From Adineta ricciae (lineage: Eukaryota; Rotifera; Eurotatoria; Adinetida; Adinetidae), in the NCBI GenBank assembly GCA_905250025.1, contig CAJNOJ010000021.1, positions 372,001 through 436,000 of the forward strand: a stretch of DNA of 64,000 bases, written 5' to 3'. The notes beneath the pieces were generated by a model, which saw nothing but the letters and a program-made list of their open reading frames with translations, made no database searches and was not told the DNA's origin. A program made the position numbers and the translations under genes. Below, piece by piece: positions 1 through 64,000 of this stretch (its first letter is position 1; every line of letters starts with the position of its first letter).

Positions 1-72
1 AATCCGCCATCAGCCACTTCAAACAATCATCCAGGAAATTCTCCTACCACTCTGAAAAAATCGCCCTACTGA
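1..72 (+). CDS. 3' end of an unidentified protein (partial)
   Basis: The first 72 bases form an open frame (frame 1) ending in TGA at 70-72. It encodes 23 residues rich in Pro, Ser, Thr and Asn and finishing LKKSPY. This looks like the low-complexity tail of a plus-strand protein that starts left of the window. No domain is visible, so no function can be named. Coding status rests only on the frame and on the composition, which is unlike the A/T-rich untranslated DNA that follows. Confidence 0.45.
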   Translation, partial: NPPSATSNNHPGNSPTTLKKSPY

Positions 73-580
73 ACTAAACGAATACCGCATGTTTATATCT
101 TCATATTTTATTTCAAACAGACGCACATATTGTTATTTTTTATTATCTTTTGTAACATATCTGTTTTCGTTCGGTTGATTCAACAAAAGATGGTTGATTT
201 GCATGATTGTATAAGTATATGTGTGGAATTTCTCTTCCTATCATCATTCTTTTTTGTTTTGCAGTGTTATCTTCTCTTCTAAGCTTCTTTCGTCTCTTCT
301 TATTGTTATGATTAGTCTCGAACATTTATGTATTTTTCTTTTCATATTTAACGTCTTATTAGTTTCTTTTCCAAACAAGACTAACGTTTAATTGTCTTCT
401 GTCGATTGTTTTTCTTATTCTCAGTATTTTGGGTTTTCTTCGATTATCGATTGTTTTAAGTTGTTGTTCTGTATTGATTCAACACGACTATTATTAAAAA
501 ACTATAAGTAGAAAAAAAAGGTTTATTGTCACATAATGATAAATGATTTTTCAGATGAGATAGAAAACCAAAGATAAGGT
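73..580. other. convergent 3' intergenic region
   Basis: T-rich, low-complexity sequence between the stop at 70-72 (+) and the stop of the minus-strand gene at 581. It probably holds both 3' untranslated regions. I see no structured RNA or convincing ORF. Confidence 0.5.
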
Positions 581-1124
581 TCAAAGGATGATTTCATTTT
601 TTTCTTGTACTGATAAGATCTTTTTGTCATGCGTCGATCGACGAGGTAGAATAGCATCACCTAAGTTGTTAAACGATTGTTTGAACGACGAGACAACTTC
701 CGAAACGGTTAATATCGGTTGTACTTGATACACATTTGAAACATCGGTAGGAATTGAAATACTATTTGCATAGAAACATTCCATACCACTCTTGTCTCTT
801 GGAACGTCATCCATTGTATAAGCTGGTGGTGACAATTTCCGCTTAACAGTTCTTAATCTAAACAAGTTATGTCTGGATTGCGAAAAAGTCTCCGATTCGA
901 TTATATTACTTACATAATGTAAGCCAAACAAGTTCCGATCAGGGTACATAGAACTGTACCAATGACGATACCAATCGTAAACGAACGATGCCAAACCACT
1001 ACAATGATATTCGAAATTATAGAGAAATAAGTCAGTTGAACGACTTACCTATTTCTGATGTATCATCGGCACAAACGACGTTTTGCAATATGACATAAAT
1101 TGTAATACTCACGAGAGCAAGCAT
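581..1124 (-). CDS. orphan type I single-pass membrane protein (150 aa)
   Basis: Three exons on the minus strand splice in phase: 1124-1049, 998-914 and 872-581 (76+85+292 nt, 151 codons with stop). Exon 1 encodes a signal peptide (MLALVSITIYVILQNVVCA) and a very short ectodomain (DDTSEI). Exon 2 encodes a transmembrane helix (FTIGIVIGTVLCTLIGTCLA). Exon 3 encodes a cytoplasmic tail of about 98 residues starting with basic residues and holding an SPPAY motif, a possible PPxY-type WW-domain ligand. The 41-nt second intron can be read through in another frame, so a naive ORF call gives a wrong N-terminus. I do not recognise the family. The PPAY tail recalls Shisa-like adaptors, but the ectodomain lacks their cysteines. 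It is divergently arranged with the TBC-domain gene. Confidence 0.65.
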
Positions 1125-1618
1125 TTTTGTAAAATGAAAATGTCTCCTATCAATGAATTTTTATATACCTGTAAGACACTGTCATTAGGAAAGAACATCT
1201 GTTGATCCTATCGAATATAAATGATGTTTCAATTACGAATATATCTTTCCATTTTTCCTAATTAAAAGAACAAACTCTCATCGAAATAGTCGATGCAACT
1301 TGTCCCTGTCCTAGGACAGAAACGCTTTATCTTGATTTACTTGCTTTTTAAATGAAATATCGAAAATAACAAATTGATAATGTATGCATGACTTTTGTAT
1401 ACGCAGACATGAACTATGATAATTACCTTAGCAAGCGAAGATTTTGGTATGAGGTCGCTATTTGTCGTTGGGAAACAGGCGAAGCTGCTCTGCAAGCACA
1501 TGATTGGTCTGTCGTCATTTCACGTGTTATCACGATTTTTCGTCGTGCGTTTTTGTTTGATTATTTGTATTTATTGACGCATATTTGACTAATAGCAATA
1601 GTATTTTGTAGCATATCT
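1125..1618. promoter_or_regulatory. divergent promoter region between orphan membrane gene and TBC1D15
   Basis: Some 490 bp of AT-rich DNA between two divergent start codons. A pyrimidine-rich stretch ending in TAG at about 1609-1611 lies just before the plus-strand ATG at 1619 and could be a trans-splice or 5'UTR intron acceptor. No specific factor site is identified. Confidence 0.35.
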
Positions 1619-4130
1619 ATGGCTCAAGACAGAACTTTATACGAACGAAGTCATGTGTTCATCAAAGATCGTCTACCTCAAACGGACACTCGAGACGGTT
1701 CACTCGATGAAATCACAGGCACAATAACAATTACTACTAATGATCGTGGTCGATTCTTTCGATTTCTACCTAAAGGGATCGAAGATAACGTTACAGATGA
1801 TTGGGCACTGGTGAACAATGGTCAATCAGTCATATCATTCAAAAATTCCAAGAATGAAAACAACGCTCTGACATTCTCGCCGAATCCTTTATTGAAATTT
1901 CGTATTCATTTTAATATCAATACGTTGCGAAGTATTCGTCGGCAGCATGTGTTGCATGGCATTGCCAATATGGTCTTCGCACTCAAAGATGGAACGACAT
2001 TTCCAACGTTTTATTTCAATCTTGGTGGAAGCAAAGAACTTTTGGATTTACTTGGTCAATTTTTACGACTGCAAAAGTAAAGAGAAACCGCCAGAGAAGT
2101 TAAGTTTTGATTGTTTGAACTTTAGATCGCCAAGAGATAATCGATTGTATATCGTCAGAGAAGAAATTCCACAAGAAAGTCAACCACAGCCAGCCAGTGC
2201 TTATGATCAATTGAATCTATTCGACAATTCAAATGATCTATTCAAACGGATTGTTCGTAGAAAGTTCTACGCTCGTTTCGGAAAGTTAAATCTTGTTTTT
2301 CTTTTCAGAAAGGATCTGATTCTCGTCGAACAGCAATTGAGAAATTTTCTCGTGTCACTCATTTCTTTAAAGATGCTTTACTTGGCCAAAATGATATTAT
2401 TACCAGTGGTGAACATTCAGAAGCGATTATCGAACCAGACATCACAGCATTGATGGAATCATTTAGTGAAGAATTACGCGAATCGAATAACGATGGTTTT
2501 GAAGTGATTTACAAAGTGAGACACGTTTCCTGTTGAACTTTCTTTCGACATTGAAATTCTGTTCGTTTAGGTTGACTTTAAAAAACTACCACAAGTTACA
2601 CGTTATCCTCCATTGACAACGAAAGAGTGGAAAATGTGCTTGGATAAAGATGGACGCGTGATTGATGTGAACAAAATGAAAGAACGAATATTTCGTGGTG
2701 GATTGGAGTCGAACGAATTACGAAGTGAAGTTTGGAAATTCTTGTTGAACTATTACCCGTGGTCGTCAACATCGGACGAACGAGTGGAATTAGCGAAGCA
2801 AAAAGAAGCGGAATATTTCGCAATGAAACTGCAATGGAAATCCATGAATGAACAGCAAAAACAAAGAAATAATTTATTCAGAGATCGCGAATCTTTGATT
2901 GGTAAATTTTTAATTGTCTGATTGTGTGAGTTTCGTTCGATTAGGAGAAACTTGTTCTCGTAGATCAAAGCTTACCGTAGTGAAGCAGTGTCTTTCATCG
3001 GAATTCTTGACTAATTCTTGTCAATCTCTCTTCTTAGACAAAGACGTTATTCGTACGGACCGAACACACGTGTATTTTCAAGGTGATAACAATCTTCATC
3101 TCGAAGTCTTACATGATGTTCTAATGACTTACAATATGTTTAATTTCGATTTGGGTAAATTGATCTGAGATAAGAGACTCTGTCGAATCATTTGCGGTTT
3201 TGTAGGTTATGTTCAAGGGATGAACGATCTGTTAAGTCCGATATTGATTGTCATGGAAAACGAAGTCGATGCATTCTGGTGCTTTGTTGGATTAATGGAA
3301 CGTATGCAACAAAATTTTCATATGGATCAGTCACATATTAAACGTCAACTGGGCAATCTTCACACACTTTTGCAATTTATCGACGCTGAGCTTGCGAACT
3401 ATTTAGGTAGGATGATTCATTCGAGAAGGATCTTTATTGAACAGTGTGCTTTTCTAGCTGAGAATAATTCCAGCAATATGTACTTCTTCTTTCGGTGGAT
3501 GTTGATCTGTTTCAAACGGGAATTTTCTTTTGAAGATGTAATGTATCTATGGGAGGTAAAAATCGAATACATGGCACACCTTTTCAGTCGACATTGATTC
3601 GTTTTTCTATGTCTAGGTCTTATGGACAGATCATCCGTGTGAGAACTTTGAACTATTAGTTTGTTTGGCTATTTTAATATCACAAAAAACAGTTATTATG
3701 GAATCGAAGTTTGGCTGTAACGAAATTCTCAAAGTAAAGATCTCACTGAAAGTCGAATTTTGTTTCATTTGCATTTCTCGTTTAGCATATCAATGATCTT
3801 TCACTCAAGGTTCAACTGGAACCGTTATTAAAGCATGCTGAAGGTCTTTATATTCTTCTGAAAGATCACGATCAGGCAACTCCTGGCCTTCCACCGCAAA
3901 TTTCGGCCATTATGTTTCCAAATCAGAATAAAAATTTGAAAAAATCGACTAGACAAGATGGTCACGATTCGGATTCTGATGCCACATCTACAATTTCTTC
4001 AGTGAAATCCTCGCGTGGTGCATCCCCGAATCCTGATGTTGAGCACAAGCCGCGAACGAGACACTTAACTGAATCGCATTCAATCGATGAAAACGATAGT
4101 GCAGTTGTTAGTCATACTAAGAAGCCTTGA
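1619..4130 (+). CDS. TBC1D15: TBC-domain Rab GTPase-activating protein, TBC1D15/TBC1D17 type
   Basis: Multi-exon gene whose pieces follow human TBC1D15 from end to end. The N-terminal region starts MAQDRTLYERSHVFIKD. The TBC domain is entered at EWKMCLDKDGRVIDVNKMK. The arginine-finger helix region is IFRGGLESNELRSEVWKF. The NRTDRT-like motif reads VIRTDRTHVYF. The glutamine-finger segment is GYVQGMNDLLSPILIVMEN. RWMLICFKREFSF closes the domain. Family members stimulate GTP hydrolysis on Rab7-type GTPases at late endosomes and mitochondria. Introns are about 50 nt (for example 2077-2125). The tail from 3912 to the stop at 4128-4130 is Ser/Asp-rich and lineage-specific. The start at 1619 is preferred over an upstream ATG at 1388 because it aligns with the family N-terminus. 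CFDP1 follows 224 bp downstream on the same strand. Confidence 0.92.
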
Positions 4131-4301
4131 TTCGAATACTATTTTCTTTTTCGACTTGTTTCTCATTGATTCTTTGTTTTACTTCGGTGTAAATTTCTCG
4201 TTCAAATAATTCTGTACGAGAACAAAGATGCACAATAATATCAATCATTCAACATGTTTTCTTTTCTGTACTCGTCTAACGACGTATATAAATTTATATA
4301 C

Positions 4302-4318
4302 ATATATATATATATATA
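4302..4318. repeat. (AT)n microsatellite
   Basis: Uninterrupted alternating A/T run in the spacer between TBC1D15 and CFDP1, just upstream of the CFDP1 acceptor-like AG. Confidence 0.8.
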
Positions 4319-4354
4319 CACAAAACTTTATTTATTCTAGAGAATTCGAAGGCG

Positions 4355-4966
4355 ATGAGTGAGAAGAATTTGGTGAACGATGAAGTTGACTCAGAAGATG
4401 ATGAAGACGACGACTATTGTCCCGCAGATAATAACAAACAACAATCAGACTCAAGTGCTGATTCAGAGGATGACGACGAAGGTGATGCCAAGGAAGAATC
4501 AGAAACTACGAAGAAAAATGAATTGAACGTTGCACCTTACGATGAATCAAAAGTCAATGAACTATGGAAGAACTTTACAAGTACGACGGCAAAACCAGTA
4601 GAGAATGTGAAATCAACCGAGTCAAAGCCAGCAACTAAAATATTCGAATACGCTGGTGAAAAAGTCTCGGTACCGATCACAACACCACCAACAGTAAAAG
4701 AAACATCTAATCCATCGATAAAGCGGCCAGCTGCAACATCTGGTTCTGTACTCGATCGTCTTGGCATCGGGAACAAAAAGCAAAAACTCTCCACATTGGA
4801 AAAATCTCGTCTGGATTGGAGTGCTCACAAAGACTCCGAAGCACTGACAGATGATCTCGATTCCCATCGACGTAGTAAAGACTCTTATGTAGAAAAGAAA
4901 GCATTCTTAGAACGAACTGAACTGCGTCAACATGATCATTTTTTAACTCATGTAAAAAAGAAATGA
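4355..4966 (+). CDS. CFDP1: CFDP1/BCNT (yeast Swc5) chromatin-remodelling subunit
   Basis: Intronless 203-residue protein. The N-terminal half is highly acidic (Asp/Glu runs at about residues 11-50), as expected for a histone H2A-H2B binder. The C-terminal BCNT-C domain (about residues 144-196) is well conserved: LSTLEKSRLDWSAHKDSEAL, then SYVEKKAFLERTELRQH. In this family the domain is needed for SRCAP/SWR1-type exchange of H2A.Z into nucleosomes. ATG 4355 is 14 nt after TTTATTCTAG, an acceptor-like site, although the CDS itself has no intron. The TBC1D15 stop is 224 bp upstream on the same strand, so the two may be co-transcribed. A polyadenylation signal AATAAA lies at 4995-5000. Confidence 0.93.
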   Translation: MSEKNLVNDEVDSEDDEDDDYCPADNNKQQSDSSADSEDDDEGDAKEESETTKKNELNVAPYDESKVNELWKNFTSTTAKPVENVKSTESKPATKIFEYAGEKVSVPITTPPTVKETSNPSIKRPAATSGSVLDRLGIGNKKQKLSTLEKSRLDWSAHKDSEALTDDLDSHRRSKDSYVEKKAFLERTELRQHDHFLTHVKKK

Positions 4967-6555
4967 TGTCGCGTTAGATTATTGGTGTTGTACAAATAAA
5001 CATCAGTTCAAAATGTGTTTGTTATATTTTGTTGTTAATTGAATAAAGTAAATCATCAGGCGGACCTGATTCGAAGTTGTGTAGATAGAAGGAAGTAATT
5101 CGATCGGCCTGAAAATCCTACTACTATCTATAATGAGTCAAACATGATGTGTGTATCATTGTCGTCGTTAGCATATTGCAACACAATAGTGCTTTTCATT
5201 TTTAGGCATCACTCATCGTTAAAAATTTACAGCTGTTTTATCAGGATTCAAACGTTGTCAATGGCGATAGACTGAATTATCGTAGAATAGAGTGTAGATG
5301 ACCTAAAATGTCCTATTTCGAAATTCAATTCTCATGACTGTTCATTGATTCTGCGAGAAATTTTCACCCAATATGCGATTGAGAACAGATAATAAACGAA
5401 GCAGAGGAGTTTATTTATTACCTCAAATATCAAGAATACTTCGGTGTTTTATTACTTCTTCACTCTATTGTTAATCGATTGCAAAACATGACATTCTTAT
5501 CTATTCCAAAATCATAATAGCCAAGTGAATGCACACAATATGATTTGGCTTTTCTTAACCATTGTATTAAATCATTCATATTTGCAAATTCAATAGTAGA
5601 ACAAGTCTTTACATAAATGCGACGTGAGAAAATTCTATAGACTAAGCTCAATCCTTAGGATAAGATTACTTATTACAAAGTAGTCTACTTCTATTGACTT
5701 GTCACGAAGGTTGGGAAGATGCACAACCATCGTGAAAACGATACGATAGGCAACATGTTGGTTCTTGCGGCAACGACTGTTTTATTTTTATGCATTCTGA
5801 TTTCTCAATGAGATTTCTTTGATCTTGACCATACGAACTGTCAAATCTACTCGACGTACAAATATCCAGGCATACTCGAACTAATACAATTGAGTTTCTC
5901 TTACTTTGATATTGAAATAACGAGTAATTTACATCTTTCTGTTCTCTCCCGTTTTTCTCTCTCTCTCCTCCTCCTCTCTCTTCGTCTATACAATAATGCG
6001 TCAGTTTAATCGTCATTTCTACGTTCTTTCTACAAGAAGAGAACAGTGAGAGAAAGAACGATGCGGAATAAAAAGTAAATGTATGTTACGAGGAAACCAG
6101 TCACTATTCATTTCAGTCGTAAAATAAGACACAACGAGTCGTATACGTATGTTGGTTACTGTAATTTTCTTTCTTATGTTAGGTCAACGACATTATTCTT
6201 TCTTTTCACTCACAATAGTCTTAAAGAAAGGAGAAAGAGACAGTGCAGGGATAATAAGCACAGTAGAGAAATGGACGGCGTCGCCGTCGTCGTGTGTACA
6301 AAAAGATCTAAGAGGTAGTTACATCAGTACAATTCGATATGTCATGTTATATTATTTGCCCGGCAGAGTTGTAGACAGACGTTGAAGAAAAAGAAAGAAA
6401 TGAAACAAGGACTCTTATCAATCAATAACGTATAGAATCATTCACTTTTTTTTTCAGTATATGATGTTATATTAACAAATCATATGTGTAACAAATGTTT
6501 CCTCAATACGCACAACGTAAGTTTTTCTCTCTACAGTACACTGTCTTCCTCAATT
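4967..6555. other. gene-poor spacer
   Basis: About 1.6 kb of AT-rich DNA with a CT/TCC-rich tract at about 5956-5982. Two minus-strand open frames (5460-5651 and 5702-6016) contain several cysteines, but no clear splice path joins them and no domain is visible. I do not call a gene here. Confidence 0.4.
4995..5000 (+). terminator. poly(A) signal of CFDP1
   Basis: Canonical AATAAA 29 bp after the CFDP1 stop codon. A second AATAAA follows at about 5042. Confidence 0.55.
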
Positions 6556-7716
6556 ATGCAAAGTATTACAGGTCAAACAGGAGGTGAAATCGCCATCTGG
6601 CTTTTAATTACCGTTGGTGCACTTCTTATTCCCATCGTTGCCATTGCTATTTGTTGTATACGACGTCAGTAAGTATTCTCTATTTGATCTTTGTCAGTCC
6701 GATGACAGTAGACGATAAGAAGCATGTTCATTCGCGTCAACTACTGTTGTTTGCAGATATCGCGGTCATTTCTCTCGTTCCGTTCTCGTAAGTTCTTTTT
6801 CTTCTCAAGTCAAGTGCTGCTTGTCTTCTTTCTCTTGCTCTGATTGCGTGATTATCCATATATTTCCCTTCATACACATATTATTTAATTATTCTTACGT
6901 TCACAGCTGTTGGCAAAACATTCCTGCTCGTCGTCCAACATCCTCTTTCGCTATCATTACTAACACTGATGAGTTACTAACTAATTCGATTTCAGTGCCA
7001 TGGAATTCGTATGTACGTGAATACAGCCGAACGCTCGAGAATATGATATTGTATATGTTAAAGCTTGATGCTCGAATTGTATTTAATGTTGGTGTACTCG
7101 GCGTATTTTATTTGTTCACATTTGATTTCATATGCTTTTTTTATTCTGCACTGTTCTTTGCACCTGTGATTATGCTTGACATTGAAAGTGTGTGTGTGTG
7201 TGTGTGCATATCTTGATGATTTCCATTGATATGTTTAGCTTGGTAAGAGGACCTCAAGTCAGTTTGATGGCAAATCATACCCTGCGTATGATGATGAACA
7301 CGAAGCGGGCAGAAGCTCTACGGTAAGTGAGAGATTCTCCGTCAAAGTTCACTTTGTGTTCTATTCATTTTCTTAGTTCGTATAACGGCCCTTATGCGGA
7401 ATCGGGTCACGAAGATGGAGACACGACGTCACGAACAAGTTCTTTAAAAAAACAACATGTTCACTGGACTGTTGGTTCTGAAACTAATCAATCTTCTTCC
7501 ATAAAAAAGCAACCGTGGTCCGATGATAATATTCTAACAACTACAACTCTTACCGAATCTCCATCGTCTCATCGTCGTTCATCTGCTTTCAAACATCTCA
7601 TTCAAACTGCGATTATTCCTGCTGGTTCGACTGTCCCGAGTACTGATGCGAGCCAGGTTTTAGCTCTATCAAAAGAAATTGCATCTATCCCGACCGGAAA
7701 TGATTATATTGTATAA
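6556..7716 (+). CDS. orphan single-pass membrane protein with micro-exons (194 aa)
   Basis: Five exons join in consistent phase: 6556-6668, 6757-6787 (31 nt), 6996-7012 (17 nt), 7239-7322 and 7377-7716, together 585 nt including stop. The protein begins MQSITGQTGGEIA, an ectodomain without a signal peptide. A single transmembrane helix (IWLLITVGALLIPIVAIAIC) and a Cys/Arg stop-transfer sequence follow. The rest is a Ser/Thr-rich cytoplasmic tail ending NDYIV, which resembles a class II PDZ-binding C-terminus. Skipping either micro-exon breaks the frame, which supports them. No family is recognised. Function could be receptor- or adaptor-like, but this is only topology-based. It converges with the Rab gene, the stops being 179 bp apart. 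Confidence 0.6.
7188..7207. repeat. (GT)n microsatellite in an intron
   Basis: Alternating G/T run inside intron 4 (7013-7238) of the orphan membrane protein gene. Confidence 0.75.
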
Positions 7717-7895
7717 ATCACCTGTTTGCTTCTTTTTTTTTCTTGTATATTTTCTCATGAATTCTTCTTCCCGACATCATCGAATGTGAGTGATAGAATA
7801 TAGAAAATGATTTACATTTCAATTGTATTAAATAGAAATATTTGCAAAAGACAAAAGAACAAAAAGGACGTTAGTCTTGATCAAGCAATTCGAAA

Positions 7896-8744
7896 TTAAC
7901 AACAACCGCCGCTGCTATTCTTCTTCAGCGCGACTGGTTTTGCTTTGTCATTCAGACGAAATGACTTAGTATTTGTTGAAATTTCCACTTGAGCATCGGT
8001 TGTATCGGTTGTGACGGGCACTGTTGATGAATGGTCAGTTGCTGTTGAAGCAGTTGGATTGTCTACTGATTTGGGTATTTTCTTATAAAAGACACTTTTG
8101 ACCAATGTAACGAACGCTTGTTCGACATTCGATGCATTCAATGCCGATGTTTCCATGTACGAGACTTTCAATCGTTGTGCGAGATCTTTCGCTTGATCTT
8201 GGGATACTTTCCGTTGATCGACTAAATCAGATTTGTTTCCAACAAGGACAATTGGTATGTCTGCTGGCGTATGTCGATGTAATTCTTCTATCCAAGTGTT
8301 AATGTGTTCGAATGATTCGGGTTTGGTTAGGTCGAAAACAGCTAGGGCACCTTCGCTACCGCGATAAAATTGCGGTATAACAGTCTTGAAGCGCTCTTGA
8401 CCTGCTGTATCCTAAGATTGTTGATAAAGCAGCAAAGATTTCGAAAGAGGAATATTTCCCTTGAAAAGTATTCACCTACCCAAACTTGTGTTTTGATCTT
8501 TTTCCCTTCGATTATTATTTGCTTGTAGGCAAATTCGACTCCGATAGTCGATTGCGTATCGAGACGAAATTCATTACGTGTGAAACGTAATAAAAGATTA
8601 CTCTTCAACGAAAAAAGAAAACGAATGATTTACATTTATGACTAGATGAAAAGACCTGCAGCATACCTTGCCGACGGAGCTATCGCCTATAAGAACCACT
8701 TTAAATATGAAGTCATATTCAGACCCTCCACCTGATTTGGCCAT
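7896..8744 (-). CDS. Rab11-like small GTPase (238 aa)
   Basis: Three exons in phase: 8744-8667, 8602-8480 and 8411-7896. All five G-motifs are present: GDSSVGKS (P-loop), STIGVEF (switch I), DTAGQERF (switch II with the catalytic Gln), NKSD and ETSAL. FTRNEF before switch I and [11 protein letters not shown] at the N-terminus are typical of the Rab11 group, which controls recycling endosomes and exocytosis. The protein ends SGGCC, a double-cysteine geranylgeranylation signal. The linker before it (about residues 180-230) is unusually long and Thr/Ser-rich. [20 protein letters not shown] departs from vertebrate Rab11, so this may be a lineage-specific paralogue. TTTTTGTTTAG ends 22 nt before the ATG and looks like a splice acceptor. 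Confidence 0.88.
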
Positions 8745-9208
8745 GATTAGAGAGAATTTTTCGTGTCTAAACAAAAACGAATGTAGTCGACTACTCATGC
8801 ACTCGCACATATTTCTCTTATTTTATTCATCCAAAATTATCTTATCAGACGAAACGTGTGCTACAAGAATAGGAAAGGTAAGCGAGCAACAAAAAAAAAA
8901 AGAGCTTGGCAATTATCACAACATGTTATTCTTTCGTTATTTCATCAGATAGAACTAAAAGACATGCATCCTACACAAGACAATGAATCACCTACGAAAC
9001 AAACTTCCGTGTCCATTTCTCACAGTGATTAGTCTGTTAATAACTCAATTCGAAAACAGACGGGGAACAAGACTTAGGTTCCGCAAACGAGTGTGTTGTT
9101 CCGCTCTTAGAGAAAGTCTATGTTTATTGTGCGAAATATGAAAAAATGATAGAAAATCAAAATGCATAAGTTAATCGAAAGGTGTCTCTATCTCTGCATG
9201 AATTACAG
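8745..9208. other. intergenic region between two minus-strand genes
   Basis: AT-rich spacer holding the Rab promoter side and the thymosin gene 3' end. No further feature seen. Confidence 0.4.
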
Positions 9209-9742
9209 TTACTGCTTTTGTTTTTCGTTCAAATAAGCTTGTTTTTCGTTCAAATAAGCTTGCTTTTCGTTAAAATAAGCTTGCTTTTCGGCATCGCTCA
9301 ATCCTTCTTTAGGCGGTTCATCGACATGGTGAAGTTCGTGTTTACCACCTTGTACTTCTAGCAGAACTTTAGCTTGAGTAGTCGACAGCGGTGTGCCTGG
9401 TGGTTCAACGTGGTGAAGTTCATGTTTGCCACCTTGCACTTCGAGTAAAACTTTCGCTTGAGTGGTCGACAGCGGTGTGCCTGGCGGTTCGACATGGTGA
9501 AGTTCGTGTTTGCCACCTTGCACTTCTAGAAGAACTTTCGCTTGAGTAGTGGACAACGGTGTGCCTGGTGGTTCGACATGATGAAGTTCATGTTTGCCAC
9601 CTTGCACTTCGAGTAAAACTTTTGCTTGTGTTGTTGATAATGGCGTGCCCGGGGGATCAACATGTCTTAACTCATAGTCCTGTTTTGTAACTTCGTCTAG
9701 CACAGCTTTTTGCGCCGATTCAATTGCATCGTCTGAAGACAT
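9209..9742 (-). CDS. multi-repeat thymosin-beta/WH2-like actin-binding protein (177 aa)
   Basis: Intronless. After MSSDDAIESAQKAVLDEV the protein is a tandem array. Four exact or near-exact 28-residue units read HHVEPPGTPLSTTQAKVLLE followed by VQGGKHEL, preceded by one divergent unit (LRHVDPPG) and closed by HHVDEPPKEG. The C-terminus has a heptad-like NEKQAYL repeat. LHHVE/LRHVD matches the thymosin-beta core (LKKTET in vertebrates; nematode tetrathymosin has LHHVE), so G-actin binding and sequestration or filament regulation in the cytoplasm is the likely role. At the DNA level the 84-bp units differ mostly at synonymous positions. TCTATTTTAG ends 19 nt before the ATG. Assignment to the thymosin family is by motif only. 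Confidence 0.65.
   Translation of the reverse strand: MSSDDAIESAQKAVLDEVTKQDYELRHVDPPGTPLSTTQAKVLLEVQGGKHELHHVEPPGTPLSTTQAKVLLEVQGGKHELHHVEPPGTPLSTTQAKVLLEVQGGKHELHHVEPPGTPLSTTQAKVLLEVQGGKHELHHVDEPPKEGLSDAEKQAYFNEKQAYLNEKQAYLNEKQKQ
9282..9660 (-). repeat. 84-bp tandem coding repeat
   Basis: Four to five in-frame 84-bp units (28 codons each) within the thymosin-like gene, highly alike in protein but with scattered third-position differences. The 3' part of the gene (9209-9290) also has three 21-bp units encoding NEKQAYL-type repeats. Confidence 0.85.
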
Positions 9743-11127
9743 AGTAAAAGTAGTTATGTATCTAAAATAGAAACGGTTCTTCTATCTGTTAAAATTGCAT
9801 CAGTTATGCCGATTGTGTTCTACAAATAATAAAGAATTGTTTTCTTTCGTATTGACTTTAATGTCTCGGAAATACACTATTGCGCAGTTACTAAACTATT
9901 TCATCGATAAGCTTAGCACCTGTTCCTGTTTTTCGTCACAGATAGAATTCACGATGAATTTCAAAAATGCATTGTTACCTATTTCACAAAGCTATAGTCA
10001 CATGAACTAGTTTACAGACTAGTAATGCTAATTTATAGGGTGGATATAGAAAGTAAAGCAATGAATCAGTATGAAACAGAGTAATAATTCTCTTGTCTCT
10101 TATCTTCAATTCTTTTTTTCTCTTTCTCTCTGCGTTATTTGACCGATGTGATGTATACAGAATTGTCAGGTGTTGATAAAAGTATTTATTTTCTTCTTAT
10201 TTGAATAAAGTATTAAAGAATGAAAAACGTATTACTGTACAAATACGCAACGTTTTACTCGAATAATTCCATACATGTATAACTTGAAATTTGAATTCAA
10301 CTCTTCAAATATTCAACCATTTCAAGTATTCAGTATCAAAGTGAAGATGCTAGAATAACTGGATAGTTTAAATATCACAATACTTGTATTCAACTTTCAA
10401 GTTTGACACTATTGTCTTTTTCCAGACAATAATAATTGAAACTCGCTTGTGACTGCAAATCCAACAGTGTTTCTCCTACGAAATAGTTACTTGCAAATAA
10501 TAAGATGAATCTAGCGACATCCATATATCTTCATTGCTCAATAAAACAAAGAAGACATTTTGAAAAAATATTTTCAATGAAAAATTCATATTAGATTATT
10601 GAATGATACTTTATCTGAATGACTCGTAATCGACCAATTAAAGGATGATAATGAATTCGTGCATTCGCGGCATATTGCAGACGCGGACACTGATTCGTGC
10701 AATTGACGTCAAATACCGCGCTGTTCTCACCAAACACAGTTTCATTGACTTTGTATATCAAAATCATCGATCTTTTCGACGAGCACCACTGTTATTTCAG
10801 AAAGTAGAGCAGCGTATCCCTTGCTAGTTTTCTTCGGACATATGACTAACTTAAAGACGAACCACATTCTGAGTACATAGAGATACGAAATTGTGCGAAA
10901 CATCTGTTTAATCGAATCTTTAATCTAAATCTTCCAGATTCTACCATACACTTTCTTTTCTACAGTTCTATGAGAAAATGATTACTAGATATTACGATCA
11001 ATGACTCATTAGCGTTTCTTAAGTGGGAAAAAACTTTAGTGTGTGTCCTATTCTCGACTGAATAAATATTTAAAGTATATTTATTTGCTAAGACCGGTAC
11101 TTTCTTCTAGATTGTGTTTCTTTGAGT
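9743..11127. other. gene-poor spacer
   Basis: About 1.4 kb, AT-rich, between the divergent thymosin-like and B-box genes. Short open frames occur (for example 10645-10827 +), but they show no splice context or family resemblance. Confidence 0.4.
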
Positions 11128-13167
11128 ATGACAGCCACTCCTAAACCTTTATCGATCGTTGCTAAATGTGCTTTATGTTCAACAAAAACTGAATTATTCG
11201 TATGTCCACATTGTGATGAAGTAATCTGTCAAGTTTGTGTGAATAAGCATCGATCCATCTTGAATGAAACACTCAAAGAGCACTGGCTAAAATGTAAAAC
11301 TAAATTTCAGAATCTATCTCAATTATCAAGTAGGAACTTTCTTTCGATGATCGATCTCGTTGTTTATCGTTAGTTTTTTGTTTAGATAACTATGATAGAG
11401 ATTTTAAATCAGCTGAAAATGAAATCGATCGAATCAGACAAATGCTTGAACGAAGATATTTAGAATTCGTTCAGTCAATAGATAATGAAAAGAATACGCT
11501 ACTAATTCAAATAGAAGATCATATTCGTTCTACATCGTCTCAGTAATTACATCGGTTTGTTTGTTGATGGAAATCCTTGTGTTTGCTTTTCCTTAGTGTT
11601 AAACATGCAGACGTTCAGCAAGTATTTAAATCAGTTCATCAACGACTCAATGAATATTTTCAGTAAGAGTTTTCTTCTCCGTCAATCAAATATTTTCATC
11701 CTTCTCTAGGGGAACAAACACGGCATACAATACAGATGATTTTCTTCTAGAAATTGAACATCTGAATAGACAGATTACTAATCGAGAAAGATTTATGAAC
11801 GATGACACTTTAAAAGTATGACTTATCGATCTGCAGCGCTTGCCTTCTATTTTGTATTCGTAGTATCCGTATTTAACACCTTCCAAACCTTTAATTATCT
11901 CGGATGTCTTTGGTGAACTACAATGGAATTCTAAACCGATGTCAATTCGTAATTCACCTCGATCTCTAACTGCGAATGGACATAGTTCACGAAATAGTGA
12001 TGGATGGCAGGATGAATCGTCTAGTTTACCCGATGAAATAGAACAAGATGGCCTTCCAGCGGTACCTGTGATGCGAAAACAGAGACAATGGTCACTGGAT
12101 GCGTCCGGTGTTCCACACTTTCTCTGTATTCTTTCGAAAAAGAATTATCTTTTATTTGCTTGTGATAAATATGGTTGTATCGATTTGTATCAACTCGACG
12201 GTACTGATCCGAGTGTTCCACCTCGTCATTTACGTCAATTTGAGTTATTCTCTGGAAACAGTAGCAGTCAAAAACCACAAATTATCGAGGCATTTACGGT
12301 CTACACACCATTTATTGTTGTTTCAGCCCGTGAGTGGAATAAAATTGAGGAAGGTCATCAACTGATTCATTTGGTTGACTTTTAGATTTGAGTGATCAAA
12401 CAGATACAAGTTCGGTTTATTTTTTTGATCATCGTGGAATTCAGCAAGGTGAAACTTGCCTTCAGAATTTTCCTGTTCGACAATTGTCAGCTGATACTGG
12501 CTTTAAATGTTTGTGGGGCGTCGATCGACATCAACATTCAGGTAGAAATTGTAAAACGTGAAAAGACTGATTACAATCATCGATTTGTTCAGTCTATTAT
12601 AACCAATTGCCAATGAATGTGACACAAATTCAACAGTCAATTGATCAACGGGAAGAATTCATCATCTTCGGACGTGATTTCGAACCGATTCGGTAGGATT
12701 TCTTAAGAATAGATCGTTCTGTCACAAAATACCATTTATTTCTTAGAATAACACAAAACCAAACGTCGATTGCTGTTGTCGAACGTAATTCTCAAAGTGT
12801 ACACATCTTTAACAAACAAACAAAAGAGCAAGTGGATGAAATACAAAACCTTCTTCGTACCGATGGTACCTTTCGCTTGTGGAATGTTCTCGTACGTAGA
12901 TATTTGTGCAAAATTTCTAAAATTTATATTTTGTTTTCATAGCTCCGCGATGACAATTCCATGGTTCTCAAACTAGACGAAGATTTACCTCCCTACAGTC
13001 GTCCACAAACAATTCATCATCTGATTGTGGAACTCGACCCCAAAGGTGTTCCAGTAGCACAAATAGAACGCACTGCTGTCTATGGGCTTGCTATTGGTCC
13101 TAATCAAGAAATTCTCCTTGGTTGCAAACGACATCAACAAAATGGCTCGATTGAATGTTATATCTAA
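11128..13167 (+). CDS. B-box/coiled-coil TRIM-like protein without RING
   Basis: Multi-exon gene. The first exon gives a B-box-type zinc finger (CALCSTKTELFVCPHCDEV then ICQVCVNKH). Next come coiled-coil exons (for example AENEIDRIRQMLERRYLEF). The C-terminal half is probably a beta-propeller, starting RQWSLDASGVPH and LFACDKYGCIDLYQLDG and ending GLAIGPNQEILLGCKRH, with the stop at 13165-13167. Tripartite-motif proteins usually carry an N-terminal RING for ubiquitin ligation. None is seen upstream, so this copy would be a RING-less regulator or a scaffold. It is a tandem paralogue of the next gene, sharing the W-x-LD...VP...CDKYG signature. The exon opening after TTTCTTCTAG (11101-11110) sits 17 nt before ATG 11128. 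Internal exon limits are approximate. Confidence 0.75.
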
Positions 13168-13454
13168 ACTTAATTCGATTGTTTCTTTTAATAATATTCG
13201 TATATGATTGGCAATTAGCAATGTTTCATTTCCTTCGAACAGTTTGCTTGCCGTTTTAAGATCTCTTCTCGAGGTTATATTTTTTTCGGTCAGATTTCAC
13301 ATAGAAAAAAAGCCAACAAAATGAGAATATCGAATTTCTCATATATTCTTCCAAAGACACTTTTCTTTTCTCTTTTAATGTATTAAAGAATGAACTGAAT
13401 AACTATTTTAGATATATATACATCTGTAAGAAGAAGAGTACGCGAATTTCAATC
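13168..13454. other. spacer between tandem TRIM-like genes
   Basis: Under 300 bp of AT-rich sequence between the tandem paralogues. An acceptor-like AG lies at about 13429-13430. Confidence 0.35.
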
Positions 13455-15831
13455 ATGATCAACGCTAATCTTATCACCTGTGCACTTTGCCGGAATTACT
13501 ATGCGGATCCTCGTCAGGTAGGTAAGCTCGTAAGGGAAATCACGATTTTATTTGTTTTTTTTTTCAGATTCCCTGTTCTCATTCATTCTGTTTCGATTGC
13601 CTATCCGGGCGTTTTGATGATGAAACATTGATACTAATTTGTCCGAAATGTGATAAACTTCATCAGTATAATTCACGTGAGGAATTCGAAAATCGTTGTA
13701 TGCGTGATGGCTTTCTTAAGTCAATGGTTGCACAATTCAAACGAAATCAAAGTCGATCATCCGCAATAGCATCCGGTCTTCATTCTCGGCCAGCATCGTC
13801 CCTATCACAAATTGTGCCGATGAATGGCTTTACACCGATACGTCCGGTTTCTCAAGAGGTTAATTCGAGTTTTGATCAAACTTGTTCGGAACGATCGACA
13901 CCATCGATTTATAGTCAAACCAGGTCGTCCTCAGTGTTGCCAACAATAGCAAATCGTGTACTCATAGCCAAATGTCAATCATGTAATATGAAAGGTGAAC
14001 TAATTGTATGCAACCATTGTGATAATGTGATCTGTACTAAATGTGCTGATGAACATCAGAGCGTGATTAATGATGATGTCAAACGCGAATGGGATCTATG
14101 TAAAAGCAAATTTGATATAATTAGTGAACGATCGAGTATAAACATGATTTAACAAGAAGTTGTGATTGATTAAGAAAGTGCTCGTTTCCTTCTAGTTCGT
14201 TTTGAGGCTGATCAAGAGGAATGTGAACGTAAGGCACGTGAATTGCAAACATTAGTGGGCGAACGAGGTGATAAATTAGTGCAAACAATTAATAATTATA
14301 AAAATGCGTATATGGATTTCATTGAAAAACATCGACGAACTCATAAACAAGTGTAAGTAGATTAATGAAATCAGAATGCTTTGAAATTGTCTTGAATTTC
14401 AGTTGTGCACGTGAGCAAATTATTGATGAGTATGAATCTATTGATGACCGCGTCAACAAACTACTAAAGTAATCGATTCCCATATGAATTTATTCCATAA
14501 TCAATTCATTTATCTATTTCGCGTAGATCTGCAGATATAACTACTGAAAAGATGGACGATTTTTCTTTTGAAATCGAACATCTCGAAAGTCGTCTAGACA
14601 GTTTAAATGCAATTCTTGATTCGAGTGAATTAAAAGTAATATCCTCGTCTGCTTCTCTCTCTTTCATTCCATTTTAATCAACCATCTAGTTTCCCGTGCT
14701 GACATTACCTGAACAAATCGACATCTCGTCGCTTTTTGGTACATTGAACTTTCTCTCGTTGAATTCACCACATTCGAATCATGTGAAATCCAAACCTGAT
14801 CATGATGATTATCTTCTGCTCGAGTCGTCTCAACCACAGCCGCATCGATTCGATCAAATATCCCCACCATTGCCGGTTCCTCAAGCAATGAAGAAAAAAC
14901 TTCTCTGGCAACTCGATTACAAATCAGTCCCATATTATGTTCGAACGTACAACAATCAGTTATTCGTTTGTGATAAATATGGTTTGCAAGTGACTTGATT
15001 GTCAGACATAAAACTTTTTCTCTTCTGTCTTTAGGATATTTGTCAGTGTATAAATTAAATAGACCAAATGATTTTCGAGCCAAACCAATCTTCGTCCGAG
15101 AAATTAAATTATTCAACGATAATCCTACCGTCTTGTCGGACGAAGATCAAACAATCATCGATTCGTTTGTTGTCTACAAGTTCTGGATAATCGTTTTTAA
15201 ACGAAAGAAAAATGAATTACATGGTACGATTTATGTATTCACATATGATGGTAAACTTCTTCCCAACGGTAAATGTGTACATAACTATCCATCACGTGAA
15301 TTAACAATCGATGTGGAAACCAATATCCTCTGGTCACTCGATCAAAAGCAGCTTTGTCTTTTTTATTATCAGTTGCCCGATCAAATTAGCCCGACTGACC
15401 AAATCGAAGACGTGTTTCACAATCGTTATTCACACGTACAATTTTCGAAACCATTCGCACCCAAACATATCTCCGTGAACAAAAATGTTCTCGCTGTCTT
15501 GGACAAAAACCGACAAGCTGTACATGTCTATGACAAGAAAACGCAAGAGGAATTGTACCAACATGTGAACATTTACAATCATACCACGCATTTTTGTTGG
15601 GACATGGCGCTGTTCTCGGACAATAGTCTGTTGATCAAACTTGACGAAACGAGTACGTTGAAAGCCGGCCCGTCGAAACACATCTATTTACAATTGGACA
15701 CAACGAGTCAACGCAATGTGATCGGAATTATCGAAGAAACCGATGCTTATGGAATGATAATCACGGCGACGGATGAGATTTTGATCGGAGTGAGAATAAA
15801 TACGAAAGGAACTGTGAAATGTTATGGTTGA
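13455..15831 (+). CDS. RING/B-box/coiled-coil TRIM-like E3 ubiquitin ligase
   Basis: Exon 1 (13455-13516) and exon 2 (from 13568) join to a C3HC4 RING: CALCRNYYADPRQIPCSHSF then CFDCL and CPKC. A Ser-rich linker is followed by a B-box (CQSCNMKGELIVCNHCDNV then CTKCADEH), coiled-coil exons, and a C-terminal propeller-like region. That region begins LLWQLDYKSVPYYVRT and LFVCDKYG and ends ATDEILIGVRINTKG, with the stop at 15829-15831. Such proteins transfer ubiquitin to targets chosen by the C-terminal domain. The C-terminus resembles NHL/WD-type propellers of the TRIM2/3/71 group rather than SPRY, but repeats are degenerate. It is the RING-bearing partner of the tandem pair and converges with IFT43. 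Confidence 0.8.
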
Positions 15832-16070
15832 AAAGATTTTTGTCTTTTTACATATGTTGTTATTTATTGTTTTTCTTCGTTACGTTAGGAATGATTTTTT
15901 TAGACAAACTCGGACATAAAAGAGAATGAATGACGTTATAGTAAGAGATTTGTTATCATCAACGGATTGCTAACCAATCGTTCGGAGATATTCTTTATAT
16001 ATTTGTGAAAATTATTCATATACAATTGTTATCATTGAAAAACAGAATGAAAGCAATGATATATCATCAT

Positions 16071-17046
16071 TCAATTATCGGATTTGTTATCGCATTGCGA
16101 ACTTCAACAAAAAGTTTATCCCAATCCCATACTTTCCTATCCTGAAAAAAAAGCGAAGGTTATTCACGAAGCGAAAGAAGTGATTTTACTTCAGTATCGA
16201 TTTCTTCTTGCAAGTTAAGATTGTGATACAGAATTCCTATGTCGATTTTGGGATCCTGAGAAAATAATACTTCGATGGGTTATTATTGAAATCTATACTT
16301 ACAATATATTGACTGGCGCGTGTACGAGAAAATTCTTTCTCGATCTCCTTAAACGTTGCTATTTGATGAACAGAGAATCTAAATCATAGGGACACAATCA
16401 ATGGATCAATTCAATTTTAGTATCGATTTACTCAGGAGCAGCTTCAGTTTCGGGAGCCATATCAATCCTCTCGTCATCATCAGCATCGTCCATTGGGATC
16501 GTCGGAATATCTATACAGTAAGGATAAGAAAAATTGCCCTTTCTCAATCTAACTGAATTCTCACCAGCAGCAACAATTTCTTCAGGAGCTCGACGAGTGA
16601 TACTTCGTCGAGGCATAGCAGCTTCAATTGGTATATCTCTAAAATGAATTACGAGTCATTATCTAGAATATTCATGCCACAAGCAGCGTACCCTTGATCA
16701 TCGTCGTTATTGGCATCATTTGACCAACCTCCTGTAGCTTCGACTGCAGGCTTTTGAACTGGTTTTTGCTTTGACGATGCTGCTGTACGAGTCACCACCT
16801 AGAAATACTAGTTCATCATGCCAATCAATTTCACTTCAGTAACAGCATTCCCTACCTTTGATGCACTGTCTAACATTGCATCGAGCTCATCCTCAATTCC
16901 TCCATCAAGTGCCTGGGCTGGTCCTTTAGATTTTCTTCTTGCCTAAAATTTGGGAGCACATTTCTCGCGTGATTGAAACTTCCGTAAAACTGCGAATTTA
17001 CCTTTGATCTTGATTGTGCATCGCCAAGTCGATCCTCACCTGGCAT
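16071..17046 (-). CDS. IFT43: IFT43, intraflagellar transport complex A subunit
   Basis: Several short exons on the minus strand. The order of motifs matches IFT43. A basic/acidic N-terminus starts MPGEDRLGDAQSRSK, then GGWSND, then RRSITRRAPEEIVAAG, then DIPTIPMDDADDDERIDMAP. The conserved C-terminal half contains ATFKEIEKEFSRTR, DPKIDIGILYHNLNL and VWDWDKLFVEVRNAITNP, with the stop at 16071-16073. IFT43 binds IFT121/IFT139 in the IFT-A complex, which drives retrograde transport in cilia. ATG 17046 follows a T-run ending in AAG four nt upstream. Centrin-3 ends 147 bp upstream on the same strand, so the two cilium-related genes may share a transcript. Confidence 0.9.
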
Positions 17047-17193
17047 ATTTATCTTAAAAAAAACGACACATGACACTTGATAAAAGAAATTCTAATATTT
17101 TATTTCTCGAAGAATCTACAGTAAATACGTCTACACAAAGAAGAAAAAAAAGAGAAACTTTCTATATCTGACGTATTCAATTCATTCAAGTCT

Positions 17194-17948
17194 TCAGTCT
17201 GAATTGAGCATAGCCAGAAATTCGTCAAAATTAACTAAAAAACAAACCGATAGATAAGTTTCGAAAGGTATTCAACTTACTTTCACCATCGCCATCTAAA
17301 TCGAATTCGTCGATCATCGCTTTCAGTTCATTTTCGTTAATATTATCCCCGAGTTCTCTAAAAGAAAACATTAACAAAACTCGAAACTGAACTTTCCTTC
17401 ATATTTACCGTGCAACACGACGTAATTTCTTCAATGAAATCTTTCCTGCCTCATCGTCGTCGAATAGCTTGAACGCCTTGAGTATTTCATCACGTGAATC
17501 ACGTTGAAACATCATTTCCGAAGCTAAGAAATGAACCATTGAACTTACCCGCGCTGGATAAAACAACCTCTACTTACCAACTTCATGAAAATCTTGAAAA
17601 GTGATTTTGTTTTTACCCTGACGATCATAATCTCGCATTAATTTCTGTGCTTCTGCTTTATGAACATCAAAACCTAATGCTCGAAGCGCTACCTAAACAA
17701 TTTCGGATGAATCAATATGCAATAAAAAACAACTCGTTACTTTAAATTCGTGATAATCAAGTTCATTATCTTTATCATTGTCGAATAATTCGAACGCTTC
17801 TCTGAGTTCATCATTTTCTTCTTCGGTTAATTCACGTCGTCGACTTTTTGCCGGCTTAATCGCCTTTGGAAATGTTGGACTGGCGAAACTACGTAACAAG
17901 TCATTAAAGAATATTGATCATCATTGATCTGACTTACTTTCTATCCAT
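17194..17948 (-). CDS. CETN3: centrin-3 type EF-hand protein
   Basis: Exon 1 encodes only MDR plus two bases (17948-17938) and joins in phase to [20 protein letters not shown]. The body has four EF hands: [53 protein letters not shown] and [28 protein letters not shown] and RRVARELG identify the centrin-3/Cdc31 branch. Centrins are calcium-binding proteins of centrioles and basal bodies; the Cdc31 branch also acts in mRNA export. The C-terminus NSD* is at 17202-17194, slightly shorter than human. IFT43 follows 147 bp downstream on the same strand. Confidence 0.92.
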
Positions 17949-18451
17949 CGTTGATTATAGACAGAGAAATACCAAAATGAACACGCACAACACTTGGTGA
18001 CCATATAAGAGAAAATACCTGAGCGACGGCCTCTCTACAATTCACCGTCGAACGATTTGATTGGCTAAAAAGTAACGTATGAATTTCAGACTGAGTCTTA
18101 TTGTTTGTCATCCGAAATTCGATCATCTCTGTTAAATTAATAAGAGATATCTGATTGAACGAAGTATTTGTTTTGTTATCCATACGGCCCATGCCACTTA
18201 TTCTACTCAATACTCACTCTATATAACCAAGAATGATCCAGTTCGAATGAATATATCAGAATAATCGAAGCTGTAATCCAAGAGATTTCTCAAATCTATA
18301 GATATCGTAAACGATCTTCAAGCAGTAAACCTTTTTTATTCAAATATATCACTGACATCTTTTCCTTCGTGATTCACAATTGGTTCTTTACCTAAACAGA
18401 TTCCCATCTCGTCCGTCAATATGCCTATCATTGTTGAAAATATTTTTTCAG
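17949..18451. promoter_or_regulatory. divergent region between centrin-3 and ANAPC5
   Basis: About 500 bp between divergent starts. A minus-strand open frame (17941-18210) runs across the region but has no initiating exon or domain. The sequence TATTTTTTCAG directly abuts ATG 18452. Confidence 0.35.
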
Positions 18452-21400
18452 ATGGATATAAATGGTCCTAACGGCAACGCACATTTTCGTGCCATGCATC
18501 ATCAACACGATGAAGTCCGTCTTATAGACTACGCACGTTTATGTGAACATTTATCACCACGAAAAATAATTCTCCTTCAATTATTTCGTACTGCATTTCG
18601 TCGCCTTGTAAATACGATTATATTTTGCTAAAAATTCATCTTTCGAAAGCATCTCTTAGAATCAACGATATACGCCTGCGAAAGAAGAAGAACCAGTTCG
18701 AACATCACTACCAGAATACACTTACACCGAAGATGTTCTTCTTCCGTCTTTATTACTATTTCTTACACGAGTGAGATCCTTTGACATGAGACATTTGCGA
18801 ACATATGTTCGATTTCTATTAGAGTTTTGAATGGGAATTACCGAATCTAATTCAACATCTAGAAAAAATCTATTCAGATAATGATATTGTCAGCGAATAT
18901 TCACAAAGGTAAAACTTTTTCACCTCGTTTCACGAAAACGAACTTTTACTTTTCAGCGTTGCAAAGTTTGCTCAAGCTACTCTTGTGGATATCATTGATC
19001 TATTTCAAGATCTGTCAAAATTCATTTCTAAACGTGGCGAATCCAATTTTACCAATAATGAAAATCAACCCGGCCATTCAAATGATAAAGTTCATTATAT
19101 CGTCAAAGGATGGAGTCTTGTTGGTAGGAAATATTCTTCATTTAGAAGATATTCAATGGATTTGTTTCTTCAGGACTTTTTCTTCGCCGACACATTTGTT
19201 CATTTGAAATGTTATCCACACCAAAACTAGAAGATCTAGTCAATAGCGTTAGTCAATATGTGAATTCTTATTTCCCATCAACTTCATTTAAATGTCCATA
19301 TCCACCGAAAGAGTTCGGTATGATCGTCGAATCAGAATCGACTGAAGAAACCAAGAAGACTCTATCGATCAAACAGCTGAGAATTCAAACAAAACAATAG
19401 TGAGAGTTCTTGCAAGAAATCATTGATGATGACGATGATAGGATATTTTTCTCGTTGAAGTTTATCACCAGAAATAACAATACCTGTGTCCATAAAACAA
19501 GCAGAGTATATGCTCACAAAACTGGTAAATCCTTTCGATTGGATCTACTTCATCATGCGCAAGATTTTAATTTTAGGCTTTGAGATTAGATGCAGGAATA
19601 GCTGTTGAAGACTATGAATTAGAAGTGCTTCGCTCAATCGAGAAAATCTATCCACAATTGGCTGAAGTGGTAAGTCTATTAAGAGATATTCCATGATTTA
19701 ACTTTCTTTTTCTAGCCATTCGTTCATTATCTTCAAGCGCGTTCGAAGAACAACTATTCCCAAGCGAATTATTATTTACATCATTATTTCGATAAACAAA
19801 ATGGATTCCAACTAACGTCCGATATTGGTGCATTGCACATGTCGACACTTTTATCACATTACAATTTCAAGTAAAACGATCCTTGGCATTCATTGTTCTG
19901 TAAGGTACAATAGTTGATTCGTTAGGACTGATGCAAAACATGCGTTGAACGATGGAATGTCTATGTCTTTATTGAGATCGGAAAAAGATATCATGCCTTT
20001 ATGTGTGGTGAGTTTTCAATGGATTATTCATGCAATCAATCCTTTCACTCTTCCTAGGATCAATTAATTGCCTCGACATTGAATGCATCGCAAAAAGTCG
20101 ATAATCTTCTCTTACTTGACAATCGCTATCTGAAACAACTCGATAATTCATCAATTGGATTCTTAACTACAGTAAACGTGAAATTTGATACGGAATGAAA
20201 TTCTTCTTTTGCTGAATAGGACGATTGTGTTTCCGTGGAAAGTTGGCCATCGGTGCAACTGATGAGTCGAGGAAATCTTCCTGCTGTCTTGTATGTATAA
20301 TTGGTGAGAAAACTCGATTGACAGTTTACATTTTTAGACAACGAATTGATATCGATTTCGAGCGAACAGATGTCAAACCGCGCTTCAATTGGATCAATCG
20401 TGCTGCTATACATTACTTGAACAAAACCGCTTTTTGGAATCTCGCTCAATACAAGTAAACAGTACCAAACCAATGAACTACATAAACATATTGATATTTA
20501 GTGATTTCGTTTTACTTTACTCTGCTATGGTTCTCGACAACAGTGAACATTTACACTTCCGGCATACGGATTATTATGCATTAGCTTGTTCATACCTCTC
20601 CATGGCAATACTAAATCGAGTACAGGAAAAATCTTTTTGAAACGACCGTATTAATGATTGTGAATCACTTAGGGACAATATAATCTCGCGAGTCAAATGT
20701 TGAATAAAAGCATCGATTTAGTCCAGTTGTCCACGAATGCACATAATTTGATTGATATGGCTCGAGCCGATGTTCAGTTTGTCCTACAGTGTCGACGAAA
20801 TGAATGGGATCGAGCGTTGATTACAGCGAAAACCTTCGCGAATTATTCGCAAGTTGAATATGAAATACGGTGAGAGGAAGTGAAGACTTTCTTCACCAAC
20901 GAACATGGAATTGTTAATTTAGCCGAACATTATGTTTACACAACTTAAACGAACTTGATGATGGTCAGCATGATCCGATTCAATTACAAAAATTACTAAA
21001 TTGTGAGAAAGTCTCTGATTTGATATCGCGAATCAAGTAAGTCAATGCTTTCATTTTCGTCAAGTAAACTCGCTTTTTCCTTTGAAGACTTTTATTACTA
21101 CTAACAGAAAATTGTGCAAAGAAAAACGATCTGGTGCCGAGCCTTGGTTTGCTCGAAGAATGCAAACAATTGTGTATTAAATACAATCTCCGACACTATT
21201 TAATTCTCTGTCGCCTTTACGAAGTTCAATTGAACAAAGTACGTCGCTATCTGCAGATTTCAACACAAAGATCTCACTGCGATTTTCTTCTAGTCGATTT
21301 CTTTAACATCCCAAGAGTCAATTCGAATACTAAATTACTGTCTGACAGAACTTTTGAAATACGGAGATCAATACAATGTTGCTCGATGCGCGTTACTACT

Positions 21401-21762
21401 CGGCCGGCTGTATCTACTAGAAATGGGCGAGGATCGTACTCCAGCAACTTGTAAGCGTTTTCATCGGCGATTGCCTTCTAATCGTCGAGTCTTATTTCTG
21501 TTTAGACATGTCGGAAGTTGAACATCTGCTTCTATTAGCCAAAGATATCTTTACTTGTTTCCACGAAACTCTTTATTTAAAATTAACTTATCTTTACTTA
21601 GTAAAACATGACTAAATTCTACACACATAAGACACACTGTTTTGTCTTTCTGTTTAGGTCTTTACTTATCATGATTCGAGTCAAGTCGAAAAACGTAAGC
21701 AAATGGCTAAATTATACAAACAAATCGAAGTGAAATTAGACACGAAACCTATCGTTATTTAA
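18452..21762 (+). CDS. ANAPC5: anaphase-promoting complex subunit 5
   Basis: Many exons with short introns. The N-terminal region reads LCEHLSPRKIILLQLF, matching APC5 'TPYKIAVLVLL'. Then come GLFLRRHICSFEML, IKQAEYMLTKLALRLDAGIA and VPFVHYLQARSKNNYSQANY, which precede the TPR domain. TPR-like helices follow (TDYYALACSYLSMAILNR; GQYNLASQMLNKSIDLVQ). The C-terminus contains VARCALLLGRLYLLEMGED and AKLYKQIEVKLDTKP. APC5 is a scaffold subunit of the APC/C ubiquitin ligase platform in mitosis. The ATG lies immediately after TTTTTTCAG, so the mRNA needs an upstream leader. The stop TAA (21760-21762) overlaps an AATAAA at 21761-21766, and the stop of the convergent minus-strand gene is only 89 bp away. 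Confidence 0.88.
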
Positions 21763-21766
21763 TAAA
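21761..21766 (+). terminator. poly(A) signal overlapping the ANAPC5 stop codon
   Basis: AATAAA shares two bases with the TAA stop. If used, the 3'UTR would be only about 20-30 nt. Confidence 0.45.
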
Positions 21767-21851
21767 AAAAACACATTTTCTGCCAGATATACAATAAATA
21801 TATATATATATAAAGTTAACAAAAATCTGTTCTTCTTTGAATACTGAAATG

Positions 21852-23461
21852 TTAACGCATTGATAAAACTGAAGGTAATTTAATACCTCGACCGATCGTC
21901 TGAGAAGCTTCGAGCACACACTTGGACAACTGAGATACATCTGCAACACGTGCGTGTACCATCGCAACATAGTTTTTCGAATCTGAACCATGTTTTATCA
22001 TCAATCTTCGAGCGAGATAATCATCAATTAATGAAACTGAACCGACACGTATGTAATCAATTTGTGATGGAAGATAAACTTCGATTGTTAAACGTAATGA
22101 TTCATACGCTAAGAGTTCATAGGAGGGAGAAAGACGGACACGAATCGGTAGATTCAACCGGTAATAAAGACTAGTGATGATCGATGCTAATTGAATGTAG
22201 ATGAAATCGATAGAATTCGATTTTAGATTGATTTCTTGAGGATTTAGTGTTGGCGAGTAGGAAATCGATTTTTTCAACATGTCTTCGAAATGTTTTGCTT
22301 GTTCGTTGCCAGCAGCATGATGATCGCTGACAAGTAAATGCTGAGAATGTTCATTTGAAAAAGCTAAATAAAAAATGTAATCGAATGTACACGAACTTCC
22401 AAACTTAGTGAAATCTTACCGAGTAGTTCAATGCATGACGATTGACCTGAATGTGGATTATAATTTCGTCCAATTGAATAGACATAATAAGGTAATGAGT
22501 CTTTGAGAAAATTTGTACGTATAAAAGGTGAGACAATACCAAGTGGTGTCGAGGTACCGAATAGATGTAAAAGTTCCACACTATTTTCATCGTCATCTTC
22601 GTTTTCAGCTAAACGAAAATTTCGATGAAATGTTAGCGGTGATCTTCGCCGTCTTACCAACAATATTGAACACATTTTTAATGTCAGAAAAATGATAGCC
22701 AAATGCTTCAATCACGAACGATTTCACCACATTGACAGCCGCACAAAACTGCATATTGTAACTGTCTAGACACTTGTTGAAATAATTCAACAAAATATAT
22801 TCTAATTGAGCACTAGCGGAGAAAGAAAAGTGAAGATTTCATTATCGGGATTACACGTACAATTCACCGAATGCAAACGAAGAGAATGGTGCTGCATCGA
22901 TCGTCGTCACTTCCGCCAGATCACGCCATGATCGCATGGTTAGACTAGATTTCCTCTGACTACCGTATTCAAACAATAATTTTGGAGTGCTTGTTTCAGG
23001 TACAGCTGCGTGTAATGGAGCAGGCAAACGTAAACATGCCACAAGAAACTTTGCATTCAATGAATACAGCTGTTCACCCCATTGATGTAATTCTTCCGGC
23101 TAAATCAAAAGGTAACGATGAATAGGATAGAGCAATTCTATTGGAAAGTTTTCACTCGATATCGTTTCGATGATGCTGCTTCGACTATTTGCTTATTTAA
23201 CTTTTTCCATAGATGATAATCATGTTCAACTTTTTTCACATCAACAATCCAATGTCTTCGTTGTAGATTTTCTTGTAAGCGTTCTGGACTTTTAAATAAC
23301 AATTCAAGATCGATATCTGGCTCGACAACAACAGGAAACGGAGTATTTAAACCACCGGGTAGCAGTGCCGAACGTTCTTTATACTGTGGGATCCGTTCAG
23401 CAATCAACGTTCGACGAATTTCATGGAGAAAAAACCGTGTCTGTCGACGAATGAGGATCAT
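21852..23461 (-). CDS. degenerate seryl-tRNA synthetase paralogue (SLIMP-like)
   Basis: Minus-strand multi-exon gene. The N-terminal part resembles the SerRS tRNA-binding arm start (IDLELLFKSPERLQENLQRR, then YHLWKKLNKQIVEA). The middle follows the class II fold (SAQLEYILLNYFNKCLD). The C-terminus is clearly SerRS-like: LTIEVYLPSQIDYIRVGSVS, then YLARRLMIKHG, and VLEASQTIGRGIKLPSVL. The motif 3 arginine that contacts ATP (…GRTLVAILEN in active enzymes) is replaced by glutamine (VSQLSKCVLEAS), and the Gly-Ser-Gly before it is lost, so charging activity is unlikely. SLIMP of insects and some other animals is a mitochondrial SerRS paralogue that partners true SerRS2. I infer the same here; the basic N-terminus (MILIRRQTRFFLHEIRRTL) fits mitochondrial import. 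ATG is 2 nt after TTTTCTTCTAG. Confidence 0.72.
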
Positions 23462-23716
23462 ATCTAGAAGAAAACATCAACTGTACAGTTGACTTCAGCT
23501 TTTCATTCACTAATCCACAACGACAATTTCCAATGATTCGTTTTCATCATATGCATTGTAAATAAACATATATTGCTTAAAAACACAAACTGACGGATCT
23601 CGTTTGTTGCGTGAATCGCTAACAAAAAGAAATCTAATGTACATTTCGAGAAAAACACAAACGAATCTAGGCAGAGGAATACTAAATGCACATAAAAACA
23701 TTATTCACAAGTTGCT

Positions 23717-24768
23717 CTAATTGATTTTTCGACGTTTCGAATGAGATGACAACTCATTGCATTTGTCCGTGGACATGCGATGCGATCGTTCATCGTAGGT
23801 GAGCATGAATTGATCGAATCGCTGTAATAACGTGTCATTATCTTTTCGGATTTCCATTAGCAGTTGTTCAGTCTCTTTGCTCTTCTTTTCAAGACATCGA
23901 AGACGTTTATGTTGCCGAACTAAAGATTTCGTACGGATGCGCAGTAGTTGTTTGTAATGCTTTAGTTGATATTTTTGAGATTTCACAATCAGATTTTGTT
24001 TGTAGACTCGATTGTTTAATGTATCGATCTGCTGACGAAGTAATCCGTTCGTTGATCGTTTTGGATGATGATGAGTCGAGACAGATGTATGAGTCGTGCT
24101 AGGAGAAAACGTGGTTAAATTACTCCGAATAACTGCTAACGAGGCGAATCGCGTTTGCTGTAGTTTGGGTTCGATTTGCTCACGAAAATGTTCAATTGCC
24201 ATCGATGACATGTCACGTGTTTCTTGAAGAAGTGTTCGTGGATTAGGAAACGTTTGTTGCGTCTTCAATTGATTCAATACTGAATAGATTTCATCAAGTA
24301 ACTGAAATGAAAGAAGAAGATCGAAGAGGATGAGAAACGATCGATTGTATTCACACTTACTCGACCCGGATAGAAGCAACAGAGCGAATTTTGAATTGAT
24401 GAGCCAAATGTCAGTTTGAGCCATTGAATACGAGAATCCAAAGAAGATATGATATCAAATTTAGTTGATAACGGGTGCTAAACGAATCTCTTTATATGTA
24501 TTCGTACGGTTTTTGCTATTTAGAAAGGATTTACTTTATGTCGTTCGGATTCTCTTCGAGGTAGTTTGGTTTTGATCTGTTTTTGTAGATCATGAACGAT
24601 ATTTTCCAATTGAAAATATCCGCGATTGAGTTCGTCGGAGCATAGGTGATGAAAGTGTTTGGAAATCGAACGCAAACGACTTAATTCTGTATAGGTCAAC
24701 GAGTGGATGATTTTATCTTGGACAATGATTGGTAGATCTGAGAAAGATAATGAGAGATTCGATGTCAT
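23717..24768 (-). CDS. FBXO28: FBXO28, F-box substrate receptor
   Basis: Three exons. Exon 1 (24768 to about 24532) holds the F-box (LPIIVQDKIIHSLTYTELSR then LRSISKHFHHLC) and the family signature KTKLPRRESERH. Exon 2 continues STKFDIISSLDSRIQWLKL and LCCFYPG. Exon 3 has LLDEIYSVLNQLKTQQTF, TRDMSSMAIEHFREQIEP, a long coiled coil (about residues 210-290) and a basic end SKRRKIN. FBXO28 is a nuclear SCF component that targets topoisomerase II alpha and binds MYC in vertebrates. The ATG directly abuts TTTGTTTCTAG. The SerRS-like gene follows 255 bp downstream on the same strand. Confidence 0.9.
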
Positions 24769-24942
24769 CTAGAAACAAATCAAATCTAGAGCAAATTATC
24801 ACAAAAAGAAAGAAAATCATTATCTAAAAATAACACTAAGGTTCTCGTGACCGATGTTAAGAACAACAGAAAATGCGCGTTTAGAAGATCCCAACAAAAA
24901 TATGTATATAACAATGACGAGACTTTTTTCTATCAAAGATTG

Positions 24943-26163
24943 TCAAGCGAATAAAGATGATTGACGAATAAATTTTACCATTGTATCAAACGTCATAAAC
25001 GAAATACCGACTGCGATAGGCCCTTTGAACCAATTCATTGTTACGCCTTTATATAAGCCACTGGTAATGCCTTCTTCACGAATGATTTTCCGCGCAGTAG
25101 CTATAGCACCAAGAGATTTTTCGTTTGGGCGGATTACTGCAGCTGTTTGGAGTCGACGTCGAACAACATCGAATGGGTAGGAGGCTGTTTGACCAACTAA
25201 ACCGGAGATAGCACCAAATAACCATCGTTCAAATTTTGTAAGAGGACGGTGAGACTGATAATCTAGCAAGGACAATTCTCATTCATCGATTTTCTATTTC
25301 TATTAAAGATCTTACCGAAACGGACATGTTTCAAGGACTCATAAGTAAAAAAGACACAGCCGGAATACGGTAATACACCAAAGATTGACCACAAGGCGCC
25401 GCGGTATAAAGCTGCCACACCTTCAGTTCGTAAAATACTTACAAAAACGGAATACAAATTCGTATACCTAGACGAGAAAATGAGTTCTTATGAAAATGGC
25501 TGAAGAAGAGCATACACAGTTTTATTAGTGACTGCCATTCGAGCACGTGCTAAGTCAAGTGGATACGTAGTCGTCGAAGCTGTAGCACCGGCTAGAGAAC
25601 CTGAAATAAATCGACGTCCAGGTGTTTTTCTAAACAGAAAAAGATGTTTTTGTTGAATCTAAGCAGTTTTATGACTTACTCATATTTATCGGTGTTTAGA
25701 ATACGTTTCCATTGTTCATGAGATGTGAAATAAATCGCTGCTGATGGAATAACACGTGCTAAGTTCGCCGAATTTCCTCGGTATAGACGAAGAAATCCTT
25801 CGTTTCGATAGGTATCTCTGATAAATCGAAAGCAAAGACTATAGCTGAACTTTTCTTTTCGAACTACAAGAAAAATCTTATGGTCTTCATTTCCAAAATA
25901 ACGAAGCATCATCTACCTTGAAAATTAATCTTTGCTCGATCAAACGGTGCAATGACAGTCTTCGACGCAGCACCTGAATCAACTCACTTTTATACGTTCG
26001 AGTTTTTATGGTTAGTTTCGATTACCTGCACAACCGCCAGCAACGAGTGCTGTAAGAATCTTCTGAGTATTGGAAAGCTAAACAAAACGAAGATTATATG
26101 GGAAGCTGTCTATCAGATTGTTCGTCGCCATACGGATGGATTTGAATTCTGATCGTTGTTCAT
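24943..26163 (-). CDS. SLC25A42: mitochondrial CoA/PAP carrier SLC25A42
   Basis: Mitochondrial carrier with three repeats, each with its signature: [16 protein letters not shown] and YPFDVVRRR. Exon 1 encodes [10 protein letters not shown] and uses a GTATGG donor at 26133-26128. It joins in phase to [18 protein letters not shown]. Motifs shared with human SLC25A42 include [40 protein letters not shown] and [20 protein letters not shown]. The human protein imports coenzyme A into the matrix in exchange for adenine nucleotides. The length (about 310 residues) is normal. ATG 26163 immediately follows TTTTTATATAG. The gene is divergent from the SLC35G-type transporter. Confidence 0.9.
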
Positions 26164-26472
26164 CTATATAAAAATCATTGGTCATAATAAAGATCATTCG
26201 ACTAGGCCTGCATGCAAGAAAATCTTGAACGCTCATGTGAAAATCTATCCGATTTTGTGCAATATTTAATGAACAAAAGACAATTTTTAAAACATCATTA
26301 AGCGAGATTAACTTATTGTTCTTTTTGTTTTATTCTCCTCTGGCGTATTTGTGCGTCAATCGCGGCCTTTTCTTTTATCAATTGAGAAATCTGACATATG
26401 ATCATAAACGAAAAGTATTCACTATAAATGCGTGTACTCAGACTGCCATAAGAGCAAAGCACAAAATTCACA
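26164..26472. promoter_or_regulatory. divergent promoter, SLC25A42 / SLC35G copy 1
   Basis: 309 bp between two start codons on opposite strands. Only AT-rich DNA is visible. Confidence 0.4.
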
Positions 26473-27723
26473 ATGACGGAGAGAAAATCCCGTACAAATA
26501 CAATGGAATCATCACCTTTGTCTCCTGAAGAAGCAGCGGCTGGTCTTGATCCATTAGTACAACCGATCAGCACAGAAGAAGGAGAACCCGTTTATCTTCG
26601 TCGACAATCATCGATTTTCTATGTACCCGCTAGCAAAGTCAACGAAAATATCGATCAAGATGATTCCGGAAAGCAAACGAATATCGTTCGTAAATGTTTG
26701 GGTTATACAGAACGATGTTCAGGTATTATGTACGCTCTTCTATCATCGTTCTTGTTCTCCTGCTCAAATTTTGCCCTGGTGCAATTGAAAGTTACTCTAT
26801 TCGATGTACTGGCAGTGCGATTTTCGATCTTGGCATTCATCTCATTGGGATTTATTACTTACAAAGGTTACAAAATCTATCCGGGGTGGGACGGTCCGCT
26901 CTTACTCATGCGTTCATTCTTTGCGGCTGGCGGTAGTATCTGTTTCTATCTCGCTCTTTCGTTTATACCGTTTCCTGATCTAACCACTGTTCGTTACACG
27001 CAAGTGGTATGGACCGCTTTGCTTGCATTGATTATCTTTCACGAACAACTGACGTTTCCCACAATATTCGCGAGTATATTAACATTAATCGGTGTTGTGT
27101 TCGTCGCTCAACCGACATTTCTGTTTGCTTCATCGAAGATCGTCAATGTAACTTCGTCTGAATATGCTCCGGTGAACGAAACGAAACAACGTTTAATTGG
27201 AATGCTCATTGCTGTTTCATGTGCATTAGCGATATCGATGAGTATTGTTCTGAATAAGAAACTATTCCAAAAACAAGTCCGACAAAGTCTAATTATGTTC
27301 TACTTCTTCTGTACAACTGCCTTCCTTCTAATCAGTATTCAAACCTATTCGCGGATAATTGTGAAATCCAAATCGAGCAAATTCGACTTTCAAGAAGCAT
27401 TTTTCAACAAAAAATTCCTTTTCGCTACAATTATATCTCTCCTACAACTTTGTCCAATGATGTTATCGCAAAAAGCAATCAAACGTGAACATCCGTCCAT
27501 AGTCACTGTAGTCCAATCTTCCGACATTATCTTCGCAATTATCCTTCAAAATACATTTTCTTCAATTAAGACCAATCTACTTGCAATTTTAGGATCGTTA
27601 CTAGTTATCGCGAGTATTTTCATCGTTGGAGGTTATAAACTTTGGCTAGATCGACAAAATCGGATGTGCGTGCCAACCTCAGCACCAAACGAAGAATTCA
27701 GCAGTGTAGAAATCAAGAAATAA
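26473..27723 (+). CDS. SLC35G-type EamA/DMT transporter, copy 1 (416 aa)
   Basis: Intronless. A hydrophilic N-terminus of about 75 residues is followed by ten predicted membrane helices in two EamA repeats. Diagnostic stretches are CSGIMYALLSSFLFSCSNFA, PDLTTVRYTQVVWTALLALI, FHEQLTFPTIFASILTLIGV and QKAIKREHPSIVTVVQSSDI. The family (SLC35G1/TMEM20-like) contains ER or plasma-membrane proteins linked to calcium-store signalling, and substrates are unknown. Lack of introns, unlike neighbours, suggests an old retrocopy origin or intron loss before the tandem duplication, since copy 2 is also intronless. Confidence 0.85.
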   Translation: MTERKSRTNTMESSPLSPEEAAAGLDPLVQPISTEEGEPVYLRRQSSIFYVPASKVNENIDQDDSGKQTNIVRKCLGYTERCSGIMYALLSSFLFSCSNFALVQLKVTLFDVLAVRFSILAFISLGFITYKGYKIYPGWDGPLLLMRSFFAAGGSICFYLALSFIPFPDLTTVRYTQVVWTALLALIIFHEQLTFPTIFASILTLIGVVFVAQPTFLFASSKIVNVTSSEYAPVNETKQRLIGMLIAVSCALAISMSIVLNKKLFQKQVRQSLIMFYFFCTTAFLLISIQTYSRIIVKSKSSKFDFQEAFFNKKFLFATIISLLQLCPMMLSQKAIKREHPSIVTVVQSSDIIFAIILQNTFSSIKTNLLAILGSLLVIASIFIVGGYKLWLDRQNRMCVPTSAPNEEFSSVEIKK

Positions 27724-27993
27724 GCAGTTTGTTTTTCTCTTATTATCCTAGCTGAAAGCTCTTAAATAAATCTTTTGCTCTGGAGCAAACAGAATGACAC
27801 GTATAATAATGTACTTTTGCTGAAGCAAAGGGCGACACATATGATGATGCACTTTTACGACAAACAACCAAGGATATTTACAGCGCGTTCAGTATGTGCT
27901 TGCGTGGATGAAGAACGCAAAAGAGAAAAAAAACGACTGGAATAGAAAAGAAAAGAAAAGAAAAAGCAGGCGAGAACCATACCAGATCGTACC

Positions 27994-29202
27994 ATGAAAA
28001 AGAACATGTCCGTCGCCGATGTCGATGCACTTAATGACGTCGGAAAAACAGATAACAATGTTCCCGTTGCCGAAACTAGTATACATGAAATAGACCCGTT
28101 TATTCAACCATTGGTCGACACAAATGAATTGTCAGCGAAAAACGAATTAAAACATGAAGAATTAGCTGGAATTGATGGTGATTATCTGCATTCTCGACCA
28201 GAATGTCGACCAAGTTTAGTCTCTCAAAATCTTCGTCGGTGCACTGGCATCATGTATGCACTGATTGGTTCGTCGCTATTCACCGGTTCGGGTTTTGTCA
28301 TCAAACAGTTACGAGTGGATTTCTTCGACGCCTTACTTTGCCGATTTATCATTCAAACATCTATTCTGACGACGTTTATTCTTTATAAGCGTTACAAGAT
28401 TCTCACCGGTTCTACTGATTTGATTCTTTTGCAAATTACACGCGTGTTTTTAGCTGTGTGTGGCCTTTTATTTTTTTATTCAAGCTATCGTTATATACCG
28501 TTGCCTGATTTGACTACTTTTCGTTATACACAGGTGATTTGGACAGCGATTATAGCGATGATTATCTTTCGCGAACGGATTTCTATTCCAACTGTTCTGG
28601 CAATTATTTTCACATTAATTGGTGTCGTGTGTGTTGCTCAACCGACGTTCTTATTTGGAAATCGGAAAAAGCTATCGACGTCGAACGAATCACGTAAATC
28701 TGATCGAATCTTAGGATTAGCCTTAGCACTGTTGTGTGCACTATCTATATCGGGAAGTATAGTATTAAACAAGAAGTTACTCGTCTTGAAAATTCCACAA
28801 AGTGTTCTTATGTTTCATTTCTCATCTTTAACATTAATTATTCTGATTTGTAATCAATTGCGAAACCGTTTCATACTTCATACATATTCAAATCATACAA
28901 TGTTTACCTGGCGATTTGCCATTGCCGCTTCTGTCTCTTTACTCCAATTACTATCATCAACTGTAACGCAAAAAGCAATCAAACTCGAACACCCATCGAT
29001 TATCTCCGTTGTGCAGTCGTCAGACATTTTATTTGCACTCCTATTGCAAAATCTAATCACGAACGAAAAGTCGAATTGGTTGGTGCTAGTCGGTTCGGGT
29101 TTAGTAACGGCAAGTATTTTCCTCGTCGGAATACATAAGCTGTGGATATCTCGAAAGGCATTACTCGTGGAAAAGACCAAGGAAGAAAACGTGAAAGTGT
29201 AA
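27994..29202 (+). CDS. SLC35G-type EamA/DMT transporter, copy 2 (402 aa)
   Basis: Intronless tandem paralogue of the preceding gene, 270 bp downstream. It keeps the same architecture: an acidic/hydrophilic N-terminus and ten helices. Matching stretches are CTGIMYALIGSSLFTGSGFV, PDLTTFRYTQVIWTAIIAMI, VAQPTFLFG and QKAIKLEHPSIISVVQSSDI. Protein divergence between the copies is substantial throughout, including in loop regions, so the duplication is not recent. Upstream of the ATG is an AG-rich (AAAAG)n tract at about 27944-27965. Substrate is unknown. Confidence 0.85.
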   Translation: MKKNMSVADVDALNDVGKTDNNVPVAETSIHEIDPFIQPLVDTNELSAKNELKHEELAGIDGDYLHSRPECRPSLVSQNLRRCTGIMYALIGSSLFTGSGFVIKQLRVDFFDALLCRFIIQTSILTTFILYKRYKILTGSTDLILLQITRVFLAVCGLLFFYSSYRYIPLPDLTTFRYTQVIWTAIIAMIIFRERISIPTVLAIIFTLIGVVCVAQPTFLFGNRKKLSTSNESRKSDRILGLALALLCALSISGSIVLNKKLLVLKIPQSVLMFHFSSLTLIILICNQLRNRFILHTYSNHTMFTWRFAIAASVSLLQLLSSTVTQKAIKLEHPSIISVVQSSDILFALLLQNLITNEKSNWLVLVGSGLVTASIFLVGIHKLWISRKALLVEKTKEENVKV

Positions 29203-29586
29203 AGAGAAGTCATTTACCTGTGAAGAGTTTTTATGTAGTAAGTAAATTGAACAATTCAATATTGTATTCCAGTCTTTCTAAATAAAAATGAACAAATTTT
29301 TTTTGTACGAAATCCTCTCGTGATGACCAACTAGGACACCTACCACATATTCTATATGTTAAAGTTCAAGAACATTCTGCCAGTTGAAGAGAACAAGATC
29401 ATTCTTTGATATGTTTATCTAGAACATTTGGGATTGAAATCATTGAGAAGTTTTATTCGGATTATTCATACACTAAACTATGACAAAAATGCATACATAT
29501 GACTAACAGAAAACAATGAGATTTCCCTGAATCAGACTGAGCACGAGCGAAAAAACGAGAAGAGAAATGACACAAGCAAAAGTTAA
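29203..29586. other. convergent 3' spacer, SLC35G copy 2 / kindlin
   Basis: About 380 bp with AATAAA at about 29280-29285 (+), a likely poly(A) signal for SLC35G copy 2. Nothing else seen. Confidence 0.4.
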
Positions 29587-32294
29587 CTACGTATAAGCAG
29601 CTGTAAGTCGTTGAAAAAGAGTTTCTTGACGAAGTGGATCATTGTTATCAGACATTGTTGCTGTTGCGCGCATGGATAAGAAAATATATGCACCTATGTA
29701 TTCATGAATGCATTTACTATCGATACCATATAATGGTAGAAATTGAATTGTTTCGCCATCGAACTCTATGGTCACTAATTTATTCTCCCAATTGACATTC
29801 CATGAACGCATGCGTGATATCCACCATGTTTTCACGATATCGCCCGTCATGGACATGCGTAAAAGACGATTGGCAGCTACACCAAATAATTCCTAAATAA
29901 AATGATCGTCGAGCAAAATCATTTGATAAGTTTGCCTACTTCTTTCTTGTTTGATTCTTTAAATTTCACAACAAATGTGGTTATACCGAACTCGGGAAGA
30001 GCTTGCCATACTTTCAAGTACCGTAGTTTGGCTTCGACACCATCAAGATTGCTCACAGTTGCATGAGCTTCAAGAATCCGTTCCGTTAACTAGAATAAAA
30101 CACAATCTGGTCACTCTGATTGTTTATGTCGCTCATAACACATTCATTCATTTATTCGTAAAACAGATGTCATAAAAGAAACACTTGACTTTCTCTTTTC
30201 TCGATCAATACATTATCATGACAATTGATTCAAATGTCTGCATCGTATCTGACATGAATAGACAACACGCTTATTATACCATGCCTACGTAATGCATGTT
30301 TTACTCTTCGGAAATGCCTTTGGCGATGGTTCATGGAGAATCAATCGCTCTAAATATTTCCGTATGATATCGAACATCAAATGATACTGACCTGCTTGGT
30401 TTTATATTTCTTGACGAATTTATTCGAGACGAAATTCTCTGGTTGTATGTCGAATTTGCTTTTCGTCTGATTTGGCACGGGCGATGGTCGCTGCATATGG
30501 AGCAACGCTAAGATTGATTCACGTTCTGTTTCATACGATGGTTCATTGATTGACCGACCTTTAGATGCAAGACGAAAGGCAGCCATCCATTTAGCATATT
30601 GTTCTTCCTAGATAGATGAAAAGAAAAAGATAAATCCGAAGAAGAAATGATCTAACAAACCGTGGAACAACGAATTAATGCTTCATTCATTCCGTCGATG
30701 GATGGGATTAATAAACGAATGACGTATTTCTTCGAAGAAATGTTCACATCCGGAAAGATTTCACAACCTTTTAAGGAAATTTTCTCAATCGGGGCACTAC
30801 GTTGTTGACATTCATTGTTGTAGTACGTTAATTGAGTGTCTCGCATCACGAACCAATAACGTTTGAACGTTTTCAACGGAAATCGACGTTGTTTCGACAG
30901 ACGTAGGTAATCGCACAATTCTTCTGTTGTAGAAAACTGTTGGATTAATGAGCTCGTCGATTGATTTGCCGTTGCTTTGGATCCCAAGAGAGAATCTTGT
31001 AGACGTTCAAGTGCTCGATCAACATCGTAATCATTTCCATTATCATATTCATGACCGACATCCTCGGTCGGAGAAAGATATGTCGACGAAGTTGATGATG
31101 AATGGAAAGATTGAATTTGAATTTGAAGCTAAAGAGGAAAGTTTTACCTCGGAAATGATGCTAGTAAAGATAACACTTACTTGTAAAGCAGCAAAAGCCA
31201 TGATTTCTTCTTCTGTACAATCGATATCTTCGCTTAGAATCGACCACTTTGCTTGTTCATACAATTGATTTAATCTGACAGCATCTAATTTGGGATTCAA
31301 GTCGTAAAATGTAAAATATTTAAAACGTAATAAGATTAAATCATTTTCGTGTGTATTTTGTTCCATCAACGATCTAGACGAGTCGTACCAGAGATTGTTC
31401 AGTATTGATTTTTCAATAATATTGTTCGGCTTGGTCAATTGTGGAAGGACATTCTTGATTGGTGTCATGGGCGTCTGAGCGAGATTTCCGTCAGTGTTCA
31501 GATCCAGATTGTTTAATGATTTCGAAAGGTTAGATATCGAGCGATGCTGGCGTATAGTTGAATCCTTAAACGAAAAAAGCAGACGAATGAGAAATTAATG
31601 TATTTATTGATTCCTTTGTACTGTGGATCGAAGTTTTGGTGTCGTTGGAGAAAATAAAGTTGATATCGTCGATGTGTTATTTGCTAATGAATCTCCCATG
31701 GAGTTATGTCGATTGAGTGTGCCATTGTTATTTCGTCGACGACGTGGTGATGTTCGACGTTCATGCAATGCATTAGTACTAGGCAATCGAGACGAACGCA
31801 ACAAAGAAAGTTCTTCAGCATGACGAATTCCTAAATTTTAGGAAATAAAACAATGCTAGATATTTTCATAAGAATCGATCGATATCCGTACCAAGGTCTT
31901 TACAAAGTTTACAAACAGCAGCAAAAACTGATACGGAAAAATCTCCTTGTACTGATAGAACACGTAGATCAGGTAATTGTAACCGAATTAGTTTATGCAT
32001 GCTAGTAAAATGAAGTAAAGCATCGGACTGCACGCCATATTGATCCAAAGTTGACTTCGTATTTGTCAACCAGATATTTGCTTTAGCCCACCAGAGTGCA
32101 TAATCAGAAAAATCTTGAGAAACGTCTAAAAGAATGAAATGAGAACGAAAAATAAAGAAAAAGAACAAACCGAGACGATTGACCAATTGAACCATCACCG
32201 ATCCGACTGTCATGGAACCATTGACAAGCAAAGTGGTAGAATCGATTGTTAAATTCCATGACAATGGTTGAGGTATCGCTCGTTGATTAAGCAT
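29587..32294 (-). CDS. FERMT: kindlin (fermitin), integrin co-activator
   Basis: Multi-exon minus-strand gene covering the full kindlin architecture. The F0 region starts MLNQRAIPQPLSWNLTID. DYALWWAKANIWLTNTKSTL, QYGVQSDALLHFTSMHKLIR and HAEELSLLR mark the F0/F1 region. A Ser-rich F1 loop follows, then LWYDSSRSLMEQ and YFTFYDLNPKLDAVRLNQLY in F2. The PH domain inserted in F2 contains FKRYWFVMRDTQLTYYNNEC and KGCEIFPDVNISSKKYVIRL. F3 ends with SWNVNWENKLVTIEFDG and HEYIGAYIFLS. Kindlins bind integrin-beta tails with talin at adhesion sites. The family shares one gene outside vertebrates, so the FERMT1/2/3 split does not apply. Divergent with NTF2. Confidence 0.93.
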
Positions 32295-32625
32295 ACTTCG
32301 ATCTTAATCACACACCCTCAAGAATATGCTGGTTAAGCCCTCTCATTGTTCTCAGCCAATCAGATTCGATCTCTTCATTTGTGAAACAACTCTGCCTCCC
32401 ACCAAATATTTCTGCGAAAAAAATTTTTTTTCAATAAAATTTAAAAAGCAAAATCTCTTCGAATAAAACAAATCAATCTTTCCGTGCTAATTTCCGCAGG
32501 TTTTACTAGTTTCGTTCATTTAGCGGTACAACAACGGACTGACTGTGGTCTTTTTCTCCATCCTCTCTCTCTATCTGTTTCTCTGTTAGTTCGATATTCG
32601 AAATCATTTCACATTTCGTATCACC
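32295..32625. promoter_or_regulatory. divergent promoter, kindlin / NTF2
   Basis: 331 bp between start codons. GTTTCTCTGTTAG (ending about 32590) is an acceptor-like site 36 nt before the NTF2 ATG. Confidence 0.4.
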
Positions 32626-33120
32626 ATGAGTGATTTCAAAGCTATTGGCAAGGCTTTCATCGATTATTATTATAGCAAATTCGATGCAGGTCCACGTGAA
32701 GGCGTCGCAGCACTCTATGTACGCATATGCTACTGATTTCCACACGATTTTGTCATTGTTCTACTTTTCAAAGGAACCAACAAATGGCATGATGAGCTTC
32801 AACAATGCAGATTTTGCCAAAGGTGCGCAAGATATCGCCGAAAAATTGCGTTCATTGACATTTCAAACCATCAGTCATACCGTCTCAACCATGGACATTC
32901 AGCCAACATATGATAATTGCATTCTAATCGTCGTTACCGGTGCATTGAAAGTAAAGATTCGATCTAAATTCTCTTAGAAACTATGTGCAACATTGTTTGT
33001 TGGTTTATTCAGGCAGATAATGATCCACCAATGCAATTCACTGAAACGTTTCTACTACGTTTTATCAATAATTCATGGCTTGTAATCAACAACGTTTTTC
33101 GACTTATTCTTCACGGTTGA
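32626..33120 (+). CDS. NUTF2: nuclear transport factor 2 (NTF2)
   Basis: Three exons. MSDFKAIGKAFIDYYYSKFD and GPREGVAALY are followed, after a 5' splice at GTACGC, by EPTNGMMSFNNADFAKGAQD, IAEKLRSLTFQTISHT and DIQPTYDNCILIVVTGALK. The last exon reads ADNDPPMQFTETFLLRFINN and ends VFRLILHG. NTF2 imports RanGDP through nuclear pores by binding FG nucleoporins. The product is about 125 residues, the normal length. The region that usually reads 'LTWEGQ' is divergent (MMSFNN), so a specialised copy is possible. The gene converges with the CAAX protein gene. Confidence 0.85.
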
Positions 33121-33351
33121 ACAAGCAACTTTGTCTCTTTAGTATAGCACCAAAAAGGAATAAAACTATCTTTTAAGAAAATCTGTTATATTTTTTGAAC
33201 TATAAAAAGCGAAAAGCGTGATTTGAATAAAAGAACCGACAAATCTGTCAAGCAATGCTGAAGCATGTTATCTACAAAATAACAACATGTTCATAGTTCA
33301 TCGTTGGTTATTTCACTAATAAAATGTATTTCATATACAAGAGAATCAAAT

Positions 33352-33615
33352 TCATAAAAGACAACAAATCTTTGTACGTTTTTCTTTTGTATGATGTGCA
33401 TTGGCAGCCGTTGAAGGATGAGGATTGATAATGACAACAGCTGGATCTTCTCCGCTGCCAAGTAGACCAGTCGAGCTGCCATGAGACATTGGAAGGTGAT
33501 ATACTTTACTCTGGCCAACATTACCGAGAGCTATTCCACCGGTGACAATGCTATTCTTTTTATTGTGACCACGTTGTTTTTTCTTGAAAAATTCTTTACT
33601 TTGAGATTTACTCAT
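33352..33615 (-). CDS. small CAAX-box protein of unknown function (87 aa)
   Basis: Single-exon frame from ATG 33615. The N-terminal third is very basic (KEFFKKKQRGHNKKNS), the centre is Gly/Ser-rich, and the C-terminus is EKRTKICCLL. CCLL is a CAAX box with terminal Leu, predicting geranylgeranylation, and it is preceded by basic residues as in membrane-anchored small GTPases and G-gamma subunits. No GTPase or G-gamma motif is present. The start lies 9 nt after CTTTTATAG and only 57 bp downstream of the GPCR stop on the same strand, so it may be the second gene of an operon. No homologue is recognised. Coding status rests on the coherent frame plus the C-terminal motif. Confidence 0.55.
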   Translation of the reverse strand: MSKSQSKEFFKKKQRGHNKKNSIVTGGIALGNVGQSKVYHLPMSHGSSTGLLGSGEDPAVVIINPHPSTAANAHHTKEKRTKICCLL

Positions 33616-33672
33616 TGGGTCAGGCTATAAAAGAAAAGAAATGCAATAAACTGTCAAATCGAACGAGACAAC

Positions 33673-35185
33673 TTAAACAATATCGCTTTTTCTATCTAAA
33701 TCATTCGAAACTAGGTTATTCGTCAATGTCAATGGAGCTGTTCTAATCTTATAGTCGGTTTCGAAACAAGATGAACTATGCCGCTTAACAAGTCCTGATT
33801 GATGGCTAATATCGAGTGAATATTGTTTGCCAGTCATGGGCCCAAGTCGAGCGCTGGTCGATGGCATTGCTAGAGAATGTCGCGGATGTTGCCGAGCGTA
33901 AGCGCAACGATGGTAGGGCATTTTTTGCATTTGTAAAGAATGTAGAGAACTTTTTACTACGCTGCATCCACTTGTTGATTCTTGTAGAGGAAGATTTCCT
34001 TGTGGCTGATGAGCAGGATGTGATGCACCATTGGAACCGCTTAATTCACTATGACGTCTGGATTCGATGTACGACCAATGAAAGAATCGCCGTCGAAAGA
34101 TCAAATATAAGAAGTCGTACAAGAACTTTTTCAATTCACGCCGAAATAATTCACCCGTAAATGTGTACAAATAAAATCCACAGCCGTGGTCAAGATATAG
34201 CAGAAATCGCATGATACCATCGGACAGAATTAAATATTTCTTGTCATATTTTAAATATGGTTCAATAACTGAGAAAACGCGTAATGGAAATGTGAGTAAT
34301 AAAAAAAGAAATGTTGAAACAAATAAAATATATGCTAATTGTGTATCACGTGGCGAACGTGTTTGTCGTATACCTAATTGTTTCATTAACAAACGTGATC
34401 GACATACAGAATAGACGACACTTGCATTCGCGATCAAAATGATGATAAATGGTACAAGTGAGTTGATAATGAAATCCATCCAAGAGAAGTAAAATGTCAG
34501 AAAGTAATCATAAGTTTGAACAGGTGGTCGAATCAAATTTGAACTACACATGATTAATAATTTCGTTTCTTCGCTTTGATTGGTCGTGTATGGCTCGTCG
34601 TTGGCTTGTTCCGAGCCAAAGAAGATCAAATAATGAAGATTGAGAAAGAATAAGACAGTATAAATAACAATCAATGTACAGTACGAATGTTTATGATTGA
34701 AGACATTTTGATTCCAAACAAATCGTTTCGTCACAGCTGCACGTTCTAGTGATATGACACACAGAATCCAAACCGCACAATGTGAAAAATAGTTCGTGAT
34801 GAATTTGTATGTTCGACAGAGATAAATCGAACGTTGGAGGAAAAACGATTGAAACGAGTAACGGATCATGAGGCGAATGCAGTTCAATGTGATCAGTATC
34901 AAATCCTAAAGAAACTGAATAATTATATTTTATTTTAAAGGTGAGTTAAACTCGACTATTTACCATGACACTCTCGGCAACGAACAGAATCGAACAGCCG
35001 AACTTTTGAAATTTCTTTCGAGTGAAGATTAAAATGGTCAATAAGGAACCAATAAAACCAAATGGAAATAATAGCCAGGGATAAATACGATGAAAACGTA
35101 TGACCGATGTAATCACAGCATCATTGGACATGTTCGACGTTGAGATCGAATAGAGATTGTAATATTCGAAATGTTCGATATTCAT
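33673..35185 (-). CDS. rhodopsin-class G protein-coupled receptor
   Basis: Two exons (35185 to about 34965, and about 34905 to 33673) encode seven hydrophobic helices. TM1 is WLLFPFGFIGSLLTILIF. TM3 ends AVWILCVISLERAAVTKR, with the E/DRY motif replaced by ERA. The TM5 region is MDFIINSLVPFIIILIANAS. The TM6 region is LAYILFVSTFLFLLLTFPLR. TM7 is GFYLYTFTGELFRREL in place of NPxxY. The C-terminal tail of about 130 residues is Ser/His-rich and ends RKSDIV, a possible class III PDZ ligand. It most resembles invertebrate peptide (FMRFamide-like) receptors, but the ligand is unknown. The CAAX-protein gene follows 57 bp downstream. Confidence 0.8.
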
Positions 35186-35880
35186 TCTTATGAAAGATTT
35201 CTATCTGATCTTATCTATATTAGATGTATTATACAAGGTTAAATGAAGTCAAGATTCCTTTTTTTGTTATCTGTCTATCGACACTCTATGTCAGGGAAGT
35301 TTTCCTCGCTATTGTCGTTTCTGTCAATACTCTAATAGAGATGTTCTTTCCTCGGGGCAAGGCAACGAACTTTATTCTACTAAAATTTTTGCTTCGAATG
35401 ACTTTGGGCAGTTTGGCTCATTACGTATGTCCGCTATGAACCGGCGAGGTGCAAATCTTGCGAGATGAAGCACGATGCCTTGTCTGTAATGACAGGAGAA
35501 AAAAGAGAAGTTTTGACAGATTCGAAACGTGTTATATTTCTCACCAAGTGAGGAAATACGGCGAATGATGTGGAAAGAAAAACACGAAATAAATGCAGTT
35601 TGTCATCAAGAATAACACGATATTAATGCCATCGTGTTTTACTTAATTACTTAGTAATAATAAGTCAACATAAATATAGGGATATATACGGAAGAGTATG
35701 AACACATTTCTTGTCATTTCTATATTTATGCAGGAAGAATTCTAAGACTCTATTGTCATTGTCAATGTCGTCGTTACTTCTTTTTCTGTCTGTGAGGCAT
35801 AGTTTTTCTTTCTTTTTTTTTGTCTATTGTGTTAATTAATGGTAATTGACGACTTATTCTTTTTCTTTTCTTATTTCATA
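35186..35880. other. intergenic spacer
   Basis: About 700 bp, T-rich near 35780-35875, between two minus-strand genes. It probably includes the GPCR promoter and the 3'UTR of the NACHT-WD40 gene. Confidence 0.4.
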
Positions 35881-38800
35881 TCAATCGATCAATCTATGAC
35901 GTGACGTTATGTTGTCTATAGGCATGACATATTCATAGAGATTTTTTTCTACAGAATTGTCTATCATTGATATTCTCAACATGCAACTGTCAAACATGTC
36001 GATGATTATTTTCCGATTGAGGATTTGCTTTAACAATAGTTTAGATTCCAACTGCGATAAAAAAAAACGAAATTCCGAGCGAAGAACAGCCCAACCTACT
36101 TGAATTGCATCGGCAACCATTTGATCTGTTTTAGAACTGTGCCGAGAATTGGTCAAGATATTCGCATCTTTCGGATAAAGAAGAGGCTTAGGTTTGATTG
36201 GCAATATCGTATTTAATGTGTCAGAAAACACTAGAATCATGGAATCTTACAGGTTGGTTCCGATTTCACAAAGAACCTACTTTGACTGTGACGTTGTGCG
36301 ATTTTCGAAGCATCATTAGACGAAATGTTGAAGAGGCTAAGCATTGCCACGCATGACGTATTCTGGAGAATAGCTGCATAACGAGCTGGACACAAAAGAG
36401 AAGATAATAATGTAGATCATTCGTTCACCACTGCCTACCTCCACTACGGGAAACATTTAGTTTAACCAAATTATGGTTAAAATAAAATGTGGCTATATAT
36501 ATGCCTGTCGTCGTCGACCAAACAGAGAGAAGACCGTCTTGAGAGGCTAAGATAACACAGATATATCAAGAAGAAGCTGTCATAAAGAATGTTTTTGATT
36601 TCCTACCAGTAATTGCAATAGTGCCATCAGTTGTCAATGATACTGAGACAATGGCAGTTTGATGTCTCAGAAGTTTATAAACAACAGTACCTAAGCACAA
36701 GTCAAATGACGATCATGAAAAATAGGGCTGAGAAAAAGATTACCATCTTTGAATAACCAAAGAATCGCTTGTCCAACTTTATCACCAGTTAGAACATGTT
36801 TTCCGTCCTCACTGATTGCCACTGCCGTTATTGATTGTTCGTGTTCAACGAGAACCTGACATATTTCGGAGATGACTCAGTGTTATTCGTTCGTTTCGAA
36901 GTGTTACCTGTGTTAATTTTCCTGACGATAACTCCCATAATTTACAACTACAGTCTTCACCACCAGTGATTAAATACTGGGAATCGGCTCGAAATGCCAT
37001 GCATGTAATTTTTCCTTCGGTATGATCGATCGAACGAACAACACGTGCGTCATCGAGCGACCAAATTTTCAAACTAAAAATATCTCACAATTAAATCGTC
37101 CATTGTCATTAACATTTCTTACATATTATCTCCGTTGCCTGATACAACATATTTCCCATCAGGAGAAACAGCAAGCATTTTACATGGAACATTGTACTAG
37201 AACAACACGCAGGGTTGCGTCATCTGATCAATTAAGATTAACATACCGAATCGATTAATTCACCCGTATTAGCCCACCATGTTTTGATATAATTCTGCTC
37301 ATCGCTGGAAAGAATCTTTCGATTATCTTCTAATATACGCAAATGCGATATGGGAGCTGAGTGTGCCTAGAAAAACATGAATGTAGATTCGGCTAGAGCA
37401 CGCTATTAATTTACTGTAAATTCGGTAACGATCTCTCCCATTTCATTGTCGTACACTTTCACAGTAGTATCTTTCGAACCCGATAGAGAAAATAGATACG
37501 AGTGTGAAAGAGCAACTTGTGTGACGGGCGCTCGATGATCGACGATCTGTTCGGTTAATTCGCCATCGATTAGATTGAATAATCGAACGACTCCATCGGT
37601 ACTGCCCGCGATGGCAACGTCACCTTCACGTGAAATTGACAAAGCCGTAGTCGGATTGGCCGATGAGGGCAAATCGTCATTAGGAAAGCCGTTAAATTGT
37701 TGTTTTACATTAAGCACATGTATAGCATTCTAAACAATCGATCAATAGCCTGGATTTGATCGGATAGCTATCACAACATACTTCTGCAGCTGAGAAAAGA
37801 AAACAATCGTCAGCTGAAACGTAGAGATCGGAGACAGATGTTTGATGATGTGTTAGTGCTCGAAGAAGAAGACGAGAACGAAAATTGTAAACATAAACAT
37901 GCGCATTGCTGCACCCGACGTAACAACATATGGAATCTTGTGATAATGAAAGACTTGTTACCTAGGAAAGAAATGTCTTCGAGATACTGCTTTGCTTCTT
38001 GTTCGTCTTACTTCCGTTGAATGTCCTTCGAGACGATGAATATCACTGCCTGTGACTAAAGATTTCACTTGTACTGATGTATCGTCACAGGCAGCGATAA
38101 TGAACGTATCGTCAGCCGATAGAACCATGAAACGAACAGGTGATCCAATCGTGTCGATTATGTCCAGTAATTGCATTCCTCGAAAAGTCCATCGTTTTAT
38201 TGTTTGATCACGTGATGCTACAAGTCAAAAGAAAAGTTCGAGCTCTGCGTTTGTCGCCGAGAATATCAAACCTGAAACCAAAACTGCATCGTCCTGTGTA
38301 AGTGCTACTGCTGTCACAGCATCGAGATGTTGTTCGACAGAATGCTCGATTTCGCCAGTTTCCAAACGAAGGACAATGATCAGCCGATTTCGCGAACCCG
38401 TTACGATATGTTCATTGTTGTGTGACACAGTCATACAAAGAATTTCATCTTGGTTAGTACTAAACAGAGCAAGCGAGGGATGTCATTTATTATGTCTTGC
38501 GCTAATTTTACTTGTATGTGTTTTCTAGGTCGCCTGAATTCAGGTTAAATAACTTTATCGTTCGATCGACAGACGCAGAAACTAAATATTTGTTGTTATA
38601 AGTCAATCGTATTGAGGTTATCAACGCTGTATGACCTGAAAGAGTAAAGTGCACACTGAGTGATGCGACGACAACGTTGGGAATAATTACTGGTGAATTT
38701 TTTCACTAGTTTCTTGGATGGGATGTGATACATCGCTATTTCGTTTTGTCGTGTTGTACAGAAAACATGTTGGTTGAATGTTGTAGGTGCGATTTTAATA

Positions 38801-41800
38801 GCACCATCGGGACATGGTAGAATTGTCACTGTCATTGGTGGAATGGTTGAAAGCCACGATGAAAGTGGTACGAAAACAGGTGTACCACAAGATTCACACC
38901 ATTCATGAGCTTGAACGTACAGAGATTCGATGTGCTCATTGTAACAACCTATGAACAACACGTAGAGAGACCAACATGTGCTCTTTGTCTTACTTTTGAT
39001 GTTTTTCAAGCGCAAAATAATCTCTCCGCCGAGCAACAGCGGATCTTCTGAAACAATATTTGCAATGGTTTTCAATGTCGCTTGAATCAGAAGAACATCC
39101 GCATCGAGAATATTGCTACAAATAATATCGAACTCCCATAACAATTGCTCAATAGATAATCCATGGATTTTCGAAAGTAGATATTCAAAACAGCATAGAG
39201 TATATTCCTTCAAACGATCGATGTCACCTAAATGAACGATCCTCACTCATCCGTTCATACGCAAAAGACGAGTTCTTACCAGAATGCATTAGTTGATACC
39301 ATAGTTCACCGAGTCGTCGATAATTATACGCCGTTTCAGAGTAGAGCAGTGGCTGTTGTATGATAAATCGTCGACCATTATCTCCTCTGAACAATTCTTC
39401 GTGTATTTCTCAATGAACACAAAGAGATGTTTACCTTATTTGAACATTTCGATTCATTTCAATTAACGGTTTCGACTCGATGAAGGCTTCGAGAAAATAA
39501 TTCGCAATATCCCGATGTGCAATTCGAATATCTTCCACACGTTTTAAATATTTCTGTTTCATATGTCGTCGAATGAACGAATGACTCCAACAAATCATAA
39601 TTTTCAAATCAAAGCATTTTTCTGATAGAAGTGGACCTATAAAACAAACCGAATTCCTCTGACAGACTTCGTCTCTCTTGTTAAATGATTCTTACCTAAA
39701 ACATGTTTTATCGCGATCCATAACGACGGTGGAAAACGCAGATATTTTGGTAGATCTCGTGGAAAGTATTCCAAAAAAAGTTCGTTATTACATGATAGAA
39801 TATCTAATAATTCGATTTCGCTGATTGCTGCTTGCGATGAACTGATATAATTGAAAATATACGAACAAATTTTCAGTCCGAATCGTTGTTCACAATAGTC
39901 TGTTATTACACAAAAAAAGAACGAGAATACAACAAAACTATCTATGAAAACCCTTCGACTTACCAATGTAAGCATTGAGTACATCATCAAGACTCAAATT
40001 TGTAAAGTCTAATTTCCTCCTTTCTTGCGATAAGTAATTCAAATACGTTTCATTCAAAGTCAGTCGGAGAAGAAAAAAGATTTGCGATTGTTTATCCAAT
40101 TGTAGATAAGCCGACTTCGATATTGTTTGCAAAACCGATTCCGGTACATTTCGTTGGATGGCATTCAGTTCAGATTTGATATACGACGTCAAATCCGTCA
40201 GATGAATGAACTCGCTTGTCAATGGTAGTTCGATAAGACAGTTTTCCTTCCCAATTCGATCGACCATCTCACGGATTTGCACATCACATGTCGATGTCGA
40301 ATGAACACTTCGACTGACTGATAGAATAACGTAAACCTATCATATTAAATGATAGAAAATTCAGTTATTTTAATGAATATTCAGCCTACTTTTGGTGGAA
40401 GTAACTGCAGCAATGCTTGATAAATCGGCATCGACGATATATGTTGACTTTGTGGTGTAATGTCTTCAATCCCATCGATCATTAATACCAAAGGCTTTTG
40501 ACTTTTCGATAGAGTTTTCAACGTCGTCTGATAAAATTCAATGCGGTTATTCAATTGATCATCTGTTTGAGCGGATGCATGTTGCAGTGAACTCATTTGT
40601 GAGCATATCGACGAGAAGGCCTCGGCAATATATCGCGAACGTGAGGTGAAGTTTAAATATCGCACAATACATTGCGTCGTTTTACCCAATGTCCTCAAAA
40701 GGTACTGAACGAGTTTCGTTGCTAGTAGAGTCTTTCCCGACGCTCGGCTGCCGAATATCATGTAAGGATAGTGTTCGGAGGTATTGGCTAATGCGAGCCA
40801 TTGTTTAAATGAATGATTCGTTTCGATAAAATGTTCGAACCCTAGACAGGTCGTCGACAAAAGTTTCGAATAGTAGGTTAGATGTACAAGAGATTCATTG
40901 TAGAGAACTTGCTGGGATAGTTTCAGATGATTCGACAGAGTAAGATCGATGAATCGTTCATGTAACGATTTAATTCGCAGAAATATAGACGCATTCAATG
41001 TACGTAGGTAGCGCTGATAATCCGAGTCATTCGATTGAATATCTCCATTATCTTTCCAAGGCACATTGAGAATAGTTCGATTATCTTCGACTTTGAACTC
41101 GTTGGCATCATTGGAAGAAAGCTTATTTGTCAACGATTCACGAAAACGTTTCAATTTCTCTTGACGAATCTTATCGAGACGGCCACCAGGAAGAAGATCA
41201 ATATAAAACTCATTTCCTTTACTTTTCTCTGTCAAACCTTCAAAGAAAACAAAATAAAGAAATACTCGAGAATTCTTCAGTCTTAGATAAGCACTATTCA
41301 CACAAGAAACCAAAATATTTCTTTCTATAATTATCAAGCTCTCGAAATATATTTCACTTTGTTCTCCTACTTAAACTAGTTTTCTTTTGAACGGAGCGAA
41401 GAAGTTTTTCTACTTTCCGAGGAATTCCACCGGGCGATTATCTTTGATATTTTCCCTTTCCCCTCGTGTACTTTTCATTACATTTAATCATGATTATCTT
41501 GGATGACATTATTCTTCCAGTTAATACACATCTTTTGGGAGAGCATAACTCGAATGTATGATGATAAGCGTGGATTAGAAATGAGAAGACAATCAACATG
41601 AGAGATGTCAAAAATAAAAACAAGAAATATGAGAAAACCATTCGATTCGCTTTTCAACAAGTGTAAAGTTCAACATACCGTCAAATTGCCGTAAAACGCA
41701 CATACAACCCGATGAGGAGAGTTTAGTTGAGAAATTGAACAACATTTCCACACCGGACAGTAAAGGAATGTCGTGTAAAATTTTCGAATTGGATTTTTCG

Positions 41801-42559
41801 TGTGCAACACTGAGAAAAAGATCCACGAGATGCGTATATGCTTCGTTCCATTCGAGATTTTCACGTGTGTTCAAATCATATGTCGATAACGATCGTGCCG
41901 AAAGATTGATGAAGTTTTCATCCGGATCTTTTAACTTATAGATAGATGGCGATGATTTATCATCAAATAAATACCAGCGTTCGAGTAATTTTACATCTAA
42001 ACATGTCAAAGCGAACAAGATTATCCACATGAAATGCATCAAACTACCTTTGCCGAGATCCGTCGCCGAGTTTTTCACATTATTGAAATCCATCACGGAC
42101 AGTTCAATCGGTAAAACAATATGTCCGTACTTATTTCCCACGAAAGTTAAAAGAAAAAGCCCACTCGATTGTTCGTACGTATGTTGTACTTCCTTCATAT
42201 ACCGTAGAATATGATACGGATTCTTCGATGAATCAAAATCCCAATTTAAATTCCAATCGATAAAGTAAACATAGATTCCTTGGGTGAGAAAATACTGTTG
42301 CAGTTTAGGTAAAGTTTCCGTCACCAACATATCGCGTTCAATGTCAAATTCTAAGAAGAAACACGTGATTCGTTCGATTCACTGACGAAATGTTCTTACC
42401 ATTCTTGTTCGATATAACGAGAACTTTAATTTGATTCCAGGCGACTTTTGGTAATGATTGATGACCATTAAATAAGACTTTGCCTTGCATTACATTTGCA
42501 TAAGCATCAAAACTGCTGACATTTGTACTATTTATGTTTGTGACGGGTTCGGTTACCAT
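35881..42559 (-). CDS. NWD1: NACHT-WD40 STAND protein, NWD1-like
   Basis: Long minus-strand gene with about 20 short-intron exons. The N-terminal region (VAWNQIKVLVISNKNG; FDIERDMLVTETLPKLQQYF; YVYFIDWNLNWDF) matches the NWD1/TEP1-type N-terminal module. The NACHT P-loop is MIFGSRASGKTLLATKLVQY and Walker B is LVLMIDGIEDI. A helical region (PLLYSETAYNYRRLGELWYQ; VPLSSWLSTIPP) parallels NWD1. WD40 repeats follow (for example AVALTQDDAVLVSG; ALSHSYLFSLSGSKDTTVKV; AFRADSQYLITGGEDCSCKL). The last exon (35881-36240) encodes a non-repeat tail and its inclusion is less certain. NWD1 proteins are ATP-dependent oligomerising scaffolds. Exon limits are approximate. Confidence 0.8.
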
Positions 42560-43312
42560 GGTGAAAATGAATGCAAGAATTAGATCTCGTCGTCGCCGTC
42601 AATTATATAACCATTTATCTGTCGATCTTTGAACTATTATCATATCAAAAGTGAGGAAAAACAAAATAGGCCTGTTGAGATTTTTTTCGGGATTGATGAT
42701 CAAGAGTACTTAGCCAAGTAGATTTATAGACTATTAAGAACTTGAAATAGCTAAGACTGGAGTGTCGATCTGTAATAATCGCTAAAGTGTCAAGATTTCT
42801 CTCTTGCTCTTGCGCGCGATCGCTCCCCTCCCTTCTTCTTTCGAATTACAACTGTAACGAGACGCCGGAACGTTACTTATCGATCATGCCGAGGAAAATC
42901 TATTCGATCTGTCAATCTCTTGAAAACGGAAATGAAAAGAGTTAAAGCTAATGAGAAAGAAAATCGCTTTTGTTTATATCTATCTATCTATATTTATGGG
43001 TAATATCAATGATTGTCTATTTCTTCGATGTTTATCATTTGTTTTCTTTGACTTGATCTATCAACTAATCTTGAGATTCCCTAATTGGAATTAGACAATG
43101 TCTCCGGAGATCTGACTTACACGAATCTCATGTGTTGTTGATGAATAAAGTTATTTTCTACTTAGAAATGTTGTTGAATACAAAAAAAGAAAATAGTTCA
43201 TATGACGTCGATGGTTGGTATTAGAAACAGAATTTAGATAAATATACTTTATTCTTATCCCTAACTTCCATCTTTCATTTATTTTCCTCGTTTTTTTATC
43301 GACGTGTCTGCA

Positions 43313-43354
43313 TGTGTGTGTGTGTGTCTCTGTCTCTCTCTCTCTCTCCCTCTC
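43313..43354. repeat. compound (GT)n(CT)n microsatellite
   Basis: TG run followed directly by a CT run in the gene-poor region. Confidence 0.85.
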
Positions 43355-43556
43355 ATTTGTTTCCTTTTTCTCTTTGAACACGTCTACAGTATTTGTCGCT
43401 CTTATTTTTTTTCATTATTAACATCACTGGTACCCAGTTGATAAGTAGCAGGACTGAGAGAAAGCATAAGCTCTAACGTGAAGACAAAGTAGGCGTTTTT
43501 ATCGCGTGTTCTAGTAACATCCGACATTTTCTTGCAATTCTTTTCTCTCTATTTCG

Positions 43557-43572
43557 CTCTCTCTCTCTCTCT
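43557..43572. repeat. (CT)n microsatellite
   Basis: Short pure CT run, 200 bp from the compound microsatellite. Confidence 0.75.
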
Positions 43573-43747
43573 TGCCCCATTTTGTCTGACGCCGACAGAT
43601 GAAAGTAGACGGCAAGAGAAGAAGAGTTCAAATGCTCACTAGCTCTTACTAACATCAGGCGACAAACTACTGAAAAACTGACTGTGGATGTTCAAAGAAG
43701 TTTTTGCTTTTCTTCTCTTATTCTCCATCGGAACTATCATTATGTAC

Positions 43748-43954
43748 TTATAAGTAATAGAGAAAAAGAAGAAGAAAACTAGAGCATACTAACATGATCA
43801 TCGTCATTTTTGTCAACCGATCACAATATGAGAACAAAGCATTAGTGACGTTGTTACTATTACAATCACTATGTTGTGTCCTGATGCTGTCGAGCGTGAG
43901 AAAACTGAAGAAAAGACATGTAATTACCATAGCAAAAAAGTTATTTATATTCAT
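43748..43954 (-). CDS. possible small secreted or membrane peptide (68 aa)
   Basis: From ATG 43954 the frame gives a hydrophobic leader (NNFFAMVITCLFFSFLTLD), a short segment with two cysteines (HSDCNSNN...SYCDRL), and a second hydrophobic end (IMLVCSSFLLLFLYYL). This could be a signal peptide plus membrane tail. AT-rich DNA yields hydrophobic frames by chance, and no splice sites or homologue support it. Confidence 0.2.
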   Translation of the reverse strand: MNINNFFAMVITCLFFSFLTLDSIRTQHSDCNSNNVTNALFSYCDRLTKMTMIMLVCSSFLLLFLYYL

Positions 43955-45145
43955 TTTTTTCTTCACATTAATTCTCAAACAGTTTGACTTGTTTACATAT
44001 CTATTATTAAAATCCAAGAATAGATTGATGAGAGAGAGAAAAAAAAATGAAGAAGAAAACTTAATATATAATAAATGATCTATACCGGAATATATTCCGA
44101 CCATATTTTCTCTTAATAGTGCGCAAGCATGCATCAAAATAAGATTCTTTTCATAACACGCAAAGCACGTTCGGAGCCATTGAATTGATTAGTATGATTG
44201 TTAGAAATAGCGCAATATTCCATAGATTTAGCATGTGTATTTGTATTTAGATGCAACGAAATTTAATCGAGTGTAAGCTAGAGAGATATAAAACCGGAAG
44301 ATATGAAGCATCTGTGATTGAAATCACATAATGCATGAATGAAAATTCAACCGACGAAGGATGTTCATCGTACGGCTATCGAGCTATGACAGACAGGTGA
44401 ATCTTTATAGTCTGGAATGAACATCCGCTTAGTGTATCGTTTGATTAAACAAGCACAAAGGTGTAAAGTTGCTCTAGAATTTAGTCGAGTGGATGAAAGA
44501 TAAATAAGAAACACAATCGATAATGATAATTGGCCAATGTTTTCTGTCAGAATGTGAGATTCTTTTGATCTAGAATGCACGAGTAGAGATTATCGGAAGT
44601 CCACAGCGGTGTTTTTCGCTTGACTAATTTTATAGTTAGCAATTGAAGTGATGAGAAACATCTAGTGTAACACTGCTTCGATTTGGTATCGTCGCGACTG
44701 AAAGAAATGACTTATTATCTGGAAGGATATACTTACCAGATTAATTGACTACAGTAAATGCGATAAGGGTCGAGATCGGCATCGTTAGCGCAATTCTCCT
44801 GAGATCGAATTGTGAAACATGAAATGACTACTGTTAATAACTTCAATGAAAAGACTTCTTTAACCTTTGCGTTAATCTGAATAGATGCATTCCGAAGAAA
44901 ATATCATTGTTAATTTCGTCTCTATAAATAACTAATCTTGATATTTGCTTCTTTTTTCTTCCGTCCCGGCTCTGTAACTCACAAACATCCACAGATCTTT
45001 TGTGTCTGTATTATGCTGATATGATCTAATCTGATTAGCAAACAGCGATTAATCAGACATCTGTATAAATATTAATTCATAATATTCGCAGATGAAACTT
45101 TTGTACAAATGAAAAAGTTTTATTTTAACAAGTAATAAACTTCAT

Positions 45146-45616
45146 TTATTGAATTTGTTGATATCTTGGACTTCTGGATTGCATTCGACACAATCGAATT
45201 GAACATAGGAGGATGCCGAATATCATAAATAAACCTGATAGACCACCGGTAACAATCCACACATATCGCGATGTTTTTCCTCCACAAATCGCTTTATATA
45301 ACGCACACGGTCGAATTGTTTTCGGCGATTCGAATGTTAAATAGTAGACCCAAGCATCATGAATTGGATTAATCTGAAGATCGTAATAGCAACCACGACA
45401 ATCAAGTGTTTGATTTACATAATATGTCTCTCCGCTAAGATCTGTTTGATAGCTGAAATAAGCATTCTGTGAGCGTGGGCAATCATTCGAAATTGATATA
45501 TTAAAATGTATATAATCATCGTCGCAAGTTGAATTAATAACACATAATTTGCATGCGATAATTTGATGATAGAATAGAACGAAACAAAAACAAAAGGCGA
45601 CGACGTTTTGCAGCAT
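45146..45616 (-). CDS. orphan type I membrane protein, Cys-rich ectodomain (156 aa)
   Basis: Intronless. From ATG 45616 a signal peptide (MLQNVVAFCFCFVLFYHQII) is followed by an ectodomain of about 95 residues with eight or so cysteines (CKLC, C, C, CRGC, C, C), then a transmembrane helix (YVWIVTGGLSGLFMIFGIL) and a short basic tail ending RYQQIQ. Three NxS/T glycosylation sites are visible (NST, NIS, NQT). The cysteine pattern does not match a domain I can name. Surface receptor or adhesion roles are possible but unsupported. The frame is open further upstream, but only with a non-ATG codon. Confidence 0.65.
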   Translation of the reverse strand: MLQNVVAFCFCFVLFYHQIIACKLCVINSTCDDDYIHFNISISNDCPRSQNAYFSYQTDLSGETYYVNQTLDCRGCYYDLQINPIHDAWVYYLTFESPKTIRPCALYKAICGGKTSRYVWIVTGGLSGLFMIFGILLCSIRLCRMQSRSPRYQQIQ

Positions 45617-46160
45617 TGTAACACGCAGGAACAAATGAATTTCGAGCGAAGTCTCCTGACGATGTGTTCTTATCTGATATTGTTTGACTTTTACAGGTCA
45701 TTTTGTACCCATAATTATCAATTCACGTGTTTACGAACGAGCTCTTCGTTTGTTTTGCGTTTTTATTTTCATATTATTATTGAAAGAAGAAAACAAATGT
45801 ATAAATATTCACAATAAAAAACACGACACCAAATGCATACAATGAAATACATGCAATTATGACACAACGAAGAGAAAATCTGCAAGTATAGTAGACGATT
45901 ACAATAGTGAAAGTAACAGTACGACTAACTGTTCGATTAAAATAGATGTGAAAGGAGAAAGAGAATAAACACGAAATGAATTCCTGATTGATAGAAATGC
46001 TTTAGAGAATTGAAAAAAAAACAGTTTTCATAGAAAGCTGTTTCAAAAACTTGACAGTGTAAAAGGTTTTTTTTTATCGATAAAGATTAAATGCATACCA
46101 GTGGATCTGCTCTAAAGATACTTTTGAAATCAAGAGATACATGTAAAACGAGATGAATCT
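45617..46160. other. intergenic spacer
   Basis: About 540 bp, A/T-rich, between two minus-strand genes. Nothing supported. Confidence 0.4.
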
Positions 46161-48447
46161 TTATTGATCGAATGGTGGTTGATACGAACGTATGATTGAC
46201 TCATCAGAAAGGGATATTGCATTGGCGCCAGGGAAACTTGCATAACCGAAATTCTATGAAGCATATGAAAGACGTCGAATTAGTTCGGAAAGAAAAGCAC
46301 TTACAGATATGTTCCAAGTAGGCGCAAATAGTTGAGGGCCGTTAGTAGCGAGAATTTGGGAGAGAAGTTCTAAACTAAGACCATTGGTAGATGGTGGAGG
46401 TAGGGGAAGCGGTGGTAAACGTTCGTTTTTAATCATAGTATATGGATTGATTGTTTCGCAGGGTAGCGAAGATGTCGAGGAAGACGAAATGGAATTATTG
46501 GAGAAATAGTCCATTTCAGTTGAAGATAGTTGAGGAAGTTTTCGTGGATGTTCCAGATGAGGAGATTTACTAGTTTTGATTATGTGTTGATGAGTAGGCG
46601 GAAGACGTTGTGTATCAGAAGTAGGAGCTGTTTCCTTTGTTGACAAAATTTCCGAGAGCTTGCGCCGTAGATTAGCGTTAGTTACACGAAGAGAATCTCG
46701 GCGATGTTTCAATTCATCGAATTGTTTTTTTAAACTAGCATTTTCCGATTTGAACTGGTATAGACACGATAGTAGAGATGAAACATCATGTGGCATGCTT
46801 TGTTGAAGAAGAAAATCGCTGGTCGATTCCCATTCTTGTTCGAGAAATTCTTCTAACGTTTGCGGTGGAAAGGAGCGCGCTGCTTGTTGTGTAGTCGATG
46901 GTTGAGCTAACGGTCGACGCGGATAGAAATCGATTGGAGTCCGATCGGATTTCGACTGACAGTCTTCACCTTTCGCAGGCGCAGATATAGTATTCGACTT
47001 TGAAGGTGAGACCAGAGTTTTCGTTGGAGGACGACCAACAGGTCGAGGACCACCTTCACTTGAGTGTTGACGTTTCTTACGCAGTTGGACATCTTTGGAA
47101 GGTTTTGTTTTTTCGATTATTGGATAATCAACATCATTCTCTTCGGTTCTAGGAGAAGGAAGAACAAAACAAGGAAGAATAACGCTCAGGAATAGAATAG
47201 TCATGCTTGAATTACTTGATTTTCGAGCTTGAAGTTTTCTTAGCTGAATGATTAGGAGATTGTTGTCCAGTGCTACTAATATCAGTTGAGTCTCGTTTGC
47301 TAAACAAAGCAAAATGATTGCTATCGAGTAAAGACGACAATTACTAACCTTTTGTCAAAAGTTGATGACAGTGTATTGCCTTCTTTTTTACTCAACTCAA
47401 CGAATTGAGTTAGGTTATTCAACGAGCCAGTTGGTGTTGGCGTCTGACTAGTCTCATCATTCGACCTCGAACGTTTTTCCTGATTGAATTGTCTATTGAT
47501 TGTTTGCACAGTCTCATCTGTATCCGTTATGTCAATTTTCTCTTTTCCAATCTAAATCATTCGAAATATAGACATTTTGAAAAACAAAACAAAGACTGTA
47601 CCTTTTGATGTTCGAATGATTTGTACTGAAATGCAGGTATTTGTCTGATAAATTTCTGAAACAAAGTCGAATAGAAAAGTTTCCGCTCACAAAACTTTCT
47701 TCTTACGGAAAACTTTGGTTGATGTTGTTCACAATAGATCAGATATTGACAATTGTTCTTTCGTACATCTTCATATAGGAGCCCGACTTGTTGTGCACAG
47801 GTAACATGAAATACTTGCGAACAGTTTTTAACTGTACATTCACAACAAGCACCTTTCATTGCATCGCTATTCAGTCGACCATTCTTCTTACAAATCATAC
47901 ATATCTGTCCGAATCGTGTCGAAGGAACTTTTGACAACATAATCGGTTCCATTGTCGAATCGTTTCCAAATGACGCTTCGGGTATGTAAAGTGCACATAT
48001 TACATGTGCCCAATGCCCGTCCGAAGTTCGCTTCATTGCACCTTCTAACAGCGGACATAATCGACATGGCTAGAAAGAAATGATAAACTAGCTTTCAGTT
48101 CAAACAAAAAAAAATTATACGTACTGCTTGATGTTCGCCTGCTTCACATCGACGACAGTACCAATCGCCGTCCGGGATAGAGACGATACCATAGCAAGCT
48201 AACAACAAAAAAAAGTCGACTTGCTTTAACTTCTCATAGTCCATTTACCTGTGTGGCAAGCCACAGTACATCCTTTGCCATCGCAATAAACAAGTGCATT
48301 ATTTGAGAAACCTTGATCATCCGAACACACACAACAACCGCCAACTAATTCTTCATTATTTACCATTTTGTTACATTGAGAATTAGGCGTCAATTTCGAA
48401 GGGTTTACATGCTGATCTATAGACAAGACTAGTTTAGAACGTTTCAT
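46161..48447 (-). CDS. MLLT10: AF10/AF17 orthologue (DOT1L cofactor)
   Basis: Multi-exon gene. The PHD finger–zinc knuckle–extended PHD module is complete: GGCCVCSDDQGFSNNALVYC, ACYGIVSIPDGDWYCRRCEA, CRLCPLLEGAMKRT, GHWAHVICALYIPEASFGN and VFHVTCAQQVGLLYED. A Ser/Pro-rich middle holds RPVGRPPTK, an AT-hook-like motif. The OM-LZ region is EEFLEQEWESTSDFLLQQSM followed by a leucine zipper (LLSCLYQFKSENASLKKQF). AF10 reads unmodified H3K27 through the PHD module and recruits DOT1L through OM-LZ to methylate H3K79. The last exon splices at 46304/46252 to NFGYASFPGAN, with the stop at 46161-46163. Much shorter than human AF10. Divergent with MGRN1. Confidence 0.9.
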
Positions 48448-48649
48448 TGAGTGTAAATAGAAACGAACGAACGAACGAACAAACGAACGGAACACTCAAC
48501 TGCTTTCCTTTTTTTTCTTCGCATTCATCATTCTAGAGGACCGAACGGTTAATTTCATTGGTGGAGAGGAAAAGCCTCATGGACACGGCGAATTGAATCA
48601 ACGTGATTGATGTTTATTTCTTCTTTTTCTCATAGACGAGTTTTATGAG
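48448..48649. promoter_or_regulatory. compact divergent promoter, AF10 / MGRN1
   Basis: Only 202 bp between opposite start codons. It contains an (AACG)n run at 48461-48490 and, near the MGRN1 side, TTTTTCTCATAG ending 14 bp before ATG 48650. Confidence 0.5.
48461..48490. repeat. (AACG)n tetranucleotide repeat
   Basis: About seven copies of AACG/AACA in the AF10 5' region, 14 bp upstream of its ATG on the minus strand. Confidence 0.8.
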
Positions 48650-50256
48650 ATGGGGATCTATTATAGTTTAATATCAAATTTTTCATCCCCAACGGAACCA
48701 ACAGCTCCGAATGTTCGAATGAATTCCAAACTGAGAAAACGACGCCGTCGACGACACAAACGACATCATCTACTAAATCAATTTTTTCTCGGTTCGAAAC
48801 AGTTTTTAGTTAATACCCAACCAAACACATGTCTTTTCCATGAGTATTACCATTTAAATACAAGAAAAGAGTCCATCAATCCGATACAGTTACACATTTC
48901 ATTTCCGGACAATCATGAATCGACAGTGATACGTCCCGTGCAGTGTACAGTAGCCATACGAAGAGATTCATTGAAATTAGTTCATTGTCAGGACGATTTC
49001 TACACTATTGATTTCATCTTCGATGCAGACCGACCGGTTCAAATCTACAGTAAGCTTTTCTATCCTAATTTCTCAAAGAGTATTGATTTCTTTCAGTCTA
49101 TCTCATGGCACACGAAGTTTCTACGAGTAATAATGGATCATTGTCATATGTATGTTGTAATCAACTAACAGATTCCGATACAGTGAAGCGAGCTTACGTA
49201 TTTAATCGACCTGCTGGCCATGGTCAACTATTTTCATTGATATCCGACGATATTCGTTTTCCTCTGTCGTTACTAAATGATGATCATCATAGTTGCACAG
49301 TGAAGACTCGCGTCTACCCAATTGTCATCGTTTGCCGAGAATTAACTTCCGAAATAACGAAGTAAGATCTTTTGTTTTAGCTGATCACACTTATTTCTTC
49401 GTTTCAAGAACGATTCCGGAGCAAATTGCATCATTTCCAACATTCAATCAGTATCATATTGTTTTGGCGACTATCCGGTCACTTCGATGCAATGATACAA
49501 AGTTGCCGATAACTCCTGATCGCGTGTCCATCCTTTTGCTCAGTCAGAAACATGTATACAATGGAATTGTGTTTAAACTATTTGAATTATATGGTATCGA
49601 GAACTCGCCATCGAAATTCAATTCCAACGATCACCGTACACGGAAAAAGCATTCTCTTGTTCAAATTGTCCCATCGATACCAACAAGCGAAAGCGAACCA
49701 TTTTTGAAACAGTATGTATCAATGGTTTTTTACTTAACCTAAATGTCGATGTAATCTGGGAAAATCATTAATTTCGAACATCCGAACCGACCCATCCACT
49801 TTTTCTTTGTATTTCAGTTCAAATGAGATAAATATCGTGAGAAAATCATCGTCCGAGTTGGATTTAGCATTGAACCCGGCGAGTGAAAGTACGTGTGTGA
49901 TTTGTTTAACTGATAATCGTAATGTTCTTCTACTCCCGTGTCGACACTTCTGTTTATGCGGTTCGTGTGCTGAAAATCTGAAATTTCAATCAGCAAACTG
50001 CCCCATATGTCGCATCCCATTCCGCGCTCTCTTACAAATCGATACATTGTACTCTCGGCGACATCGCTTGCCAGATAACTGTCTCCAAACTCGTGAAGAT
50101 GAAGGCGACGACGACGACGACGATGATGAATTAATGTTTGAAAATATTTCACTTATTGATGCATTGAATCTTTCAACAACGAAATCAACTCATCGAAATC
50201 AACAGAATATTACAACTAATGATATCAAGTATTTCTGTAATGAACATTCAGTTTAG
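48650..50256 (+). CDS. MGRN1: MGRN1/RNF157-type RING E3 ubiquitin ligase
   Basis: The start MGIYYSL provides Gly2 for N-myristoylation, as in MGRN1. The family substrate-binding region is present: VAIRRDSLKLVHCQDDFYTI then DFIFDADRPVQIY, YVFNRPAGHGQLFSL, and TRVYPIVIVCREL. KLFELYGIENSPSK precedes the RING: CVICLTDNRNVLLLPCRHFC, LCGSCAENLKFQSANCPICR and IPFRALLQI. A C-terminal ISLIDALNL matches the family ISLLEALN motif. MGRN1 ubiquitinates TSG101 and melanocortin-pathway receptors in vertebrates. An ATG nine nt upstream of the CDS opens an 8-codon uORF overlapping the start in another frame. Acidic run at about 50101-50130. Confidence 0.9.
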
Positions 50257-52151
50257 GATCTGTGATATTCGGTATATCATCTCGACATTGGAGGTAGATT
50301 TATTTTTTTCTAGGGAACTTTAATATTGAATTGATCCGAGTTTTCTCTTTTATTCATCTTTTTTTGTACAAAGAATACTCTATTTCCTATGATTAATAAT
50401 GAAAATATTTTCGAACAAAAATCTCTTCCTTTTCCTCAGAAAGATCTCGATTTTCGCGTGCGTTCAGTTAATTGAACTAAGAATATCAATGAACGTTCCA
50501 TTTTTTTCCCTTCTAGCGCAGCTTATAATTGCTACATTAACGTTGTTTTTCTAGAAAGACATCAAGAAATGAGCTGTAATAAAGCTAATTTGTTCCTTTT
50601 CCGTTTCCGTTCTACCTGATAATGCCACAAATGAGCCGTGCGAAATCGCAACGTTCGTCGGATCGAATTTCGCCATCTGTATCCTACTTTGCGAAGGCAA
50701 AACCATTTGCCTTGTTATGACAAGATCAAATATAAGAATTTGATCATGTTGCTCGTTATGATAACTTCATTCCGCAAACGCAATACGCTGCTGATCAGAC
50801 AGCGATCGAATAATATTGAAGAGATAGATTTCCGTCTTTCGTTTCCCTCCTTCTTCATTCAATGTTTATTTACACAGTTCTGATCAAAGACGATCATTAG
50901 ACAGAGAATCGAGCAATTAACGTCATATTCGCAGGTAGAAGAGAGCATAAACTAACTAAGAGGATAGAATAACATTGAAAAAGGATCCAGGGAAATCCTT
51001 TAGAATAACACAACTGCCATTTTTCATGCTGGAAATCGAGAGATGAGAAAACGATCGATAGAGCTTATTTTGCCTTCGCGAACTACGTCGGCTGTACGAT
51101 GAAAGAACATACATTTTTTTTCCAGATTGACTTTTGTCCCGTCGACGTTAATGATCCTCATTTAGTGACGACTAACAAGGACAAAAAGGCACTTTGTAAA
51201 GTCCACAATCATTGTCACGATCAGCAATTAGACTTGATGCGATGTTTCTATGCATTGACATAATGTTTGACGTATTATTATTTTTCTCGTCGTCTACTTG
51301 TTCAGGTATATACAGACACACACACATGCATGCAAAAAATTTCTCAATGATGACGTAAATTACTCATCTTTTATATAATTACATTGTTTTTCTAGCGAGC
51401 GAGTGAATAAATGATCAAACATTTTTTGTTAGATGTGAGAGAATTCCTCTACACCTTCTCTTAACGTGACCAGAGAATTAGTTTGTCAACAGAGAAAGAA
51501 AGCGACAACAGATTCCATATGCGTCTATTATGATTTGTTGTCATTGCGTACCTTCGTGTTCGTTTGCACAATAATATATACCGTTTTTCTCGCCTTTGCT
51601 TTTATTGCTTCAGTTGTCTGCTTGAGATACGACGCATATGTGATAGGAACGAGAAGAGAAAAAAAAAAGAACGAGCTCGAGCCGAATGCATGGATACTAT
51701 TACGATATGTATATCGTATGTTCGTTATTGTTTAATGTATCTCACAACAAAGGAAGGAAATTAACATATATTTGAAGTTGTTTGTCACTACTTATTCAAG
51801 GTAAAAACTTTTTCAAACGAAATCAAATTCAATTTTGCCTTTCTCTCTCTCTCTCTCTCGCCAGCAAATCAAACCTAACATTTAACGCCTACGATATTAT
51901 AAATGTGCGTTTTTTCCTGTCTCTCTCTCTCTCTGCCTTTACTCTTTGTACATTACACTCTATTTTTAGATTATTTATTTTGTTTTTATTTCTTCTTTTT
52001 CTCCTTCCTATTTTTTATTAAATCATGTCGATTCATAACATACTGACGTTAGCAACATACATTATTTGTACATAGACACAGCTTTCCCTGCGTGTATATG
52101 TGAGTAAGTATTAATAATCATGACAATATTCATTTATTTGATTTCGACGAA
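50257..52151. other. gene-poor spacer with CT tracts
   Basis: About 1.9 kb between MGRN1 and the CDK gene. It contains (CT)n runs at 51842-51859 and 51919-51934. Open frames at 51466-51735 and 51782-52021 look like chance hydrophobic frames. Confidence 0.4.
51842..51859. repeat. (CT)n microsatellite
   Basis: Pure CT run in the MGRN1-CDK spacer, with a second one at 51919-51934. Confidence 0.8.
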
Positions 52152-55100
52152 ATGCACGTGTTTAGACGAGAAGAAAGAGAGAGAAAAGAAGAAAAAAACA
52201 ATACCAGTATGGAGGTTGGTTCGACAATAGCCAAAGCATTTAAACGATTTACAATACCCCGAAGTACATCAGCGATTGGTTCGTTTCCGGCATCAAACGG
52301 CACGGCGAGTAATAATATCGAAATTAGTATTGACGAATCCATGCCTCCACCATCTGAATCATTAACACATTCGTCGTCAACTGAACACAAACACCCACCT
52401 CTTTCCTACATTCAAAACATTCGTTTAAATCAACAGCACACTCTAGACGAGTCAACTCCGCAACCACATGCATCTACGCCACCCTTACGTGAAAATATTT
52501 CTTCAGTTATGATACGTTCACCATCAGCGGATGAATACACTCCGAAAAAAAGCAAAGTATGTTTGTCTGTAAAAACGAGGACGAAAACAATAACAAATCC
52601 TTTGTTTAGCTTGAATTAACCAGTAAAAAATCCCATGTTGCACGTGATATTAGTTTTGATAACTTGAACGATGTTTCCTCGGATCATTCGCTGCATGAAA
52701 AGTCTCACAAAACCAACGGACATCATCGTTCATCGATCAAATCCTTGCTAACGAAAAAGTTCCATCCCGTTTCGGTTTCAACATCTGTAAATATAACGCC
52801 AAAGCAAAAGAAATCCCGAACTTCATTTCGACCTTTCTCGCACCTCCTCAAACGTAGTCACAGCACGAACACAGACTTGGCGTTGCCAACGAGTCATCCA
52901 ACCATTGAGCTTATTGACCAACGTATCCCATCGAAATCTTCTCAAGAAGCAGAAGTTGCTAATGTCACAAGATCAGCTACGAATACGTTAGGTACAACTG
53001 CAAATACAGGCCTAGTGCCTATATCCGAAGAAGACCATCCCATCCAAAGCAAATTACAAGTCAAAACGAATGATATCGACGAAGCGAATTTAAACCGATC
53101 GGACAGTGGAATATCCACATCTCAACAGACAACCAAGATCACCAATAGTTTCAGTAAGTTTATGATTACATTCATTTTCTATATCGAATATTTATGAAGA
53201 TTCGGATTACCGAATTGAAGGTTACATATTATAAAACTCAGTCATCCCTGTAACACAACTAAATTGCGAATATTTGAAAAGAAATACATATATTGATTTT
53301 CTCTGTCGAACGACGACGGCAGTTTCATGTACTACTATTGTCAATCAGCATTAACGTTTATGCTATCTTCTCGAGACCATGTCAATGATCTCTGTCTTGC
53401 ATTTAACCTTTATCGCTATCATATTGTAATTAGCATATGTTTTTTTTATCTGATGACCCATGTATAAACAACTAGTCAGACGTGAAAAAAAGATTCGCCG
53501 AGTCATTTATCTATGCTTGAGCGAAGCAAACGATCGAATTGTAGATCTTCCAAATGATAGACATGTCCTATTGCCTTCCTAGATATAATCCTATGCAAAT
53601 ATCAGTTGATTTTTTCTTATTCTTCTTATGAAAAGGTGCGTCATCGTCATCATCGCCACCTTCTGGTGCATCGTCGAAATCGAATAAATATTTAAATGTG
53701 AACACTCAATCACAACCACGAGATGATATTATTAGTAAACCACTCAAAGCTTCGTTGTCAATGACAAACAATCCTGTCTCCAGCCAATCAACTCTTCCGC
53801 ATAATATGAATTACCCCAAGCCGACTTTAACAACATCGATTAGTCTATACAATGATGTCAATCATTTGACAGCACCGAATGTCAATAATTCAACAGAACG
53901 ACCTGTTCTTCAGAAAACTTTGTCGTCGCGAGCTGAAGGTGAGACAAATAACGAAAATCAGCCGGTCACAAAAGTGAAAATGCGCGATCACAGTTCGAAA
54001 AAGAAGAAAGGTTTACGTGAACTAAAATCACGTATATCATTACCGCCCGAAATCAAAAGCACGTCGATCGCTCGCACGAATCCACAAGCTTTCGAAACCG
54101 ACAACATTCGATACAAACTCGCTCAACGCTCATCGTACTATCAGATGAATTCCTCGTCAGTTCAAGCGTTCAATGATGTATTAAATCAATCGAATATCTC
54201 GCTTTCTCGTCTCTCACCGCACTCGGCTGGACCAGCAAGTCGAAATGAACATCGCCGTTCGATGTTAGATTTAGGTTTCGGTAAAATTGAATCCTACTCT
54301 CGACTGGAAAAACTCGGCGAAGGTACGTCCAAAGCATGATTACAAAAGAAAAAGGATTCGATTCTTCTCTTCTAATGAATAGGCACTTATGCGACTGTCT
54401 ATAAAGGCACGTCAAATATGGTTAGTGGCTTCGTCGCATTGAAAGAAATCCGACTTGAACAAGAGGAAGGTAAGATTGATAGATGTCAACTAATAACAGG
54501 AGACAGAATGATTAGACTGTCAGAATTCGAGATGACAGTTCGATTTCCGTTTATCAAAATCTCATGACAAATCAGTGATACGAAAAAAAGAAACGAACTT
54601 TCGTCATATTCTAGGTGCACCATGTACCGCACTACGTGAAGTAAGCCTGTTAAAAGGTCTGAAACATAATAACATCGTATGTCTGTACGATATTATCTTT
54701 GATCAAACAACGTTAACATTAGTATTCGAATACGTCGAAAAGGATTTGAAACAATACATGGAAGATTGCTCGAATATTTTGAGCATGAAGAATGTTCGAT
54801 TATTCTTATTCCAGTTGTTACGCGGTTTAGAATATTGTCACGGAAAGAAGATTCTACATCGTGACTTGAAGTAGGACGAAGACTATATTTGTCCTTATTG
54901 CTCTTTTTTTCTTAATTTAGACCTCAAAATCTATTGATTAACGAACGAGGCGAGTTAAAATTAGCTGATTTTGGCCTTGCACGTGTTAAATCATTTCCAA
55001 CCAAGACATATTCGCATGAAGTTGTGACTTTATGGTATCGACCGCCTGATGTTCTGCTTGGCAGTACTGAGTATTCAACTCCGATTGATATCTGGGCAGT

Positions 55101-55548
55101 CGGCTGTATTTTCTATGAGATGGCATGTGGTCGACCATTGTTTGCTGGTACAAAAGTCGAAGAAGAACTATACTTGATCTTTAAATATCTTGGCACACCA
55201 ACGGAACAAACTCTACCCGGTGTCACAACTAAAACAGAATTTCGAGCGTTAAAATTACCATTCTATTTTGGTGAATCATTCACGCGTCTAGCACCACGCT
55301 TGGATACGAATGGAATTGATCTTCTACAGAACTTTCTGCGCTACAATCCTCTTTCTCGAATATCGGCATATGATGCGCTCAGGCATAATTTCTTCGCATG
55401 TTATCCATCTGAAATCTTAAACTTGGGACCACTGCAGTCAGTATTGGATTTAAATGAAGTGACATTAACGAAAGATCACGGTTCGAAACATAATGCAACA
55501 TCGTTGATGAAAAACGCAATTTCGAAACGATCGAGTGTGCATCTGTGA
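52152..55548 (+). CDS. PCTAIRE-type cyclin-dependent kinase (CDK16/17/18)
   Basis: Six or so exons. A Ser/Thr/Pro-rich N-terminal extension of about 530 residues (exons near 52152-52556, 52611-53154 and 53635-54322) precedes the kinase. Motifs: Gly loop [25 protein letters not shown], alphaC helix [20 protein letters not shown], catalytic HRDLKPQN, DFG in [20 protein letters not shown], and [20 protein letters not shown]. The cyclin-binding motif is PCTALRE, one residue from PCTAIRE. Such kinases pair with cyclin Y and act in vesicle transport, neurite growth and spermatogenesis. ATG 52152 is the first in frame; [11 protein letters not shown] at 52209 is an alternative. Intron 53155-53634 (about 480 nt) is unusually long for this window. 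Confidence 0.88.
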
Positions 55549-56038
55549 TGTGTATTGTTTCATGCTTGTCAAACCTCATTGTCTCTTTCTCTTTATACAT
55601 ATGTGTAAATTATCGTACCATCTGATTTTTTCATTCTTCTCTCTTTTTTGCAATTTTTGTTATTTCTGTTTTCTTTTTCGAGACATTCGTAAATAGGATC
55701 CTTTGCATATATAAAATATTTATCTCTCTTACATCCATATGCCATAGAATTTCCTTTTCTTTGTTTTTCTCACAAATGACAAAAACAATCAGAGCAAAGC
55801 AATGCAAATGCAACCTTGTTACATCACATCAATTCTCATTCTTTCAGTACATATCTTTCTTCGAACGAGTTATTCTTGCTCTTAATTATGTGTATACGTG
55901 TATGAAATTGTTTTATTTATAAATACTTTCCGGAAAACAAAACATTTCTCCTGACTTACAAGAATGTAGTTTCATTTTGCTTTTTCTACATTCATATTTC
56001 TAAATGAACCAATAAACTTTAGATTATTTCTTGCTTCA
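55549..56038. other. intergenic spacer
   Basis: About 490 bp, T-rich, between two plus-strand genes. AATAAAC ends shortly before an acceptor-like CTTTAG (about 56022) 16 nt ahead of the NRBF2 ATG. Confidence 0.4.
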
Positions 56039-56872
56039 ATGGAATTTCACGAACCACCGTCACTTCCTCTCGTACGTAGCACTTCGGTCATTCGCGTACA
56101 TGTCTCTGTTTTTCGGCTTTTGCAGGCACATCAACAGATTCGTCTGGGTGATATTCAAGCATCGGCACATAAATGGGCAGTTGCTATGGAATACTATGCG
56201 GCCGCGATAGGTTCGTTGATGTCTTTATCGACCTTTTCATAAAATCTCTTTCAGAATGTTTCAAAGCAATTCAGAACAGTTTGTCAGACGAGAATCTTCG
56301 ATTCACAATTCAAGCTCAGATTACTCAATGTAACAAAACAATTCAAGTCTGCCGATTAAAAGATCGATCAGAACAGGTAAATGAATTCGCACGTGGAAAT
56401 AACTCCTCGGTTTATTTTATATCAGGCAATCAAACTTCAACAAGCGGAGCGTCTATCAAAACTCACGCGAGCACATTCGACATCGAATTTAAATCCATCG
56501 ACGAGATCTAATCGACCAATGACGAGACACAACACCATTCAGTTAGAGAAACATGACGTTTTAAGTGGTATGGACTCGTTTGCAGCGTTTATCTTTCCCA
56601 AACAAACTTCTACGACCGATTCAGCACCGAAAATTGCGAAGAAAAACGAAAAGCATGATGCACATAAAATCGAAGAGCTGCAAATGAGTTACGAAGCATT
56701 GAAAACTCATTTGAAAGCTGCATTTGACGATATCGAACGGCTCAAACATGAGAACAATCAACTGCGTATACAACGCGAAACTAGTACAATTCAAGAACAA
56801 AACGAAATGACACTCTCAACGAATAGCGATGACGATAATGGTACCGAAACGGAGTTAGAAGCGACTTTGTAA
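56039..56872 (+). CDS. NRBF2: NRBF2 (Atg38-like) autophagy PI3K subunit
   Basis: Exon 1 (56039-56071) encodes MEFHEPPSLPL and joins in phase at 56126 to AHQQIRLGDIQASAHKWAV, matching the human start MEVMEGPLNLAHQQ. The N-terminal MIT domain continues AMEYYAAAIECFKAIQNSL. A Ser/Arg-rich linker and a coiled coil (EELQMSYEALKTHLKAAFDD then IERLKHENNQLRIQ) follow, ending in an acidic tail. NRBF2 dimerises through its coiled coil and binds ATG14-VPS34 through MIT to raise PI3-kinase activity at autophagosome initiation sites. The product is about 220 residues, shorter than human (287). Confidence 0.88.
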
Positions 56873-56938
56873 ATATTCTTAAAACACTCCTTATAGTCAC
56901 GAATACACTCATCTGTACTTTTTACAAAATTTTTATGA

Positions 56939-56958
56939 ATATATATATATATATATAT
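56939..56958. repeat. (AT)n microsatellite
   Basis: Alternating A/T run shortly after the NRBF2 stop codon. Confidence 0.8.
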
Positions 56959-57084
56959 CAGATGTTTTCTTTAAACAAGATTAGCCAAAGATAAAACTTC
57001 ATCTGACAAACACACCTTTCAGTTTCTCATGAGACTCATTTTCGACTATAGAAGGCGTACTCATGCTAGCAGGCAATCAGCAAG

Positions 57085-57356
57085 ATGTTGAAAATCTATA
57101 CCGTTGGTATTTTACTCGTTTTGGTAGCGGCCAGTTTCGCCCAAATCAATGATAAATGTCTTCAATGGATTTGTAAGATCGAATCCGGCTGCCGTCCACT
57201 CGGCTGCGCCTGAGATGTCAATTAAAACAAGCCTACTGAATTGATTGCGGTAAACCAGGTGGTTCACGATGCACTGGTGGCCGAACGCCAACCTGCCAAA
57301 AGGCTGCTACCGTTGGATATTGGAATAAAGTTGCTGCATGCTACAACTCTAGTTAA
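57085..57356 (+). pseudogene. i-type (invertebrate) lysozyme pseudogene
   Basis: From ATG 57085 an intact signal peptide (MLKIYTVGILLVLVAASFAQ) leads into CLQWICKIESGCRPLGCA, the conserved start of i-type lysozymes. The frame then hits TGA where Trp or another residue is expected before DVN. The usual SLSCGYFQI segment is missing. After small frame changes a second TGA replaces the Trp/Tyr of the (P)Y-W-IDC motif. Reading resumes as IDCGKPGGSRCTGGRTPTCQ, skips the YARIHNGGP segment, and ends KAATVGYWNKVAACYNSS with TAA at 57354-57356. Intact relatives are secreted peptidoglycan-cleaving enzymes of digestion and immunity. Two stops plus two internal losses mean this copy is inactive. Confidence 0.8.
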
Positions 57357-59641
<2,285 letters not shown>

Positions 59642-60049
59642 TGTTTTTCCTCTTTTGCTTTTTTCTTTCGTGAGACATCCCGCGTCATGTTTGACAAGAA
59701 ACTGTGAACATAGTAATGAAAACGATTAACATTCACTTGTATGTCGAATAACACATTACTGATATCAGTCAAATACCATTCTTTATTTCGTATTCAACAG
59801 GATTATCGCGAAGAATGATGATTCCGAAGATAAGCTAGATGTCGCTTATAAACAATGAAGATATCATCATCTATACGTCAACTCTTCAGATTGGTGAATT
59901 GATCCACCCGTGAAATTCTATATTCTACTTCTGATGAATGAATTTTCGATCAAATCTCATGTCTATATGTCAAGGAATTCCGAATCGAATCGATTCTTTT
60001 CGTTGTTACAGATTATGAACTTCCGAAAAAAAGATAATATGTGATTAGA
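59642..60049. other. intergenic spacer with uORF before MGAT1
   Basis: About 400 bp. TTTTCGTTGTTACAG ends at about 60011, followed by a 10-codon upstream ORF (ATG about 60015 to TGA about 60044) just before the MGAT1 ATG. Confidence 0.45.
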
Positions 60050-61834
60050 ATGCGATCGATTCTGAAGAAAATCTTGATCACAACAGGTGTCTTCTTTCTG
60101 ATTAACATTCTTCTATTGATCAGTTTGAAAGGTTTTCAATCACCGACGGATAAACATGATCTGGTAGGTCTGCACAAAATATCTTCGTCATCATGTTTGA
60201 TTTATCAATAAATACTCCCATAGGCACTGCCAATTGTCAGACCACGTCACCCAAAATTTCCAGCACTCGCCACATCTACACTTCCATTCACTGTGTCTTT
60301 GCCATCTATTAAAGTGAAACCTCGTATCTCACGTGAAATCATTCGATCTATTTTTTAATTCATATAGAAAACCGAAACCGTTTTGCCAGTGGTTGTTTTC
60401 GGCTGTAATCGACCACGTGCTCTCCAAAAACATATCGAAGCACTTCTCCGGTATAATATTCTCGATCATTCATTTCGCGTTATTGATTTTCATTCGTTCA
60501 GAATTCGTAAAAATGCCGAATTACATCCGATTATAGTCAGTCTAGATTGTCATGATCAAGATACCATTCAAGCTGCGAAAAACTTCGGTGACAAAATAAA
60601 ACTGATCATTGACGTAAACCATCTTGTGAACATTGCATCTAACTGTCATTGACGTCTCTTTAGTTACCCGATCTTGGTCCAATTCATGTCCCCGGGCAAT
60701 TTGAGCACATGGCTGGATATTATAAAATCGCTCGTCATTATAACTATTCGATTAATTATGTTCTCAACAAACTTAACTATGATGGTATTATCATAACCGA
60801 AGGTTGGTTCGTAGTTTCAGAAATGTGTATATACTGAATGAGGTATATTTTTTGTTTTTAACAGATGATTTGGAAGTCTCACCTGATTTTCTCGATTATT
60901 TCCAAGCGCTGTATCCGTTGTTAATACACGATAAAACCGTGTGGTGTGTATCGGCTTGGAATGATAATGGTATTGACAAAAAGATCGCTAAAGATTCGAG
61001 TACGAAGAACATAGTTTTCAAATAGTATGCTAATGTCTGTTTTTCTTCTTGTAAAGCTCTTCTTCATCGTACGGATTTCTTCCCCGGTCTTGGTTGGCTG
61101 TTGTCGAAAACGGTTTGGACTGAAATCAAAGAAAACTGGCCTGCAGGGTAAGTTTTTTAAAGATGTTTTAATGGATTAGACGACGAAATAGTATAGATTT
61201 TGGGATGATTGGATGAGATTGCCGGAACAGCGGCGTGATCGTTCTTGTATTCGACCGGAAATTTCACGGACAGCTATGTCGCCCGAAGGAAAGAAAGGTG
61301 TTAGTCAGTATGTATTGGGCATTGTCAAAACACGCTTGATTCTGTACAACTGCTTTCTAGGGGTCAACATTATGAGAAATATCTAAGAAAAATCGTTAAA
61401 AATAATGAACCGGTCGACTGGAAATCAATCGATATTAGTTATTTGATGAAAGTAGGTCCAAAAAGTGAAGAATTCGTTAAAACAAACTTCATTATCGTTC
61501 GCATTTAGGACCGATACGACCCAATGTTTCAAGCCCGTGTTGATGCTTGTCCAGTCATCACTGTGTCTGATTTAGGACACCTGAAATCCGAAATGAAGTG
61601 TGCTCAGATACGTTATAGCAACGAGAAAGAATTCGTTGCCGTGGCTAATGCTCTGGAAATTATGAATGATTTGAAGGTAGGCTAATCACGATTTTGCAAG
61701 AGAATATATTTCTCATCGATATTTCATTGAAGAGTAACGTACCTCGAACGGCGTATCGCGGCGTTGTTCAATGTCAGCATGGTCCAACAACAGTTTATGT
61801 CACACCAAGTCAACGACCATGGAGAGGCTATTGA
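60050..61834 (+). CDS. MGAT1: GlcNAc-transferase I (MGAT1)
   Basis: Type II Golgi protein: short cytoplasmic MRSILKK, one transmembrane helix ([19 protein letters not shown]), then stem and catalytic domain. Motifs follow MGAT1: [54 protein letters not shown], the metal-binding EDD in [72 protein letters not shown], and [11 protein letters not shown] near the end. MGAT1 adds GlcNAc to Man5GlcNAc2 and so opens hybrid and complex N-glycan synthesis. About eight exons with short introns. The C-terminus stops soon after [13 protein letters not shown] starts 200 bp downstream on the same strand. Confidence 0.92.
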
Positions 61835-62034
61835 CACTCAGTCTAAAAACCGTCAATAGTTCAATTGTTGAAATATTCGTTCTTTTTATTTTGTTTGCTT
61901 TTTTCTTAACTAAACTCGTGAACTCAATTGTGATAAAGTCAATTGTTTCTTACAGTGCAACGTTATTTAATCGTACATCTGTTTTCTAAATAATCTCGTT
62001 TGCAAAAAAAAGAGTCTTCACAGCATTGTTTCAG

Positions 62035-64000
62035 ATGATCGTCCGACAATGTCTGTCCGATCGTTTTCGTCAAATAATTCGTTTATCATTGAATCATTTT
62101 CGTTTTCAATCGACTCGTCGAACGAATCCTTTAGGTATTCAAATGTTGAGTACACAGTTACATCAACAGTTATTTCCATCTAATCGAGAACCGACATTTC
62201 CAGATGAAATCATTCAAATAGCAGAAAATCATTTGAAACAATTCGAACTCGGTTCACAGAACACTGAAGTACTTGAAGACATTGACTTTACTTTACCTAA
62301 CTTGGAAAGTGAAGATCTGAATGAACATTTTAAAGTTATCGCAAAGAAGCAATCAGCACCCTATGTGAAGCTGATTAAAGAATTGATGGAAGCTAAAATA
62401 CCAGCTCAGCCAACGGAATGGATTTATGCGAAAGGATGGACAAAGTTTGTGTTCGGATCCGAAAAGACGAAAGTTATTCAATGATGTTTCTATTTGAAGA
62501 TATTTCAATAATGGCCAACAACCAGTTTCTGTGCCGTACCCTGAGGAAAAGGTGATGGTGTTTGATGTGGAAACACTAGTTTCTGAAGGCAATTTCGCCG
62601 TGTTAGCAATCGCTCTTTCATCTAAACATTGGTACGTGATTTCAATCATACATTTCTCGACATACTTTTTCTTCTATTCACAGGTATTCTTGGTGTAGTT
62701 CACGTCTAATCGACGAAGAATTTCGTTTCAAGTCAAACGTCGAACTGAATGATATGATACCCATGGAATCCGATCCATCAAAACCATCGTTAGTCATCGG
62801 ACATAATGTCGCATTTGACCGTACATATATTAAAGAGCAGTATCAAATTCAAGTAAGGCCCACGATTTGTTTCCGTTGGTAACTGAAACGATTTGATTAG
62901 AAAACAGGCATGTGTTTTCTTGATACGATGAGTTTACATATCATGTGTTCGGGATTTACACATGCACAGCGAATGCAATACCAAGCCTTCGAAAAAGGTG
63001 CTACGGCAAGAAATAGTGACAAAGAAGAGATTGTTGAAGGAGTCGTCGATGAGCAGAATCTAGAGATCTTACTGGAAGCCGAAAAAGAAAAAGATTTCAA
63101 AGCATACGCAAAAATGCGGTCTCTTCAGGTAGGACAAGCCATTAAATGATTTCTTTATGTCATGTTTAATCACAGAATCTTCGATGGAGACTGGAAAGTA
63201 GTTTGAACAATCTCGTCGCTGTACATAAACTTTACTGTAAACCAAAGAAACCATTGAGCAAAGCAATGCAACAAGTGTTTATCGATGGTAATATGTCAGA
63301 TGTTCGTAAAAACTTTCACGTAAGTTCTCCATTCTCTATTGTAAGAGAGAATCTCATCCGGATGATTTCCTCCAGAATTTAATGACTTATTGTGCGAATG
63401 ATGTTCAAGCAACATTTGAAGTTTTTCAAAAGCTGTACCCCATGTTCGAAGAACGGTAATCAACTCCATTTACTCTTCTATGTTTCATAGAACTCTGAAT
63501 GACCCTAGATTTCCGCACCCGGTAACTTTCAGTGGCATGCTGGAAATGAGTCGAATGTTTTTACCAATTAACAAGAATTGGTCAAGGTTTATCAATGAAG
63601 CTGAACGAACGTATGAAAGCATCAATTCAGACATTCAGCATGTACTCATGCAGATTGCTAATGAAGCATGCCAACAAATCACTGATGAAAAGTACGATAT
63701 CGATCACTTTTTTTCATATGTGTATTCGATGCGATGTTAGATATAAGAACGATCCGTGGTTGTGGGATCTGGATTGGAATACTCAATCCGTCCGCTTTCT
63801 CAAATCGACGAAAGCTAAAGCGACGAAAAAGACAATTGAACAAGAGAAAGCAGAAGATAATCCAATTTTTAAAATTGCCGGAAATCAATGGCAGACAAAA
63901 ACAATGATCGACGATGATCCACAGTTGAAGCCTAGTCCAGCTGTGCAAAACGTTTTGAATACATATTCGTCATTGTCGAAAATTCAGCCACATATGCCCG
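62035..64000 (+). CDS. POLG: mitochondrial DNA polymerase gamma catalytic subunit (5' part)
   Basis: Runs off the right edge. The N-terminus (MIVRQCLSDRFRQIIRLSLN) is Arg-rich and amphipathic, as a mitochondrial targeting sequence. NPLGIQMLSTQLHQQLFPS and IYAKGWTK match POLG. Exon 1 splices into KYFNNGQQPVSVPYPEE, giving Exo I VMVFDVETL. Exo II is VIGHNVAFDRTYIKEQY and Exo III is LMTYCANDVQATFEVF, so the 3'-5' proofreading residues (D, E, D, D) look intact. FPHPVTFSGMLEMSRMFLPI and WSRFINEAERTYE follow, then the spacer begins (YKNDPWLWDLDWNTQSVRFL). The polymerase domain lies outside the window. The ATG directly abuts CATTGTTTCAG. Confidence 0.93.

Follow-up and report, generated by a model that had tools for sequence, protein, structure and literature searches.

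Acceptor-like sites before start codons in Adineta ricciae DNA and their probable use in spliced-leader trans-splicing

Addition of a spliced leader (SL) to mRNAs by trans-splicing in bdelloid rotifers was reportedly described by Pouchkina-Stantcheva and Tunnacliffe in 2005. The stretch of DNA analysed here (64,000 nucleotides, hereafter the window) contains many genes whose start codon is closely preceded by a T-rich sequence ending in AG, and it raises the question of whether these sites exceed chance and, if so, which exon would be joined to them.

Acceptor-like sites at gene starts

Twenty-nine gene starts were placed by hand after reading the whole length of the window, and all recognisable genes were retained with or without an AG. 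An acceptor weight matrix was trained on 116 internal introns only, and a start was counted as passing when a site within 45 nt of the ATG scored at or above the 10th percentile of internal acceptors (cut-off 0.31). Such acceptors were found at 18 of 29 starts; among control ATGs, all lying outside the predicted genes, 283 of 1255 had one (Fisher p 7.8e-6). When the 70 nt upstream of the starts were dinucleotide-shuffled 500 times, 10.1 of the 29 starts passed on average and never more than 17. An AG abutting the ATG (gap 0) was seen at 4/29 starts and at 21/2644 other ATGs (p 1.2e-4). The presence of acceptors before ATGs in the window was thus confirmed as real. Because about 22% of the control ATGs also pass the matrix test, several of the single acceptor cases are probably due to chance, and two of the 18 passing starts, those of small secreted-type genes at 1124 and 57085, are weak.

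A blind check used gene starts from our own small gene finder on contigs C21 and C177. The blind starts on C21 were enriched (14/27 against 569/2432 controls, p 0.0013), and those on C177 were without enrichment (6/19 against 397/1769, p 0.24). Genome-wide, TTTTTTNCAG directly followed by ATG occurs 126 times and followed by ATC 75 times (p 4e-4); the excess of the ATG form over the reversed patterns (56 and 50 occurrences) was not significant (p 0.11). The Rfam search at gathering cut-offs gave no match in the window.

The original prediction had named 16 genes with a T-rich AG near the ATG; 14 of the 15 that were placed pass the matrix test, NRBF2 fails and the gene called CAAX was not placed. 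The four cases said to have nothing between AG and ATG were found to be exact, namely ANAPC5 (TTTTTTCAG before ATG at position 18452; 18437..18454, plus strand), FBXO28 (TTTCTAG before ATG at 24768; 24766..24783, minus strand), SLC25A42 (TATATAG before ATG at 26163; 26161..26178, minus strand; Mito_carr domain) and POLG (GTTTCAG before ATG at 62035; 62020..62037, plus strand; DNApol_Exo domain), and at SLC25A42 the matrix favours a different AG, 44 nt upstream. Short gaps separate acceptor and ATG in the SLIMP-like gene (2 nt; 23459..23478, minus), IFT43 (6 nt by matrix scan; 17044..17067, minus), TBC1D15 (7 nt; 1597..1621, plus), CFDP1 (14 nt; 4326..4357, plus; BCNT domain), the MGRN1-like RING gene (14 nt; 48621..48652, plus; RING domain) and NKX1 (11 nt by the matrix or 16 nt by eye, at TTTTCTAG; 58824..58857, plus; homeodomain). 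Larger gaps are seen in the B-box gene (17 nt; 11096..11130, plus), the thymosin-repeat gene (19 nt; 9740..9776, minus), the Rab GTPase gene (22 nt; 8742..8781, minus), NTF2 (36 nt; 32575..32628, plus), an unnamed membrane-protein-like gene starting at 6495 (37 nt; 6443..6497, plus) and the MGAT1-like gene (38 nt; 59997..60052, plus). The two weak starts pass with gaps of 44 nt (1122..1183, minus; score 0.78, the 15th percentile of internal acceptors, probably chance) and 33 nt (57037..57087, plus; score 0.96, 17th percentile). The NRBF2 AG lies 16 nt from its ATG (56008..56041, plus) with a score of -2.07, a RING/B-box gene narrowly fails with a gap of 43 nt (13397..13457, plus; 0.26 against the cut-off of 0.31), and the GPCR, NWD and SLC35-like genes are examples that have no acceptor at the start. 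The Pfam domain search covered 10 gene pieces, among which the thymosin, FBXO28, SLIMP and ANAPC5 pieces gave no match; these four names are tentative and follow the original prediction.

Homoeologous copies and upstream donors

Homoeologous DNA was searched for with the window except positions 40001-44000. Eighteen of the 29 starts were aligned to C177; for the 11 others no match could be used. Kindlin and AF10 were dropped from the comparison because they have no ATG on C177, which also makes their window starts uncertain. For the remaining 16, the acceptor scores of the window starts and of their diverged homoeologues were correlated (Spearman 0.63, p 0.009). Both copies pass in seven cases, the window copy only in two, the C177 copy only in two and neither in five, and this 2x2 concordance alone gives p 0.07. 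The gap lengths were uncorrelated between the copies (n 7, p 0.61). Both copies pass in the gene starting at 6495, the Rab gene (C177 start moved by hand), the thymosin-repeat gene, the B-box gene, NTF2 and ANAPC5 (C177 gap 33 nt, start moved by hand), and the C177 acceptor of TBC1D15 also has a gap of 7 nt. The C177 copy of the RING/B-box gene passes, that of the MGRN1-like gene is below the cut-off, as is the C177 AG of the MGAT1-like gene (gap 37 nt), and NRBF2 fails the matrix in both copies with equal AG distance.

Ordinary cis-spliced 5'UTR introns, in which each gene would have its own upstream non-coding exon, were the alternative named in the original prediction, and they would use an identical acceptor consensus. 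A donor was looked for as a GT scoring no lower than the 25th percentile of internal donors, 44–110 nt upstream of the acceptor, a measure by which 77% of the 116 internal introns have one (near 75% by construction). None of the 18 window acceptors had such a donor, whereas the 290 decoys had one in 23% of cases (binomial p 0.009), and a donor rank test of the same 18 against decoys gave p 0.18. Longer introns do exist, the 95th percentile being about 436 nt in the gene models, but out to 500 nt donors were no commoner than at random positions, both at the internal median cut-off (4/18 against 34%) and at the 25th percentile (7/18 against 71%). On C177, however, a donor-like GT is present 44–110 nt upstream of 4 of the 9 passing acceptors (p 0.13 against the 23% decoy rate), and the thymosin-repeat copy there has a strong GT upstream of its acceptor. 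Cis-spliced 5'UTR introns are thus disfavoured in the window, with the C177 donors speaking for them, and as a general explanation we consider them very unlikely. That T-rich AGs are just frequent in AT-rich intergenic DNA and the good ones were picked is hardly credible, for at a pass rate of about 22% for non-coding ATGs perhaps 6 of 29 starts would pass by chance, and the blind C177 starts agree with this, but 18 passed, no shuffle reached that number and the scores correlate with those of the C177 copies.

Multicopy SL RNA genes in the same genome

The 22-nt SL exon has 41 exact copies in the genome (its reversed pattern has none), and all 41 are followed by GTA (GTAA in 32, GTAG in 7 and GTAT in 2). 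A search with the 22-mer allowing up to 3 mismatches gave 47 matches, comprising the 41 exact copies, 3 with one mismatch and 3 others: a decayed exon copy without GT at C6:248897, a match at C64:150138 lacking SL context, and the remaining match at C43:405226. The exon agrees with the published Rotifera leader consensus at 22 of 23 nt (available part of PMC3795323, Table 1). The base before GCTTATT is T in 41/41 genomic copies and G in the consensus printed there, a difference that may reflect a cap-derived base. The SL RNA would be roughly 105 nt long. Single folds at 4 loci gave z of -5.5, -5.4, -1.8 and -3.1, with three stems in 2 of the 4, and the consensus fold of 30 sequences has both-sided changes (covariation) in 6 of 23 pairs. 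The canonical Sm motif RAU4-6GR was found in 0/40 SL RNA genes tested, and ACUUU follows the 3' stem in 34/40. Genomic retrocopies bearing the SL were sought and none was convincing; two matches to CAACTTACCAAGAG without a following G in 130 Mb were treated as chance because their agreement with the SL extends by no more than one additional base and no convincing gene follows either of them.

Acceptor enrichment, missing donors in the window, the homoeologue correlation, and the existence and fold of SL RNA genes are shown here. On this basis, we consider it highly probable (about 0.92) that the AG sites are outron 3' splice sites receiving an SL from multicopy SL RNA genes, and we infer both expression of the SL RNA and use of the leader by the listed genes. 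A separate SL RNA, encoded by at least 41 genes elsewhere in the genome, would donate an exon of 22–23 nt (ending in CCAAGAG, before GTA) to these AGs, so that the mature mRNAs would begin with the SL, 0 to about 45 nt and the ATG, and the genes lacking an acceptor would start conventionally. The trans-splicing reading of the original prediction is supported in that the leader it calls for corresponds to a multicopy RNA gene in the same genome. Its word "widespread" also fits: once the 22% control rate is taken into account, about half of the genes would be expected to receive the SL (18/29 at face value). The available part of PMC1925144 reports the leader on more than 50% of bdelloid transcripts, and the mechanism is therefore already known. 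The claim that bdelloids use an SL is likewise borne out by the available parts of PMC1925144 and PMC3795323. The present results suggest that raw bdelloid DNA is sufficient, without RNA, for recognising SL target genes, and they provide a gene-by-gene list to test.

As a separate observation, 13 of 15 U2 snRNA genes have an SL RNA gene no more than 1.1 kb away. A PSE-like element starting 47–49 nt upstream is common to the SL genes and the main-class U2 genes, and when four SL loci were compared with Rfam at an E threshold of 1, all matches were to U2. This linkage bears on the origin of the SL RNA genes.

Tight gene chains and known spliced-leader systems

No operons had been reported in rotifers according to the available part of PMC7986045. 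SLC25A42, FBXO28 and the SLIMP-like gene look operon-like, with FBXO28 starting 174 nt beyond the SLC25A42 stop and the SLIMP-like gene 255 nt beyond that of FBXO28, and with the downstream acceptors 0 and 2 nt from the ATG; CFDP1 sits 224 nt after the TBC1D15 stop (TGA, 4128-4130). Across the window, acceptors were found at 8/11 downstream genes of tight tandem pairs (less than 500 nt, grouped by eye) and at 10/18 others (p 0.45). It is conceivable, though unlikely, that bdelloids have SL-resolved operons of this type, in which chains would be co-transcribed and cut by the SL into single mRNAs, with a leader whose SL RNA genes would have arisen within U2 snRNA gene clusters and have promoter elements in common with them, perhaps together with a variant U2. 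Such tight chains make the rotifer operon question directly testable.

In nematodes, the multicopy SL1/SL2 RNAs are joined to acceptors near ATGs and operons occur. The system described here resembles them in its multicopy SL RNA and in acceptors near ATGs, here read from DNA alone, and differs in that one leader family was found and operons are a candidate reading only. Spliceosomal U2 snRNA genes (RF00004) adjoin the SL genes and have the PSE-like element in common with them, whereas the canonical Sm motif is missing from the SL RNA. As compared with the published bdelloid SL system, the leader differs at base 1, which is T in all 41 genomic copies and not G, and is alike in 22 of 23 nt of the exon, in the GAG exon end and in a predicted SL RNA length near 100 nt, and it would likewise have more than half of the transcripts as targets.

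Splice acceptors ahead of start codons

The entire window (C21:372001–436000 in an assembly of 130.46 Mb and 1033 contigs) was read and 29 gene starts were set by hand, genes without an upstream AG included. A Pfam scan of 10 gene pieces backed CFDP1 (BCNT), SLC25A42 (Mito_carr), POLG (DNApol_Exo), MGRN1 (RING), NKX1 (homeodomain) and TBC1D15 (RabGAP-TBC) and gave no match for 4 of the 10; the remaining gene names, in part taken from the original prediction, are presumed. A set of 116 internal introns, drawn from the window, from 20 kb on either side and from the homoeologous region on contig C177, served to train donor and acceptor matrices. The acceptor matrix gave a site above the cut-off within 45 nt at 18 of the 29 starts and at 283 of the 1255 non-coding ATGs (Fisher p = 7.8e-6). 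Not one of 500 shuffles yielded as many as 18 passing starts. The AG abutted the ATG at 4/29 starts and at 21/2644 other ATGs. These results confirmed the original observation of AG acceptors just before many ATGs. Gene-finder starts picked blind on C21 agreed with the hand-set starts (14/27 with an acceptor, p = 0.0013), and those on C177 did not (6/19, p = 0.24). Across the genome, TTTTTTNCAG|ATG was found 126 times and TTTTTTNCAG|ATC 75 times (p = 4e-4), but the ATG excess was not significant against reversed patterns (56 and 50; p = 0.11).

Much of the window has collinear homologues on C177, with 65–80% identity. Degenerate tetraploidy is known for bdelloids, and this duplicate block is compatible with it. 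The ATG was present on C177 at 16 of 18 aligned starts, where the aligned point was moved by hand to the nearest ATG in four of the 16 pairings, and 9 of the 16 window copies passed (binomial p = 0.0036). Acceptor status was concordant in 12/16 pairs (both copies in 7, neither in 5; 2×2 table, p = 0.07) and the acceptor scores of the 16 pairs correlated (0.63, p = 0.009), while the gap lengths between AG and ATG did not. TBC1D15 has a gap of 7 nt in both copies with different upstream sequence.

Cis introns or a spliced leader

The acceptors could alternatively close ordinary cis introns in the 5′UTR. The best GT located 44–110 nt upstream reached the 25th percentile of real donors in 0/18 passing starts as against 23% of 290 decoy acceptors (p = 0.009) and 77% of the 116 internal introns, the latter being near 75% by construction. 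In a rank test on all donor scores, the starts differed from the internal introns (p = 1.8e-10) and were not separated from the decoys (p = 0.18). Donors up to 500 nt upstream were no commoner than at random places. A few cis introns may nevertheless occur at some of these acceptors, because donor-like GT was seen upstream of 4/9 acceptors on C177. The lack of such donors in the window together with the presence of spliced leader (SL) genes in the genome supports the predicted SL trans-splicing, a mechanism that is already known.

SL RNA genes and their U2 neighbours

A 17-mer of the SL gave 41 matches in the genome, and the reversed 17-mer gave none. All 41 were exact copies of the 22-nt GCTTATTACAACTTACCAAGAG followed by GTA; three further copies with a one-base difference and one decayed copy without GT were also found. 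The Rotifera leader is printed as GGCTTATTACAACTTACCAAGAG in a review (PMC3795323). In view of this leader and of the duplicate block on C177, the host is probably a bdelloid. Seventeen divergent pairs comprise 34 of the 41 SL genes, and 14 pairs are spaced by 157–160 bp. The alignment of 30 distinct SL RNAs yielded a consensus fold that contains the SL-donor hairpin together with a strong 3′ stem and in which 6/23 pairs were changed on both sides; a middle stem seen in two of four single folds was absent from it. The canonical Sm motif was found in 0/40 SL RNA genes on pieces L001 and L018–L028 (one of the 41, cut by a contig end, was excluded), and ACTTT followed the 3′ stem in 34/40. This ACUUU segment of the RNA may substitute for the Sm motif. 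The Rfam search of four SL loci with E up to 1 returned U2 matches only.

Rfam gave 15 U2 genes in the genome, and 13 of them lie ≤1.1 kb from an SL exon when exact and one-mismatch copies are counted (contigs C6, C8, C43, C76, C99 and C112; pieces L018, L019, L020, L021, L022, L023 and L027). The U2 copies without a nearby SL exon are on C155 and C186. The pattern TGT...GAC occurs upstream of 30/41 SL genes and 8 of the 9 U2 genes examined among the 15, and begins 47–49 nt before the SL exon, 47 nt before the main U2 class and 58–59 nt before a second class. SL and main-class U2 genes have this PSE-like element in common at nearly equal upstream distance. The second class (5 of the 9; L022:4924-5118, L022:7694-7887, L018:6635-6829, L019:8929-9122 and L027:2798-2917) shows an altered 5′ stem I and carries GAUCGA in place of GAUCAA, its branch-site region being intact, and the copy at L027:2798-2917 lacks its middle including the Sm region.

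Gene chain, repeat and published rotifer systems

Positions 10260–10760 of the window hold a dispersed repeat, possibly a mobile-element remnant, to which many short matches occur elsewhere in the genome on other contigs. The SLC25A42-FBXO28-SLIMP genes form an operon-like chain on the minus strand (window 21852–26163) and are separated by 174 and 255 nt; a search of the 174-nt gap for five poly(A)-type hexamers found none. Rotifer operons were still unreported according to PMC7986045. Among the papers listed by a search of titles and abstract openings, mostly outside subscription journals, none dealt with these or with a rotifer SL-U2 linkage, so a prior report is possible. According to PMC1925144, no such SL exon addition was seen in the monogonont Brachionus, whereas in two bdelloid species the same 23-nt exon was joined to >50% of transcripts.
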